NCBI RefSeq assembly: GCF_001904745.1
Contig: NZ_MRCD01000022.1
Span: 41,874 to 99,005 of the forward strand
Length of the DNA stretch: 57,132 nucleotides
Direction: 5' to 3'
Source of the DNA: Calothrix sp. HK-06
Lineage (GTDB): Bacteria > Cyanobacteriota > Cyanobacteriia > Cyanobacteriales > Nostocaceae
Made by a program: the position numbers and the translations under genes. Shown here piece by piece: positions 1-57,132 of this stretch (position 1 is its first letter; the number at the start of each line of letters is the position of its first letter). The notes below the pieces were generated by a model. The model did no database searches, had not been told where the DNA came from, and was given only the letters and a program-made list of their open reading frames with translations.

Positions 1-62
1 CGGTTTCTTTAAGCTTATTGAGAATGGTGCAAGATGTGAGTTACCACACCTCCTTACTTTGA

Positions 63-275
63 AGAGGTTTTTTAATCCTAAACACCTCGAACCCAGGTGA
101 ACGCATCGTAATTGAGCGACATGGTAAAGCAGCAGCTGCCATTGTGACGGTAGAAGACTTAAAGCGACTAGAAGACCTAGAAGATGTTATTGCATCCAGA
201 CAATTACAACAAGCAGTCGAACAAAACAATGGTTTTACGACTTTAGAGGCAATTGTTGCTCAAAGAGGTTTATAA
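63..275 (+). pseudogene. Phd/YefM-type antitoxin remnant, 5' end lost
   Basis: The frame ending at the TAA at 273-275 reads GERIVIERHGKAAAAIVTVE followed by a helical acidic tail, which matches the DNA-binding and dimerisation half of Phd/YefM antitoxins. The expected N-terminal part (starting Met and first helix) is missing: the same frame has a TGA at 60-62 and no ATG, GTG or TTG start between that stop and the conserved segment. No toxin gene follows before the P450. I infer a decayed toxin-antitoxin antitoxin. A frameshift joining it to sequence upstream of the window cannot be excluded. Confidence 0.55.
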
Positions 276-292
276 AAACCTGTAACCACCAC

Positions 293-306
293 GTAGAGAC
301 GTTACT
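293..306. repeat. Half copy of the GTAGAGACGTTAC hairpin repeat
   Basis: The 13-base arm GTAGAGACGTTAC is present once without its partner. Full inverted copies of the same repeat occur at 22376-22403, 25581-25608 and 54174-54201. Here it lies in the gap between the antitoxin remnant and the first P450. Confidence 0.5.
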
Positions 307-421
307 AATTACAAAGCACACAGGTTAAATTGGCTACTTTTTATAAATCTTTAAACAAAACTTAATAATTGATTTGGAGTTTCAATGGCACAACAGAAGT
401 AATACTTCTCTACATACAAGT

Positions 422-1786
422 ATGAAACTTCCAAACGGTCCGCAAACTCCTGCAATTGTACAAATGCTTCAATGGGTTGCTACTCCCATGTGGTTTATGG
501 AAGATTGTGCAAAGCGTTATGGTGATATTTTTACGATACAGTTAAATATGCCACTTGTACTTGTTAGCAACCCGCAAGCGCTACAGCAAATTTTAACAAG
601 TGATGCTAAAGAATTCGCGGCGCCTAGCAATTTAAATTCGCTGTTTGAACCACTTCTAGGCAAAAATTCTCTAATTACAGTTAGTGGTGAAACGCATAAG
701 CGTCAGCGGCAGTTATTAACACCACCTTTTCACGGTGAACGGATGCATAATTATGCTCAAACTATTAGTAATATTACTCAAGAAGTTATTAAAAGCTGGC
801 AAGTTTCAGAAACTGTCTGTATTCGTTCGGCGATGCAAACTATAACTCTACGGGTGATAATGCAAGCTGTATTTGGATTGTATAACTCCTCGCGTGCGGT
901 TGAACTCGAACGGGTAATTAGCATTATGATGGATGCTGGTGGAAGTTCACCTTTACGCGCGCTGATGTTATATTACCCTGCACTACAACGCGATTTAGGT
1001 AAATTAACACCGTGGGGGACTTTTTTACGGCGCCGTGAAATGGTAAATAAGTTAATATACACAGAAATTGCCGAACGTCGAGAAAACCCTGACCCTGAAC
1101 GTACTGATATTTTAAGTTTATTAATGGCAGCGTGCGATCAAAACGGTGAACCGATGACCGATGTGGAATTACGTGATGAGTTGATAACACTGTTAAGTGC
1201 TGGACATGAGACTACTGCAACAGCTTTAACTTGGGCATTTTACTGGATACATAAAACACCATCGGTACGTTATAAGTTATTAGCTGAACTAGATGGTTTA
1301 GATGATATGGACTTCAATGCTGTTAATAAGCTACCGTATTTAAGCGCTGTTTGTAACGAAACTCTGCGAATTTATCCTGTTGGAATGCTGACTTTTCCAC
1401 GCGAGGTTAAAGAACCAGTTAATTTGTGTGGTTATGATTTAGAACCTGGTACTTATATTATGGGTTCAATTTATTTAACTCATCGACGTGAGGATATATA
1501 TTCAGAAGCCAAGCAATTTAGTCCAGAAAGATTTTTGTCAAGACAATTTTCACCGTATGAATTTTTACCTTTTGGCGGTGGTGTACGTCGATGTATTGGT
1601 AATGCTTTTGCAATGTTGGAAATGAAGATTGTTTTAGCTACTGTTATGAAGTTGGTAGAGTTGGAACTTGTTACTAATAAAGATGTTAGACCTCGACGAC
1701 GCGGTTTAGTAACCGGACCAAATCAAGCTATTAATATGAGTGTTAAGGGGATGAGGGAAGCGCGCGTGCTTAGTACGAGCGTTTAA
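422..1786 (+). CDS. Cytochrome P450, CYP110-like (copy 1 of 3)
   Basis: Soluble heme-thiolate monooxygenase of about 454 residues. The I-helix oxygen-binding motif AGHETT, the K-helix ETLR (ExxR), and the heme loop FGGGVRRCIG with ligand Cys391 are all present. The N-terminus, MKLPNGPQTP, resembles that of the neighbouring P450 (MHLPPSPRTP). On this basis I choose ATG 422 over an in-frame TTG at 374. The gene lies 74 bp upstream of a close paralogue, so it is probably a tandem duplicate. CYP110 is the common P450 family of heterocystous cyanobacteria, and members have been shown to oxidise fatty acids, alkanes and terpenes. The substrate here is unknown, and no terpene synthase is adjacent. 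Confidence 0.93.
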   Translation: MKLPNGPQTPAIVQMLQWVATPMWFMEDCAKRYGDIFTIQLNMPLVLVSNPQALQQILTSDAKEFAAPSNLNSLFEPLLGKNSLITVSGETHKRQRQLLTPPFHGERMHNYAQTISNITQEVIKSWQVSETVCIRSAMQTITLRVIMQAVFGLYNSSRAVELERVISIMMDAGGSSPLRALMLYYPALQRDLGKLTPWGTFLRRREMVNKLIYTEIAERRENPDPERTDILSLLMAACDQNGEPMTDVELRDELITLLSAGHETTATALTWAFYWIHKTPSVRYKLLAELDGLDDMDFNAVNKLPYLSAVCNETLRIYPVGMLTFPREVKEPVNLCGYDLEPGTYIMGSIYLTHRREDIYSEAKQFSPERFLSRQFSPYEFLPFGGGVRRCIGNAFAMLEMKIVLATVMKLVELELVTNKDVRPRRRGLVTGPNQAINMSVKGMREARVLSTSV

Positions 1787-1860
1787 TTTTGATAGGGGTA
1801 TGTTTACTAGTGTAAAATTGATATGTAGCTTAATATCCCTAAACTTAATTTCTACCAGAT

Positions 1861-3201
1861 ATGCATTTACCACCATCACCTCGTACTCCTGGCACCATAC
1901 AGTTGTTACGCTGGATATTTACACCGATGTCATATATGGACGAATGCGCTTCTGCGTATGGTGATATTTATAGTTTAAATATACGTCCCGATTACCCAAC
2001 TGTTTTAATCAGTAATCCTGATGCTTTGCAAACTATTTTAACAAGTGATACAAAAGAATTATCATCTCCTGGTGAGTTAAATCAGATTTTTACACCTATA
2101 CTCGGAACGCAGTCACTAATTACCGCTAGTGGAAAACAACATTCACGTAAACGACAGTTAGTTATGCCCGCATTACACGGAGAACGTATGCGCGCGTATG
2201 CAGATATTATTTATCAAGTTACAGATGAAGTTATATCTACATTAGAAATTGGCGCCCGCTTTTCAATTCGCAGCGTCACACAAACTATTACGCTCAAAAT
2301 TATCATGCAAGCTGTGTTTGGACTGTATGATAGTCCGCGCGCACGAGAATTAGAACAAGTATTGAAAACTATTCTAGATTCTACAAGCTCTCCGGTATCT
2401 CTTGCTGCTGCTGCTTTCCCAATATTTGGCAAAATATTAGGTTCATTAGACCCTGCGCACGACTTTGATACTTTGCTGCAACAAACCAATAAAATAATTT
2501 ACGAAGAAATTCAAGAACGACGTAGTAACCTAGACTTTGAAAAGCGTGTTGATATCTTAAGCTTATTAATGTTAGCGCGCGATGAAGACGGACAAGCAAT
2601 GACTGATGTGGAACTGCGCGACGAACTCATGACATTATTAACAGCAGGTCACGAAACAACAGCAACAGCTTTGGCATGGGCAGTATATTTCATTTACAAG
2701 AATGAGAACGTAAAAACTAAATTACTAAGCGAACTTAATAGCTTAGGCAATAATCCTGATTCAAACACTGTTTTCAAACTACCTTACCTTACCGCCGTTT
2801 GTAACGAAACCCTCCGAATATATCCTGTCGGACTGCTTACCTTTCCCCGTAGAGTTGAAAAAGCTATGTCTTTATGTGGCTATAATTTAGAATCAGGCAC
2901 CTTAGTTTACGGTTCAATATACGACACACATCACCGTCAAGATTTATACGCAAATCCAAACCAATTTAAACCTGAAAGATTTTTAGAACGGCAATATTCA
3001 GCTTATGAATTTTTACCATTTGGCGGAGGCGCCAGACGTTGTATTGGACTAGCATTTGCTCAGTTTGAAATGAAATTAGTACTAGCAAGAATCCTTACAT
3101 CAGTGCAATTAGAACTAGTCACAAAAACCAAAGTAAGCCCTAAACGCCGAGGTTTAGTATCCGCTCCCAACCGTCCTATCTATATGAAGAAGTTATCATA
3201 G
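1861..3201 (+). CDS. Cytochrome P450, CYP110-like (copy 2 of 3)
   Basis: A 446-residue P450 closely similar along its whole length to the gene upstream. It has the same I-helix AGHETTATAL, ETLR and EFLPFGGGARRCIG heme loop, with ligand Cys394. It starts at ATG 1861 with the proline-rich MHLPPSPRTP membrane-proximal segment, and no strong ribosome binding site is visible. The two genes could be cotranscribed (74-bp gap). The tandem pair with a shared active-site framework suggests duplication followed by substrate divergence. No ferredoxin or reductase gene is nearby, so electrons must come from generic cellular donors. Confidence 0.93.
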   Translation: MHLPPSPRTPGTIQLLRWIFTPMSYMDECASAYGDIYSLNIRPDYPTVLISNPDALQTILTSDTKELSSPGELNQIFTPILGTQSLITASGKQHSRKRQLVMPALHGERMRAYADIIYQVTDEVISTLEIGARFSIRSVTQTITLKIIMQAVFGLYDSPRARELEQVLKTILDSTSSPVSLAAAAFPIFGKILGSLDPAHDFDTLLQQTNKIIYEEIQERRSNLDFEKRVDILSLLMLARDEDGQAMTDVELRDELMTLLTAGHETTATALAWAVYFIYKNENVKTKLLSELNSLGNNPDSNTVFKLPYLTAVCNETLRIYPVGLLTFPRRVEKAMSLCGYNLESGTLVYGSIYDTHHRQDLYANPNQFKPERFLERQYSAYEFLPFGGGARRCIGLAFAQFEMKLVLARILTSVQLELVTKTKVSPKRRGLVSAPNRPIYMKKLS

Positions 3202-3562
3202 TATAATTATACGCATAATAGAAGGTGGAATATCATTGATCTTGAAGAATATTTTAACTTCTTGTGTTTTTCTAGCTATTGTTCGATTAACTCATTGACT
3301 ACTTGACTCATCTTCAAACCCCGAAGAGCGTATTTGAGCTTGTCTGGAACACTGATATGCAAAAATATTATAAGTATTAAAGATTACAATAATTTATCTG
3401 TACAAAATTCCAAATGTACAAACCTATATTTCTATAGGGGGAAGTAAAGTTAACTTATGCATTTATGGATTTACATTATTTTCATTAACGATACTTCGTT
3501 GGAAAGACGTAATATTGATGCTGCCTTCTTAGGATTGTGAGTATTGTTTGAAGTATAAAATT
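3202..3562. other. Intergenic stretch, no convincing gene
   Basis: AT-rich spacer between the P450 pair and the SDR gene. On the minus strand at about 3276-3363 a short open stretch reads ISVPDKLKYALRGLKMSQ, ending in TAG and followed in frame by further helical-looking sequence. This could be a broken ribbon-helix-helix antitoxin, but there is no start codon and it is too short to call. Nothing else is recognisable. Confidence 0.4.
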
Positions 3563-4360
3563 ATGTCATCAATTATACCCTTGGCTGTTGTAACTGGCGC
3601 CTCTAATGGCATAGGTTACGAACTTGCTAAACAGTTTGCTAAAAATGGCTTTGATTTACTAATTACTGCTACAGGTTCAAATATAGAATCCGTTGCAAAG
3701 GAAATCGCCCAAACCTCAAAAGCAGAAATTGAGACGGTGCAAGCTGACCTTGCTACTTATGAAGGTGTTGAGACTCTTTATAATAAGATAAAATCTCTTA
3801 ACCGACCTGTGGATGCTATCGCGATTAATGCGGGTGTTGGTGTTGGTGGTGATTTTGCACGCGAGACTGATTTACAGGATGAACTTAATCTTATCAACCT
3901 CAACGTTGTATCGTCTGTTCATCTTGCCAAAAGAGTAGTAAAGGATATGCTCGAACGCGGCAAAGGTAAAATTCTCTTTACTTCATCAATTGCCGCTATA
4001 ATGCCCGGACCATTCGAGGCAGTTTATGCAGCTTCCAAAGCGTTTATACAATCTTTCTCACTGTCCCTACGTAATGAGTTGAAAGATACAGGTATAACTG
4101 TTACAGCACTTCAGCCTGGACCTACAGGCACCAATTTCTTCCACCGCGCGGATATGGACGATACAAAGGCAGGTGCAGGTCCAAAGGATGACCCTGCCGA
4201 AGTCGCGAAACAAGGATTTGAGGCTTTAATGGCTGGTAAAGAAAGTGTTGTTGCTGGTTCAATTATGACAAAAATTCAAGGTGCAGTTGCTAAGGTTCTA
4301 CCCGATGGCGCTAAAACTGAAATGCACCGTCAGATAGCTGAACCTGGTTCCGCTAATTAA
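3563..4360 (+). CDS. Short-chain dehydrogenase/reductase (SDR)
   Basis: Classical SDR of about 265 residues. It has the Rossmann cofactor motif TGASNGIG near the N-terminus, a catalytic serine in FTSSIAA and the YAASK (YxxxK) pair. The helix after YxxxK (AFIQSFSLSLRNEL) and the PGPTGTNFF segment are typical of cytosolic SDRs acting on small hydrophobic carbonyls or alcohols. ATG 3563 places TGAS at the normal distance from the start; an in-frame TTG at 3548 would add five residues. It sits between P450 genes in the same direction, so it may oxidise or reduce P450 products (inference). The Gly-Ala of the TGAS motif is encoded by a GGCGCC palindrome. Confidence 0.88.
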   Translation: MSSIIPLAVVTGASNGIGYELAKQFAKNGFDLLITATGSNIESVAKEIAQTSKAEIETVQADLATYEGVETLYNKIKSLNRPVDAIAINAGVGVGGDFARETDLQDELNLINLNVVSSVHLAKRVVKDMLERGKGKILFTSSIAAIMPGPFEAVYAASKAFIQSFSLSLRNELKDTGITVTALQPGPTGTNFFHRADMDDTKAGAGPKDDPAEVAKQGFEALMAGKESVVAGSIMTKIQGAVAKVLPDGAKTEMHRQIAEPGSAN

Positions 4361-4409
4361 ACAGGTGCCTGTTTAATATAAGTATGAACGAATAATCTTG
4401 TAGGATAAT

Positions 4410-4473
4410 CTTGTGGGGTGGGCATCCTTGCCCGCCCTTAAGTTGTAACAGGCAGGATGCCTGTTCCACAAGA
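4410..4473. repeat. GGGCATCC/GGATGCC hairpin repeat, copy upstream of P450-3
   Basis: Runs from CTTGTGGGGTGGGCATCC to GGATGCCTGTTCCACAAG and can fold as two nested hairpins (GGGCA...TGCCC, and CAGGCA...TGCCTG) closed by CTTGTGG/CCACAAG ends. A near-identical copy lies at 5805-5873, so the third P450 is flanked by direct copies. Partial copies are at 14723-14751 and 27331-27361. Confidence 0.75.
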
Positions 4474-4496
4474 GGATAAATTCAATTTTAATTAAA

Positions 4497-5837
4497 ATGA
4501 ATTCTTTAATACAAACTATTCAATTAATCGCTAACCCTACCAAATTTCTAGATAAAAGCGCAGCTAAATATGGCGATACCTTTACAATGCGCGTACTAGG
4601 TATAAACTCGCCACCTGTTGTATTTTTTGGTCATCCGCAAGCTATATCTGAATGTTTTGCTATTCCCGCACAGAAATTAGACTTTAAAAAAGCAACCCAC
4701 GTATTTAAACCACTGTTCGGTGCCAATTCGATTGTCCTCCAACAAGGTCTACAGCACAATCGTCAGCGTAGTTTACTAATGCCGCCTTTTCATGGTGATA
4801 GGATGAAGTCTTACGGTGAGACTATATATAGTATTACTCAACATGTCACCAAAAACTGGCGACCAGGTCAAATAGTGTCAATGCAGCATGTAATGCCCGA
4901 TATTACTTTACAGATTATTTTACAAGTAGTATTCGGTATCAGTCCAGGTGCCAGATATGAAAAGCTTAAACAACTCCTCAGTACTTTATTAGATGATATT
5001 ACTACGCCTTGGTACTCTAGCTTATTTTTCTTTCCACCGCTACAAAAAGACTTAGGCGCCTGGAGTCCTTGGGGAAATTATCTCAAGCGTAAGCAAGATA
5101 TAGATAATCTTGTCTATGCTGAAATTTCAGAAAGGCGACAGTTACAAGATGATTCGCTAACTGATATTTTAAGCTTATTAATGTCCGCACGCGATGAAGA
5201 CGGACAAGCGATGAGCGACGAAGAGTTAAAAGACCAGTTAATATCGCTTTTACTTTTAGGGTATGAAACAACTGCTGGTGTTCTACAGTGGCTATTTTAT
5301 TTAATTCATGCACATGCAGATGTTAAAGATAAGATTATTAATGAATTAAAAAGTGTAACACCAAACGAAGTTACTAAATTGCCGTATCTTTCTGCTGTTT
5401 GTCAAGAAACAATGCGACTCCACCCTATAGCATTGATTTGTACTCCACGTATGACAAAAGAAACAGTAGAAATAAGTAGTGTTGAATATGCAGCTGGTAC
5501 TGTTTTAGTTCCTTGCATTTATTTAGCGCATCATCGTAGTGAAACTTACATAGAACCAGAAAAGTTTAATCCTGATAGGTTTTTAAATCAAAAGTATTCT
5601 CCAACTGAATATTTACCTTTTGGAGGTGGGTATCGAGGATGTATAGGCTCCGCTTTTTCCATGTATGAATTGAAGCTAGTAATGGCTGCAATTTTATCAC
5701 AATTTGAACTTGAACTTGTTGATAGGCGCCCTGTTAAACCTATGCGTCGCGGTATTACTATTGTTCCATCTTCAGGTGTGACAATGAAAGTAAAACAAAT
5801 AAACTCTTGTGAAGCGGGCATCCTTGCCCGCCCCTAA
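4497..5837 (+). CDS. Cytochrome P450 (copy 3 of 3), divergent
   Basis: A 446-residue P450 with ETMR (ExxR) and the heme loop FGGGYRGCIG (ligand Cys382). Its I-helix motif is LGYETT rather than AGHETT: the Gly and the Glu-Thr pair are kept, while the first Ala and the His are changed, which may alter the pocket. The N-terminus lacks the LP-rich leader of the two upstream P450s, and an in-frame TAA just before the ATG rules out an extension. The last residues, CEAGILARP, are encoded by the flanking hairpin repeat, which also supplies the stop codon. It is related to, but clearly diverged from, the tandem pair. Substrate unknown. Confidence 0.92.
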   Translation: MNSLIQTIQLIANPTKFLDKSAAKYGDTFTMRVLGINSPPVVFFGHPQAISECFAIPAQKLDFKKATHVFKPLFGANSIVLQQGLQHNRQRSLLMPPFHGDRMKSYGETIYSITQHVTKNWRPGQIVSMQHVMPDITLQIILQVVFGISPGARYEKLKQLLSTLLDDITTPWYSSLFFFPPLQKDLGAWSPWGNYLKRKQDIDNLVYAEISERRQLQDDSLTDILSLLMSARDEDGQAMSDEELKDQLISLLLLGYETTAGVLQWLFYLIHAHADVKDKIINELKSVTPNEVTKLPYLSAVCQETMRLHPIALICTPRMTKETVEISSVEYAAGTVLVPCIYLAHHRSETYIEPEKFNPDRFLNQKYSPTEYLPFGGGYRGCIGSAFSMYELKLVMAAILSQFELELVDRRPVKPMRRGITIVPSSGVTMKVKQINSCEAGILARP

Positions 5838-5873
5838 CATAGAATAAACAGGCAGGGATGCCTGTTCCACAAG
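5805..5873. repeat. GGGCATCC/GGATGCC hairpin repeat overlapping the P450-3 3' end
   Basis: Second long copy of the repeat at 4410-4473 (CTTGTGAAGCGGGCATCC ... GATGCCTGTTCCACAAG). Its first 33 bases are the last codons and stop of the third P450. It may also act as a transcript end. Confidence 0.75.
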
Positions 5874-6000
5874 ATAAAAATGAGGCGGCTTCTATCAATG
5901 GTAGAATCATTAAGATTAAATATTACCTTCGCAATGTAGATTAATTTTTATTTTCTAGCGTCTAAATTTACAGAGCTGATAAAATATTGAGGGTAAAATT

Positions 6001-6762
6001 GTGCAAACTGAACAAAATATAGAAGGAACCCTAGTCTCCAAAGCGATTGAAACAAGTGTGGGTCTTGCGTTTGATAATGTTGATGAAATTGACGTTGATA
6101 TCCAAACTGATATATTGAAACTTCTTCAAGGACAAGTTGATGGAGTCGGGGTACAGGGACAGGGTTTAGAAATGCAAGGTGTTCGCATACAAGAACTTCA
6201 GTTGCAAACCGATACTGTTTCAGTTAATCCTTTAAACGCTGTTTTTGGTAAAGTGGAATTTGACCAACCTGTTAATGCTAATGCCCGTGTGGTATTGACT
6301 GAGGATGATTTAAACCGTGCGATGACTACAGGCTGGGTTCGTAGCTTCCTACAGAAGGGACTTGCTTTAGACTTAAACGGTGATACCGTTACTTTTAAAC
6401 CCCAACTTATCCGTCTTCATTTACCTGATGCTAATAAAATAAAGGTTGTCGGTAAAATTTTACTTGAACAAGCAGGCGCCACACGCCCATTAACGTTTCA
6501 AGCTATTGTTTGTACTCGTACTGAAACTTCACCAATTATGCTCGAAAGCTTTGTCTGTGCTGAAAATGAAGGTATTACCCTTGATTTCACTACAGCTTTG
6601 ATTAAAAAACTTAAAGAATTGACAGAAGCACCTCATCTAGAAATGGGCGGGACTGCTTTTCGTGTTAAAAAGATGGAGGTAGAAAAAGGTACTATGACAT
6701 TAATAGTACAAGTGCATTTACGCAAAATCCCTTCGTCTAACAAAGTAGAATCATGCAACTAA
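6001..6762 (+). CDS. DUF2993 (LmeA-like) protein
   Basis: A 253-residue protein starting at GTG 6001, with a short GAGG ribosome-binding site a few bases upstream. The pattern NVDEIDVDIQTDILKLLQGQ, followed by repeated beta strands (VDGVGVQGQGLEMQGV, INPLNAVFGKVEF) and VVLTEDDLNRAM, is the DUF2993 signature of cyanobacteria and actinobacteria (LmeA in mycobacteria takes part in lipomannan maturation). There is no clear signal peptide. It is a paralogue of the protein at 23457-24191. Its last 10 bases overlap the dipeptide epimerase gene, so the two are translationally coupled. The biochemical role is unknown. Confidence 0.85.
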   Translation: MQTEQNIEGTLVSKAIETSVGLAFDNVDEIDVDIQTDILKLLQGQVDGVGVQGQGLEMQGVRIQELQLQTDTVSVNPLNAVFGKVEFDQPVNANARVVLTEDDLNRAMTTGWVRSFLQKGLALDLNGDTVTFKPQLIRLHLPDANKIKVVGKILLEQAGATRPLTFQAIVCTRTETSPIMLESFVCAENEGITLDFTTALIKKLKELTEAPHLEMGGTAFRVKKMEVEKGTMTLIVQVHLRKIPSSNKVESCN

Positions 6763-7805
6763 ATGTAAAATTATTTACCCTAACAAAACGTTTTCCGCTC
6801 AAAATTAGTTATGGTACAACGGCGCAGACAACAAATGTATGGGTAAAAATTTTACATGATGGTATTGAAGGTTGGGGTGAAGCATCACCATTTAGTGCTG
6901 GAGGTAATGCTTTAACTACCGACATAATTCACTCTTCTTTACTTCAGCTGGCGCCAACTTTAGAAAAATTCACTCCCTATGAGCGTCACCGTATAGAAGA
7001 AGTTTTAATTGAAGCTAATATTATCAGCCCAGTACGCGCGGCAATTGATATGGCTTTACACGACTGGTTTGGCAAAAGTGTTAATTTACCGCTTTGGAAA
7101 ATATGGGGTTTAGATAGAAATACTATTGTTCCTACTTCTGTAACGATTGGTATAAATACACCTGATGGCGCAAGAGAACGAGTTAAAAAATGGCTGGAAT
7201 ACGCTGATATTAAGCTTTTGAAAGTAAAGCTTGGTAGCAAAGAAGGTATCGAAGCTGACAAAGAAATGTTACTTGCTGTATGTGAAGAGGCGCCAAACCT
7301 TGAAATATTTGTTGATGCTAACGGTGGTTGGAGTCTATCGGATGCAGTTACAATGGGCAAGTGGCTAGCAGATTTAAATATTAAGTATATTGAACAACCC
7401 TTAGCAAAAGGAAGAGAGCCAGAATTACGCGAACTAAAAGCAAAACAGCCATTACCGATATTTGTAGACGAAAGTTGTTTTACTTGTCAAGATGTTTCTG
7501 ACTTGGCAAATTTCATCGATGGTATTAATATCAAGCTGATGAAGTCGGGTGGCTTAACCGAGGCAATACGGATGATACATGTAGCGCGCGCTCATGAATT
7601 ACAAGTTATGTTTGGTTGTTATTCAGATAGCGCATTAACAAATACCGCTGCTGCACAAATTTCTCCGTTAGCAGACTATCTAGATTTAGACAGTCATCTT
7701 AATCTTATAGATGACCCTTTTTGTGGTGCGGTTCTGCAATCTGGGTGCCTATTTCCTAATGATTTACCAGGTTTGGGGGTAGAATATCGTGCGGTTAGCG
7801 CTTAA
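6753..7805 (+). CDS. Enolase-superfamily dipeptide epimerase (L-Ala-D/L-Glu type)
   Basis: A 350-residue enolase-superfamily enzyme of the muconate-lactonising subgroup. It has an N-terminal capping domain with GWGEASPF, then the barrel with the Lys-x-Lys base (LLKVKLGS), the three metal ligands (VDANGGW, IEQPLA, VDESCF), and the second catalytic Lys in GINIKLMKSGG. These are the hallmarks of Ala-Glu dipeptide epimerases, which invert an alpha carbon in cell-wall or other dipeptides. It overlaps the genes on both sides (10 bp and 17 bp). The exact dipeptide cannot be read from sequence. Confidence 0.88.
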   Translation: MQLNVKLFTLTKRFPLKISYGTTAQTTNVWVKILHDGIEGWGEASPFSAGGNALTTDIIHSSLLQLAPTLEKFTPYERHRIEEVLIEANIISPVRAAIDMALHDWFGKSVNLPLWKIWGLDRNTIVPTSVTIGINTPDGARERVKKWLEYADIKLLKVKLGSKEGIEADKEMLLAVCEEAPNLEIFVDANGGWSLSDAVTMGKWLADLNIKYIEQPLAKGREPELRELKAKQPLPIFVDESCFTCQDVSDLANFIDGINIKLMKSGGLTEAIRMIHVARAHELQVMFGCYSDSALTNTAAAQISPLADYLDLDSHLNLIDDPFCGAVLQSGCLFPNDLPGLGVEYRAVSA

Positions 7806-8829
7806 TCAAAGGGTTGCAATTCTTTTACACGGTGGAATTACTGGAACGATTGGAAAAACTGGACTGTCGCTTTTGCGATATAGCGAAGCTCTAATAGTTG
7901 CCGCAATTGATAAAGAATCTGTTGGTAAATCAATAGTTGAGTTAACGGGTATTAAGCGCGATGTACCGATAGTCGCTTCGGTGGCAGAGTCTTTGAAATA
8001 TCGACCCGAAGTTTTAGTCATTGCTATTGCTCCTAAAGGTGGCGCCTTACCTGATGATTATTGGCACGAATTAAAAGATGCGATTAAAGCAGGAATGTCT
8101 ATAGTTAATGGGTTACATACTCCTTTAGAAAATATCCCTGAACTCAAAGCTCTCCTTAAACCTGGTCAGCTAATTTGGGATGTGCGAAAGGAACCATCTA
8201 ATTTAGGTATAGGAACAGCACAAGCACGCAATTTACCTTGCCGTCGTGTATTAACTGTAGGCACTGACATGGCTGTAGGTAAAATGTCTACTAGTATAGA
8301 ATTACACCATGCATCTCGATTAAGAGGATGGCGTTCTAAGTTTTTAGCAACAGGGCAAACTGGGTTAATGCTCGAAGGTGATGGAGTTCCTTTAGATGCT
8401 ATACGTGTAGACTATGCAGCAGGCGCCGTTGAACAAATGGTAATGCGATATGGAAAAAGCTATGATATTTTGTACATCGAAGGACAAGGTTCGCTATTAC
8501 ATCCAGCATCAACAGCAACATTACCTTTAATACGTGGCTCACAGCCAACACAAATGATTCTCGTACATCGGGCAGGGCAAACCGAAGTAATGGAAGGTAT
8601 ACCTATTCCTCCGTTGAACGAAGTTATCAAGCTGTACGAAATAGTCGCAAAAGGTGCGGGAGCATTTACAGGGGCCTCTGTTGTAGGTATTGCTTTGAAT
8701 ACAGCACATCTAGATGAAGCTACAGCAAAACAAGAAATAGCTAAAATTCAAACAGAAACTGGTTTACCTTGTACTGACGTAATTAGATATGGTGGTGCTA
8801 AGTTATTAGATGCCGTAATGCGAAGTTAG
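7789..8829 (+). CDS. DUF1611 P-loop protein (DgcN family)
   Basis: A 346-residue protein starting at GTG 7789 inside the epimerase gene. An N-terminal Rossmann-like domain (VAILLHGGITGTIGKTG) is followed by a P-loop domain with GTDMAVGKMST and EGQGSLLHP, the DUF1611 signature. DUF1611 proteins commonly sit beside dipeptide epimerases, and a DUF1611 member (DgcN) has been linked to D-glutamate use in marine bacteria. The overlap with the epimerase supports a joint role in handling a D-amino-acid-containing peptide. Reaction and substrate are inferred, not shown. The stop codon touches a hairpin repeat. Confidence 0.85.
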   Translation: MRLALNQRVAILLHGGITGTIGKTGLSLLRYSEALIVAAIDKESVGKSIVELTGIKRDVPIVASVAESLKYRPEVLVIAIAPKGGALPDDYWHELKDAIKAGMSIVNGLHTPLENIPELKALLKPGQLIWDVRKEPSNLGIGTAQARNLPCRRVLTVGTDMAVGKMSTSIELHHASRLRGWRSKFLATGQTGLMLEGDGVPLDAIRVDYAAGAVEQMVMRYGKSYDILYIEGQGSLLHPASTATLPLIRGSQPTQMILVHRAGQTEVMEGIPIPPLNEVIKLYEIVAKGAGAFTGASVVGIALNTAHLDEATAKQEIAKIQTETGLPCTDVIRYGGAKLLDAVMRS

Positions 8830-8894
8830 AAACCGGGTTTCTACGCAAAATCGTTATTGGTATTACAATATATCAACAAAAAACCCGGTTTCTC
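8828..8894. repeat. GAAACCGGGTTTC hairpin repeat, copy A
   Basis: Two arms, AGAAACCGGGTTTCT and AAACCCGGTTTCT, enclose a 40-base core containing CAAAATCGTTATT. It begins on the stop codon of the DUF1611 gene and could end its transcript. Related copies are at 11253, 15914, 23380, 35200, 39767, 48653 and 52521. Confidence 0.8.
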
Positions 8895-8951
8895 AGGTGT
8901 TTTTATAGCTACACCATAAGTTAGAGATAGCAAACCTACTGAGTTTCTATA

Positions 8952-9542
8952 ATGGAACTTATGTTCTTAGAATATGACAGTTGGTTAAGAATGCAGATTT
9001 TTAAATTTTTTAAGCATATCAAGCAACGGCACTTAAATTTTGTAGTTAACCCGTTGGTAATTTTGGGAGCCAGTGCTAGTGTTCTACTTTTTAGCACTAA
9101 TGCGAATGCTGCCGATCAAGTGATTTTAAAATACGGCTCCTTCCAAGGAAAAGTCTCTACCAATGAATTAAATCAGTTTGTGAATACTGGTCAGACCACA
9201 CCTGTACTAAAAGCTTATTTACAAGCATCTCGACAAACTCCTGCGGTTGCTCGTAAAGCACTAACAGCAGGAATAAAAGCCGACCCTGCTTTTTTAGATA
9301 GCTTACTATCAAGCTGGGCAGGGCCAGTTTTGGTAGACCAAATTGGCTCAGTAGTTAGTCCTCCTGGAAAAGAATTAGACGAACCTACACTGCGAACTGC
9401 TTTGAGTGAGTCTATAAAGCAAAATGGTGAAGTAACCCTGCTTGGAGCTATTCGGAACTATCCCACTACTGCTGTTGAACTTCGTGGAGATAAACTCGTC
9501 TCTGTTTATGAACGTTTAAGCACGCTTGCCAAATTGTTCTAA
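8952..9542 (+). CDS. Exported DUF1400 protein (alpha/beta-hydrolase-associated domain)
   Basis: A 196-residue protein with a hydrophobic N-terminal segment (VILGASASVLLFSTNANA) and likely signal cleavage after ANA, so it is probably periplasmic or thylakoid-lumenal. The mature part starts ADQVILKYGSFQGKVSTNEL, the DUF1400 pattern that usually precedes a cyanobacterial alpha/beta hydrolase domain. Here the hydrolase domain is absent and the protein stands alone. Methionines at 8952, 8961 and 8991 are all possible starts. Function unknown. Confidence 0.75.
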   Translation: MELMFLEYDSWLRMQIFKFFKHIKQRHLNFVVNPLVILGASASVLLFSTNANAADQVILKYGSFQGKVSTNELNQFVNTGQTTPVLKAYLQASRQTPAVARKALTAGIKADPAFLDSLLSSWAGPVLVDQIGSVVSPPGKELDEPTLRTALSESIKQNGEVTLLGAIRNYPTTAVELRGDKLVSVYERLSTLAKLF

Positions 9543-10051
9543 TCTATAGCAATCCTAAATTATTTTTGTTGGCGTAGCCTGCGTTTGCGCTTAAAAATCT
9601 AGGTACCTGTAGGGTGGGCACTGCCCACCTTACGTAGTATTTAAAAAATCAAACAGAAATCCTACATAAGAGCATCTACATAAAACGACAGTACAAATAA
9701 GAACTAATTTATCTTATGCTGATGTAATTAAATATAAATAATACTGTATTTCTATTATCCGTTTCATCCGTTCTATCCGTTGCCAATCTTCACAATCTAC
9801 TGCCAATTGTAAAAACTTTACGAACGGCACCTAAAAGTTTTATCAAAAATAAATAATTTATCTACTCTAGCCATATTATAAATCAATAAAAGAACATATT
9901 CCCTTTCATGGCTCTGCAAGAATCTTCTTGAAGGCAGGTTCTGCATAAGAAAAAATATTAATTTGGCTGTGCAAATTGTCATTAAATAGCAATTTGTTGC
10001 TCATATTCACAAATTTTGCCAAACTTGACTTTTTTAAAAAATAGATATATT
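9543..10051. other. Intergenic, short hairpin repeats only
   Basis: About 500 bp without a credible gene. It holds a perfect-looking GGTGGGCA/TGCCCACC hairpin at 9609-9634 and, at 9756-9785, a copy of the TCCGTTNNATCCGTTGCCAA repeat also present at 46813-46888 and 56680-56710. The last 150 bases are AT-rich and probably contain the promoter of the glycosyltransferase. Confidence 0.6.
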
Positions 10052-11254
10052 ATGCTGACTAACAATTTATTCTTTACAATCGTTAATAATTTTTTTCAAG
10101 TAATTTCGTTGTTGTTAGCATTACCTTCTTCAATTTTGTTTATTGAATGTATGGCAGCTTTGCTACCTAAAAATAATCATGCAAACTATAGCCATTATCA
10201 ACCGAAAATATGTGTTTTAATACCAGCACATAACGAAGTAAACAGTATTCAAACTACGTTAGCAGCAATATATGCTTCAACGACCAATATACAAATATTG
10301 GTCGTTGCTGACAATTGCACAGACAAAACAGCTGATATTGCGCGTGCAGAAGGCGCCACTGTTATAGAACGGTTTGATTTACAAAACAGAGGCAAAGGAT
10401 ATGCACTTGACTTTGGATTTAAATATCTGAGCGCTAATCCACCCGATGTTGTTGTGGTAATTGACGCAGATTGCACAGTACATTCAGGTACAATACAACG
10501 CTTGGCAACAATGGCAGTCTCGACAAATCGACCCATTCAAGCAACAAATCTACTCAAGGCGCCAGAAAATTTTACAGCAAGACACGCAGTCTCAACTCTA
10601 GCATTCTTAGTCAAAAACTTAGTCCGTCAGCGCGGGTGTGCTAGGTTGGGTGTACCAGCTTCACTTACAGGAACAGGAATGGCTTTTCCTTGGTGTCTAG
10701 TTGAAAAAGTTGGATTTGCCAGCGGTAACATCGTCGAAGACAAGCAAACCGGATTAGATTTTACATTAGCTGGTTTTGCGCCAGTATTTTGTGAAGAAGC
10801 ACTAGTAACTGGATATTTTCCTGAGCAACAACAAGCAGGAAACACTCAACGAACAAGATGGGTTCACGGACACTTACAAACCTTGTTAACACAAGTACCG
10901 AGATTACTCGTAGCTGCAATACAACAAAAAAGATTTAATATAATTGCCATCGCTTTAGATTTATTAGTTCTGCCTATATCTTTATTAGTAATGCTTTGGT
11001 TATTAAGCTTTACCTTCGCTTTATTTACATCGATAATTCTAGGTATCGCTTGGCTATCAACGCTGGTTATAGGTATTGAGGGATTGTTGATAATTATTGC
11101 AATAACAAGCGCATGGTTGAAATTTGGGCGTACCGACTTACCCGCACGTGCGCTTGTGGCTATACCGTTTTATATTATTTGGAACCTTGGCATTTATCTA
11201 TCTTTCTTGCTTAAACCCCAAAAAACCTGGGTTCGCACTCAAAGAGATGCTTAA
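10052..11254 (+). CDS. Membrane glycosyltransferase family 2
   Basis: About 400 residues. An N-terminal transmembrane helix (FFQVISLLLALPSSILF) precedes a GT-A domain with ICVLIPAHNE, the metal-binding DADC, the acceptor ED in VEDKQTGLD and a QRTRW (QxxRW) motif. Three or four C-terminal membrane helices follow. This is the architecture of processive or polymer-elongating GT2 enzymes such as chitin, hyaluronan or poly-GlcNAc synthases. The following gene is a NodB-type deacetylase, which suggests an N-acetylated sugar product. ATG 10052 is preferred to an upstream in-frame TTG (10016). The sugar donor is not readable from sequence. Confidence 0.87.
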   Translation: MLTNNLFFTIVNNFFQVISLLLALPSSILFIECMAALLPKNNHANYSHYQPKICVLIPAHNEVNSIQTTLAAIYASTTNIQILVVADNCTDKTADIARAEGATVIERFDLQNRGKGYALDFGFKYLSANPPDVVVVIDADCTVHSGTIQRLATMAVSTNRPIQATNLLKAPENFTARHAVSTLAFLVKNLVRQRGCARLGVPASLTGTGMAFPWCLVEKVGFASGNIVEDKQTGLDFTLAGFAPVFCEEALVTGYFPEQQQAGNTQRTRWVHGHLQTLLTQVPRLLVAAIQQKRFNIIAIALDLLVLPISLLVMLWLLSFTFALFTSIILGIAWLSTLVIGIEGLLIIIAITSAWLKFGRTDLPARALVAIPFYIIWNLGIYLSFLLKPQKTWVRTQRDA

Positions 11255-11330
11255 GAAACCCCAGAAACCCGGTTTCTTCTACACTGAACACAACAACCTT
11301 CAACAGAAACCAAAAGAAACCGGGTTTCTC
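11253..11330. repeat. GAAACCGGGTTTC hairpin repeat, copy B
   Basis: The arms CCAGAAACCCGGTTTCTTC and AAAGAAACCGGGTTTCTC enclose about 45 bases. The repeat starts on the stop codon of the GT2 gene. Related copies are at 8828, 15914, 23380, 35200, 39767, 48653 and 52521. Confidence 0.75.
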
Positions 11331-11445
11331 GCTAAACACAATTATTTATCTATCACATATTAAGCTGGTGCGTGAAAGTAGTTTAATATTTCATTCTATT
11401 GATGACTGTAATAGCTTTAACGCACCCTACAATACTTTATATCTT

Positions 11446-12132
11446 ATGTATTTAGTAATCATTACTGCTGTAATAATAATTACATATCTATTACTAGACA
11501 AATTAGCACAAACTTCTAAATTTCAAATATTAGGACAATACTTTACTAAAGTAAATACGAAAGAACTTGTAGTTGCTTTAACATACGATGATGGTCCAAA
11601 CCCACCATATACAGACCAATTAATAGACCTACTCAACCAACTGGGAGTCAAAGCGACATTTTTTACAATTGGTCAAAACATCGAAGTACACACGCAAACT
11701 GTCCAAAATCTCATTGCCAATGAACATGAGATTGGTAATCATTCTTATTCGCATCAAAAACTTATTTGGAAAACTCCAGCTTTCATCCGTTCGGAAATAA
11801 ATAAGACAGATGAACTAATAAGGAAATTAGGAGTAAAGCAAGAAATATTATTTAGGGCGCCATATGGGTATAAAAGATTTACGCTGCCCTATATTCTGAA
11901 TAAAATGCACAAGAAAAATATTCTGTGGAATTTAGACCCAAAAGATTATCACGCTTCAAACCCAGAGGTAATTGCAAACTACGTAATTAGTAATGTAACT
12001 CCAGGCGCCATAATTTTACTTCACGATGGTGGAGGAGAACGAGGCGCCACAATTGCTGCGACAGAAATAATTGTGCGTACACTACAAGCACAAGGTTATA
12101 AATTCCAAACAGTGTCACAAATGCTCAAATAA
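11446..12132 (+). CDS. Membrane-anchored polysaccharide deacetylase (NodB domain, CE4)
   Basis: About 228 residues: an N-terminal membrane helix (YLVIITAVIIITYLLL), then a NodB domain with the metal/catalytic TYDDGP, the HEIGNHSYSH motif (HxxxH zinc ligands), RAPYGY, the Trp-Asp of WNLDPKDY, and LLHDGG. These are the five CE4 motifs, so it is probably an active N-deacetylase for an acetylated amino-sugar polymer outside the membrane. A GTG at 11368 in the same frame would add 26 residues; I prefer the ATG because the helix then starts the protein. It pairs with the GT2 upstream as a small polysaccharide synthesis and modification unit. Confidence 0.87.
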   Translation: MYLVIITAVIIITYLLLDKLAQTSKFQILGQYFTKVNTKELVVALTYDDGPNPPYTDQLIDLLNQLGVKATFFTIGQNIEVHTQTVQNLIANEHEIGNHSYSHQKLIWKTPAFIRSEINKTDELIRKLGVKQEILFRAPYGYKRFTLPYILNKMHKKNILWNLDPKDYHASNPEVIANYVISNVTPGAIILLHDGGGERGATIAATEIIVRTLQAQGYKFQTVSQMLK

Positions 12133-12175
12133 TCTACACTCGAAAGGTAAGACCCGATTATTTGATGCCGTTGCT

Positions 12176-12613
12176 ATGTCGTTTTCGATAGAATCATTGC
12201 CACCGTCCTTGGCGAAAATCGTCCAACGTTTCCAACGCGCGACAGACCAAAAGCGACGGTACGAACAGTTAATTTGGTACGGAACCAAGCTCAACCCACT
12301 TTCTGAAGAAGATAAAGTACCAGAAAATAAAGTCCCTGGTTGTGTCTCGCAAGTTTTTATTACTGCTGCACTCGATGATGGCAAGGTTTCATACAGTGGT
12401 GACTCTGACTCACAACTCACCAAGGGTTTAGTTGGTTTATTGGTTGAAGGACTCAACGGACTGACCCCAGCAGAAATTGTTCAACTGACTCCCGACTTTA
12501 TTCAAGAAACTGGTTTAAACGTTAGTCTCACCCCATCGCGCGCTAATGGTTTTTACAATATTTTTAAAACCATGCAAAAAAAAGCTTTGGAAACAGGGAG
12601 CAATAACTTATGA
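12176..12613 (+). CDS. sufE: SufE-like cysteine desulfurase activator
   Basis: A 145-residue SufE fold protein. The conserved sulfur-accepting Cys56 lies in NKVPGCVSQV, and the family pattern RFQ..(D)..RRYEQLIWYG and TPAEIVQLTPDF is clear. SufE takes persulfide sulfur from SufS and passes it to the SUF iron-sulfur cluster scaffold in the cytosol. ATG 12176 matches the usual SufE N-terminus; in-frame upstream sequence overlaps the deacetylase gene and is unlikely to be translated. It overlaps the next gene by four bases (ATGA), suggesting coupling. Confidence 0.92.
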   Translation: MSFSIESLPPSLAKIVQRFQRATDQKRRYEQLIWYGTKLNPLSEEDKVPENKVPGCVSQVFITAALDDGKVSYSGDSDSQLTKGLVGLLVEGLNGLTPAEIVQLTPDFIQETGLNVSLTPSRANGFYNIFKTMQKKALETGSNNL

Positions 12614-13515
12614 CAAATTTATTATCTCAAGACACCGCAGTTAACTTTAATATTGGTGGCGCCGTTCACGAATACACATGGAACTATCAAAACCAAAGTG
12701 TTTGTGTAGTTTACGAAATCCTTGGCAACGGTACTCCAGTACTGCTATTACCAGCATTTAGCACCGTCTCAATGCGTTCAGAAATGAGTGGTGTAGCCAA
12801 GCAGCTATCACCCCACTTTCAAACTATTGCAGTTGATTTTCCTGGTTTTGGAGATTCGTCGCGACCTGCTCTTGACTATCAACCAGCAATTTATCATCAA
12901 TTTCTTCGAGACTTCATTATAAATTGCCTACAAACTCCTATTGCCGTTGTTGCTGCGGGACATAGTAGTGCTTATGTTTTAGAGCTTGCCAATAAACAGC
13001 CAAGTTTATTTTCGCGGATTGTGTTAGTGGCGCCAACTTGGCGTGGTCCTTTACCTACAATGGGGTTAAGTCGCGACCAAGCTGATATTGGTAAAAATTT
13101 AGTGCGTTCTCCAATTGTTGGACAACTGTTATATAAACTCAACACCGCACCATCTTTTTTAAGCTGGATGTATCGGCGCCATGTATACGTTGATGCAAAG
13201 AAGCTCACACCCGAATTTGTAGAACACAAGTGGCGTAACACTCAGAAACCAGGAGCGCGGTTTGCACCAGCAGCATTTGTTACAGGTAATCTAGATGCAG
13301 TTCATAGTCGAACAGAATATTTAGAACTAGCAAGCCGTTTAAATATTCCTGTAATGGTACTAATTGGAGAATCATCACCACCAAAATCGCGTGCTGATAT
13401 GGATGCATTGGCAGCATTGCCCAACGTCATTAGCGTCACCCTTCCCGGTACACTAGGAATGCACGAAGAATATTCCCAAGAAGTCGTTGAAGCAATTTCT
13501 CCATTTTTAAAGTAG
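12610..13515 (+). CDS. Alpha/beta-fold hydrolase
   Basis: A 301-residue alpha/beta hydrolase: oxyanion strand VLLLPAFS, DFPGFGDSSRP, nucleophile elbow AGHSSAYVLEL, a late acidic segment (VMVLIGESSPP) and a catalytic His candidate in GMHEEY. It begins inside the sufE stop codon, so the two are coupled, a pairing often seen in cyanobacteria. The substrate is unknown; the lid region is hydrophobic, in keeping with an ester or lipid-like substrate. Confidence 0.85.
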   Translation: MTNLLSQDTAVNFNIGGAVHEYTWNYQNQSVCVVYEILGNGTPVLLLPAFSTVSMRSEMSGVAKQLSPHFQTIAVDFPGFGDSSRPALDYQPAIYHQFLRDFIINCLQTPIAVVAAGHSSAYVLELANKQPSLFSRIVLVAPTWRGPLPTMGLSRDQADIGKNLVRSPIVGQLLYKLNTAPSFLSWMYRRHVYVDAKKLTPEFVEHKWRNTQKPGARFAPAAFVTGNLDAVHSRTEYLELASRLNIPVMVLIGESSPPKSRADMDALAALPNVISVTLPGTLGMHEEYSQEVVEAISPFLK

Positions 13516-13516
13516 G

Positions 13517-13660
13517 TTGGGGAGCCACTGCGCCCTTACGGGTTTCCCGGTGAGTTTAGCCAGGGGTGTCGGCTTCCGGAGCGCTGGACTGGCTCTCCCG
13601 TTGGGCATAAAGCAAGTGGCGTTGGAGGAACTGAACCCAACAAAATGTCACAATTATCCA
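13517..13660. repeat. GC-rich dispersed repeat
   Basis: Much more GC-rich than its surroundings (CCCTTACGGGTTTCCCGG, GGCATAAAGCAAGTGGCG, GAACTGAACCCAACA). It resembles the short GC-rich dispersed repeats found in Nostocales genomes, which can look like a small protein ending KQVALEELNPT. I regard it as non-coding. It starts next to the alpha/beta hydrolase stop codon. Confidence 0.55.
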
Positions 13661-13732
13661 GAAATTAACACATTGAGTCGAAAATGGTATTTGGCTAACA
13701 GGTAAACTTATCACTCCACACTCTGCGATATT

Positions 13733-14713
13733 ATGACAACAACTGATATTACTTGCTCAGTACCAGTAACAGTTTTAACAGGGTACTTAGGTGCCGGCAA
13801 AACAACACTCCTAAATCGAATTCTTACCCATGAACACGGTAAAAAAGTTGCCGTTATTGTGAACGAGTTTGGAGAAGTAGGTATCGACAACCAATTAGTT
13901 ATCGATGCTGATGAAGAAATTTTTGAAATGAACAATGGCTGTATTTGTTGTACAGTGCGTGGTGACTTGATACGCATTATCGGCAACTTGATGAAGCGTC
14001 GTAATAAATTTGACCACCTCGTCATTGAAACTACTGGATTAGCAGATCCAGCACCTGTAATTCAAACTTTCTTTGTCGATGAGGACATGAAAGAAAAATT
14101 AGAACTAGATGCAGTGGTAACAGTAGTAGATGCGAAGCATATTTGGCAACATTGGGATGCGGATGAAGCGCAAGAGCAAATAGCATTTGCCGATGTCATA
14201 TTATTAAACAAAACCGATTTAGTCGAACCCGAAGAACTCGAAGAACTCGAAAAACGAATTCGATCGATGAACATCATGGCAAAAATTTACCGCACCCGCA
14301 ACTCTGAGTTAGAAATGGATGCGCTGTTAGGTGTAAAAGCGTTTGATTTAGAACGAGCGTTAGAAATAGAACCAGAATTTTTAACCGAAGAACACGACCA
14401 TGAACACGATGAAACAGTAACATCGGTCGCGCTCGTTGAAAAAGGCGCCTTAGATGGAGAAAAATTAAACGCTTGGTTAAGCGAATTGTTACAAACTCAA
14501 GGGACTGATATCTTTCGGATGAAGGGGATATTGAATATTGAGGGTGAAGATGAGCGCTTTGTTTTTCAAGGAGTACACATGTTATTTGAAGGTAAACCAG
14601 ACCGTGCTTGGAAAGAAAGCGAAACTCGCAAAAACGAACTAGTGTTTATTGGACGTAACTTAAACGAAGCCAAATTAAAAGCCGACTTTTTAAGCTGCAT
14701 CTCTTCCAACTAA
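13733..14713 (+). CDS. CobW/COG0523-family GTPase (metal chaperone)
   Basis: A 326-residue G3E P-loop GTPase: Walker A GYLGAGKTTL, the metal-binding GCICCT (Cys70, Cys72, Cys73), ETTGLADP, the guanine-specificity NKTD, a His-rich loop (HDHEHDE) and a C-terminal CobW domain. COG0523 proteins deliver zinc or other metals to client proteins. No zinc-regulated neighbour or Zur box was recognised, so the client metal is open. Confidence 0.9.
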   Translation: MTTTDITCSVPVTVLTGYLGAGKTTLLNRILTHEHGKKVAVIVNEFGEVGIDNQLVIDADEEIFEMNNGCICCTVRGDLIRIIGNLMKRRNKFDHLVIETTGLADPAPVIQTFFVDEDMKEKLELDAVVTVVDAKHIWQHWDADEAQEQIAFADVILLNKTDLVEPEELEELEKRIRSMNIMAKIYRTRNSELEMDALLGVKAFDLERALEIEPEFLTEEHDHEHDETVTSVALVEKGALDGEKLNAWLSELLQTQGTDIFRMKGILNIEGEDERFVFQGVHMLFEGKPDRAWKESETRKNELVFIGRNLNEAKLKADFLSCISSN

Positions 14714-14722
14714 CATATTATT

Positions 14723-14836
14723 CTTGTGGGGTGGGCATCTTGGCCCGCCCTTGTAGATTTTCTTTACAATTTGATGTTAAAGGGGCGGGTTTAAGATGAT
14801 TGTAATTTAGTTTTAGGTTATGGGTTAACCCGCCCC
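14723..14836. repeat. Hairpin repeats between convergent genes
   Basis: Contains a partial CTTGTGGGGTGGGCATC repeat (14723-14751) and an inverted pair GGGGCGGGTT / AACCCGCCCC (about 14779-14836) between the convergent CobW and glutathionyl-hydroquinone reductase genes. The right arm encodes the last residues (VGAG) and stop codon of the reductase. Probably a bidirectional transcript end. Confidence 0.65.
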
Positions 14837-15808
14837 TACGGTATCACGATTGTGCGGCGCCTCGAAATCGATGTTTGGCCCTTTGGGTACAATGCGGGTG
14901 GGGTTGACTTTGGGATGGCTTTTGTAATAATGGCGTTTGATGTGGTCGAGGTTACAGGTTTCTTTGACTCCTGGGTATTGATATAATTCTTTAAGATAGT
15001 TCCATAGATTTGGGTAGTCGATAATACGGTTGATGTTGCATTTGAAGTGGACGTAATATACTGCATCAAATCTAAATAGCGTTGTGAACATGCACCAATC
15101 TGCTTCAGTTATTTGGGCGCCACATAAATAACGCTGTTTTTCTAATATTTTTTCCCAATGTTCTAATGCTGTAAATAACTCAGTCACAGCTTCATCGTAT
15201 GCTGTTTGAGATGTAGCAAAACCTGCGCGGTATACTCCATTATTTATAGGTTGATATATTTTATCGATGGTTTCGTCTATTTTGTCTTGTAAATCCTTCG
15301 GATAAAAATCAATGTCTTGGTGCGCCCCTAAAATGTTACAATCGTTAAATTCGGTGTCAAACATTTTGATGATTTCGCGCGATTCATTATTTACTATCGT
15401 CGAAGTTTGTTTATCCCATAAAACGGGTACTGTAACGCGACCGCTATAATTAGGGTCAGCTTTGAGATAAATTTGCCATAGATACTGAGCATTATTTACT
15501 GTATCGGGTATAGTTCCAGGTTCGTCTGTAAATTCCCAACTGTTATCTTTTATTTCTGCTCCTACTACTGACATAGTAATAACGTCTTGCAGTCCCTTGA
15601 GTTCTCGTAAAATAGCTGTGCGACAAGCCCACGGACATGCCCAAGATATATATAAGTGATATCGTCCTGGTTCTGCTTTGAATTTACTTGAACCATCTGC
15701 GGTTATTTTGTCGCGGAACGTAGTAGATGGACGGATAAATTTACCTTCTTTGTCTTCTTGGTCGCGCTCTGGTATCCATTTACCGTCTTTGAGTATTCCT
15801 AAACCCAT
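14825..15808 (-). CDS. Glutathionyl-hydroquinone reductase (xi-class GST, YqjG/ECM4 family)
   Basis: A 327-residue xi-class glutathione transferase. The thioredoxin-like domain carries the catalytic Cys58 in SWACPWACR, and an all-helical C-terminal domain contains YLCGAQITEADW and FDAVYYVHFKCN, characteristic of the family. The enzyme reduces glutathionyl-hydroquinones using glutathione. A second cysteine, Cys62, sits where many members have His. The final residues are encoded by a repeat, so the C-terminus may be slightly altered from the ancestral one. Confidence 0.9.
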   Translation of the reverse strand: MGLGILKDGKWIPERDQEDKEGKFIRPSTTFRDKITADGSSKFKAEPGRYHLYISWACPWACRTAILRELKGLQDVITMSVVGAEIKDNSWEFTDEPGTIPDTVNNAQYLWQIYLKADPNYSGRVTVPVLWDKQTSTIVNNESREIIKMFDTEFNDCNILGAHQDIDFYPKDLQDKIDETIDKIYQPINNGVYRAGFATSQTAYDEAVTELFTALEHWEKILEKQRYLCGAQITEADWCMFTTLFRFDAVYYVHFKCNINRIIDYPNLWNYLKELYQYPGVKETCNLDHIKRHYYKSHPKVNPTRIVPKGPNIDFEAPHNRDTVGAG

Positions 15809-15913
15809 GATTTTTAACCTACATGCAAATATATTAGTCTGTTATTAATTGATGCAGGTTGTGCTTTTTAATTCATCTTTCTATAGGTTAGTTATGGAAC
15901 AGGCAGGGATGCC

Positions 15914-15981
15914 AGAAACCGGGTTTCTGTTGCTTGATGTTGATGATTGTGATGTTTAGTCAGAAAGAAACCCGGTTTCTA
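15914..15981. repeat. GAAACCGGGTTTC hairpin repeat, copy C
   Basis: The arms AGAAACCGGGTTTCTG and AAGAAACCCGGTTTCTAAG enclose about 40 bases. It lies between divergent genes (reductase and DsbD-like), so it is not a terminator of either. A short GGCAGGGATGCC stretch lies immediately to its left. Confidence 0.75.
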
Positions 15982-16078
15982 AGATGAATGTTTTTTAATA
16001 ATTTTTTCATGAATGGTTTATTAATTTTGCCGAGTATGGATAAGAGCGCGTTCATACGGTAGGTTTACGGCAAGAACG

Positions 16079-18208
16079 ATGTGGTATCAACAACGGGCAG
16101 GTTTACAAGTTCTAACAATTAAAGTTTTAATTATTACTGTATTATTAAGTGTTTTTACTTTATTACAGGGGGCGCCAGCTTGGGCAAACCCAGTTAAAAC
16201 ACCGAATGTACAAATCCAATTAGTAAGTGAGGTTACTAATATTCAACCTCAAACGCCGTTTTGGGTGGGGTTTAATTTTAAAATTCGCCCCGGTTGGCAT
16301 ACTTATTGGCGTAACCCTGGTGATTCTGGCGCCGCTTTCAAGGTAAATTGGAAGTTGCCAAATGGATTTACGGCTAGTGATATTGTTTATCCGTATCCTG
16401 AAAAGTTTCCTATTGGCCCATTGATGAATTATGGGTATAAAAATGAAGTTACTTTACTTAGCCAAATTACTCCTGGGAAGATAGCTGCTGGTAGTCCAGT
16501 TGAAATACAAGCGTCGGTTGAGTGGTTGGTATGTGAAAAGGAGTGCATTCCAGAAGAAGCAAGTTTAAGTCTAAAATTACCTACTGGCGCCACAAGCAAT
16601 ACTAATACAACTTGGACAAAAGTTTTTGAACAAACTCGACGAAATATACCAAAACCTTCTCCGTGGCAAGCGCAGGCTAATATTAATGGTGAAACACTAA
16701 ATTTGCAATTTCAGGTGCCACAGTTTAAAGGTACAAATAATCAAATACAAGAAATATCTTTTTTCCCCGATGAAGATGGTTGGATAAATAATGCCGCACC
16801 TCAAAAAGTATCTTTTAATAATGAAGGATTAATTTTACAGTTACAGCGTGGGAATCGTAGTGATATTAATAAAGTTAGTGGTGTGCTGGTTGTTCGCGAA
16901 AAACTAGATACTCCAGTAAACCAAGCTTTTAATATAGAGGCGCCTGTTAGTACTCAACCCATACAAACTACCCAAGCTTCTACACCACTTCCTCAAGTAC
17001 TGCTACTAGCATTTATAGGAGGAATAGTTTTAAATTTAATGCCTTGCGTTTTTCCTGTTCTATCTATTAAAGCTTTGGGTATTGCACGAAAATCTCAGGC
17101 AAGTACCCAGGAAGTGCGCTTACAAGCACTGTCATTTATGGCAGGAGTCTTAGTAAGTTTTGGTATTGTTCCGGGAACTTTATTAATATTGCGTAGTTTG
17201 GGTGAACAAATTGGGTGGGGATTTCAGTTACAGTCCCCTGTATTTGTAACTTTAATGGCTTACTTAATGTTTGCCGTTGGACTAAGTTTATCTGGAGTAT
17301 TTATATTCGGCGCCGCATTAATGGGTGTCGGGCAATCTTTAGTATCGCGTTCAGGTTATTTAGGAGAATTCTTTACAGGAATTTTTGCAACATTAATTGC
17401 CACACCATGCACTGCTCCATTTATGGCAACAGCAATTGGTATTGCTCTGACACAACCTCTATTAATTGCCATAGCTATTTTTGAAGCATTAGGCTTCGGG
17501 TTAGCACTTCCTTATGTAGTAATCTGCTTCACTCCAGGTTTGCAGCGTATTCTACCAAAACCAGGCGCCTGGATGGAAACATTTTCGCAAGTTTTAGCCT
17601 TTCCGATGTACGCTGCCACCGCATGGCTGGTATGGATATTAACATTACAAGCAGGAACTAATGGTTTAGCTGCTGCTTTGGCTGGACTTGTGTTAATTGG
17701 TTTTGCAGCTTGGTTCCACCAAAAAACACGTTTAGCTAAAGTATTTTGGCAACGTTTAGGAACAATAGGCGCCTTAGTAGTAGTTGGATTTGCCCTAACT
17801 TTAGCCCAAATTCCCAATAACACTACAAACACAGTCACAAATAACGCTCCTCAAAATAGCTTAATCAATTGGCAACCGTATACTTTAGTACGGTTAACCG
17901 AACTTCGTCAAGCAAGAAAACCTGTATTTGTAAATTTTTCCGCTGCTTGGTGTGTAAGTTGTCTTGTAGACGAACAAGTAGCTTTAAGTCAACCAGATAC
18001 CATTGCAGCTTTTAAATCAAAAGGCATTACTTTACTCAAAGCCGACTGGACAAATCGTAACCCAGAAATAACCAAAGCATTAGAATCTTTTGGGCGTAGC
18101 GGAGTCCCCTTGTATGTTTTATATCCTGCTACCAACTCCGACAAGCCCATAATTTTACCTCAGTCGCTTTCTGTAAGCGAAGTTGTAAACACCTTGCAAC
18201 GGATTTAA
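16079..18208 (+). CDS. DsbD/ScsB-like protein-disulfide reductase with C-terminal thioredoxin domain
   Basis: A 709-residue membrane protein: signal peptide (cleavage near APAWA), a periplasmic beta-rich ScsB/DsbD-alpha-type domain (about 40-290), a block of about eight membrane helices (about 305-590) including LNLMPCVFPVLSIKALG and ATPCTAPFM with paired membrane cysteines, and a C-terminal thioredoxin fold with Cys625 and Cys628 in AAWCVSC. It carries reducing power from cytosolic thioredoxin across the membrane. The redoxin lipoprotein just downstream (15-bp gap) is a likely partner. Confidence 0.9.
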   Translation: MWYQQRAGLQVLTIKVLIITVLLSVFTLLQGAPAWANPVKTPNVQIQLVSEVTNIQPQTPFWVGFNFKIRPGWHTYWRNPGDSGAAFKVNWKLPNGFTASDIVYPYPEKFPIGPLMNYGYKNEVTLLSQITPGKIAAGSPVEIQASVEWLVCEKECIPEEASLSLKLPTGATSNTNTTWTKVFEQTRRNIPKPSPWQAQANINGETLNLQFQVPQFKGTNNQIQEISFFPDEDGWINNAAPQKVSFNNEGLILQLQRGNRSDINKVSGVLVVREKLDTPVNQAFNIEAPVSTQPIQTTQASTPLPQVLLLAFIGGIVLNLMPCVFPVLSIKALGIARKSQASTQEVRLQALSFMAGVLVSFGIVPGTLLILRSLGEQIGWGFQLQSPVFVTLMAYLMFAVGLSLSGVFIFGAALMGVGQSLVSRSGYLGEFFTGIFATLIATPCTAPFMATAIGIALTQPLLIAIAIFEALGFGLALPYVVICFTPGLQRILPKPGAWMETFSQVLAFPMYAATAWLVWILTLQAGTNGLAAALAGLVLIGFAAWFHQKTRLAKVFWQRLGTIGALVVVGFALTLAQIPNNTTNTVTNNAPQNSLINWQPYTLVRLTELRQARKPVFVNFSAAWCVSCLVDEQVALSQPDTIAAFKSKGITLLKADWTNRNPEITKALESFGRSGVPLYVLYPATNSDKPIILPQSLSVSEVVNTLQRI

Positions 18209-18223
18209 TCAACATAACTAACC

Positions 18224-18934
18224 ATGAAAAAACATCTACTAAAACTAGACTGGAAAAAGTTAGCTATAGCAGGAATTACCACACTAGCTATAGCGTCAAC
18301 AGCAGGTTGCCAAAGTTCTTCTAATTCAGCAGATAGCTCGGCGCCACAAACTGCATCAAGTCCTGTTTCACAAAATAGCGATACTACTGCTGTTAGAGTA
18401 GGCGCCCCTGCACCTGCATTTACGGCAGTAGATAGCAATGGAAAAACACATAACCTTAGTGATTTCAAAGGTAAAACAGTTGTATTGGAATGGACTAATC
18501 ACGAGTGTCCATTTGTGAAAAAGCATTATGAAAGCAATAATATGCAAGCGCTGCAAAAGGAAAAAACTGGTAAAGGAGTAGTCTGGCTATCAATAATATC
18601 CTCGGCGCCTGGACAACAAGGAAATGTAACTCCACAAAAAGCCAACGAATTAACAAAAACTCGTAATGCAAACCCGACAGCAGTACTTATTGATGCTGAT
18701 GGTAAAGTTGGTAAATTATATCAAGCTCGTACAACGCCTCATATGTATGTAATTGATAAAAACGGCGTATTACAATACACAGGCGGCATTGATGATAATT
18801 CTTCAAAAAATCCTCAAGATGCCAAAACAGCTAATAATTATGTGCGCGCGGCAGTAGATAGCGTTCTTAACGGTGAACCAGTAAAAACATCTACAACTCA
18901 ACCTTATGGATGTAGCGTTAAGTATGCTTCATAA
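18224..18934 (+). CDS. Thioredoxin-like (AhpC/TSA-type redoxin) lipoprotein
   Basis: A 236-residue protein with an N-terminal signal ending in a lipobox (ASTAGC, Cys29), a Ser-rich linker, then a thioredoxin-like fold with NHECPFVKKHY. Only one redox cysteine (Cys95) is present at the active site, with no CxxC. This single-Cys form, WTN..CPFV.KHY, is a known subfamily near TlpA and peroxiredoxins. It is probably tethered to the outer face of a membrane and reduced by the DsbD-like protein upstream. Its 3' end overlaps the convergent kinase gene by 17 bp. Confidence 0.82.
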   Translation: MKKHLLKLDWKKLAIAGITTLAIASTAGCQSSSNSADSSAPQTASSPVSQNSDTTAVRVGAPAPAFTAVDSNGKTHNLSDFKGKTVVLEWTNHECPFVKKHYESNNMQALQKEKTGKGVVWLSIISSAPGQQGNVTPQKANELTKTRNANPTAVLIDADGKVGKLYQARTTPHMYVIDKNGVLQYTGGIDDNSSKNPQDAKTANNYVRAAVDSVLNGEPVKTSTTQPYGCSVKYAS

Positions 18935-19871
18935 CTTTTAGTTCGCTTGCTAGTTTGTTAATCTCGGCTAACTCTGGAGGTTCAAAACCTGGTCGAGAAA
19001 CTTTGATGGAAGCCGCTGCCGTTGCAAAGCGTGCCATTTCTTCCAACGAGCAACCCTGAAGGTAGGAGTAAATAAAACCCGCAGAAAAGCTGGCGCCAGC
19101 ACCAAAGGAATCAATTGCCTTAATGGATGGCGCCCAGACACGGATGATTTCTTTGCCGCGCATCACTAAACACCCTTCTTTTGCTAGTGTTACCACGGCT
19201 ATTTCTACACCTACTGCTAGGAGTTTCTTGGCTACTTCTAAAGGTGGCTCATCTCCAAGCTGGACGAAATCAGTGACAGCTTGACAAATTATCGCTCGTC
19301 CAGCGTAACGGGTTAAAATTTCCGGTTCTTTGTGTTTATGTTCTAAATTGAGAAAAACGGGAATATTGAGTCGAATTGCCTCATCCATTGGTCGAATGAT
19401 GTGATCTTCGTCGTACCAGTCCACATATAGTAGACGACTGCCTTGTAAAAGCGAGAGGTCAGCTGTGTCTAATGTGGCAAGTACCTTCCTATTTGGTTGC
19501 CAGAAGACGGTACGGGCGCCTGTTGGATCGGAAACTACGACAGAAAACACAGTTTCTAGTTGTGGGTCTAGGCGCACTTCTCCTAGAACTCCTATTTCTT
19601 TAAGTTGGGTAGCAATCCATTGCCCTCGGTAGTCCTGTCCGACTGCTGTCCCGATCATGGCATTTTTGACATTCCAGCCTCGCAGCATACAGGCAATCAT
19701 CGCTGCATCATAACAGACAATATCTTTGTTTTCTTGGAAAATGGAAGCATCATTTTGTGGCGGCCATTTATCTACCACTAGTAAAATACCAATGGCTAGC
19801 ATCCCAAAGCAGACAACATCAGGGCTATCTAACAGATTTTCTGCAAAATTTAAAGAATTTTCTGCCTTCAT
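18918..19871 (-). CDS. PfkB-family sugar-kinase-like protein lacking the catalytic Asp
   Basis: A 317-residue ribokinase fold: CFGMLAIGILLV at the start, VYYD-type mid-section, VVTLAKEGCLV and the anion-hole region DSFGAGASFSAGF. In active PfkB kinases this motif is D-x-x-G-A-G-D, and the last Asp is the catalytic base; here it is Ala260. The Ala codon GCC is part of a GGCGCC palindrome (GGC GCC), one base away from GAC. Either the protein is a non-catalytic relative or it uses another base. It lies downstream of gatC on the same strand. Substrate unknown. Confidence 0.78.
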   Translation of the reverse strand: MKAENSLNFAENLLDSPDVVCFGMLAIGILLVVDKWPPQNDASIFQENKDIVCYDAAMIACMLRGWNVKNAMIGTAVGQDYRGQWIATQLKEIGVLGEVRLDPQLETVFSVVVSDPTGARTVFWQPNRKVLATLDTADLSLLQGSRLLYVDWYDEDHIIRPMDEAIRLNIPVFLNLEHKHKEPEILTRYAGRAIICQAVTDFVQLGDEPPLEVAKKLLAVGVEIAVVTLAKEGCLVMRGKEIIRVWAPSIKAIDSFGAGASFSAGFIYSYLQGCSLEEMARFATAAASIKVSRPGFEPPELAEINKLASELKVMKHT

Positions 19872-19947
19872 TCAGTGTAAAAAGCGAAACATGCAAATTC
19901 GTCCGCAGGTTGTATGGCATGACTTGCTGCACCTGCGGGTAAGGCAA

Positions 19948-20238
19948 CTATTCTGGATTTAGAATTTTTGGAACTTTGAAAAATTCACCTTCTTGAGCGG
20001 GCGCCCCATTTAGAATTGCTTCACGTTCAGGATAAGGTTGTAAGTTATCGGCACGTGTGACATTACTAACATCAATTGCTCGCGTGGTGGGCAAGACATC
20101 GGTGACATCTAGTTCGTCTAATTGGTCTACGTATTCTAAGATACTTCCCAATTGCGTAGTGAATTGCTCTTCTTCTTCGGGTGTTAATTCTAAACGCGCT
20201 AAAAAGGCGACTTTATGTACTAGTTCGCGATCAATCAT
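19948..20238 (-). CDS. gatC: Asp/Glu-tRNA(Asn/Gln) amidotransferase subunit C
   Basis: A 96-residue protein of usual length with the GatC pattern MIDRELVHKVAFLARLEL, EYVDQLDELDVTDVLPTTR and NGAPAQEGEFFKVPKIL. GatCAB converts Glu-tRNA(Gln) to Gln-tRNA(Gln) and GatC stabilises the complex. The gatA and gatB genes are not in the window, as is usual in cyanobacteria, where gatC is separate. It lies between ycf3 and the PfkB-like gene on the same strand. Confidence 0.94.
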   Translation of the reverse strand: MIDRELVHKVAFLARLELTPEEEEQFTTQLGSILEYVDQLDELDVTDVLPTTRAIDVSNVTRADNLQPYPEREAILNGAPAQEGEFFKVPKILNPE

Positions 20239-20245
20239 GTTTTTA

Positions 20246-20317
20246 GTTATGAGTTATGAGTTATGAGGCGCGGAGTTATGAATTATAATTCTTAACTCAT
20301 AACTCCTCACTCCTAAC
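20246..20317. repeat. AGTTATGAGTTATGAG inverted repeat
   Basis: A left arm with tandem AGTTATGAG units and a right arm AACTCATAACTCCTCACTCC can pair across about 30 bases. This type of repeat is common between genes in Nostocales. It lies between ycf3 and gatC, directly upstream of the gatC start. Confidence 0.55.
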
Positions 20318-20328
20318 TTTTTTGGCTT

Positions 20329-20850
20329 TTAAAAGAATATGTCAACTTGGGAGCGTCCGGTAGTCTTAAGCCAATTTTGTGCTTCGATGTAGTTGTTAGG
20401 CGCCAAACGAATTGCACGAATCCAATAATCGGTAGCTTGGTCAAACAGTGCTTCCCCTGCGTCGTTATCACCTGCTTCCTTGGCTCTTTCACCTTGGAAG
20501 TGGTAAATTACCGCGATGTTATTTAATGCTTGAGGCATTCGTGGGTTTAGTTCGATAGCTTGGTGGTAATATTCTAAGGCCTTATTATGGTCGCCGTTAC
20601 TTGCGTATATTAACCCCATGTTGTAAAGAACATAACTACGGTCATTAGGGTCTTGTTCGAGTTCTAGCGCTTCGTTGTAATAGTCTAAAGCTTCGGCATA
20701 CTCACCTTCTGCCTGTGCCGACATTCCATCACGGTAGTAAACAAACGCTTCTTTGGCTTTTTTGTTTGCTGGCAGTATCTTGAGGATGATGTCCGCCATT
20801 ACTGTAAAGGATTTATCGATAAAGTTATCGTTTTTCTGGGTTCTTGGCAT
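20329..20850 (-). CDS. ycf3: Photosystem I assembly protein Ycf3
   Basis: A 173-residue protein of the usual Ycf3 length, starting [20 protein letters not shown], with three TPR units ([57 protein letters not shown]) and the conserved C-terminal [15 protein letters not shown]. Ycf3 helps assemble the PsaA/PsaB core of photosystem I at the thylakoid membrane. This is a firm cyanobacterial marker. A long inverted repeat follows the gene. Confidence 0.96.
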
Positions 20851-20882
20851 ATATTTATCGTAAAGGTAGGTTTAAAACTAGT

Positions 20883-21548
20883 CTATACAGGCGCCACGCA
20901 CTCAGGCGTATTGTTTTTGGGACTGTTTACGATGGTGCTTACTGGATATGCCGTCATAGCTTCGGTTGAATAGGGCTGCAATAGTGGTTGTAACATTTTT
21001 GGGTCTTGTACTTGCACATCAAGCCACAAATCGTAATCTTCTGGCTTTAATATTACTGGCATTCGGTCGTGAATTGGCGCCATTAGAGAATTGGCACTAG
21101 TCGTCAAAATAGTACATGTATCAATTTGTTCACCAGCACTATCGTGCCATCGCTCCCAAAGTCCAGCAAAACCAAACGGTTGAGAGTCCTGGAGTTGAAA
21201 ATAATAAGGCTGTTTTTTACCTTCTGTACGCTGCCACTCATAAAACCCGTCTGCGACTATCAAACACCGACGTTTTTTAAACGCTGACCGAAATGAGGGC
21301 TTCTCGGCAACTGTTTCTGACCGCGCATTAATTAGCTTGGAAGCTATGGTGGGGTCTTTTGACCACGAGGGTATTAATCCCCAACGTAATAATTCAAACA
21401 CGCGATGCTGTTCTGGATTATGCAATACCGTCATTACAGTTTGCGTAGGCGCCACGTTATATTGCGGCTTGAAATCTGGAATATCTGGAATATCGAAAAC
21501 TTCAGCCAATTTTTGCTCTAATCGTGTTAAAGTAAATCTCCCACACAT
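20883..21548 (-). CDS. SRAP-domain protein (YedK/HMCES-like)
   Basis: A 221-residue SOS-response-associated peptidase family protein. It starts MCGRFTL, giving the catalytic Cys2 after Met removal, and has NVAPTQ, FELLRWGLIPSW, NARSETVAEKPSF, DGFYEWQR and the HDRMPVIL histidine. SRAP proteins form a covalent thiazolidine link to abasic sites in single-stranded DNA and so protect replication forks. Length and motifs are complete. Confidence 0.94.
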   Translation of the reverse strand: MCGRFTLTRLEQKLAEVFDIPDIPDFKPQYNVAPTQTVMTVLHNPEQHRVFELLRWGLIPSWSKDPTIASKLINARSETVAEKPSFRSAFKKRRCLIVADGFYEWQRTEGKKQPYYFQLQDSQPFGFAGLWERWHDSAGEQIDTCTILTTSANSLMAPIHDRMPVILKPEDYDLWLDVQVQDPKMLQPLLQPYSTEAMTAYPVSTIVNSPKNNTPECVAPV

Positions 21549-21746
21549 AATTTAAACCTCTAGTACCTTGCTAAAACTCAATTTATAAATACGGAAATCA
21601 AATATTACTTTATGAGCAAGATTTATCTCTTTTTTATACCCTCGATAAGGTATATATAAAATTTTATCCTAATTATTGGGTGAATCTGATAATATATAGT
21701 TTTTTCCCCCTTCTTGAAAATATTAACTTCATCCCAATTTCTTGGC

Positions 21747-22358
21747 ATGGAAACTTTGCGTTTGTTCGATTTTTTACCTTCTGGAAATGGTTATAAGGTA
21801 CGGCTTTTACTAACACAACTGGGTATACCTTTTGAGCGTATAAATCTGGATATAACCAAGAGTGAGACTAGGAGTCCAGACTTTCTAAGCAAAAATCCGA
21901 ATGGTAAAATCCCAGTGTTAGAGGTTCAACCTGGTCAGTATTTAGCTGAATCAAATGCTATCTTAATTTACCTTAGCGAAGGTACTGAGTATTTACCATA
22001 CGACCGCTTCTTACGCGCTCAAGTTCTACAGTGGTTGTTCTTTGAGCAGTTCAGTCACGAACCTTATATTGCATCACCAAGATTTTGGATTTCTATTCTT
22101 AAAACTCACGAGGAACATAAAGCCGAAATTGAAAAACGACATCAACAGGGTTACGCAGCACTACGCTTAATGGAAAATCATTTACAAACGAATAACTTTT
22201 TTGTGGGAGGACGTTATTCGATAGCAGATATCAGCTTATTTGCATACACGCATGTGGCACCTGAAGGTGGTTACGATTTAACACCGTTTCCTGCTATCAA
22301 CGCCTGGATTGATCGAATTAAAAGCCAACCCGGATACATTGATATTACGGAAGATTAA
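21747..22358 (+). CDS. Glutathione S-transferase family protein
   Basis: A two-domain GST of 203 residues: N-terminal thioredoxin fold (LRLFDFLPSGNGYKVRLLL, NPNGKIPVLEV, LAESNAILIYLS) and a helical C-terminal domain with FVGGRYSIADISLFAYTHVA. The SGNGYKV segment carries the usual N-terminal catalytic Ser position. ATG 21747 gives the standard GST start; an upstream ATG at 21714 would add 11 residues of no family similarity. Substrate not predictable. Confidence 0.88.
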   Translation: METLRLFDFLPSGNGYKVRLLLTQLGIPFERINLDITKSETRSPDFLSKNPNGKIPVLEVQPGQYLAESNAILIYLSEGTEYLPYDRFLRAQVLQWLFFEQFSHEPYIASPRFWISILKTHEEHKAEIEKRHQQGYAALRLMENHLQTNNFFVGGRYSIADISLFAYTHVAPEGGYDLTPFPAINAWIDRIKSQPGYIDITED

Positions 22359-22375
22359 ATACACAATATATATAC

Positions 22376-22403
22376 GTAGAGAGGTTATATGTAACGTCTC
22401 TAC
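22376..22403. terminator. GTAGAGA/TCTCTAC hairpin between convergent genes
   Basis: An inverted repeat with one mismatch (GTAGAGAGGTTAT ... GTAACGTCTCTAC) lies between the convergent GST and DUF167 genes and reaches the DUF167 stop codon. It may end transcription from both sides. It belongs to the repeat family at 25581-25608 and 54174-54201. Confidence 0.6.
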
Positions 22404-22621
22404 ATATCAATTTCAACTAATTTCTGCCGCGCGGATAAGCCAGATTTGATTTTAACGTCAGATTTCGGCACATTATATTTCTCAGCAAGAGTCTTAATTA
22501 ACTCCTCGTTTGCTTTACCGTCTACTGGTAGCGACTTGAGATGTACCGTGAGACTACCATCTTCTTCTTCAATAATTTTCGGCGCCTTAGAGTTAGGTTT
22601 TACTTTTACTCTTTTTTGCAT
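22400..22621 (-). CDS. DUF167 (YggU-like) protein
   Basis: A 73-residue small basic protein with the DUF167 pattern: [10 protein letters not shown] near the start, [21 protein letters not shown], and [19 protein letters not shown]. The family is widespread and of unknown biochemical role. Length is normal and no neighbour gives a functional hint. Confidence 0.9.
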
Positions 22622-22790
22622 TTTGATAACTATTCACAATAATAAAAATGCTCACCGCACGATGAGCAAAGAGAGGATTACATTAAAGCTTTAAGTAGCT
22701 TAGACTGTATATAATAATCAGAACGCCAAAGTTTAAAAGTTTTGTAAATAAATTTTTGACTTTGGCGCCTCCTAAAAACTTACTAATTTT

Positions 22791-23333
22791 CTAAGGTTCG
22801 CTGCGACTACCATTACCAATCACTGATATTTTGTGGCGATATATAAGTTCTCCACCATACCAGCCAGATAATCCTAAAGCTGTAGCGACTATAAGCGAAA
22901 GAACAAGTCCCCAAGGTAGTACCGCAGAAACGGGATGATTCCAACGAATTAACAAGTTAATGAGCGTTAAACCTAAAACGATAACATTTAGAATTAAGTG
23001 TGCCCATCCTGCGGTACGCTTGCGAACTCTCTCAATGCGGAAAAAGTCTGATAGTCCAGTAGCAGCAGCGGCAAGTCCAGCAACGAAACCACCAAGAATT
23101 AACCAGTATGCACCCAGTGCCCAGAAACTATCGCGATTGAACCAAAAAACTACATCTGCTAATGTGGAGCCAACAAGAAAAGCAACTGGGAACTGAACCA
23201 AAATAGGGTGAATTGGATGTCCAGCTACTGCCACTGTACTTGGTACACCAGCATCACGAAATTCGCGACTATCGCTCTCAAGAACAGCAGGAATGTTTGG
23301 ATATGGGGTAGTGTTTCTTTGTTCGGTTTCCAT
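22791..23333 (-). CDS. DUF2231 membrane protein
   Basis: A 180-residue protein with four membrane helices and the DUF2231 opening HPIHPILVQFPVAFLVGSTLAD. A helix-rich segment with GLSDFFRI and a His (AHLILNVIVLG) follows, and the family may bind heme through such residues (inference from related families). It is on the same strand as the SRAP gene but separated by a different gene pair. Function unknown. Confidence 0.85.
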   Translation of the reverse strand: METEQRNTTPYPNIPAVLESDSREFRDAGVPSTVAVAGHPIHPILVQFPVAFLVGSTLADVVFWFNRDSFWALGAYWLILGGFVAGLAAAATGLSDFFRIERVRKRTAGWAHLILNVIVLGLTLINLLIRWNHPVSAVLPWGLVLSLIVATALGLSGWYGGELIYRHKISVIGNGSRSEP

Positions 23334-23379
23334 AGTTGTTTGTATTTACTAGTTAGTAGTTAATGGTTTGTTGATAACT

Positions 23380-23458
23380 AGAAACCGGGTCTTTTATAAA
23401 TATCTTGCAATAAAAACAACGATTCTGGGTAAAAACCCGGTTTCTTTCGGTTTCTTTT
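23380..23458. repeat. GAAACCGGGTTTC hairpin repeat, copy D
   Basis: The arms AGAAACCGGGTC and AACCCGGTTTCTTTCGG enclose ATATCTTGCAATAAAAACAA, a core shared with the copy at 52521-52588. It directly follows the DUF2993 stop codon on the minus strand. Confidence 0.75.
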
Positions 23459-24191
23459 AGGCTGAAGGAATTTGTTCTACATAAGCTTCAGCAGCAATAA
23501 TCAATTGACCAACTTCAGGGTATAAACCTTTAATGGTCAGCGTCATACCTTGTAAATCAAAATTATCCAGGTTTAAGATTTCGCTTGTAGCATCAATCAA
23601 GGATTGTGTTATTGACGAACCTTCCTCTCCTTGTGGATATTCAACGTTTTCTAAGCTAATTCTTTTGCCGTTAAGACTAGCAGTTGGAACTGCTGAAAAT
23701 GCAACTCGATGAGTCTCATTATTCTCTAACTGCACATCGGCTTTTAGCTCGACTCGATTTTGTCCTGGCAAATGAAAGTCAACTTGCCTTAAACTAACTG
23801 CTACAGGTTGACCTGATAGGTTAATTGTTTGGCTTTGCAATTTGCTGCGAATATAATCTGAGTTAAAAGCACAATTAATATCAGTTTCAGTCAGAACAAT
23901 CTTTGCACTGCCTTGAGTTGGTCTTGTCAGCTCGACTTTGCCAAATGCAACGCTAAGAGGATTTATAGCAACGTTATCAACCTGCATGTGCAATTCTTCC
24001 ACACGCAGGCTTTTTTGCATTACTAAACCTTCACCTTCGACTGTGACGCTATCAACTTCGCCCTGCATTAACTTTAGAGGGTCTGTCTTTACGTTTACAT
24101 CTACGTTTTCTACTTCGTCTAATTGGCTAGTTATACCAATTTCGGCAGCTTTATTCAACGCTTGCTCGCCTAATCCAGGATTGTTAGGCAT
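23457..24191 (-). CDS. DUF2993 (LmeA-like) protein, second copy
   Basis: A 244-residue paralogue of the protein at 6001-6762: ENVDVNVKTDPLKLMQGE, AINPLSVAFGKVEL and KIVLTETDINCAF align with the corresponding segments there. There is no signal peptide. It is isolated from the epimerase/DUF1611 genes, so the pairing at 6 kb is not a general feature of this family in this genome. Role unknown. Confidence 0.85.
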   Translation of the reverse strand: MPNNPGLGEQALNKAAEIGITSQLDEVENVDVNVKTDPLKLMQGEVDSVTVEGEGLVMQKSLRVEELHMQVDNVAINPLSVAFGKVELTRPTQGSAKIVLTETDINCAFNSDYIRSKLQSQTINLSGQPVAVSLRQVDFHLPGQNRVELKADVQLENNETHRVAFSAVPTASLNGKRISLENVEYPQGEEGSSITQSLIDATSEILNLDNFDLQGMTLTIKGLYPEVGQLIIAAEAYVEQIPSA

Positions 24192-24481
24192 TATCAGTGC
24201 AATCTCCCATCTTAACCTTCACTGTCAATCTAGAAAATTGCAATGGAATTTTGCTCTATCTATTGGAATAGGACGTATTCATTTTAGCTCTATCGAAAAG
24301 TATAAATCTATTTTTTGCAGTAATTTCTTTATTTATTAATACAACATCAAAAATAAAATCATACGCTTCTACCTTACGGTTTTAATAGTAATCGCTCAAA
24401 AGTCAGATGGAAGCTTGTAATCCATGTGGCAACCTTGAAATTAAGGAATTAAACAAAACCCTTTAAGAGGAGAACACACAA

Positions 24482-25534
24482 ATGGTAGCTACATTAGACG
24501 ATACCAAGCGCTCTGCTATCGGTATGAAGCTAGCTGATATGAAAGCGTTGCAAGAATTGTTGATTCAAAACGAACAGCAGTTTTTGCGTGAGTCGAATGA
24601 TTCTGAAATTTCTGAGCGCTTCCAGAAGATGCTCGAAGATGACCAAAAGAATTTAGGTGTTTTAGATACTGTTATCGTACAGTACGGCGTACAAGCACAA
24701 CCTGAGCAAACCATTAGCAAAATGATTGAAACGGTTAAGAAGTTAATGCAAGGTTCAGAATTGAGCTTCTACGAAAAAGTATTCCAACATGAATTGTTGA
24801 AGCACCAACAAGTAATGACAGGTTTGACCATTCATAAGGCAGCACAAAAAGTTGGCGCCGATGTGATGATGGCAATTGGACCTTTGAACACCATCAATTT
24901 TGAAAACCGCGCGCACCAAGAGCAACTCAAAGGTGTATTAGAAGTACTAGGTGTTCGCGAACTAACCGGACAAGATGCTGACCAAGGTATTTGGGCACGT
25001 GTACAAGACGCAATGGCAGCTTTAAGCGGTGTATTTGGTAGCGCTGTTACCCAAACCACCGATAAGACTGACATGAACATTCAAGACATAATTCGTCTTG
25101 ACCACAATAAGGTAAATACCTTGTTCACTCAGTTATTTGCAAGCAACGACCCTCAGAAAATTCAAGAGTACTTCGGGCAAATCTACAAAGATTTATTAGT
25201 ACACTCGATTGCAGAAGAAAAAGTTGTATATCCCGCAGTACGTCCTTTCTACGGTGAACAAGACACCAAAGAATTGTACGATGAGCAAGCACACTTCCGC
25301 GTGTTGTTAGACGAAATCAAGGCTACCAACCCCGGAGCGCCTGAATTCAAAGACAAAGTTAAGAAGTTAATGGATGAGGTTGGCGACCACATTCGTCAAG
25401 AAGAAAGCACCATGTTTGCTGCTATCCGTAACAACTTTAGCACTGAGCAAAGCGAGCAATTAACTACACAGTTCAAGAGTGTTAAGAGCCAAGAACAACA
25501 AAAAATGGCTAAAGAAGCTGGCATGATGAAGTAA
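24482..25534 (+). CDS. Hemerythrin-domain protein with N-terminal helical domain
   Basis: A 350-residue soluble helical protein. Residues about 1-190 form a ferritin-like or DUF892-type helical bundle. Residues about 205-335 are a hemerythrin-like domain with IIRLDHNKV, HSIAEEKVVYP, EQAHFRVLLDEI and HIRQEESTMF, giving the His/Glu ligands of a di-iron site. A strong ribosome binding site (AAGAGGAGA, 24465-24473) precedes ATG 24482, and codon use is smooth, suggesting high expression. It probably binds O2 or senses or stores iron or reactive oxygen. Two hairpins follow the gene. Confidence 0.85.
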   Translation: MVATLDDTKRSAIGMKLADMKALQELLIQNEQQFLRESNDSEISERFQKMLEDDQKNLGVLDTVIVQYGVQAQPEQTISKMIETVKKLMQGSELSFYEKVFQHELLKHQQVMTGLTIHKAAQKVGADVMMAIGPLNTINFENRAHQEQLKGVLEVLGVRELTGQDADQGIWARVQDAMAALSGVFGSAVTQTTDKTDMNIQDIIRLDHNKVNTLFTQLFASNDPQKIQEYFGQIYKDLLVHSIAEEKVVYPAVRPFYGEQDTKELYDEQAHFRVLLDEIKATNPGAPEFKDKVKKLMDEVGDHIRQEESTMFAAIRNNFSTEQSEQLTTQFKSVKSQEQQKMAKEAGMMK

Positions 25535-25548
25535 TCGTAGTGATTGTA

Positions 25549-25608
25549 CGGTGGGTAGTACCCACCATACAACATAAAATGTAGAGACGTTACATGTAAC
25601 GTCTCTAC
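25549..25608. terminator. Two consecutive hairpins after the hemerythrin gene
   Basis: Hairpin 1 (25549-25571) pairs GTACGGTGGGTA with TACCCACCATAC. Hairpin 2 (25581-25608) is a perfect inverted repeat of GTAGAGACGTTAC around a short centre. Together they probably end the hemerythrin transcript. Both belong to dispersed repeat families. Confidence 0.65.
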
Positions 25609-25614
25609 ATTGTT

Positions 25615-26022
25615 TTATGAATGCAAAAATTCTAGATGGGCGCGTGTTGCCGCGAAATATATAAGCCAAGTCAAAGTTTGTAATCTTAAAACTATCGATA
25701 ACTGTCAAAGCGGTAAAGCAGAGCTACGCATTTCTGCTTATCCATATCCTGACTACGGTACTCTCAAAGGCACCGTTCGTGCAATTATCGCTGATACCGT
25801 TGGTGCAAACAGATCTCAAAAAATACTAGTGCAGTCAACATAAATGATGCTTCTGGCACTTACTACCAAGTAAACATTCAACCATCCAAGCATTAACTCG
25901 AAAAAAATGGCGCCAGTTACCCAATTCAAGCTGGTATGGAAGTAACGGCAGATATTATTGCTAAAAAAGAAACTTTGCTAACTTTCGTTTTACGCAGAGC
26001 AAGACTATTAACAGATATTTAG
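25615..26022 (+). pseudogene. HlyD-type secretion adaptor, C-terminal remnant
   Basis: The translation from about 25660 reads CQSGKAELRISAYPYPDYGT then LKGTVRAI, continues in the next frame as DASGTYYQVNIQPSKH, and after an in-frame TAA (25894-25896) as YPIQAGMEVTADIIAKKETL and RRARLLTDI, with a stop at 26020-26022. This is the conserved C-terminus of HlyD-family periplasmic adaptors used with type I/ABC exporters in cyanobacteria. A one-base loss in a poly-A run near 25820, the internal stop and the absence of the first two-thirds show decay. No ABC transporter or outer-membrane gene is adjacent. Confidence 0.8.
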
Positions 26023-26089
26023 CCTTTTCGCAATTATTGTTTCTATCATGGAAACAACTATGTAGAAAAGTTGGTAGATAAGTTTAAAC

Positions 26090-27277
26090 ATGTTGAGCAA
26101 TATAAAAGACTTAGCAACAAAGTTGGCGCCTCGCTTAATTGAAATTCGTCGTCACCTGCATTCGCACCCAGAACTAAGCGGTCAGGAATACCAAACGGCA
26201 GCTTTTGTTGCTGGTGTTTTATCTTCGAGCGGTCTACAGGTACAAGAAGGCGTAGGCAAAACAGGTGTAATTGGAGAGTTGCAGGGTATTGGAGAAAGTA
26301 ATCGCATTTTAGCTATTCGTACTGATATGGACGCACTACCAATTCAGGAACGCACAGGATTAGATTTTGCCTCGCGCGCGTCGGGTATAATGCACGCTTG
26401 TGGTCACGATGTCCACACAACAGTTGGTTTAGGAACAGCGATGATTTTATCGCAGTTAGCAGAAGAATTACCAGGAAAAGTTCGGTTTTTATTTCAACCT
26501 GCTGAAGAAATTGCTCAAGGTGCGAGTTGGATGGTTAAAGATGGGGCAATGAGTGACGTTACCGCAATATTGGGAGTACATGTTTTTCCATCAATACCAG
26601 GTGGTTCGGTTGGGTTACGTTACGGCGCCCTAACTGCTGCTGCTGATGATTTAGAGATTATTATTATAGGAGAATCTGGACACGGCGCCCGTCCACACGA
26701 AGCAGTCGATGCAATTTGGATAGCTTCGCAGGTAATCACAACACTACAACAAGCAATTAGTCGAACCCAAAACCCATTACGTCCCGTAGTATTAAGTATC
26801 GGACAGATTAATGGTGGACGGGCGCCGAACGTAATTGCCGATAAAGTAGAATTAAAAGGAACAGTACGCTCATTACATCCAGAAACACGAGCAAATTTAC
26901 CAGCTTGGATAGAAACAATCGTAGCCAACGTTTGTAACTCGTATGGCGCCAAATATGAAGTTAACTATCGTCAAGGAGTTCCCAGCGTCCAAAACGATTA
27001 TATGTTAACGCAGTTACTACAATCTGCAGCCGAAGAAGCATGGGGATGCGAGAGAGTCCAGGTACTCCCAGAACCGAGCTTAGGCGCTGAAGATTTTTCA
27101 GTATATTTAGATTATGCACCCGGTAGCATGTTCCGTCTCGGTGTAGGATTCAAAGAAAGACCTACAAACTACCCATTACATCATCCACAATTTGAAGTGG
27201 ATGAAAACGCCATTATTACAGGTGTAGTCACAATGGCATATGCTGCATCTAAATTTTGGAACACAAATGCATCGTAA
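26090..27277 (+). CDS. M20-family amidohydrolase (aminoacylase/IAA-amino acid hydrolase-like)
   Basis: A 395-residue M20D peptidase fold: IRRHLHSHPELSGQEYQTA, metal-binding MHACGHDVHTT, catalytic FQPAEEIAQGA, a dimerisation domain (about 180-295) with GHGARPHEAVDAI, and a C-terminal AEDFSVYL and PLHHPQF. Such enzymes remove N-acyl groups or cleave amino-acid conjugates with two divalent metals. Substrates include hippurate, indole-acetyl-amino acids and N-acetyl amino acids; the specific one is not readable. Start ATG 26090. Confidence 0.9.
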   Translation: MLSNIKDLATKLAPRLIEIRRHLHSHPELSGQEYQTAAFVAGVLSSSGLQVQEGVGKTGVIGELQGIGESNRILAIRTDMDALPIQERTGLDFASRASGIMHACGHDVHTTVGLGTAMILSQLAEELPGKVRFLFQPAEEIAQGASWMVKDGAMSDVTAILGVHVFPSIPGGSVGLRYGALTAAADDLEIIIIGESGHGARPHEAVDAIWIASQVITTLQQAISRTQNPLRPVVLSIGQINGGRAPNVIADKVELKGTVRSLHPETRANLPAWIETIVANVCNSYGAKYEVNYRQGVPSVQNDYMLTQLLQSAAEEAWGCERVQVLPEPSLGAEDFSVYLDYAPGSMFRLGVGFKERPTNYPLHHPQFEVDENAIITGVVTMAYAASKFWNTNAS

Positions 27278-27330
27278 TAAGGACTTCTGTCCTTACCTCA
27301 CCAACCAAAAAGAAATAAAGTACAAACAAT

Positions 27331-27361
27331 CTTGTGGGGCGGGTAAGGATGCCCGTCCCTT
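27331..27361. terminator. CTTGTGGGGCGGG hairpin between convergent genes
   Basis: A hairpin (GGGCGGGTAAGGATGCCCGTCCC) with a short T-run on the plus strand lies between the amidohydrolase and the receiver-kinase gene, which converge here. Likely terminator, from the same dispersed family as 4410-4473. Confidence 0.5.
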
Positions 27362-27377
27362 TTAAATAACATTAAAA

Positions 27378-28667
27378 TTAGTGTTGAACTGGAATTTTAA
27401 TAGTAAATTCTGTACCTTTACCAGGTATAGATTTACAATAAATATTTCCATTATGCTTTTCCACAACAATTTGATAGCTAATAGATAAACCTAATCCTAT
27501 TTCCTTACCAACAGATTTTGTTGTAAAAAATGGTTCAAATATTTTTGCTTGTACTTCTTCGCTCATTCCTAAACCATTATCAGCGAATTGAATTGCTATC
27601 CAATTCTCATCAATTACTGTAGTACAAATTTTTATTTGACTAGGTTCTTTAATAATTTCTTCTAGCGAACGCTGTTGGTTATAATAATTTAAGGCATCAA
27701 TTGCATTATTTAAAATATTCATAAATACTTGATTCATTTGCCCTAAGTAGCATTCTACTAATGGTAATTGACTATACTTTTTTATTACTTCGATGCTAGG
27801 ATATTCTAGTTTTGATTTTAAGCGATAGTTAAGAACACTTAATGTGCTATCGATTGCCTCATGAATATCAGACGGTTTCATAACTTTTTCATCTATACGA
27901 GAAAAAATCCTTGTAGATTTAATCATTTCATGAATACGTTTGGCGCCAATTTTCATAGAATTTATTAATTTTAGCAAATCATGTTGAAGGAAATCTATAT
28001 CAATAGCTTCTAATTCATCCTGAATACGAGGTGTTGGTATTGGATATTCCTCTTGATAAATACGTAGAAGATTTAGAATATTTTGAGTATACTCCGACGC
28101 ATGAGCTAAATTACCATATATAAAATTTACTGGGTTATTCATTTCATGAGCAATTCCAGAAATCATTTGTCCTACACTTGATAATTGTTCACTTTGTATT
28201 AGCTTAATTTGCATTTGCTCTAAATTTTTATAAGCAAGGCTTAGTTCGGCAAAGTTTTCTTCCAAAAGAGTGTTCTTTTGCTCTAAGTTTTCAGCTAGTT
28301 CATGCAATTTTAAATGCAATTTTACCCGTGATATTACTTCTTCGTGTTGAAAAGGTTTAGTAATATAGTCAACTGCGCCAATTTGAAATCCTTCTACTTT
28401 ATTTGCTGTATCAGAAAGTGCCGTCATAAAAATTATGGGAATGTTTTGAGTTTGAGAATTTGCTTTTAATTGACGACAAGTTTCATAACCGTCTATTTCT
28501 GGCATCATTATGTCTAACAAAATTAAATCTGGTAAAGCATATTTAACTCGTTCTAAAGCCACTTTTCCTGATTTAGCTACCCAAATTTCAAACCCTTCTT
28601 GGTCAAGGGCATCAGATAATACACTTAAATTAGCTGGATTGTCGTCAACGATTAGAATTGTGTTCAT
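27378..28667 (-). CDS. Receiver-histidine kinase protein
   Basis: A 429-residue signalling protein: an N-terminal receiver domain with phospho-acceptor Asp52 (LLDIMMPE) and FMTALSD, a coiled coil (about 120-160), the HisKA-type His174 in [12 protein letters not shown], and a C-terminal HATPase with NNAIDAL, ADNGLGM and GLGLSISY. This REC-first layout receives phosphate from an upstream kinase and passes it on or acts on its own histidine. It lies 20 bp after the hybrid kinase on the same strand. No DNA-binding domain is present, so output must involve another protein. Confidence 0.92.
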
Positions 28668-28687
28668 AATATTTTGAAATAACTAAT

Positions 28688-31288
28688 TTATTTACAAGTT
28701 TGAATAAGTTCTAAAATTGCTTTATCTTGAAATTCTTTTGCTAGTCGTTGTATTTTTTTAGCAAAGGGTATATACTTTTCGTCTTTTTGTTCTAGCAATG
28801 CTGCTTGTCTGATGATTCCTTTAAAGTTACCAAGCATGGCTAAGTTGTAGAGATTTTCTATTGCTGTCGCAGGTGGCACAATTATTTCTGTGTTATCTTG
28901 TTGTTGAGATACGATTATTTTTTCTTCATAAATCCACGTTAGGTTTAGATGTTTTTGCAATGTTTGAAATAAATCAATTGCTTGTATAGGTTTAGGAAGA
29001 AAATCATTCCCTCCTACTTCTAAACTACGGTGTCTGTCGGCTTCAAATACACTTGCTGATGACACTATAATTGGAATATTTTTGACATGTTGAAATTTTT
29101 TTGATTCGCGCAATCGTTTAATTAAGCCATAACCATCGAGTTTTGGCATCAATAAGTCAGTAATAATGATATCTGGCTGAGATTCCAAAACTTTGTTTAA
29201 ACCTTCTTCTCCATTAGTTGCTTCTATCATCTCAAAACCAATGGGACTAAGCAAATTAGCAATCACTGAGCGATTCTCCCATTTATCATCAACGATAAGT
29301 AGTTTAGGTTGGTAATCTTTAATACCAACGATTTGACCATTATCATCAATTTGTGAGGTTTTCACCCATTCCAATGCTTCTGGTAGGTTAACGTCAAACC
29401 AGAAAATGCTACCAACACCCAATTCACTTTGAACTTGAATGGTACTACCCATCAGTTCTATAATTTTTTGACTAATTGCTAACCCTAGACCTGTTCCTTC
29501 AGTTTGTCGGCGCCTTTCGGAAGCTTGCTCAAACGGTTTAAAAACGATTTGGAGATTTTCTTGGGCAATTCCAATACCTGTATCGCGAACTTCAAAACGA
29601 ATTTTTTCTTTAGATGCATAACTGACAGTGAATGTAACACTACCTACATCAGTAAATTTGATAGCGTTTGAGAGTAAATTAACTAGTACTTGTCGTAAAC
29701 GTTTTTCATCACTCTTAACACCAATAGGTAATTCTGAAGCTATTTGATATTGGAATTGAATTCCTTTAAGTTCCGCGCGGATGCGACACATTTCTGCAAC
29801 ACCTTGCAAAAATGCGGGAAAATGGAAATCAGTTGGCGTAATTACGACTTTTTGGGCTTCAATCTTTGATAAATCAAGAATGTCATTGATTAAAGTCAGC
29901 AAATGTGAGCCACACTTATAAATAACATCTATTTTGGAGCGTTCATCTTCATGCAAGTTTTTGGAGCGTTGAAGGATTTGAGCATACCCAAGAATTCCAT
30001 TGAGCGGAGTTCGCAATTCGTGACTCATGTTAGCTAGAAATTCACTTTTTGCGTAACTTGCCGCTTCTGCTGCTTCCTTAGCTTTGGCAAGTGCAACTTC
30101 AAATTGTTTACGTTCGGTAATATCTCTTGTAACTGCGATCAAACCTAAAACATTACCATGTGTATCACGCCAAGGCGCCTTTGTTGTTAGAAATATACCA
30201 TTATTTACACCATTAGTAACTTCCTCTTCGTAAGTTTCAGCAATACCTTTTGTCATAATCTGACGGTCTTTCGCCATCATAATAGACGCGACTTCAGGGG
30301 GTAATAATTCAGAATCATCTTTGCCAATAATGTCCTCTATTGGCTTCTTAAAAAAGTTTGCCATATTTAAATTAACAGCAATATGGCGCCCTTTAAGGTC
30401 TTTAACAACCATTAAACCGGGTGTGTTTTCTAAAATTGAGCGTAGTAAGAGATTATTTTCGCGCAAAGCATCTTCAGCTTGTTTAGGGTCGTGAATATCC
30501 GTACAGGTGCCAATCCATTCTCGAACACTACCATCTTCATTTAAAATAGGAACGGCTCGAGACAAAAAATAACGATAATTGTTGTCTTTTGCTTTTATAC
30601 GAAATTCTGTTTCATACAAACTTTTGGTTTTGACAGCTTCCATCCATGTCTGAACTGCCTGTTCACGGTCATCTGGATGTACCCCAGTAAACCAACCAGT
30701 TTCCTTATTTTGCACGTTAGCAGTTTCTAAATAATCTCTAGAGACTAACGAAAGGTCATCTAAAACATTTCCTCGTGCATCTGCTGTCCAGACAAATTGA
30801 GAAGTTGCGGTAATTAATGATAGATAGCGTTCTTCGCTTTGTTTCAGTGCTAACTCTATGCGCTTACGTTCGCTAATATCAATAATAATGCCACCAACTC
30901 CTAGAACAGTGCCATTAGCCACTAAAGGATAATAAGATACTGACCAATAACTTAAAATACCAGGTTCTTGAGGTGTTTCTCCAGAAATTTCATAATCATA
31001 TACTGGCTGTGCTGTATCAAGGATATTTTTAAATAATGGTTCTAACGAAGCCAGTTGTGGTATTACTTCAAATATAAGCTTTCCAAGATGGTCAGCAACA
31101 TCTAAACCATTGATTTCTGCTAATGCCTGATTTACATAAACATATCTTAGCTGGCAGTCTAAAATCATTAGTCCAGCATTTGCACCTCTAAAAAAGGCAT
31201 TAAAACGAGCGACATCAAGTGATAATGATTCTAAGTCTTTTACTTGTGTGCTGCTACAAGTGTTTACAGATGGGAGTTGCTGACTCAT
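28688..31288 (-). CDS. PAS-PAS-PAS hybrid histidine kinase with receiver domain
   Basis: An 866-residue cytosolic sensor kinase. Three PAS/PAC units (about 25-145, 150-275 and 285-400), each ending in ITERK- or ISERK-like PAC tails, precede HisKA (His423 in NMSHELRTPLNG), the HATPase (NLLSNAIKF, DTGIGI, GTGLGL) and a receiver with Asp711 (IITDLLMPKLDG). No membrane helices are seen. PAS domains could bind a ligand or cofactor; the specificity is unknown. It lies downstream of mysC on the same strand (158-bp gap containing a hairpin), so it might share the mys transcript (inference). Confidence 0.92.
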   Translation of the reverse strand: MSQQLPSVNTCSSTQVKDLESLSLDVARFNAFFRGANAGLMILDCQLRYVYVNQALAEINGLDVADHLGKLIFEVIPQLASLEPLFKNILDTAQPVYDYEISGETPQEPGILSYWSVSYYPLVANGTVLGVGGIIIDISERKRIELALKQSEERYLSLITATSQFVWTADARGNVLDDLSLVSRDYLETANVQNKETGWFTGVHPDDREQAVQTWMEAVKTKSLYETEFRIKAKDNNYRYFLSRAVPILNEDGSVREWIGTCTDIHDPKQAEDALRENNLLLRSILENTPGLMVVKDLKGRHIAVNLNMANFFKKPIEDIIGKDDSELLPPEVASIMMAKDRQIMTKGIAETYEEEVTNGVNNGIFLTTKAPWRDTHGNVLGLIAVTRDITERKQFEVALAKAKEAAEAASYAKSEFLANMSHELRTPLNGILGYAQILQRSKNLHEDERSKIDVIYKCGSHLLTLINDILDLSKIEAQKVVITPTDFHFPAFLQGVAEMCRIRAELKGIQFQYQIASELPIGVKSDEKRLRQVLVNLLSNAIKFTDVGSVTFTVSYASKEKIRFEVRDTGIGIAQENLQIVFKPFEQASERRRQTEGTGLGLAISQKIIELMGSTIQVQSELGVGSIFWFDVNLPEALEWVKTSQIDDNGQIVGIKDYQPKLLIVDDKWENRSVIANLLSPIGFEMIEATNGEEGLNKVLESQPDIIITDLLMPKLDGYGLIKRLRESKKFQHVKNIPIIVSSASVFEADRHRSLEVGGNDFLPKPIQAIDLFQTLQKHLNLTWIYEEKIIVSQQQDNTEIIVPPATAIENLYNLAMLGNFKGIIRQAALLEQKDEKYIPFAKKIQRLAKEFQDKAILELIQTCK

Positions 31289-31336
31289 GTCATTCCTGAA
31301 TTCTAGCTTTTTAGGGTTGCTACATAATTTAATGCC

Positions 31337-31362
31337 CCATATACAGATAGACTGTATATAGG
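31337..31362. promoter_or_regulatory. Palindrome between mysC and the hybrid kinase
   Basis: TATACAG / CTGTATA arms (7-base perfect stem, 5-base loop, extended by CC/GG) sit between the mysC stop and the kinase start on the minus strand. This could be an operator, an attenuator or a weak terminator. It is not part of the dispersed repeat families seen elsewhere in the window. Confidence 0.35.
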
Positions 31363-31446
31363 GATATATCTATAGTTCCCTGTCAGCTTCAACTAATAAC
31401 ACAAGTCACATATTTTTATTCCTTGGCTAGATACGTGTCTTGAAAA

Positions 31447-32820
31447 CTAATCTCCACCGAGTTCAACCAACTTACCGATATTGAAATCAATCCTTACCCA
31501 TCCTCGATTTTTCTGCAAATTTTGGATTAACAGCAAGAAAATTTGCCAGTGAGGATTCATCAAAAACGGTAACGGGTCTTGCCAGGAAAAAATAGCATCT
31601 TTACCATGCGTGATAATTTTGAACCTATAGACAAAATCTGACCAAGAACGAGTAGTAATTAAGCGCCATACTTCATGATATGTCCAGTAAGTTGGTTTAC
31701 TCGTAGATTTTGGTTGAATAGGTTCCGCTAAATTACTTCCTGTACCTAGATATGCATCTGCTACACCTGGATGGTTATAAAACATTGTGATAGCGCTGTG
31801 AGTACGAGGATTACATTCGATAGCATATATATTCCCGTCTTCTGCTTCAATAAAGTCAAAAGAAACCTGTCCAGTAATACCTAACTCTTTAACAAAACGA
31901 CTTACCCATTCAAAAATCTTAGGGTTATCAACATTTTCATAGTTGACTTGAAACGCACTAGACTCACAGCAGCAATGCAATGTAATTACCCCATTACGAA
32001 CGGTACTGTGGGTGCAATATTCTTTACCTGGAATAAATTCTTGCATAATCCAGGGTTTTTCTGGACTAATGGGCAAACTTCTCACAAATGCTGCGGTCGC
32101 TTCGGGAGTATCGCAGGGGAGTTTAGTTAAATCTAACCTACGTACTGAGTCGTAAGGAATACTTTTAAGAATGTACTTACGCTTTTCTTGGGAGAAATCA
32201 AAGTTTATAACTTGTTCGGGTTCAGTAATTTTAAAAGACTTAGGAACTGATAGACCAAAACTTTGTGCAGTTTGTGCAAATGCGTACTTATCATCAAGCA
32301 TTTGCGTCATTTCTGCATCGCAATGTATGACTTCACATTGTGGCAGTGCTTTCTTCGCGAGAGAATCATAGTAACTCGCAACAGGACTACACACAGGTAC
32401 ATAAACATCGATATTTTCTTTTTCTACGATGTTTACTAATGACTGAATATAACCTTCTGGGTCTTTTTCAGGCGCCTCAACTGTGTAAAATTTATTTACA
32501 GCAAATGAAAAGCGGTGTCCAGTTAACCAATATTTATGCGCTTCTAATAAGATAACCCGATGCCCTTGTTCATGGAACGAGCGCGCAAGTTGTAATGCTT
32601 TGGTCATTTTACCACCGCTAATCAAAATATTTTTAGGTTCTTCAGTGGTAACATTTTGAGGACGCAAACTTTTTAAAAGTAGTGCTACCAAAACAAGCGA
32701 CGCATTTAATGGTAATGCAAGCAATAGAAGTGTCAGGGTGCCTAAAGTTTTTAGCGAAGAAGCACTAATACCAGGAGCATGTGTTTTTGCAGGTGAGGAA
32801 AGCGAAATTGACTGTGCCAT
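31447..32820 (-). CDS. mysC: Mycosporine-glycine synthase, ATP-grasp ligase MysC
   Basis: About 457 residues. An N-terminal hydrophobic segment (LTLLLLALPLNASLVLVALL) comes before the ATP-grasp ligase, with ILISGGKMTKALQLARSFHE, SVPKSFKITEPEQ, IMQEFIPGKEYCTH, VSFDFIEAEDG and ECNPRTHSAI. The C-terminus WVRIDFNIGKLVELGGD closely recalls Anabaena variabilis Ava_3856. MysC joins glycine to 4-deoxygadusol, giving mycosporine-glycine, using ATP. ATG 32820 (MAQSISLSS) is chosen over an in-frame TTG at 32832 that overlaps the mysB stop; it leaves an 8-base gap, so the two genes are coupled. Confidence 0.93.
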   Translation of the reverse strand: MAQSISLSSPAKTHAPGISASSLKTLGTLTLLLLALPLNASLVLVALLLKSLRPQNVTTEEPKNILISGGKMTKALQLARSFHEQGHRVILLEAHKYWLTGHRFSFAVNKFYTVEAPEKDPEGYIQSLVNIVEKENIDVYVPVCSPVASYYDSLAKKALPQCEVIHCDAEMTQMLDDKYAFAQTAQSFGLSVPKSFKITEPEQVINFDFSQEKRKYILKSIPYDSVRRLDLTKLPCDTPEATAAFVRSLPISPEKPWIMQEFIPGKEYCTHSTVRNGVITLHCCCESSAFQVNYENVDNPKIFEWVSRFVKELGITGQVSFDFIEAEDGNIYAIECNPRTHSAITMFYNHPGVADAYLGTGSNLAEPIQPKSTSKPTYWTYHEVWRLITTRSWSDFVYRFKIITHGKDAIFSWQDPLPFLMNPHWQIFLLLIQNLQKNRGWVRIDFNIGKLVELGGD

Positions 32821-32828
32821 GTATATAA

Positions 32829-33659
32829 TCAAATTCTTCTAATCAAAGTAACGCCATCACGCAAAGGTAATATTACTTGCTCTACACGGGAATCATTTGC
32901 GACCACTTGATTAAATTCAGTAATTGCTTTACCGTTAACACTACGTTGTTCGTTAGGTAGATATACTTGTCCTTGCATTAATGTGTTATCAACACATATC
33001 AAACCACCAGGCGCCAGTAAGCTGCTGTCTAATATGGTGTGGAAGTATTCAATATACTCTTTTTTATCAGCGTCGATAAAAATTAAATCAAACGACTCAC
33101 CGTTTTGAGCTAACTTACGTAGTATTTCAAGAGCAGGCGCCACTTCTACACTAATTTTATTACCATGAGGCGAATTTTGAAAGCAATCTTCAGCGAAGCT
33201 AGCAACATAAGAATCAACTTCACACGCTATAAGCTTACCATCATCGGGTAATGCTTCTGCCATTGCCAATGCCGAATAACCAGTAAACATCCCCACTTCA
33301 AGAACACGTTTGGCTTTAGTCAAATAAACAAACATCTTCAGCGTTTGTCCTTCAACATGTCCAGATAACATCTCTTGTTCGAGTTGACGAACAGTTTCAC
33401 CATCCGAAAACCGCTTAGACCAATCTTCAGTACTTGTCTTCTGTGCAAGTGCCGTCAAAGCTTCAGATTCATTTGTTGTATATTCACCAATATAAGGTTC
33501 TAAACCTGCCGCTAAATTATATATCTGCTGTAATGAAGTCAATACCTCTGAAGAAGTATTTGATGTTTGCGCGAGTTGTAATGTACTTTGCAGCAATTCC
33601 ACCAAAATACCATGAGGTGTAACAGCTCTGGGTTGATTAATTTGAGTAGCAGTAGTCAT
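32829..33659 (-). CDS. mysB: 4-Deoxygadusol-forming O-methyltransferase MysB
   Basis: A 276-residue class I SAM methyltransferase of the CCoAOMT-like O-MT3 fold: VLEVGMFTGYSALAMAEALP (SAM loop), FDLIFIDADKKEY (metal-binding Asp) and GLICVDNTLMQG. In cyanobacterial mys clusters MysB methylates the MysA product to give 4-deoxygadusol. ATG 33659 matches the family start; a longer in-frame form would run into a dispersed repeat and is unlikely. It lies 181 bp after mysA, a gap filled by a tandem repeat, and 8 bp before mysC. Confidence 0.93.
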   Translation of the reverse strand: MTTATQINQPRAVTPHGILVELLQSTLQLAQTSNTSSEVLTSLQQIYNLAAGLEPYIGEYTTNESEALTALAQKTSTEDWSKRFSDGETVRQLEQEMLSGHVEGQTLKMFVYLTKAKRVLEVGMFTGYSALAMAEALPDDGKLIACEVDSYVASFAEDCFQNSPHGNKISVEVAPALEILRKLAQNGESFDLIFIDADKKEYIEYFHTILDSSLLAPGGLICVDNTLMQGQVYLPNEQRSVNGKAITEFNQVVANDSRVEQVILPLRDGVTLIRRI

Positions 33660-33691
33660 GTAATTTTCAATTTGATATTTCAAATGTGGGA

Positions 33692-33820
33692 TACCGTAGG
33701 GGCGGGTTAACCAATATCCTAGAACCATGTTCACAATGCCGTAAACCCGTCCCATACAGATATCGTATACCCATATTCACAATGTCGTAAACCCGCCCCA
33801 TACAGATATCGTATAATACA
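33692..33820. repeat. Tandem repeat in the mysA-mysB spacer
   Basis: Two 40-base units at 33730-33769 and 33776-33815 (TTCACAATGCCGTAAACCCG then CATACAGATATCGTATA) differ at two positions and are spaced 46 bases apart. A left flank carries GTAGGGGCGGGTTAACC, also found at the end of the hydroquinone reductase gene. The repeats lie wholly in the transcribed spacer between mysA and mysB and could tune their relative expression. Confidence 0.75.
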
Positions 33821-33840
33821 GGGCGCCGAACCAATATTTA

Positions 33841-35070
33841 TTACACACCAACCATTTCTACTTCCTCTGTACCAATATACGCATCAACACCAGCACCAGA
33901 ACGTGGCAACTTTGCACAAATATCTCTATGTGCAGCAACAGCTTCGTCAAGCTCCTCACGAGTTAAATCATTGACAAAAAAGCAAGTTCCAATTGGTTTT
34001 GGCATTGCTGCACGTAATTTCCCATCACGAGTCTCAGTAATTGACTCAGTAGCGTGCCAAAGTAAATCACCTTCTAGTAGTGGATGGTCAAGTGACAGAC
34101 CAATGCGAGACATTAAATCGAGAATACGGTCACGTTCTTCCACAGAAATATATCCACGTCGAGATGCAATTGTTGCTGATAATGCCATATCAATATTTAC
34201 CGCATGACCATGATATAAAGGAACGCGCGGTGCCAATTCCAGTGTAGGACTCCAAGTATGACCATAGGCAATTACTCGGTCAAGGTCAATTTCATGCAAA
34301 TTAGGGGTTTCTAACTCCAGCATTGTTTTAATCGCTTCGTAATTCACCCGATGAGCGATTTCTTGCAAATGGTCTGAACCATTTACATAACCAAAGTGAG
34401 TTTGTAGTAAATCATGACCGTACTCATACAGCAGTTCAAAAACTTCAGAATTTGAGACTACCGCAATCTTAACTAGCTCTGCCATTCCATTACGAACTTG
34501 TGCAATAGGCAGAGTTTTTAAAAACGAAAAGTCAAGAATTACCTTCTGTGGTGCATGATAGGCGCCTAAACGGTTCTTCAACTTCTTGTGATTTACCGCA
34601 ACTTTAATTGCCACACCTGCATCAATTAAACCAATAAGCGTTGTCGGAATACGGATATAGTTAGTTTTGCGACGATATGCAGAACAAGCAAAACCAACAA
34701 CATCAGTAACTAGTCCACCACCAACCACCAAAACAGGTTCCTTACGAATCAAACCAAAATCAGCAAACGCATCTACAACCGATTCAAACGTCGCTAGCGT
34801 CTTTGCAGGTTCGGTAATAGTAACAGAATGTACCGTCAAATTAATGTCATAGTAACGGAAGTAAGCGCGAATTTGCTCTCCATACAAACGGTTAACGTTC
34901 GCATCAACCACTGCCAAACAGCGTCCAAACGGTTGGTAGCTGTCTGCAACTTCAGTATTTTTAATATCAAACGCACCGTTGACATACTCTAGACTGAAGT
35001 CTATTTTTTCATACCCAGTAACGTGAAACGCTTTTTCAGTCACTGTAAAAGATGCGTGAGGTATACCCAT
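33841..35070 (-). CDS. mysA: Desmethyl-4-deoxygadusol synthase MysA
   Basis: A 409-residue sugar-phosphate cyclase of the dehydroquinate-synthase superfamily: [34 protein letters not shown] (NAD site), [31 protein letters not shown] and [13 protein letters not shown] (zinc ligands). It resembles Anabaena variabilis Ava_3858 throughout. It cyclises sedoheptulose 7-phosphate to desmethyl-4-deoxygadusol, the first committed step of mycosporine-like amino acid synthesis. A ribosome binding site (AAGGACGAG) precedes the ATG. First gene of the mysA-mysB-mysC unit. Confidence 0.95.
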
Positions 35071-35199
35071 ATCTCTCGTCCTTGATTTAATAATTCACAA
35101 TTGAACAAAATTAAAAATACTTTGCTTTAACGTCAGTTACCCGACAACCATTAAAACTCAATAGAACAGACTGTGTACTAAAATTATCCCAAATCAAAC

Positions 35200-35265
35200 A
35201 GAAACCGAGTTTCTGCGCCAAATCGTCATTTTCATCACAGATTTCAACGAAGAAACCCGGTTTCT
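35200..35265. repeat. GAAACCGGGTTTC hairpin repeat, copy E
   Basis: The arms AGAAACCGAGTTTCTG and AAGAAACCCGGTTTCT enclose about 35 bases including CAAATCGTCATTTT. It is placed about 130 bp upstream of mysA, so this copy is not a gene terminator. Confidence 0.75.
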
Positions 35266-35710
35266 AATGCCCTAAATTTGGAAATTCGGTAGTAAAAATA
35301 TTAATGTTTTGCTTCTGTTCCTAATAATACTAAGTATGTTTACTGTGCAACCTCTAACGTAATCACTAGTAATATCTGTACTGTGGAAAATAGTTTATTT
35401 TTATCTCCTAATTTCCACTTGAGATTACAGCCCTGATTAATATTCAGTTCGCTGCCTTTAAGCATTCACTTTCGACCTCATTTAGCTAGAAACAGAGAAA
35501 ATTTGCAGCAAATACTTCCGCATTGACCGTACTTACATGAGTAATATCAACCAAATTGGATGTGAAGTTATTTTTCGCTACTAACCACAAAATTCAGATT
35601 AACTCTATTAGGTGACATATTTACCAATCTGAATATTAGTATTAATTATCAGAAGCGGTAAATTAATAATTATTAAATATATATCTAATATTGCAAAAGT
35701 ATGATATGGC

Positions 35711-35735
35711 GTAAGGTGGGCATTGCCCACCCTAC
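35711..35735. terminator. GTGGGCA/TGCCCAC hairpin after the pentapeptide gene
   Basis: A hairpin of GTAAGGTGGGCA and TGCCCACCCTAC lies 12 bp after the pentapeptide protein stop (minus strand). A related hairpin is at 9609-9634. Likely transcript end. Confidence 0.5.
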
Positions 35736-35746
35736 CGTCAACATAA

Positions 35747-36355
35747 TTATTCGCGTCTTTCTGTAGTTTCCTCGGTTACTTGCTCGGTTGAACAAACGCT
35801 ACCACGCGCGCCCCTTTCAATATTGAATTTTTCGCAATCACGTTTTTGAGGACGTTGTAATGACCAGCCATAAGACTTATCACCAGTAACTAGACCGTTA
35901 GACAACGTTGTTAAACGAAAGTTAGCGCCTCGCATGTTTACCATCATGCTAGTTGATCCTTTGAGGTTTGCACCCTCCAAGTTGGCGCCCATCATGCTAG
36001 TAAACCTCATATTGGCATTTTCTAAGGATGCTGACTTTAATAAGGCACCAGTGAAAGAAGTAGCAGTAAGATTTGTATTACTTAATATAGCGCCTTCTAG
36101 ATTTGCACCAGTTAAGTCGGCACCAGTTAAGTTTGAGCCGCTAAAATTGGCGCCTTTAAGGTTGGCATCGCGTAAAATCACCCTAGTTAGATTAGCGGAG
36201 CTTAAGTCGGCACCGCTTAAATCACAGCGAGAACAGACACCAGTAGCCTTAAACTGCTCTAAATCTTGTTGGTTGACTGCTTTGGCTTGTTGAGTTAATC
36301 CCAAACAAGCTAGTAGCGCTAAAGTAGCAAAAATTGTATGTTGTTTATGTAGCAT
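35747..36355 (-). CDS. Exported pentapeptide-repeat protein
   Basis: A 202-residue protein with an N-terminal signal peptide (ATLALLACLGLTQQAKA), a CSRCDLSGADL start to the repeat, about 17 tandem A(D/N)LXX-type pentapeptides (DLSSANL, DLTGANL, NLEGANL) forming a right-handed beta helix, and a C-terminal tail with two cysteines. The CxxC before the repeat is common in cyanobacterial members. The role is unknown; the location is probably periplasm or thylakoid lumen. Confidence 0.85.
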   Translation of the reverse strand: MLHKQHTIFATLALLACLGLTQQAKAVNQQDLEQFKATGVCSRCDLSGADLSSANLTRVILRDANLKGANFSGSNLTGADLTGANLEGAILSNTNLTATSFTGALLKSASLENANMRFTSMMGANLEGANLKGSTSMMVNMRGANFRLTTLSNGLVTGDKSYGWSLQRPQKRDCEKFNIERGARGSVCSTEQVTEETTERRE

Positions 36356-36755
36356 ATTTTTAGAATTTTACCAATCGTGCGTATAGCCATACTTAACATA
36401 TACGACTTTTTTCGCAAACAATAGGAATAAAGAAAAGGTAAAGAAATAGTAAAATAACTATAAACTATACACTTACATAGCTTGTGTTGGTACGATAAGT
36501 GTAATCTAACAAACAAAAACCTCAGTAACGCTTATACATATTACAGATGAGGCGCATGTAAACATGAAGAAATTGTAAAAACTCTGTAAAAATACTATAA
36601 ATTCGCGTGTTTGAACTACCGAATATTGCACGTAGAGATTAGAATAGACATAACTGCGAATTATACAGAAACTATATAGTCTAAGCTTTATGTAATCCCT
36701 CGGTCAGTTAATGACTGGGGGATAAATATTTTATGATATTCATATTATCTTTTTA
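36356..36755. other. Intergenic, hairpin at 36697-36721
   Basis: About 400 bp of AT-rich sequence. A hairpin (CCCTCGGTCA / TGACTGGGGG with wobble pairs, 36697-36721) lies about 35 bp downstream of the Ser/Thr kinase stop and may end its transcript. Otherwise nothing is recognisable; the promoter of the pentapeptide gene should be near 36400. Confidence 0.5.
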
Positions 36756-38561
36756 TTATTTCCAACCTAAAAGCTTTAACCAAGGAACTACTAAATAATG
36801 ACTTATAGCTAGGTAAAAGCTGTTGAAAATACCTAGTAAGCTAAAAAAGATAACTTTAGGCGCCAGTTGAGATGGTTCTGTAGAGAGTAGAAAGTTGAAT
36901 AAGCTAGGTGACAAAATACCAAGATTAATTAGTAAAGCAAAAGTTAAGGCTGTACCGAAAGCGCTAGTTAGTGCATGAACTATGTTATGGCTACGTAGTC
37001 CTAAACCAAGAGTTAGCAAAGAAACGGCAATTAATATCAACCCCATTAATCCTTCGACTGTAACTGAGTAAGGGATATTCGCACTAGGTACACTAACACC
37101 AGCTAATACTACCCATCCCAAACTGTAGCCAATAATACTTGTAATTAAAGCGATGAAGTAACGGCGCCTTTGTCCAAATGCACCGCTAATAGTTAGTGCC
37201 CATGAAGTTCCTAAACCAGCAACTGCGAATAATATTATTTCTGACCCTGAAATATTAGTTGTATTATTTAACACACCTGGCAGTTGGTTAGCAATATATA
37301 CAGAAAGTTGTTTTCCCCAGATGGTGTTATTTGCAAGTAGTAAACCAACGATTGTACCAATACAGGCGCCAATTGCAGCGAGGAGCATTGCCCAAGTAGT
37401 ACTAAGACAAGCAAGAATAGTATTAATAAACGTCTTGACTGTAAAAAGTACCGTTTGAGAAGTCGCTTGTGCGAATGCAGTAGTTATTTGTACGCTTGTA
37501 CCTTTTAAGCGCTGCCAGAAGTTAGATAACGGTGATGCGGTGTTATTAACTTGATGGGTAATTTGAGTAAATTTTTTCTGAACGTTTTGCCCAACCTGAG
37601 AAAATAATGATATAGCAGGCGCCGCTTGAGAAATACTAGCGAGTCTTTTTTGGATAACGGTAGCGGATGCCGGACGAGAGCGGACATCATATTTAACCAT
37701 TTCGTCAAGTAAATCGCCCAATTTGGGTTTAACGTCAACTAAATGGCGCCAGCGTAACTCTCCTGTAACAGGGTCTTCCAAATCTGCTGGGTTTTTCCCA
37801 GTAAGTAATTCTATCATGGTTCGACCAAGCGCATAAAAATCGGCTTGGGGCCCAACGTTAGCACCAGTTAATTGTTCTGGAGGACTATAACCCGAAGAAA
37901 ACAACCGCGTTGAACGACTGGGGAACCGCAGTAATGCCGAACTAACTTGCTTGACTCCACCAAAGTCAATTAAAACTAGCTGGTCTCCACGTACCGCCCC
38001 ACGGGAAAAGGCACCAGTACGCAGCATAATATTAGAGGGTTTGATATCACGATGAATAATTTTACGGGAATGCAAGTGATTTAAAATATCAATCGCTTGA
38101 AGTAGCCAGTTGAGTACTAATACTTGGGGACAACCTTGTGGGTAGTGCTTTTGAATTTCCTCCAGCGTCAACCCATGAATTTTTTCCATCACCAAACATG
38201 GCAGTTTGCGAGGTTTGGGATGTGAAAACTCAACCTGAAAATACCCGCAAATATCAACAATCGGAACTCCAGGGTGTTCGAGATTACATAATATTTCTGC
38301 TTCTTGTACAAACAGTTCGAGTGCTTTGGGTGAATCTTCGATTAAGACTTTTAACACCTTTTCGGTTTGCGCTATTGTATCCCAAACCGTATAAATTTGG
38401 GCAAATCCACCAGAGCCTAGAGTTTGCAATGGCACATAATGTTCAAGTAGCTGTAGATTGGCGCCACAGCTATTGCAAAACTTATTACCCCAAGGTTGCG
38501 GATAGGGACGCAAACAATCAGGATTTATGCAATGAATCGCACTCTTGTTTACCTGGGACAC
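36756..38561 (-). CDS. Ser/Thr protein kinase, 4-Cys type with membrane tail
   Basis: A 601-residue Hanks-type kinase. It starts with a zinc-ribbon-like 4-Cys motif (Cys11, Cys16, Cys29, Cys32), then the kinase domain (about 40-310) with LGSGGFAQIY, the HRDIKPSN catalytic loop (His170, Asp172), DFGG and an APE-like SPPEQL. After a linker come five or six hydrophobic helices (about 375-590). This N-terminal 4-Cys kinase group is typical of filamentous cyanobacteria. It is divergent from the O-methyltransferase gene. Signal and targets are unknown. Confidence 0.9.
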   Translation of the reverse strand: MSQVNKSAIHCINPDCLRPYPQPWGNKFCNSCGANLQLLEHYVPLQTLGSGGFAQIYTVWDTIAQTEKVLKVLIEDSPKALELFVQEAEILCNLEHPGVPIVDICGYFQVEFSHPKPRKLPCLVMEKIHGLTLEEIQKHYPQGCPQVLVLNWLLQAIDILNHLHSRKIIHRDIKPSNIMLRTGAFSRGAVRGDQLVLIDFGGVKQVSSALLRFPSRSTRLFSSGYSPPEQLTGANVGPQADFYALGRTMIELLTGKNPADLEDPVTGELRWRHLVDVKPKLGDLLDEMVKYDVRSRPASATVIQKRLASISQAAPAISLFSQVGQNVQKKFTQITHQVNNTASPLSNFWQRLKGTSVQITTAFAQATSQTVLFTVKTFINTILACLSTTWAMLLAAIGACIGTIVGLLLANNTIWGKQLSVYIANQLPGVLNNTTNISGSEIILFAVAGLGTSWALTISGAFGQRRRYFIALITSIIGYSLGWVVLAGVSVPSANIPYSVTVEGLMGLILIAVSLLTLGLGLRSHNIVHALTSAFGTALTFALLINLGILSPSLFNFLLSTEPSQLAPKVIFFSLLGIFNSFYLAISHYLVVPWLKLLGWK

Positions 38562-38719
38562 AACTGTTTAAGAGACACTAGCTTAGTTGATTGTACTAAA
38601 CACAGGGTAACGCGAACTGTGTCTCATTAACTATTGTTAAGCTTTTACAGGTATTGACGAGAAGCCAAAAATAAATAGAAAGTAAATTAATGTAAAATTT
38701 TGACACGGAGAAATAGGAA

Positions 38720-39760
38720 TTGTTAGGAACGAATTCGGCATCAAATAGACTTGCTAAGATGATTTATGGCTATTGGCAAAGCCAGTGTCTTTACATAGCG
38801 ACCAATTTAGGTGTACCTAACCTGTTGCAGTCAGGGGCAATGACTGTGGAAGCGATAGCAGAAAAAACTTCGACAAAAGTAGAAACTTTGTATGTTCTTC
38901 TTCGTGCTTTAGCCCATTTGGGTGTGTTTGCAGAAAAACCTGGACGTGTATTTGCAGCAACAGAACTCTCAGAACTTCTGATTACAAATGCAGAGCCAAG
39001 TTTAGGACATTTTTTGTTGCATATCACAGAACCACCGATGTGGGATGCTTGGAGAGAATTAGGTGGTTCATTGAAAACAGGGGAAGTCGCTTTTGAAAGG
39101 GCACATGGCAAAAATTTCTATGAGTTTTTCATGTCGGAAAACCCCGATAGTAAAAATTTGTTCAACAATGCCATGAGCTATTTGACGAATCAAGCAATTG
39201 ATTCACTGTTTGAGGTCTACGACTTCGGGCAATTTGATACAGTTATGGACGTTGGAGGCAATCGAGGTTCACTAATTGCCCATATTGTCAAGAAATTCGG
39301 ATGTAAAGGTATATTGTTCGACCTTCCACATGAAGTTGAGATAGCTCCTGCTTTCCTTGCAAGTCAGGGAATTGGTAAAGATGCTGTACAAGTTGTTGGC
39401 GGAAATGCTTTGGAGGAGTTACCAAAAGGTGCTTCCGCAATTATAATGAAGTATTTCTTGTCTGTATTTAACGTTGAAAACGCACGTCAAGTAATCGCTC
39501 GGTGTAGAGATGCTCTTCCTCCACAAGGTAAAGTCGTACTTCTACAAACACTTGTTCCACCTCGTGGGGCACCAGTGGAATACCCAGATGGAACTATTCC
39601 AGGTCTTGCTGCAGTTCAGATGATGGTGACAAATCCAGGGGGTTATTGGCGGACGGAAGAAGAGTACAAGGAGTTGTTTAGTACCAGTGGCTTTCAAATA
39701 GAACAAGTGATTCACACAGGAACTAGCCTGACAGTGATGGAATTTAGTAAAAAGTCTTGA
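38720..39760 (+). CDS. SAM-dependent O-methyltransferase (methyltransferase family 2)
   Basis: A 346-residue enzyme of the acetylserotonin/hydroxyneurosporene-type O-methyltransferases: N-terminal dimerisation winged helix (LAKMIYGYWQSQCLYIATNL, VEAIAEKTSTKVETLYVLLR), the SAM loop VMDVGGNRGSL, IMKYFLSVFNVENARQV and GKVVLLQTLVP. A TTG start (38720) is preceded by GGAG at 38706-38709; the next Met (38759) would cut the dimerisation helix. A perfect terminator hairpin follows. It opens the accessory gene block ahead of the NRPS, so I infer small-molecule tailoring there. The acceptor is unknown. Confidence 0.82.
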   Translation: MLGTNSASNRLAKMIYGYWQSQCLYIATNLGVPNLLQSGAMTVEAIAEKTSTKVETLYVLLRALAHLGVFAEKPGRVFAATELSELLITNAEPSLGHFLLHITEPPMWDAWRELGGSLKTGEVAFERAHGKNFYEFFMSENPDSKNLFNNAMSYLTNQAIDSLFEVYDFGQFDTVMDVGGNRGSLIAHIVKKFGCKGILFDLPHEVEIAPAFLASQGIGKDAVQVVGGNALEELPKGASAIIMKYFLSVFNVENARQVIARCRDALPPQGKVVLLQTLVPPRGAPVEYPDGTIPGLAAVQMMVTNPGGYWRTEEEYKELFSTSGFQIEQVIHTGTSLTVMEFSKKS

Positions 39761-39766
39761 GCATCC

Positions 39767-39802
39767 AAGAAACCGGGTTTCTTTCCGAAACCCGGTTTCT
39801 TT
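39767..39802 (+). terminator. Perfect 15-bp hairpin after the O-methyltransferase
   Basis: AAGAAACCGGGTTTC and its exact complement GAAACCCGGTTTCTT form a stem with a 5-base loop, followed by T residues: a good intrinsic terminator. It is the most compact member of the GAAACCGGGTTTC repeat family (copy F). Confidence 0.75.
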
Positions 39803-40018
39803 TATCATATTTGTAGATTTTCTATGATTTTTCTTTTGAAAATCATCAAAAATAGCTATAAATGTAGTTAATTACTTCTGCTGACAGATTTTTTTTATAT
39901 GCTGCACTCTGACAATTGTAATAAAATGTAATAATTATGACATTATATATTTGTACGCCTAAAAAAGCGACAAAGTAGCAAGGAATACAAATACATTTGA
40001 TAATTTAATTGGAAATTA

Positions 40019-40990
40019 ATGCTCAAGGTTAAATCGAAACTCCCTGGCGAACAACTATTCGCATCACCAACGACTGTAGCACTTGCTTCTTTGTTACTTA
40101 GCCTAGTGGCTCTATCTTTCTCACCAATTCTGATCCGTTTGAGCGAAGGTGAACTAGGTCCTAACGCTACAATATTTAATCGCTTTTGGATATCTACTGT
40201 CGCTTTTGTGCTGTGGAATCAATTTACAGCAGCACGGGGGCAACTGTCGGGTAATCAACCGAAATTACCGCAACGTTACACAATCCGGCAAATCTTGCTC
40301 TTGATAGGAGTTGGAGTTGTGATGTTTGCGACTCTTGCTCTTTGGGCTTGGTCTTTAGCTCATACCAGCGTCGCGAACTCTACCCTTATGCACAATTTGG
40401 CGCCACTGTTCACGGTTTGTGGGGGGTGGTTGATTTGGGGAAAGCGCTTTGATAGTAAATTCCTTAGCGGTATGTTCGTAGCAATAATAGGAGCTTGCCT
40501 CTTGGCATACCATGATTTTACCGAAGCTGCTAGTGACAAACTCCAAGGAGACTTGGCGGCAATACTATCAGCCGTTTTTCTTGGCTTATATCCACTTTTA
40601 GTAGAGCAACTCCGAACTCAATTGAGTCCGATAGTTATTATGACTTGGTGTTCTGCAATTGGCACAATTTTGCTTTTCCCTATCGTCATACTTACTGAAG
40701 GTCAGATTTTCCCCCATTCGTTGCATGAGTGGATTTACGTAATATCACTAGCATTGATATGCCAAATACTAGGTCTGGGACTTTACGCATATTCACTCAA
40801 TTGGTTAACTTCAGGATTTGTTTCCTTATGCGATTTGTTTGTTCCCGTTCTTAGCACCCAAGAAGCTTGGGTGATTTTTTCGGAAAGTCCTAGCTGGGTT
40901 ACTTTGGTCAGTTTTAGTATAATTCTAGTAGGGGTATGTATAACTTCAACTAGCCAATCTGCTATTAAAACAGAAGCAGAATCAGCCTAG
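40019..40990 (+). CDS. EamA-family (DMT) transporter
   Basis: A 323-residue membrane protein with about ten helices in two EamA repeats (about 20-155 and 180-315): FSPILIRLSEGELGPNATIF, LAHTSVANSTLMHNLAPLF and the second-half ILVGVCITSTSQ. Drug/metabolite transporters of this type export amino acids, their derivatives and other small metabolites. It sits between the O-methyltransferase and the dioxygenase, pointing to export of the block's product (inference). It is only weakly similar to the second EamA protein at 52597-53574. Confidence 0.85.
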   Translation: MLKVKSKLPGEQLFASPTTVALASLLLSLVALSFSPILIRLSEGELGPNATIFNRFWISTVAFVLWNQFTAARGQLSGNQPKLPQRYTIRQILLLIGVGVVMFATLALWAWSLAHTSVANSTLMHNLAPLFTVCGGWLIWGKRFDSKFLSGMFVAIIGACLLAYHDFTEAASDKLQGDLAAILSAVFLGLYPLLVEQLRTQLSPIVIMTWCSAIGTILLFPIVILTEGQIFPHSLHEWIYVISLALICQILGLGLYAYSLNWLTSGFVSLCDLFVPVLSTQEAWVIFSESPSWVTLVSFSIILVGVCITSTSQSAIKTEAESA

Positions 40991-41065
40991 TGGAAGTATG
41001 GAAATTGGAACGATTAAAGTTATTATTTTATTAACTGGTGCATTTTTTAGCTTTACAGTATAAAC

Positions 41066-42244
41066 ATGCAAAATCTTCCAATTTCTATCTCAAAAGACAT
41101 AAAATTCAGATTTTTACGAGATGAAGAAAAAACATACAGCACTAATGAGAAAGAGCTACCTTTGGTAATTGAGCCAGTGCAAGAAACATCCTTTGCACAT
41201 CTGTTGCGATTACTGGGTGAAAATGGCACCGAGTTTAATGAACTGCTAGATAAATACGGCGCCGTTTTGTTTCGAGGCTTTGAAATTGAAGATGGTAATG
41301 AATTTCAAAAAGTTTTAGAGCTATTAAATATCCAATTAGAGTCAGTTTATCACTTTGGCAGCGCTCACCGTGTACGAATAACCGATAAGGTGTTCACTTC
41401 TTCAGAAGCTCCACCGGATACCATTATTGCTCCTCATAATGAACTGAATATGGTACCTTGGCGCCCTAATATACTTGCTTTCTTTTGTCAAGTACAGCCA
41501 GACGTATATGGTGAAACTCCGATAATAAATACAGAAAAACTATTTAATGACTTATCTCCGAGTTTACAGCACAAAATTGCCAATTATCCTCAGCGATTTG
41601 TACGGTATGTTCCTAAGCACCTATTAGGGCTAGTATTTGAAGGACTATCGAGAGAGGAGATTAGCAAACTTCTAACTGAACAAGAATTTGATTTTAACTG
41701 GGAAGAAGATGGCTCTTTGAATTTTGAGTGTTCTTATATTACCTTATTTAGTCACCCAAGAACATCCCGACTCTGCTTTTGCCTTAGCATTGTTGATTGT
41801 TTAGTAAGTAGAGAATGGTATAAAAACATCGGTCAACGGTATTCGTTAGGCAAAAACCTCTATTACAATTGGCTACCAGCTTCGTTGTACAAAGAATATC
41901 AGCAAAGATTAACAACAGCAGCAACTGTTGTTGATGGTTCGCAAAAACGAACTAGCACCCTGAATGCATATTTTGTCAACAGGAACAATGAATCTACAAC
42001 AATAACCGAAGCAGAAGCAAAGGAATTGGGAAAAGCTGAATGGAAAAATTCAGCTATTTTTCAGTGGAAGAAAGGGGATATTCTACTTATCGATAACTTA
42101 CAAGTTGCTCATAGTAGACTGAATACTGCACAAAAGCGAAAAATACTAACTGCTTTTGGAAACATGTGTAACATTCGCGATATGAAACCACCTACTCTTG
42201 CTCCAACTTCAGCAAAGGAATTAGAAGCCAGCAGAAAATTGTAA
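41066..42244 (+). CDS. TauD/TfdA-family (SyrP-like) Fe(II)/2-oxoglutarate dioxygenase
   Basis: A 392-residue non-heme iron dioxygenase: GAVLFRGFEI near residue 65, the metal ligands His124 and Glu126 in APHNELNMVPWRPN, FFCQVQPDVYGETPI, and distal His349 in DNLQVAHSRLNTAQKRK, whose basic residues should bind 2-oxoglutarate. The HxE form and FFC...GETP segment are as in SyrP, which hydroxylates an NRPS-bound aspartate. Its position 0.1-1.3 kb before the BT1 gene and NRPS suggests tailoring of the NRPS or mycosporine product. Its end overlaps the convergent transporter by 53 bp. Confidence 0.86.
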   Translation: MQNLPISISKDIKFRFLRDEEKTYSTNEKELPLVIEPVQETSFAHLLRLLGENGTEFNELLDKYGAVLFRGFEIEDGNEFQKVLELLNIQLESVYHFGSAHRVRITDKVFTSSEAPPDTIIAPHNELNMVPWRPNILAFFCQVQPDVYGETPIINTEKLFNDLSPSLQHKIANYPQRFVRYVPKHLLGLVFEGLSREEISKLLTEQEFDFNWEEDGSLNFECSYITLFSHPRTSRLCFCLSIVDCLVSREWYKNIGQRYSLGKNLYYNWLPASLYKEYQQRLTTAATVVDGSQKRTSTLNAYFVNRNNESTTITEAEAKELGKAEWKNSAIFQWKKGDILLIDNLQVAHSRLNTAQKRKILTAFGNMCNIRDMKPPTLAPTSAKELEASRKL

Positions 42245-43415
42245 ATACGGCACTAATAATGACAAGAACGTAAACTGGAGTTCCCCAACCATATAAGTAA
42301 CCTCCTAAAATAGGACCTGGTTGTCTAACTAGTTGATATACTGACATTAGTAACGCATAGGTGGTGCCTTCTACACCAACAGGACAAGACCTTGCTGCAA
42401 TTTCTAACACACCCAGCATGGCTATCATCGAAAAAAATCCAAAAAATACACTAACCAACATAGCGCTTTGTGCATTAGTTATGAATAATAAACCAATTGT
42501 AGAGGCGGCTGTAAACCCAATTGCTAAATTTAACAACATTTTTCGGGAAATTCTAGAGGCAAAAACACCAAACATCAGGGCACCTATACCATTAGACAAA
42601 GCTTCAAATGTACCCAAAATACCTACAAATTGAGAGTCAAAATTCAAAGCATCTTTGTAGTAATAGACAAGATAATTTACTAGCGGTGGCACAAGAGTAA
42701 ACTGAAGGCAAGCAATAAAAGCTATAACAGCGAGAAAGCGTTGTGATTTTACTGCTAGCCAAAAAGCTTTTAAATTACTTTTAACAGGGACAGTGTTTCG
42801 CTGCTTTTTTTCGTCTGCAAGTAATATAAAAGTTGCAACTAAACCAATCAATGGTACAATTGCAGTAAATATAAACGCCAGCGATAAATTAGAATTTTGA
42901 GCAAACCAGCCGCCGACAAAATACAGCAAAGCTTGACCAAAACTTAAAGAAGTCCATTGAATTGCCTGCAAGCGAGCAGTATTGTTCAAAATCTGCCCTT
43001 GAACGACCATGATTTTATCTGTCAGTACGTCGCTAAAGGCGATGAAAAAATTAACTAAAATTAGACTAATCGCCAGCACCCAATATGTGTTAACTTGAAA
43101 TATACCTAAACCTAATAACACAGCAAGCGTTAGCGCATAGCAAATAAAAAAGTAGCTTTTGAACTGGTAACCAAATAATGAAACAGCATCTCCAATCATT
43201 CCGTAAATTGGTCTAACTAACCAGGGAGAGAAAATGAGGCTGCTAAAGGTTGCTAACTGTGCTGGTGAAAGTCCAAGGTTATCTTTGAGATAAATGGTCA
43301 GCGGAAGACCAAAAAGTCCTGGATTACATCCGTAAGTTTGAATTAAGTAAAACAGAACCATGATGCCAATAAGTTGCTGTATTGCCATCGAATCTTGCCT
43401 AGTTGTGTTGGACAT
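42192..43415 (-). CDS. BT1-family (folate-biopterin type) MFS transporter
   Basis: A 407-residue protein with about 12 membrane helices. The N-terminal QTYGCNPGLFGLPLTIYLKD and SPWLVRPIYGMIGDAVSLFG segments are BT1 hallmarks. BT1 transporters move folates, pterins and related compounds; cyanobacterial members include a folate transporter. Its 53-bp overlap with the dioxygenase and divergence from the NRPS (97 bp) make it part of the same compact block. The real cargo is unknown and a pterin-like or mycosporine substrate is only a suggestion. Confidence 0.8.
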   Translation of the reverse strand: MSNTTRQDSMAIQQLIGIMVLFYLIQTYGCNPGLFGLPLTIYLKDNLGLSPAQLATFSSLIFSPWLVRPIYGMIGDAVSLFGYQFKSYFFICYALTLAVLLGLGIFQVNTYWVLAISLILVNFFIAFSDVLTDKIMVVQGQILNNTARLQAIQWTSLSFGQALLYFVGGWFAQNSNLSLAFIFTAIVPLIGLVATFILLADEKKQRNTVPVKSNLKAFWLAVKSQRFLAVIAFIACLQFTLVPPLVNYLVYYYKDALNFDSQFVGILGTFEALSNGIGALMFGVFASRISRKMLLNLAIGFTAASTIGLLFITNAQSAMLVSVFFGFFSMIAMLGVLEIAARSCPVGVEGTTYALLMSVYQLVRQPGPILGGYLYGWGTPVYVLVIISAVFTIFCWLLIPLLKLEQE

Positions 43416-43512
43416 TAGTCACCTGATTTGATAGTTACCTGATTTAATTAAGCCATTAAACTTTATAATAGATTAAATTCTTAGCAGCGTCACGCTGAAA
43501 GCATCAGTTTCT

Positions 43513-46500
43513 ATGTCTTCTATGTCAAAACTTCAAGCATATTGGGAAAAACATCTATCCGGAGAATTACCTGTACTCGAATTTCCTACTAATTTACCTC
43601 GTTCAACTAAAAAATATAATTGCGCTTCTTATAAGTTTGTAATCAATAATAAACTAACTGCGTTACTTAAACAACTGGCAAATAATGAAAGTTTCAGCAT
43701 TGATAACGCTTTATTAGCAGCATTTAAAGTTTTGCTTTACCGTTACACAAGTGAGAAAGAAATTATTGTTGCTTTGTTACTCAATAAGCTTGACGCTAAC
43801 ATAGTTGTTTCAAAAGATTTGATTTCGGCAACTACTTCGTTTAAAACCTTTTTGAGCCAAGTTAGTTATACTGTTTCGGAAATAAGTGAGTATCAAGATT
43901 ATCCCTTTGCTTCATTGATAAAGCAATTACAGTCAAAGTTCAATTCAAGCAATTTACCTATTTGTCAAGCATTATTTACTTACCACTTCGAGCAAGAGTA
44001 CCAGAAATCACCCCAGGAGAATATAGAATTCGATTTATGCTTGGAAGTCATAGAGACTTATGATTCACTACTGTGCAACTTGAAATACAACAGTAATTTG
44101 TTAGATAAAGTAACAGTTGCTCAGTTCAGCGGACATTTCCAAAATTTACTGGAAAGTATTGTATCAAATCCAGAACAAGCAGTAGCTCAGTTACCATTGT
44201 TGAGTCAGAGGGAACGAGACGAAATACTGATTGAGTGGAACGCAACTGAAAAAGTTTATGATTTTACAACTCTTCATCAATTAATAGAGACACAGGTCGA
44301 GCGAACACCAGATGCAGTAGCGGTTTCATTTGCTTCTAAAGAGTTTACTTATCGTGAATTAAACTGCTGTGCAAATCAACTAGCACACTATTTACAAACA
44401 CTAGAAGTTAAACCAGGGGTATTGGTTGGTATTTGCGTTGAGCGTTCTTTAGAAATGCTAGTAGGACTTTTAGCTATCCTCAAAGCAGGCGCCGCTTACT
44501 TACCTTTAGACCCAGGTTATCCACAAGAACGTTTAGAATTAATATTATCTGATTCTCAAGCGCCAGTATTACTGACTGATAATCCAAAGTTTTTTTGTGA
44601 TGATAAACAAAGAAAAATAATTTGTTTACAAACAGACCAAGAACATATTGCCACCCATAGCCAAGAAAATTTGGCACCATGTGCGACCGCCGGAAATCTA
44701 GCATATGTTATTTACACCTCTGGTTCAACAGGTAAACCGAAAGGAGTAGAAATTCCTCATCGCAGTGTGGTAAATTTTTTAAAATCGATGCAGCATGAAC
44801 CTGGAATTACAGCATCAGATGTACTATTAGCAGTTACTACAATATCATTTGACATTGCCGCCCTTGAGTTATATTTACCCTTAATTACTGGTGCTAAGGT
44901 AGTATTAGCTAGCCGAGAAATAGCTAGTGATGGTAGGCGCCTGTTAGAACTAATAAATAGTAATGGTGCAACGATAATGCAAGCCACACCAGCAAGTTGG
45001 CGGATGTTGCTCGCAACTGGATGGAATGGTTCTGAGGGATTAAAAATTCTTTGTGGTGGTGAAGGTTTAACAAGTGAGTTGGCGCAGCATTTGTTAGACA
45101 AAGGTGAATCAGTATGGAATTTATATGGGCCAACTGAAACTACTATTTGGTCAACTGTTTGCAAAGTAGAAGCCGATAAGTTATCTCACGCTTTAGTGCC
45201 TATCGGTCGTCCCATTGCCAACACACAAATTTACATATTAGATGAGCATCTCCAACCAGTACCAATAGGAGTTAGCGGCGAATTATATATAGGTGGTGCT
45301 GGAATTGCACGTGGTTATCTTAACCGTCCTGATTTAACTAGCGAAAGGTTTATTGCTAACCCTTTATTACCAGGTTCGCATTTTTATAAAACTGGAGACT
45401 TAGCTCGTTATCTACATGATGGCACTATTGAATACATTAATAGAATAGATAACCAAGTAAAAATTCGGGGTTTTCGGATTGAACTAGGAGAAATAGAAAA
45501 CGCTCTATCTGCTCATCCAGAAGTGCGAGAAGCAGTCGTCATCACCCGTTCTGAAGAATCAACCGAAAAACAAATAGTAGCTTATATTACTACAAATTGC
45601 GAACCAACTCCAGGCAAGTTACGTGATTTTTTGAGACAAAAGCTACCAGATTACATGGTACCCGTAGCTTTTGTGAGATTAGAGGCATTACCCTTAACAC
45701 CGAGTGGAAAAGTAAACCGTCGTGCTTTGCCAAAGCCAACAGCTTCAAGCTTTTGCCAACATGATGAATTTATCGCACCGCGCAATAATACTGAACAGAG
45801 ACTGGCAAAAGTGTGGTCAGAGATTTTAAACATTCAAACAATAGGTATTAAAGATAACTTTTTTGATATAGGTGGAAGTTCTCTTTCAGCAATATTTTTG
45901 ATAGCAGCGATTGGGCAGCAGTTTGGCAAAGAATTACCGATTTCAGCAGTCCTCACCAATCCGACCATTGAAGAATTTGCTGTTCTTCTTAATACCACAG
46001 ATACTTTTGATAAATCCTCCTTAATTCCCATCCAGCCAAAAGGTAATAAGGCGCCATTTTTCTGCGTACATCCCGCAGGTGGTCATGTTATGAGCTACTT
46101 AAAATTAGCGCACTATCTAAGTAATGAGCAGCCATTTTATGGCTTACAAGCACAAGGATTTAATGGAGAAGAACCTTTAACGCGCGTTGAGGATATGGCT
46201 AGCGTGTATATTGAAGCAATTCAGAAATTTCAACCAAATGGGCCATACTATATCGGTGGGTGGTCATTTGGGGGAGTTGTAGCGTATGAAATGGCGCAGC
46301 AATTACACAAAATGGGACATAAAGTCTCTTTGTTAGCAATAATAGACTCCTATGTTCCAATTCTCTTAGATAAAAACAAGAAAATTGACGCTCCTTATTT
46401 AGTTGGCGCCCTTTCCAGATATTTTGGGGGAATGCTAGGTCAAGATAATTTAGTAAACAGTAATGAAATGAAGGACTTGGATGCTGAGGAACAAATAGAC

Positions 46501-46824
46501 TACATCCTTGACAAAGCAGTAGAAGCCAAAATATTACCACCATCGAATCAAAGCCAACAAAACCGACGTATCGTCGATGTATTAGTTGGCACCCTAAAAG
46601 CAACTTATTCCTACGTTAAACAGCCATACCCAGGAAAAGTCACAGTATTTAGAGCTAAAGAAAAGCATATTATGGCACCTGACCCAACTCTCGTATGGGT
46701 AGAATTATTCTCTATCATGGACGCAGAAGATATAACAATCATTAATGTTCCTGGTAATCATTACACATGCGTCTTAGAACCCCATGTACAAGTATTAGCA
46801 GAACATTTGGTTTGCAACGGATGA
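43513..46824 (+). CDS. One-module NRPS (half C - A - PCP - TE), predicted glycine-activating
   Basis: A 1103-residue synthetase. Residues about 1-245 match only the C-terminal half of a condensation domain (YWEKHLSGELPVLEFPT onward), with no HHxxxDG. The adenylation domain (about 255-750) has YTSGSTGKPKG, NLYGPTETT and KTGDLARY. Its specificity pocket reads DILQLGLIWK (Asp447 to Lys733), a known glycine code. The carrier domain has IGGSSL with Ser790; the thioesterase (about 850-1100) has GWSFGG with Ser918. It resembles the NRPS in Anabaena variabilis that turns mycosporine-glycine into shinorine, but that one uses serine. The stop lies inside an inverted repeat. Confidence 0.9.
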   Translation: MSSMSKLQAYWEKHLSGELPVLEFPTNLPRSTKKYNCASYKFVINNKLTALLKQLANNESFSIDNALLAAFKVLLYRYTSEKEIIVALLLNKLDANIVVSKDLISATTSFKTFLSQVSYTVSEISEYQDYPFASLIKQLQSKFNSSNLPICQALFTYHFEQEYQKSPQENIEFDLCLEVIETYDSLLCNLKYNSNLLDKVTVAQFSGHFQNLLESIVSNPEQAVAQLPLLSQRERDEILIEWNATEKVYDFTTLHQLIETQVERTPDAVAVSFASKEFTYRELNCCANQLAHYLQTLEVKPGVLVGICVERSLEMLVGLLAILKAGAAYLPLDPGYPQERLELILSDSQAPVLLTDNPKFFCDDKQRKIICLQTDQEHIATHSQENLAPCATAGNLAYVIYTSGSTGKPKGVEIPHRSVVNFLKSMQHEPGITASDVLLAVTTISFDIAALELYLPLITGAKVVLASREIASDGRRLLELINSNGATIMQATPASWRMLLATGWNGSEGLKILCGGEGLTSELAQHLLDKGESVWNLYGPTETTIWSTVCKVEADKLSHALVPIGRPIANTQIYILDEHLQPVPIGVSGELYIGGAGIARGYLNRPDLTSERFIANPLLPGSHFYKTGDLARYLHDGTIEYINRIDNQVKIRGFRIELGEIENALSAHPEVREAVVITRSEESTEKQIVAYITTNCEPTPGKLRDFLRQKLPDYMVPVAFVRLEALPLTPSGKVNRRALPKPTASSFCQHDEFIAPRNNTEQRLAKVWSEILNIQTIGIKDNFFDIGGSSLSAIFLIAAIGQQFGKELPISAVLTNPTIEEFAVLLNTTDTFDKSSLIPIQPKGNKAPFFCVHPAGGHVMSYLKLAHYLSNEQPFYGLQAQGFNGEEPLTRVEDMASVYIEAIQKFQPNGPYYIGGWSFGGVVAYEMAQQLHKMGHKVSLLAIIDSYVPILLDKNKKIDAPYLVGALSRYFGGMLGQDNLVNSNEMKDLDAEEQIDYILDKAVEAKILPPSNQSQQNRRIVDVLVGTLKATYSYVKQPYPGKVTVFRAKEKHIMAPDPTLVWVELFSIMDAEDITIINVPGNHYTCVLEPHVQVLAEHLVCNG

Positions 46825-46888
46825 TTAACGGATGTAACGGATAATTTAGTAGTTTATCCGTTACATCCGTTGTATCCGTTGCCAATTT
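46813..46888. repeat. Long inverted repeat of ACGGAT/ATCCGT units, NRPS 3' end
   Basis: TTGCAACGGATGATTAACGG runs into GATGTAACGGAT and is mirrored by ATCCGTTACATCCGTTGTAT then CCGTTGCCAA. The left arm encodes the last NRPS residues (CNG) and its stop; the right arm reaches the stop of the convergent ATP-grasp gene. Probably a bidirectional terminator. Related copies lie at 9756-9785 and 56680-56710. Confidence 0.75.
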
Positions 46889-48488
46889 AACCTTCTTCCC
46901 AATTAATTGGCAAAGTATATTCTGAAATACTAGAAAAATCACGATTTTTATTGCTAGTTTCTGCATCCAAAACTTTCGCAACCTTATTGTAAATATCTTC
47001 AGCCTCTTGCAGCGAGTCGCCGATACTTGTTAACCCTAATTTCCCAAACTGTGACAAACAGCCCATTAAATGGAATACTGTTCCCGTCTCGGTTCCAGAG
47101 TCAAAGTGCAAACGGTGATGAGCAATGATATCCATCAAATCATTCGGTAATAATCCTTTATAGCGGTCTTTTTGCAGGTTATCGGTAGCAATATAGTATT
47201 TAGGGCGCCCTTGTTGGCTGTAAAATAAACCTGTTGAAAGATTATAACGACCGTTCGTTAGTAATTTTAACGTCATGAATGGGTGAGTTGTACCACCTTT
47301 TCGCAAGTTGATTTCAATTGCTTGAATATCCCACTCGCCATTTTCTTTTTGGACGGTAATAAAGTCAACGCCATAACGCTCTAAGGCGCCTTTTTCTGCT
47401 AAATTCTGACCAACTTTTAAACCCAACTGCTGTAAGCGCAACCTGTATGCTTCATCTGCTGGAAACTCACAACCTAAGTATATTTGCCCATCGGGGCCAC
47501 CTAGTATTTGGTCGTGAGTAGATAAAATTTCGACATCCCCACTGGGAGTAATTCGTCCTTGAACACTAGGAGAACGTTTAATTTCTCCTTCTACAAAAGC
47601 TTCGACAATGGCGCCAAGTTCTGCAATACGTCCAGAAAAATTATCCCAACTTTCTTGACTTGCTTGGAAGCGCAGTAGCGGGAAATTTTCTTTAATTGCT
47701 GTAACACGAGATAAATGTGTCTCGTTTGGTGGCGCCATATGAGATATTGGTCGTAAGTCCAACAAAGCATTACCTTCACCAGAAATACCTTCGTTGAGTT
47801 TAACAACCATACGTTGTAATGTTGGTTGACGCTCCCACAACTGTGTCGCAACTTCCGCTAACTCATCTACAGTTTTAACCAAAGGACTTCCATCGGGATG
47901 AGGCACATTTGACTCTGCGAAAATTTGTCTACTGCCGCTTTTCGTTCCCCATATTTGTAGGTCAGGAGCAGGAGCATATAAAGGAACACCTAACTTTATT
48001 GATAATTCAGCCTCTAAATCGGTGGCATTATAGCACGTTATAAATGACTTCTTCAAACGCAAAGCTTGACGAATCCGCTCAAGCAAACGGGGACGTTCTA
48101 AAATTTTTTGACTAAGGGGTTTTTGCGATGAGTCGTAAGTAGATAATAGTAACAGACGGTTACGTGCATGAGAAAATGGAATTCCTGGCAATAACTGCAA
48201 ATAATAATCAACAACACTCGGATGCAATGGCATTGAAGTCACGTAAACTAAGCGTGTCCGAGGATTTCTTAACCGAATTAAAGAGAATAATAGTCGTTCT
48301 TCATAATGTTCACAACCTTCAATCTTCATGAGTTCGCGTTGGTCGATACTCAGCGAGGGAATGACAAGAATATCAGCATCGCTGTTGTCGAATAACTCAA
48401 TGGTTTTCCAACGGTCGCGTAAAGTCGTTTGCAAGTCGCGGAAAGTATCAACCTGCTCTATTACATGCGAGCTATCAAAGGTTTGCAT
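46887..48488 (-). CDS. ATP-grasp peptide-ligase-like protein (PGM1-related)
   Basis: A 533-residue protein. The first 170 or so residues form a pre-ATP-grasp domain (IDQRELMKIEGCEHYEERLL); the ATP-grasp core follows with WGTKSGSRQIF, MVVKLNEGISGEGNALLDLR (ATP-binding lysine and Gly-rich loop), ILSTHDQILGGPDG and QAIEINLRKGGTTHP (metal ligands). PGM1-type ligases form a peptide bond between an unusual amino acid and a peptide. Related proteins occur without NRPS genes in many cyanobacteria, so its role here is open, but its position facing the NRPS fits an amino-acid coupling step. Confidence 0.78.
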   Translation of the reverse strand: MQTFDSSHVIEQVDTFRDLQTTLRDRWKTIELFDNSDADILVIPSLSIDQRELMKIEGCEHYEERLLFSLIRLRNPRTRLVYVTSMPLHPSVVDYYLQLLPGIPFSHARNRLLLLSTYDSSQKPLSQKILERPRLLERIRQALRLKKSFITCYNATDLEAELSIKLGVPLYAPAPDLQIWGTKSGSRQIFAESNVPHPDGSPLVKTVDELAEVATQLWERQPTLQRMVVKLNEGISGEGNALLDLRPISHMAPPNETHLSRVTAIKENFPLLRFQASQESWDNFSGRIAELGAIVEAFVEGEIKRSPSVQGRITPSGDVEILSTHDQILGGPDGQIYLGCEFPADEAYRLRLQQLGLKVGQNLAEKGALERYGVDFITVQKENGEWDIQAIEINLRKGGTTHPFMTLKLLTNGRYNLSTGLFYSQQGRPKYYIATDNLQKDRYKGLLPNDLMDIIAHHRLHFDSGTETGTVFHLMGCLSQFGKLGLTSIGDSLQEAEDIYNKVAKVLDAETSNKNRDFSSISEYTLPINWEEG

Positions 48489-49057
48489 AGCACTTGTGCC
48501 TCACTCATATACTCCGAATTAGATGCTCAACACAAAGGTATACCTCGACAAACGCGCGGATGCTTGCTGTGTTTAAGTCACATTATATAAATCTGGAGCA
48601 TTTATCTGAGGAAAGCAATTACTCTAAAGAAGCACTTTTGCTTAAAAAACCCAAGAAACCAGGTTGCTTCGTCATAACTTGTAATAACAACAACGATTTT
48701 GGGTAGAAATCTGGTTTCTTATATCTCAAGGTTGAGATATTTAGAATTTTTTTATTATTAGTCTATGTCAGAAGAACGATTAATTAATCTAAAAAAGAGT
48801 TTAAATTTTAAACATAAATTTACAAACAATCCTTGATTGCGATGGGCTTGTTGAGTAGATAGCGTTGACGGTTGCGAAGGTATAATTTTTGGTGTGAGGC
48901 AATAAAAAGCAATTTTATCTTAATTGTTGAATACCAGTAGTAACTAGCAATGCACATTATGGGAACACACACACATCTTTATTACCTTGGAGAGAGTAAT
49001 CAATCCAAGGTTTAGTTTTTAATTGCGGCTGATAGTTAATTAATTTTAAGTTTTGTT
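48489..49057. other. Intergenic; hairpin repeat G, no gene
   Basis: About 570 bp. A diverged GAAACCGGGTTTC repeat copy lies at 48653-48720 (AAGAAACCAGGTTGCTTC ... AGAAATCTGGTTTCTT). Near 48990 CCTTGGAGAGAGTAATCAAT then CCAAGG forms a short inverted repeat upstream of the SDR gene. Small open frames here lack homology and codon support. Confidence 0.5.
48653..48720. repeat. GAAACCGGGTTTC hairpin repeat, copy G (diverged)
   Basis: The arms AAGAAACCAGGTTGCTTC and AGAAATCTGGTTTCTT enclose a core with ACAACGATTTTGG, the same interior word as in copies D and H. Mutations in both arms partly preserve pairing. Confidence 0.65.
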
Positions 49058-49912
49058 ATGCCACAAGAACAATTACAACCACCACAATCTCAAGAGTTAC
49101 CAGGGTCTGAAGCGCAAATGACCCCAAAACCCCAAGCCGATGATTCAAAATATCGAGGTAGTGGTAAGTTAGAGAATAAAGTTGCATTAATTACAGGCGC
49201 CGACAGTGGTATTGGGCGTGCAGTTGCAATAGCATATGCTAAAGAAGGTGCCAACGTAGCAATTCTTTACTTAAGCGAACACGAAGATGCCAAAGAAACA
49301 AAACATTTAGTTGAGAAATACGGTGGTCGCGCGGTTACAATAGCAGGGGATATTGGCTCAGAATCATTTTGCCAGCAAGCAGTTCAGCAAGTTGTAGACG
49401 AATTTGGCAAGCTAGATATTTTAGTCAACAACGCTGCCGAACAGCATCCGCAAGAAAGTATAGAAGATATTACCGAAGAACAATTAGAAAAAACCTTTCG
49501 TACAAACATTTTTTCAATGTTCTTCATGACCAAAGCTGCCATGAAGCATTTACACGAAGGCAGTGCAATTATTAACACAACTTCAGTTACAGCGTATAAA
49601 GGTAGTCCTGAACTACTTGACTATTCTTCTACCAAAGGCGCCATTGTAGCTTTCACCCGTTCCTTATCGCAAAACTTAGTAGAAAAAGGAATTCGCGTTA
49701 ACGGTGTTGCACCTGGCCCAATATGGACACCATTAATTCCCGCAACATTCCCTGAAGAAAAAGTGGAAAAATTTGGTAAACAGGTACCAATGCAGCGGCC
49801 AGGACAACCCGAAGAAGTGGCGCCAAGCTATGTATTCCTAGCCTCAGATGACTCATCGTACATAACAGGCCAAGTATTGCATCCAAATGGTGGCGCCGTT
49901 GTTAATGGGTAA
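49058..49912 (+). CDS. SDR-family oxidoreductase (YghA-like, glucose-dehydrogenase type)
   Basis: A 284-residue SDR with a Pro/Gln-rich N-terminal extension (PQEQLQPPQSQELPGSEAQM) that is typical of the YghA/YhdF group. It has TGADSGIG, NNAAEQHP, the catalytic Ser in INTTSVTAY, the YSSTKGA (YxxxK) pair, and a C-terminal GQVLHPNGGAVVNG. This group is often stress- or dehydration-induced and uses NADP(H); the substrate is unknown. A strong hairpin with a G-run follows. Confidence 0.88.
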   Translation: MPQEQLQPPQSQELPGSEAQMTPKPQADDSKYRGSGKLENKVALITGADSGIGRAVAIAYAKEGANVAILYLSEHEDAKETKHLVEKYGGRAVTIAGDIGSESFCQQAVQQVVDEFGKLDILVNNAAEQHPQESIEDITEEQLEKTFRTNIFSMFFMTKAAMKHLHEGSAIINTTSVTAYKGSPELLDYSSTKGAIVAFTRSLSQNLVEKGIRVNGVAPGPIWTPLIPATFPEEKVEKFGKQVPMQRPGQPEEVAPSYVFLASDDSSYITGQVLHPNGGAVVNG

Positions 49913-49917
49913 TTGCT

Positions 49918-49946
49918 CCCCCCTTCCTTTGCGGAGACTAGGGGGG
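49918..49946 (+). terminator. CCCCCC/GGGGGG hairpin after the SDR gene
   Basis: Six C and six G residues pair around a 17-base loop shortly after the SDR stop, followed by ATTACTC. Likely intrinsic-type transcript end although no long T-run follows. Confidence 0.5.
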
Positions 49947-50073
49947 ATTACTCTATATAAAGGTCAATTCCTCTAAACTCAAATTACCAAAATTTCAACC
50001 GTAAGAAAGAAGACTTAATAAATAATAATTATTACTTTAATTGAAGTGACAAAATATAAATAAGGAAAAAGCT

Positions 50074-50331
50074 ATGGCATCTCTAGAAAAATTACAAGGC
50101 ACAGAACTAGTAGACTGCGCGCGTGCAAATGCCAAACAAGGAATAGAAACTGCCGCACGACAATGCGGTTATGGCGATAATTTAAACGAGTTTGCCAGAG
50201 ATTTACGAAAAGCTTGCGAAGATATGAACTTACAAGTAAAAGAACTAAGTGAATTAATCACAGACCAAGACATGATACTCGAAATCGGCACAGGTGAAGT
50301 AGTGGCGCCAGACACAGCAGGCTCACTATAG
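50074..50331 (+). CDS. Small acidic conserved-looking protein, function unknown
   Basis: 85 residues: MASLEKLQGTELVDCARANA, then a helical middle with GYGDNLNEFARDLRKACEDM and an acidic C-terminus (ITDQDMILEIGTGEVVAPD). A ribosome binding site (TAAGGAAAAAG) lies just before the ATG. Two cysteines (near residues 15 and 30) are notable. The codon pattern is typical of the window, so I think it is real. No family or function is recognised. A GTTGGG/CCCAAC hairpin follows at 50338-50355. Confidence 0.65.
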   Translation: MASLEKLQGTELVDCARANAKQGIETAARQCGYGDNLNEFARDLRKACEDMNLQVKELSELITDQDMILEIGTGEVVAPDTAGSL

Positions 50332-50337
50332 TCGTAG

Positions 50338-50355
50338 GTTGGGTGTAAACCCAAC
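50338..50355 (+). terminator. GTTGGG/CCCAAC hairpin
   Basis: A six-base stem with a six-base loop starts 7 bp after the small-protein stop. Probable terminator for that gene. Confidence 0.45.
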
Positions 50356-50371
50356 TCACACCCATAACTTT

Positions 50372-50542
50372 TTAATAAGCCCCAGTTTTATTAAACAAAA
50401 CCCCAACAGTTTTGAACAAAATTTTCAAATCAAGCCAAACAGACCAATTTTCAATCTGTATTGCAGTATCTATAGCTACTTTATCAACAATAATGTTTGA
50501 TAAACCAAATGTTTTTTGAATAAGAGGCGCCTTACGACCCAC
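50372..50542 (-). pseudogene. Sugar-transferase C-terminal remnant
   Basis: On the minus strand the frame ending at 50372-50374 reads DTAIQIENWSVWLDLKILFK then TVGVLFNKTGAY. The ENWSxWLDLKIL segment and the GAY end are the C-terminus of bacterial polyprenyl-phosphate sugar transferases. The rest of the gene, including the membrane and catalytic parts, is missing. The in-frame extension to about 50542 overlaps the end of the DUF445 gene and has no family match. Probably a leftover of an exopolysaccharide gene. Confidence 0.55.
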
Positions 50543-51767
50543 TGAATAAAAGTAGGGCTGTTTGGAGTAAACCGACGACGAACCCTAAAATACCACCTAG
50601 ACTTACGATGGCTTGTAATTCGTTTTTGACGATTCCTTCGATGGCTGCTTCAAGGTCGGCGGGTGATGTGGATTTTACGCGGTCAATGATAACTTGGTCG
50701 ATGGATAGAATGGGTATTACTTGAGCTACAATTTTTTCTAAATCTCTTTCTAAATATTTTTCGAGAACTAACGCGAGTTCTTTACTGACGGTTTCGAGCG
50801 AAGCGCTTACTACTGGTGAGGTGCCTAAACGGGTAATAAGTACTGCTGCGATATTGTCCCAGTCCATTGAGTCGCTTAGTCCTTGTAACAATTCTCCACC
50901 ACTGGTTTGCAAATAATGGCGAACGCTCTCGCGTGTGGTTTTGCGTAATTGGCGAACTGTGGCGATAGGAAGATTTTGTAGCGATAGGTCGAGCAAAAAT
51001 CTTTTAATGCGGTCGTTGACGTTTAAATCTTGAGTGAGTTCGCGTAAGCGGATGTTTGTTGCGTCTTTTTCGTCGAGGCAAAAAGTTCTTAAACGGGTTA
51101 AGGTATTTCGTAACCCAAATAAGTTCGCCACTACCCAGTAAGTACCACTGGTTTTTTCGCGAAAACTCTCATCTATAGTTTGTATCGTGCGGTCGGTTAA
51201 AAAATCAACGATTGCCGCCCGAATAGTATCGGGGGGTAAAACAACTTGCAGCAACCAATCAGCGAGACGTTTAGCTTGTTCGTCGTTAAGCTGAAATTCG
51301 AGTAATACTTGGTCGAATATTTGGTTAATTTGCGTCTCTAAAAAATCTTCGCGACGCGCTAAAGTCTTGAGCAGACGCGGCAAAGACTCGCCGAGCAAGT
51401 CACGCAAAATACTCGCTAGAATTTTGGCGCTTTTCTGATCTTTGTCAAATTTTATTTGTTCGAGTGCTGATTGCAGCAACCAAAGAATCGCACCCTCAAC
51501 ACGATCTGTTTGCAAAAGGCGCCGCGCCAAATTTTGCAATTCTTGGGGTGTCAACAACGACCCCATAATCGTATCCGAAATATTTTTAGCAAGACGTTCC
51601 TGGTTACGGGGTATTAAACCAGGGGTAAACGGGATACGCTTAGTACCGATATAAAGCGCGCGGTAAGGACGGAATAGCATTTTAATGGCTACATCGTTGG
51701 TGAAGTAACCAATAATTCCGCCGAGAACCGGGGGGGACACGTAAAGCCAGAGATGAGACCAATCCAA
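50532..51767 (-). CDS. DUF445 family membrane protein
   Basis: A 411-residue protein: an N-terminal helix with [20 protein letters not shown] and [20 protein letters not shown], the DUF445 signature, then a long helical middle with repeated short segments ([29 protein letters not shown]), and a C-terminal hydrophobic helix ([18 protein letters not shown]). It is a membrane protein of unknown function, related to YheB. It follows menG by 28 bp on the same strand, so they are probably cotranscribed. Confidence 0.88.
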
Positions 51768-51795
51768 GGGATTAATATAGTTAGGAGTTACTAAC

Positions 51796-52485
51796 TTAAT
51801 ATTTATTAACGACTAATACTCCCATCATACCGTTTGCAATTGGGTAATGTGTGGAAGAAGCAAAACCAACTTGGCGCGCGATGGCAACTTGTTCGCTACC
51901 AATAGGGAAACGATCTAAGCTAGGACTGATATAAGCATATTCTTCCTTCAATCCCATTTGTGTAGCGGTACTCACAACTAAATTATCTAGATACCATTGC
52001 TGAAAAGAGCGCATTATTGGGTTACTGGGACGGTGAAAATCTAATATCGCACATGAGGCGCCTGATTTTAAAACACGATAAATTTCTTGTAAGCAGCGCT
52101 TAATGTCGCCAACGTTTCGTAGCCCATATCCCATTGTCGCAGCATCGAAGTAATTATCCTCAAATGGTAAATTCAGAACATCAGCTTCTATCCAAGTAAC
52201 TGGGGGTTGCTTGTACAAACTTTTTGTCCGCGATGCTGCTACAGCTAGTAACTCACTCGAAAAATCAACCCCGTATACCTTTCCCGTCCCAATACGACGC
52301 GCTAACCGTAACGAGATATCGCCACTACCGCAGCATAAATCTATACATGTATCACCAGGTTTAGCTTGGCTCCATTTCACCGCCATTTCTTTCCAAACCC
52401 GATGCTGCCCAAAACTTAGCTTGTCGTTGAGTTCATCGTAAACAGGAGCAATGCGGTTAAAAATAGCACGTACTTCTTCGCTCAT
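51796..52485 (-). CDS. menG: Demethylphylloquinone/menaquinone C-methyltransferase (UbiE/MenG family)
   Basis: A 229-residue SAM methyltransferase of standard length: [66 protein letters not shown] and the C-terminal [11 protein letters not shown]. UbiE-type enzymes in cyanobacteria carry out the last step of phylloquinone (vitamin K1) synthesis, needed as the photosystem I cofactor. Upstream of DUF445 on the same strand. No other phylloquinone gene is nearby. Confidence 0.92.
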
Positions 52486-52520
52486 GAATCAGGCAGAAAT
52501 ATTTATTTTATAAGAATACT

Positions 52521-52588
52521 AGAAACCCGGTTTCTTTACTGAATATCTTGCAATAAAACAACGATTTTGCATAGAAACCGAGTTTCTT
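52521..52588. repeat. GAAACCGGGTTTC hairpin repeat, copy H
   Basis: The arms AGAAACCCGGTTTCTTT and AGAAACCGAGTTTCTTTGG enclose ATATCTTGCAATAAAACAAC, nearly the same core as copy D. It lies between the EamA gene's stop and the menG start on the minus strand. Confidence 0.75.
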
Positions 52589-52596
52589 TGGTTTTT

Positions 52597-53574
52597 TTAA
52601 TGCTTCGCTTCAGGTAACTGAGAAATAAATAGCACGACTACAAGAATAAGTCCACCACCTAAAGTCTGAATTAACGAAAGTCTTTCTCCAAGGGTTACAT
52701 AAGCAGTTGCAACACCAAATAATGGAATAAGCGTTAGATATAGCGAAGTTACACTCACACCAGATGTTCGTAGTGCGAGTAAATATAGCCAAAACGCCAA
52801 ACCTTGTCCGACAATACCTGAAATCATTGCTAGCAAGACACTTTCAAAATGGAATTGCCCTAAGTTAATGGGGTTGTGACCCATCAACTGCAAGATTATA
52901 AAAATTAGTACAAACCAAGCCAGTGCAAACGACTGTTGAAGCGCTACTAAAACTAACGGCGCCACTTTTTTAAGTAAAGGTCGAGCTACAATCGCATATA
53001 GTGAAGCGCATACAACCCCAAGCATTACAAGAAAATCTCCAGTTAAAGAATCACCTGTAATATTAGTTATACTCGGAGATGCGACCATCCCAACTCCCAC
53101 ACAAGCAACGAGTGCTAATTTAATAAGTGGTGAACTAATTTTTTCTTTGAGTAAAATCGCTGCTAAAGCAATAGTAATAATTGGTTCGCTGACAGAAATG
53201 AGTGTCGCATTGCTTGCTGTCGTCAAACTTAAGCCAATAGTCGCGAAAATATATGATAAACCCGGTTCTAAAAAACCGATCAAACTCGCACTCCAAGCAA
53301 CTGATTTTTTTGGTAATTCAACTTTTTGATATAAGACAACTGACCACAAAAAAATAATGCTTGATATACCTTGAATTACCAAAATCATTAAAGGTGATAA
53401 ATCAACAAGCGATTGCTTCGTCATTGGAACCGTTACACCGAAGCAAGCAGCACATAATACTGCAAGTCCAACCGCTGGAAATTTTGATAGTTTGGTTGAT
53501 AATGTTGTCGATATGGGTAAAAGCGTCGCTTCCCCAAACGTATCTTTCTTTATAGTTTCTACTAGCTGAGTCAT
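52597..53574 (-). CDS. EamA-family (DMT) transporter, second
   Basis: A 325-residue membrane protein with about ten helices in two EamA units (about 30-165 and 185-315): FPAVGLAVLCAACFGVTVPM, TASNATLISVSEPIITIALA and GLAFWLYLLALRTSGVSVTS are typical. Probably an exporter of small metabolites, amino acids or drugs. Not clearly linked to neighbours. Confidence 0.87.
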   Translation of the reverse strand: MTQLVETIKKDTFGEATLLPISTTLSTKLSKFPAVGLAVLCAACFGVTVPMTKQSLVDLSPLMILVIQGISSIIFLWSVVLYQKVELPKKSVAWSASLIGFLEPGLSYIFATIGLSLTTASNATLISVSEPIITIALAAILLKEKISSPLIKLALVACVGVGMVASPSITNITGDSLTGDFLVMLGVVCASLYAIVARPLLKKVAPLVLVALQQSFALAWFVLIFIILQLMGHNPINLGQFHFESVLLAMISGIVGQGLAFWLYLLALRTSGVSVTSLYLTLIPLFGVATAYVTLGERLSLIQTLGGGLILVVVLFISQLPEAKH

Positions 53575-53747
53575 AAAAAATTTTGGTAGTTCGAGACCTT
53601 AAGCTAGTGGATAACCACGCGCTTTTTGCAGAAAACTAGAGACAATACCAATGATGTCTCTACTTAAATTTCCACTTATCGGAAAATTTTCTTAGTCTCT
53701 TTTTGTTGATGTGAAGCACAGGCTATTACCTACGACTTCAAAAATGC

Positions 53748-53969
53748 TTGAAACGCTTGCTATTATTATTTATTGAATTTCTAATTCTAATAGCAGTAAT
53801 ACTATCAACAGTACATTATATTTTGCCACTTTTTCATACAAATGCACTGCTTTACCGTCAATACCAAGCTTGGTTACAGCTATCTACCAATAGCTATATA
53901 TCAGGAATTCCTTCTAAAACATCATTAAAGTTATACATAAAATTCCTACATCCACTACTACTGGTATAA
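53748..53969 (+). CDS. Possible small membrane protein
   Basis: 73 residues starting MKRLLLLFIEFLILIAVILS, then one or two further hydrophobic stretches. No family match and no strong ribosome binding site. It is in an AT-rich region where hydrophobic open frames arise by chance, so this is a weak call. Confidence 0.25.
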   Translation: MKRLLLLFIEFLILIAVILSTVHYILPLFHTNALLYRQYQAWLQLSTNSYISGIPSKTSLKLYIKFLHPLLLV

Positions 53970-54173
53970 AATTCTTTGGTAGTAGCTTTACTGTTTCATT
54001 ACAAGGTTATTTTTTTATAGCACTCATAACAATAGTACAATAATTAATAAATTTAGTCAAGAAATTTTGTTGAAGAGTAACAATCTTTCTATACAAATAG
54101 AGCGTTATATATCTAAATATAGAGGTGTTATAGAATGTATAGATGTAAAAGAATACATAAAAATATAAATAAT

Positions 54174-54201
54174 GTAGAGACGTTAAATGTAACGTCTCTA
54201 C
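54174..54201. terminator. GTAGAGACGTTAA/GTAACGTCTCTAC hairpin
   Basis: A near-perfect inverted repeat about 40 bp downstream of the receiver-GAF gene's stop. Same dispersed family as 22376-22403 and 25581-25608, likely serving as a transcript end. Confidence 0.6.
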
Positions 54202-54239
54202 CAGACGTGGGGTTTTTACAATAAAGTGTAAACACTGTA

Positions 54240-55184
54240 TTAGCAACAGCGAGTAGCAGTAAGTGCTATAGCAGCAAGTTGAGCAGAGCTATGAATAAGT
54301 TTGAGTTCGTCTTCACGTAAGGCTAATGGTTGTCTCCATTGAAGCGACAGCACAGCAAGAGTTTGACTGCGATAGATAATAGGTACTATTAAATGCGCTT
54401 TAACACCATTATCTGAATAGTGTGAAACTGCTGCTAGCCTTTCATCATTACTCACATTTACTGAGACTTGCATTTGACCAGATGCTATTGCCTGCGTGGT
54501 TAGTGGGTCAGTTCTTAGCCAGTTTTCAACTTTTCCAGCAGTTGAGTAACTTCCTTGTATCGGCGCCAGTTCTCGTGTGTCAATCATTTGTAAAATACAA
54601 CTATCGGCGCCAAAACTTTCTCCAAATGACCTTGCAAGGGGTTCGAGAATAGAATCAAAGCTCGTTGATAGCTGTGTAACATTGACCAAAGAAGTTAGAA
54701 GTGCCATCTGGGCATTGGCACGACGTAATTCTTCTGTGCGCTGCTTGAGTAAGTCATAAGTTTCTGCCGCACGTTGAACCACTGCTTTAAGTTCAGTAGG
54801 GTCCCACGGTTTGGTGATATACTTATAAACTTGTCCAGCATTAATTGCTTCTACCAAGTCCTCAATATCGGTAAAACCAGTGAGGATAATACGAACGGTA
54901 TCAGGAAATTGAGGTACAGTTTTACTAAGAAACTCAGTTCCCTTCATTTCTGGCATTCGCTGGTCAGAGATAATAACAGCTACTTCTCCCTCAGCAGCAA
55001 GAACCTCAAGCGCGTTGATACCGCTGTCCGCTTTTAAGACATTAAAGTCTCGTCGAAAAGTACGATAGAGCAAATCGAGATTATCTGGCTCATCGTCAAC
55101 GACTAAAAGCTTAAGTTTTTTAGGTTTTTCTATCGTCATTAATTGCCTACGGATTTTATCAATTTCAGGAATCGGATTATCCAT
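54240..55184 (-). CDS. Response regulator with receiver and GAF domains
   Basis: A 314-residue protein. The receiver domain (about 20-140) has LLVVDDEPDNLDLL, the phospho-acceptor Asp in VIISDQRMPEMKG, ILTGFTD and KYITKPWDP. A coiled-coil linker (ETYDLLKQRTEELRRANAQM) leads to a GAF domain (about 180-305). RpfG-like receivers with this PWDP segment often regulate by protein contact. No DNA-binding or enzymatic output domain follows. A CC pair at the extreme C-terminus is unusual. Confidence 0.88.
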   Translation of the reverse strand: MDNPIPEIDKIRRQLMTIEKPKKLKLLVVDDEPDNLDLLYRTFRRDFNVLKADSGINALEVLAAEGEVAVIISDQRMPEMKGTEFLSKTVPQFPDTVRIILTGFTDIEDLVEAINAGQVYKYITKPWDPTELKAVVQRAAETYDLLKQRTEELRRANAQMALLTSLVNVTQLSTSFDSILEPLARSFGESFGADSCILQMIDTRELAPIQGSYSTAGKVENWLRTDPLTTQAIASGQMQVSVNVSNDERLAAVSHYSDNGVKAHLIVPIIYRSQTLAVLSLQWRQPLALREDELKLIHSSAQLAAIALTATRCC

Positions 55185-55589
55185 AAGATAATTCCTTTAA
55201 TTCTTATTGATATTGTGATATTCAATACCAAGCTTAATTTAAAAAAACAAGTATTAACTTGTGGAATATCCTGAATTATTTAATTTGAATATCAAACCTT
55301 ACGTATTTATTTTTAAATGCAGTATCCGTATTTTCGGAACATACATAAGAGATAACACGTAAATACACTTATGATATTAAGTATCTTTTATTTATAACCA
55401 TAATCATACATGGTCGGCAAGTTTTATATCCCAAATCGCTCTATATGGGCTTTGTAACAAATTGTATAGAAACAAGCATTAATTTTCCCGTTGCGGCAGG
55501 GAGCATCATAACTATATGTTGCGTAATCAAGAACGAGTACAGGCGCCTACCGTAGAATATATCTGACTAGTAAAAATGCCCAGCGTTCT
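55185..55589. other. Intergenic, divergent promoters expected
   Basis: About 400 bp between the divergent receiver-GAF and raf1 genes. Both promoters should lie here, but no convincing -10/-35 or operator was identified. No gene. Confidence 0.5.
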
Positions 55590-56678
55590 ATGACCTCCCA
55601 ACCACAAGATACTCAAAACCCCGGCAATATAAGCTCTGAAGAGAAATCTGAGCTATTGCGAAAACTCAGACAGAAACAAGGTAATTGGGTGGAATGGGGT
55701 TCTGCCATTACGCAGTTGCAAAAATCTGGTTACAATCCCCAAACAATTTTTGAAGAAACTGGTTTTGAGCCAGTTCAGCAAAATCAAGTCACAGTTGGCG
55801 CCCAAGTTTATTCGTCTATCGAAAAAGTAGGTGCCTCAAAAGAAGTGCTATCCCACTTTAGTCAACGTGCCAGCGATGTACTATACGAATTTCGGTTATT
55901 GACTCAAGAAGAACGTGCTTCTGCGGGGGAACTTGCCTTTAAACACCAACTTGACTGCGACGAAGCCAGAGAAATTGCGCGAGCAATCAAAGATTATTCC
56001 CGTTTCCGTAACCCTCCTGAAGGTTTTACCGCACACCCAGGTGATGCAGTTGCCTATCAATCTTGGAAACTCGCGCGTCAATACAGCGACTTACAAGAAC
56101 GTTCGCGTCTCATTGCTAAAGGACTACGTTTTGCCCACTCACCACAAGCACGTAAACAAATCGAGCAATTATTAACAGATTTTACAGTAGTGAGTAAACG
56201 TCCGGCGCCAACTTTACCTTTTTACCGTCTGGAATCAACAAGCGAGTTAGCACGCATTTTACCCGTAGCAGGTGAAATGCCATTAAAACCCCAAGACTTA
56301 AAAGCTGTACCAATCGTCGAAGAAATAGGCGCCTTTCGGATGGTGCGCGTTTCGGGAGAACAAGCATGGGTACCTCTACCTGGTTGGCAAGTAGTACTAG
56401 CAATAGAAGACCCTGTAGTTATTTTATCTAGTACCGAAAGACTACCCAACCAAACCGCAAATTCACCATTAGAGCAAGTGGTAGTCGTTATCGACCGTGC
56501 CCAACGTCAGTGGGATGAGAATAGCTATTTTGTCATCGATAATAATGGTGAACTAGACTTTCAATGGTTTGAAACGGAGCCAGAAGTACCAATATTAGGG
56601 AAAATTACGGTTATCGTGCGCGCGAAAAAAGTACTCGACGAAGACTTTAACAAAGACTCTTGGCAAATTGAAGAATAG
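55590..56678 (+). CDS. raf1: RuBisCO accumulation factor 1
   Basis: A 362-residue Raf1: helical N-terminal domain (WVEWGSAITQLQKSGYNPQT, EETGFEPVQQNQ), the alpha-helical middle with AREIARAIKDYSRFRNPPEG, and the beta-rich C-terminal dimerisation domain (RMVRVSGEQAWVPLPGWQVV, DNNGELDFQWFE). Raf1 holds RbcL dimers so that the RbcL8RbcS8 enzyme can assemble. Found only in phototrophs with form IB RuBisCO, so it is a strong cyanobacterial marker. An ACGGAT repeat follows. Confidence 0.95.
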   Translation: MTSQPQDTQNPGNISSEEKSELLRKLRQKQGNWVEWGSAITQLQKSGYNPQTIFEETGFEPVQQNQVTVGAQVYSSIEKVGASKEVLSHFSQRASDVLYEFRLLTQEERASAGELAFKHQLDCDEAREIARAIKDYSRFRNPPEGFTAHPGDAVAYQSWKLARQYSDLQERSRLIAKGLRFAHSPQARKQIEQLLTDFTVVSKRPAPTLPFYRLESTSELARILPVAGEMPLKPQDLKAVPIVEEIGAFRMVRVSGEQAWVPLPGWQVVLAIEDPVVILSSTERLPNQTANSPLEQVVVVIDRAQRQWDENSYFVIDNNGELDFQWFETEPEVPILGKITVIVRAKKVLDEDFNKDSWQIEE

Positions 56679-56679
56679 A

Positions 56680-56710
56680 TTGGCAACGGATAAAACGGAT
56701 GTAACGGATG
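56680..56710. repeat. ACGGAT repeat after raf1
   Basis: TTGGCAACGGATAAAACGG followed by ATGTAACGGATG; same family as the long inverted copy at the NRPS end (46813-46888). It starts next to the raf1 stop. Confidence 0.65.
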
Positions 56711-56780
56711 GGTGATCTGTTTTACATTTAAATAAAGATCTGGGACGGGCAATATAGGCGCCCATCCCACAACAACATAA

Positions 56781-56885
56781 TGTCATGCTGAGGAACGTAA
56801 ACGCAGTTTTCCCGTTATCCGAAGGATACCCCGTTAACGAAGTTTTCCCGAAGGGTAGGGTAGGGTAGCATCTTCAAGATTGCCA
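56781..56885. repeat. Dispersed repeat with TGTCATGCTGAGGAACG
   Basis: TGTCATGCTGAGGAACG followed by inverted CGTTATCCGAAGGATACC-type and TTTTCCCGAAGGGTAGGG segments and an end at GCATCTTCAAGATT. It resembles a common cyanobacterial dispersed repeat, here with an internal insertion or rearrangement. Non-coding. Confidence 0.5.
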
Positions 56886-56921
56886 CTCTGTTTAAAGTAA
56901 ACTTATAACCGCTTCTAGCGT

Positions 56922-57041
56922 ATGCAAAAACAAGACACAACCGCGCTCAAAAATATCTTAGACTACCTGCCAGAGCATATAAAGCAGGCAATAAAAGAAT
57001 ATTGTAAAGAAACCAAACTTTCTGCTAAACAAGCTGAATAA
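56922..57041 (+). CDS. Possible 39-residue helical protein
   Basis: Open frame starting MQKQDTTALKNILDYLPEHI, helical and basic, ending QAE, with no ribosome binding site of note. No family is recognised. Its codon use is plausible for the window, but length alone gives little support. Confidence 0.3.
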   Translation: MQKQDTTALKNILDYLPEHIKQAIKEYCKETKLSAKQAE

Positions 57042-57099
57042 TTAATTAACTTTTATACAAGTATAAGAGGATGTTTTAAAAGTATCAATATTAACCAAA

Positions 57100-57132
57100 A
57101 ACCTAACCCCTAACCCCTTCCCTACGAGGGAA
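57100..57132. repeat. CCTAACCCCTTCCC repeat at window end
   Basis: AAACCTAACCCCTAACCCC then TTCCCTACGAGGGAA; the TTCCC/GGGAA ends form a short hairpin. This resembles a common Nostocales repeat and probably continues beyond the window. Confidence 0.45.

Follow-up and report, generated by a model that had tools for sequence, protein, structure and literature searches.

Gene content and arrangement of the locus

The window analysed here, i.e. the whole stretch of 57,132 nt from contig NZ_MRCD01000022.1 of Calothrix sp. HK-06, carries mysA, mysB and mysC on the minus strand, each as an open reading frame that belongs to its expected family and lies where originally predicted; coordinates are given as positions in this stretch (Table 1). 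Family matches likewise verified the O-methyltransferase, EamA carrier, TauD dioxygenase, BT1 carrier, one-module NRPS and PGM1-like ATP-grasp ligase anticipated some 3.6 kb past the start of mysA, the measured distance between the mysA (35070) and mysF (38720) starts being 3.65 kb. The pentapeptide-repeat and kinase genes within this gap are genus-level neighbours, found with or without the mysF–mysE block.

Table 1. Genes of the interval, in window coordinates
Gene or product	Position (nt)	Strand	Assignment or remark
mysC, ATP-grasp ligase	31447-32832	-	PF02655, NF005315
mysB, O-methyltransferase	32829-33755	-	PF01596
mysA, sugar-phosphate cyclase (2-epi-5-epi-valiolone / DHQ synthase-like)	33841-35070	-	PF01761/PF24621
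Pentapeptide-repeat protein	35747-36355	-	between mysA and mysF
Ser/Thr kinase	36756-38561	-	between mysA and mysF
mysF, SAM methyltransferase	38720-39760	+	Methyltransf_2 + dimerisation domain
EamA/DMT carrier	40019-40990	+	PF00892
mysI, TauD/TfdA Fe(II)/2-oxoglutarate dioxygenase	41066-42244	+	PF02668
BT1-family MFS carrier	42192-43415	-	PF03092
mysE, one-module NRPS (predicted glycine-type)	43513-46824	+	Pfam, A-domain code
PGM1/BesA-like ATP-grasp ligase	46887-48488	-	PF18105; neighbour outside the module

The accessory unit, mysF-eamA-mysI-bt1-mysE, spans approximately 8.2 kb (about 38,645 to about 46,880). The BT1 and PGM1-like ATP-grasp genes are on the minus strand and the other block genes on the plus strand, and consequently the block is not a single operon. 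A promoter/terminator scan of the locus gave a signal within ~1 standard deviation of that of shuffled sequences. Comparisons were made with a genus sample of six other genomes and a family sample of 145 Nostocaceae genomes. The synteny comparison proposed with the original prediction showed that four of the six congeners (G002, G004, G005 and G006) keep these genes in the same order throughout, starting at mysC and reaching as far as the ATP-grasp gene, and the arrangement is thus not due to chance; mysA is 96–98% identical to that of four congeners having the same locus.

In most mysB homologues from other genera the alignment begins only at residue 31–43, and an internal ATG close to residue 33 is probably the true start of the gene. 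The genome contains a single MysC match, the expected role of which is glycine addition. As a PF07478 scan proved too general for mysD (8 hits in the genome), the search was made with a MysD taken from a Scytonema cluster. No match was found at E ≤ 1e-20 in the whole genome, extending the predicted absence of mysD beyond the window, nor in Calothrix sp. PCC 7716 or Dulcicalothrix desertica PCC 7102 at the same threshold. A MysD match is present in Calothrix PCC 7103 (G005).

The accessory enzymes MysF, MysI and MysE

Three adjacent genes on the plasmid NZ_CP117772.1 of Nostoc sp. UHCC 0926 are the counterparts of MysF (86% identity, with the same two Pfam domains), MysI (78%) and MysE (75%). 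The MysI residues H124, E126 and H349, constituting an HxD/E...H motif, were invariant in 11/11 aligned sequences, and PF02668 (TauD) was the sole Pfam match, with none to the PhyH family. MysE consists of the C-terminal half of a C domain followed by A, carrier and TE domains, with the GGSS motif of the carrier and the Ser/Asp/His residues of the TE domain present.

Alignment to the second LgrA module, which we take to be glycine-specific, followed by extraction with a script, yielded the A-domain code DILQLGLIWK. This we read as a glycine code. An identical code was found in all 32 other glycine-type rows (representing 18 distinct genomes, several of which were read twice), while four rows of another NRPS clade carried DVWH(I/F)SLIDK, three of the four beside mysC. 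The mysC-linked NRPSs of G001, G010 and G008 have the code DVWHISLIDK, presumably specifying serine, unlike MysE of the window. The window NRPS is consequently predicted to be a glycine-type MysE and not the serine-type (shinorine) enzyme.

The EamA and BT1 carriers

EamA orthologues of at least 71% identity were present in 14 of the 18 MysI-positive family genomes and in none of the other 127, so that all 14 accompany MysI and four MysI-positive genomes are without one. Matches at E ≤ 1e-50 were more widespread (47/145), and looser paralogues (34–51%) occur in many MysI-negative genomes. BT1 homologues of at least 69% identity were found in 15/145 genomes, each of which also has a MysF homologue (15 of the 21 genomes with MysF-like enzymes vs 0/124 others). 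Seven lie in the block, three beside a MysF-like gene and five are displaced; four of the five displaced loci were examined, with no other MAA gene of the query set alongside. The carriers are not essential, since mysFIE of UHCC 0926 has neither of them alongside; that genome encodes a BT1 protein of 82% identity elsewhere, and no EamA protein above 46%.

A limited search of open-licence literature returned one unnamed cluster "transporter" and no link of EamA or BT1 to MAAs. Judged by genome distribution, both are candidate MAA transporters. We put it at somewhat below even odds that they are dedicated to this function: EamA accompanies MysI in three families, also where a MysD-type ligase is the neighbour, and BT1 goes with the MysF-like methyltransferases, including cases that have neither MysI nor a glycine-type MysE.

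Proposed pathway

With a probability of roughly 83%, we regard the interval as a single MAA pathway encoded by two neighbouring units, mysABC and mysF-eamA-mysI-bt1-mysE. Formation of 4-deoxygadusol by MysA and MysB, and of mycosporine-glycine by MysC with glycine, is established for these families (PMC10510106), and the enzymes of the window would act likewise. The MysE carrier would be loaded with a second glycine, which would be transferred to the remaining ring carbonyl to give mycosporine-2-glycine; the choice of glycine follows from the A-domain code, and the transfer step from MysE precedent. MysI would then hydroxylate the alpha carbon of the second glycine, with loss of the side chain to give palythine and, as we infer, release of glyoxylate. 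MysF could in turn N-methylate palythine to an aplysiapalythine C/D-type product, C11H18N2O5. The activities of both MysF and MysI, including the MysI step to palythine, are proposed but not proved in the source paper (PMC10510106). Finally EamA, together with BT1 in this genus, may carry the product across the membrane.

Because mysD had no match in the genome and mysC only one, this should be the main MAA route of the strain, and mycosporine-2-glycine, palythine and N-methyl-palythine are the expected products from the gene content. The predicted extension of the MAA pathway (methylation, dioxygenase step, second amino acid, transport) is borne out. As to the further suggestion of an MAA beyond shinorine, porphyra-334 or palythine, the predicted and published class is palythine / N-methyl-palythine, not clearly beyond palythine.

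Distribution of the block and alternative readings

Two independent pathways might instead be neighbours by coincidence, mysABC yielding mycosporine-glycine alone and the block a small peptide or amino-acid product unrelated to it. Such an arrangement would fit the gap with its two unrelated genes, the distance of ~0.6 Mb between block and mysABC in Calothrix NIES-4105 (G003), and the plasmid location in UHCC 0926. However, mysA was found in 18/18 MysI-positive family genomes compared with 90/127 others (Fisher p 0.003, shared ancestry ignored), so that within the family sample the block is not common without mysABC, and MysF (≥ 70%) was found in 17/18 vs 1/127. Among 23 other MysI stretches (fetched DNA ≤ 20 kb), 18 contained mysA, B or C and five contained none of mysABC within the fetched DNA. 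Moreover, the block genes directly follow mysC in Brasilonema, Tolypothrix, Plectonema and others, MysI is also found in Scytonema, Roseofilum, Okeania and Trichodesmium within mysABC clusters that contain MysD or a ligase resembling it, and palythine-type profiles are described for both Brasilonema strains (PMC9918943). The independent-pathway alternative, raised with the original prediction, is largely refuted and we consider it very improbable.

The PGM1-like ATP-grasp ligase, initially counted as a block member, could add a further amino acid to give an MAA larger than palythine: its end lies 62 bp from the mysE stop, and the ATP-grasp family includes amino-acid and peptide ligases (BesA, PGM1). 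Its NF042917 score is far below the cut-off. Against such a function, the gene is present in 140/145 Nostocaceae genomes (best matches 73–97% identical outside the window), and hence in at least 32 without a mysA match (E ≤ 1e-60). It adjoins the kinase in G001 and G003, with no block at that place, and in G090, G120, G138 (with the Brasilonema-type cluster), G027 and G118 mysA is megabases away from it or on a different contig. This occurrence, and the place kept without the block, lead us to reject it as an MAA pathway enzyme and make the larger product exceedingly improbable. MysI, for its part, might hydroxylate glycine tethered to the MysE carrier, as a SyrP-like enzyme, and not free mycosporine-2-glycine. 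Carrier-bound amino acids can serve as substrates of TauD enzymes encoded next to NRPS modules, and MysI and glycine-type MysE occur together in 17/24 stretches, window included. Conversely, the neighbour of MysI in G017 (Scytonema), G164, G178, G200 and G405 is an ATP-grasp ligase of the MysD or a MysD-like type, and MysE is missing from the stretch; this suggests a free small molecule as the substrate and renders the carrier-bound one unlikely.

Relation to known systems and implications

The mysF-mysI-mysE set (aplysiapalythine route) was described in Nostoc sp. UHCC 0926 by Arsin et al. 2023 (PMC10510106), with orthologous methyltransferase, TauD dioxygenase and glycine-type NRPS genes in the same order as in the window. 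There, mysFIE is located on a plasmid with mysABC and mysDC2C3 elsewhere, whereas the window has the block near mysABC, two carriers, and no second MysC or MysD found. The locus of Calothrix sp. PCC 7716, a strain named in the MysE analysis of the same paper (PMC10510106), is syntenic with the window. In Brasilonema, mysABC occurs with a methyltransferase, a transporter, a dioxygenase and an NRPS (Dextro et al. 2023, PMC9918943); this cluster matches the window in gene content apart from BT1, but is collinear with mysABC. The sections consulted report no N-methyl product for Brasilonema, and according to the Discussion the same two strains produced no detectable MAAs under fluorescent light. 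The dioxygenase is called mysH in that paper, but in two mapped Brasilonema stretches, from other strains, the gene there is TauD-type (MysI). The palythine route through MysH, which PMC10510106 cites for Nostoc linckia NIES-25, shares with the proposed MysI reaction an oxidative loss of the amino-acid side chain leading to palythine-type MAAs, although MysH is a phytanoyl-CoA dioxygenase and MysI of the window TauD/TfdA. Canonical mysABCD and mysABCE clusters (shinorine, porphyra-334) have the mysABC core in common with the window, which differs in the lack of mysD, the glycine- instead of serine-coded MysE, and the extra methyltransferase, dioxygenase and carriers. The combination had been published before, both under the name mysFIE and in the form of the Brasilonema cluster: the accessory block is published chemistry, a known module in another genome.

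In combination, the locus joins core UV-sunscreen genes to a known add-on set that probably leads to palythine-type sunscreens, and mysFIE, termed discontiguous in print, directly follows mysABC in several genomes. Since MysD was not found in Calothrix sp. HK-06, PCC 7716 and D. desertica PCC 7102, the first also lacking a second MysC match, these strains offer cleaner tests of the route through MysE, MysI and MysF than does UHCC 0926, a strain that produces tricore MAAs as well. The two carriers are named as candidates for MAA export and may move the product; if this reading is true, N-methylated or palythine-type MAAs would be exported, perhaps to the sheath.

Gene content of the locus

All gene identities given in the original prediction were borne out by the ORF list together with Pfam and NCBIfam scans. 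The block, comprising the methyltransferase (mysF), EamA, the TauD dioxygenase (mysI), BT1 and the NRPS (mysE), has a Ser/Thr kinase and no MAA gene as its immediate left neighbour in the window. Three cytochrome P450 genes with a nearby mandelate racemase/muconate-lactonizing-type enzyme were also observed (374-5837 and 6753-7805); no relation to the MAA finding was seen.

Genes of the mycosporine (MAA) locus in the window, in order
Feature	Position	Strand	Source
mysC-mysB-mysA	31447-35070	minus	ORF list, Pfam/NCBIfam
pentapeptide-repeat protein (after mysA)			ORF list, Pfam/NCBIfam
Ser/Thr kinase			ORF list, Pfam/NCBIfam
methyltransferase		plus	
EamA		plus	
TauD		plus	
BT1		minus	
NRPS		plus	
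PGM1-like ATP-grasp		minus	

The source genome (9.99 Mb in 243 contigs, 99.98% complete) contains one MysC copy, and no MysD was found in it at E <= 1e-20, the 243 contig breaks leaving a small chance of a miss. Its genus also includes genomes taken as Calothrix sp. PCC 7716 (G002), Calothrix sp. NIES-4105 (G003), Dulcicalothrix desertica PCC 7102 (G004), Calothrix sp. PCC 7103 (G005) and the MAG Calothrix sp. FI2-JRJ7 (G006). MysD was likewise not found in five of the six congeners searched (E <= 1e-20), and G005 has one.

Correspondence to mysF-mysI-mysE

The top plasmid match of the window TauD (78%) lies on NZ_CP117772.1 of Nostoc sp. UHCC 0926, where the same stretch encodes a methyltransferase and an NRPS matching the window proteins at 86% and 75%. 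This record has no gene annotation at the trio; PMC10510106 places mysF, mysI and mysE on the largest plasmid of the strain, and from the sequence matches the trio is taken to be the genes of that paper. Judged by these similarities, the window block is the mysF-mysI-mysE set already in print. The Gly-type MysE of PMC10510106 include that of Calothrix sp. PCC 7716, whose locus is syntenic with the window. The suspected linkage of the block to the mysABC pathway was correct, and the pathway itself is not new, having already been published.

Palythine-type profiles in Brasilonema are described in PMC9918943, the Discussion of which reports no detectable MAAs from its two strains under fluorescent light. 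The two named Brasilonema stretches that were mapped (L109, L114) share the gene order mysA-B-C-MTase-EamA-TauD-NRPS. Since a TauD gene occupies that place, the gene named mysH in PMC9918943 is probably MysI.

By Pfam, the condensation domain of the NRPS is represented by its C-terminal part and is followed by A, carrier and TE domains, an architecture identical to that of the UHCC 0926 NRPS. The ten specificity positions, in GrsA numbering and located via LgrA alignment, give the glycine code DILQLGLIWK for the window. Each of the 32 remaining Gly-type rows has it too; they derive from 18 distinct genomes, several of which were read twice. Six rows from other clades deviate, with DVWH(I/F)SLIDK (n=4, serine-like) or DVQFVAQVVK (n=2, both loci of one Trichodesmium MAG, proline-like). 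The code is DLPKVAEVGK in a Streptomyces row (34%), the only row without the TE Ser/Asp/His. In the MAA cluster of a Trichodesmium erythraeum MAG (L087:14472-18467), a full C-A-carrier-TE NRPS with the code DVQFVAQVVK follows two MysD-like ligases.

Insertion, loss or relocation of the block

In G003 and the congener G001 the order is mysCBA-pentapeptide-kinase-ATPgrasp-SDR with no block there, the kinase-ATPgrasp gap in G003 being about 0.2 kb. The G003 block sits about 0.6 Mb away; MysI is missing from G001, where a serine-type NRPS adjoins mysC. Upstream of the kinase, the window and G003 are alike by eye for ~80 bp, to about 38,643, and divergent beyond. In combination, the block-free order and this divergence indicate that insertion, loss or relocation within the genus affected the block as a unit. 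The same order shows the ATP-grasp to be part of the surrounding backbone; it occurs in 140 of the 145 family genomes, versus 108 for mysA, and its proposed membership in the pathway was one gene too many.

Distribution of MysI

MysI was found in 18/145 family genomes (E <= 1e-30) and in 10/388 order genomes (E <= 1e-60), six of the ten being new. mysA is present in all 18 MysI-positive family genomes versus 90/127 of the rest. Besides the window, fetched stretches of <=20 kb place mysA, B or C near MysI in 18 of 23 MysI genomes, and the same 23 stretches contain an EamA homologue in 18 cases (47-98%), MysF in 17, an NRPS in 17 (16 Gly-type) and BT1 in 6; the MysF homologue of G290 lies slightly outside its stretch (L123). 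Within these stretches no core gene is near MysI in G003, G073, G118, G164 and G456, the first four having mysA elsewhere. A search with the MysI alignment across 84,980 species genomes, its reach limited by two seed patterns, gave 22 loci, 21 cyanobacterial and one from Streptomyces (25%). In Nostoc sp. PA-18-2419 (L112, near 12826), a mysA-like stretch (55% similar) between BT1 and NRPS of the block is perhaps a relic of a formerly contiguous mysABC-block cluster.

Predicted product

The steps to 4-deoxygadusol and mycosporine-glycine are taken from papers; PMC10510106 proposes that MysE accounts for the second glycine, MysI for an oxidative loss giving palythine and MysF for N-methylation, en route to aplysiapalythine E. 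From orthology, domain content, the glycine code and co-occurrence, Calothrix sp. HK-06 would make palythine and an N-methyl-palythine of the aplysiapalythine C or D type. Aplysiapalythine D is listed in PMC7821102 as C11H18N2O5, [M+H]+ 259.1244. PMC4626690 describes a cultured Calothrix sp. with no known MAAs but with higher-mass signals, perhaps glycosylated MAAs.

Other MAA-like loci

A second mysA-like gene of the source genome (L069:8707-9972, contig C100; about 71% identical) has no adjoining mysB or mysC; its Pfam-assigned neighbours are two nitrogenase-type oxidoreductase genes, DUF269, ThiF and UbiA. Similar ORFs occur in L093 and L094, and six of the seven sampled genus genomes have a match of this type, partial in one.

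In G095 (L131:6454-14512), mysABC, a short TauD (235 aa), a MysF-like methyltransferase (53%), BT1 (73%) and a GH43/68/32-like protein stand in a row. L129 (G124) and L130 (G139) contain MysF-like, BT1 and GH-like genes with no mysABC in the stretch, L130 also having a short TauD. Speculatively, sugar transfer connected with glycosylated MAAs might be the role of the GH-like enzyme. In Trichodesmium and Okeania MAA clusters, a sodium:solute symporter gene separates mysC from EamA; it matches PF00474 in L087 (6750-8186), and similar N-termini occur once in L088 and twice in L089.

Candidate transporters

EamA orthologues (>=71%) occur in 14/145 family genomes, every one MysI-positive, and the next match (51%) is the EamA adjoining MysI in G164. 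Distant paralogues are common (47/145 genomes at E <= 1e-50). Homologues at 47-50% lie within MysI clusters of Roseofilum (1/2 genomes), Okeania and Trichodesmium, and one (47%) lies in a mysABC-MysD-like cluster without MysI (L127). EamA was not found beside MysI in the fetched stretches (<=20 kb) of G017, G089, G118, G200 and G456.

BT1 (>=69%) is present in 15 genomes, each of which also has a MysF homologue (E <= 1e-90). It lies in the block in seven, beside a MysF-like gene (53-57%) in three, one of which adjoins mysABC, and is displaced in five. Four displaced copies were examined, and no other MAA gene of the query set was adjacent; several genes around the displaced copy in G099 (L135) resemble the surroundings of the MysF-like/BT1 pair of L129 and L130. 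Phylogeny is not taken into account in the Fisher values for these co-occurrences. Among the open-licence papers listed, no link of EamA or a biopterin transporter to mycosporines was found beyond an unnamed Brasilonema transporter. We infer that these carriers may export the MAA product, and the transporter link is the aspect of the locus worth following.
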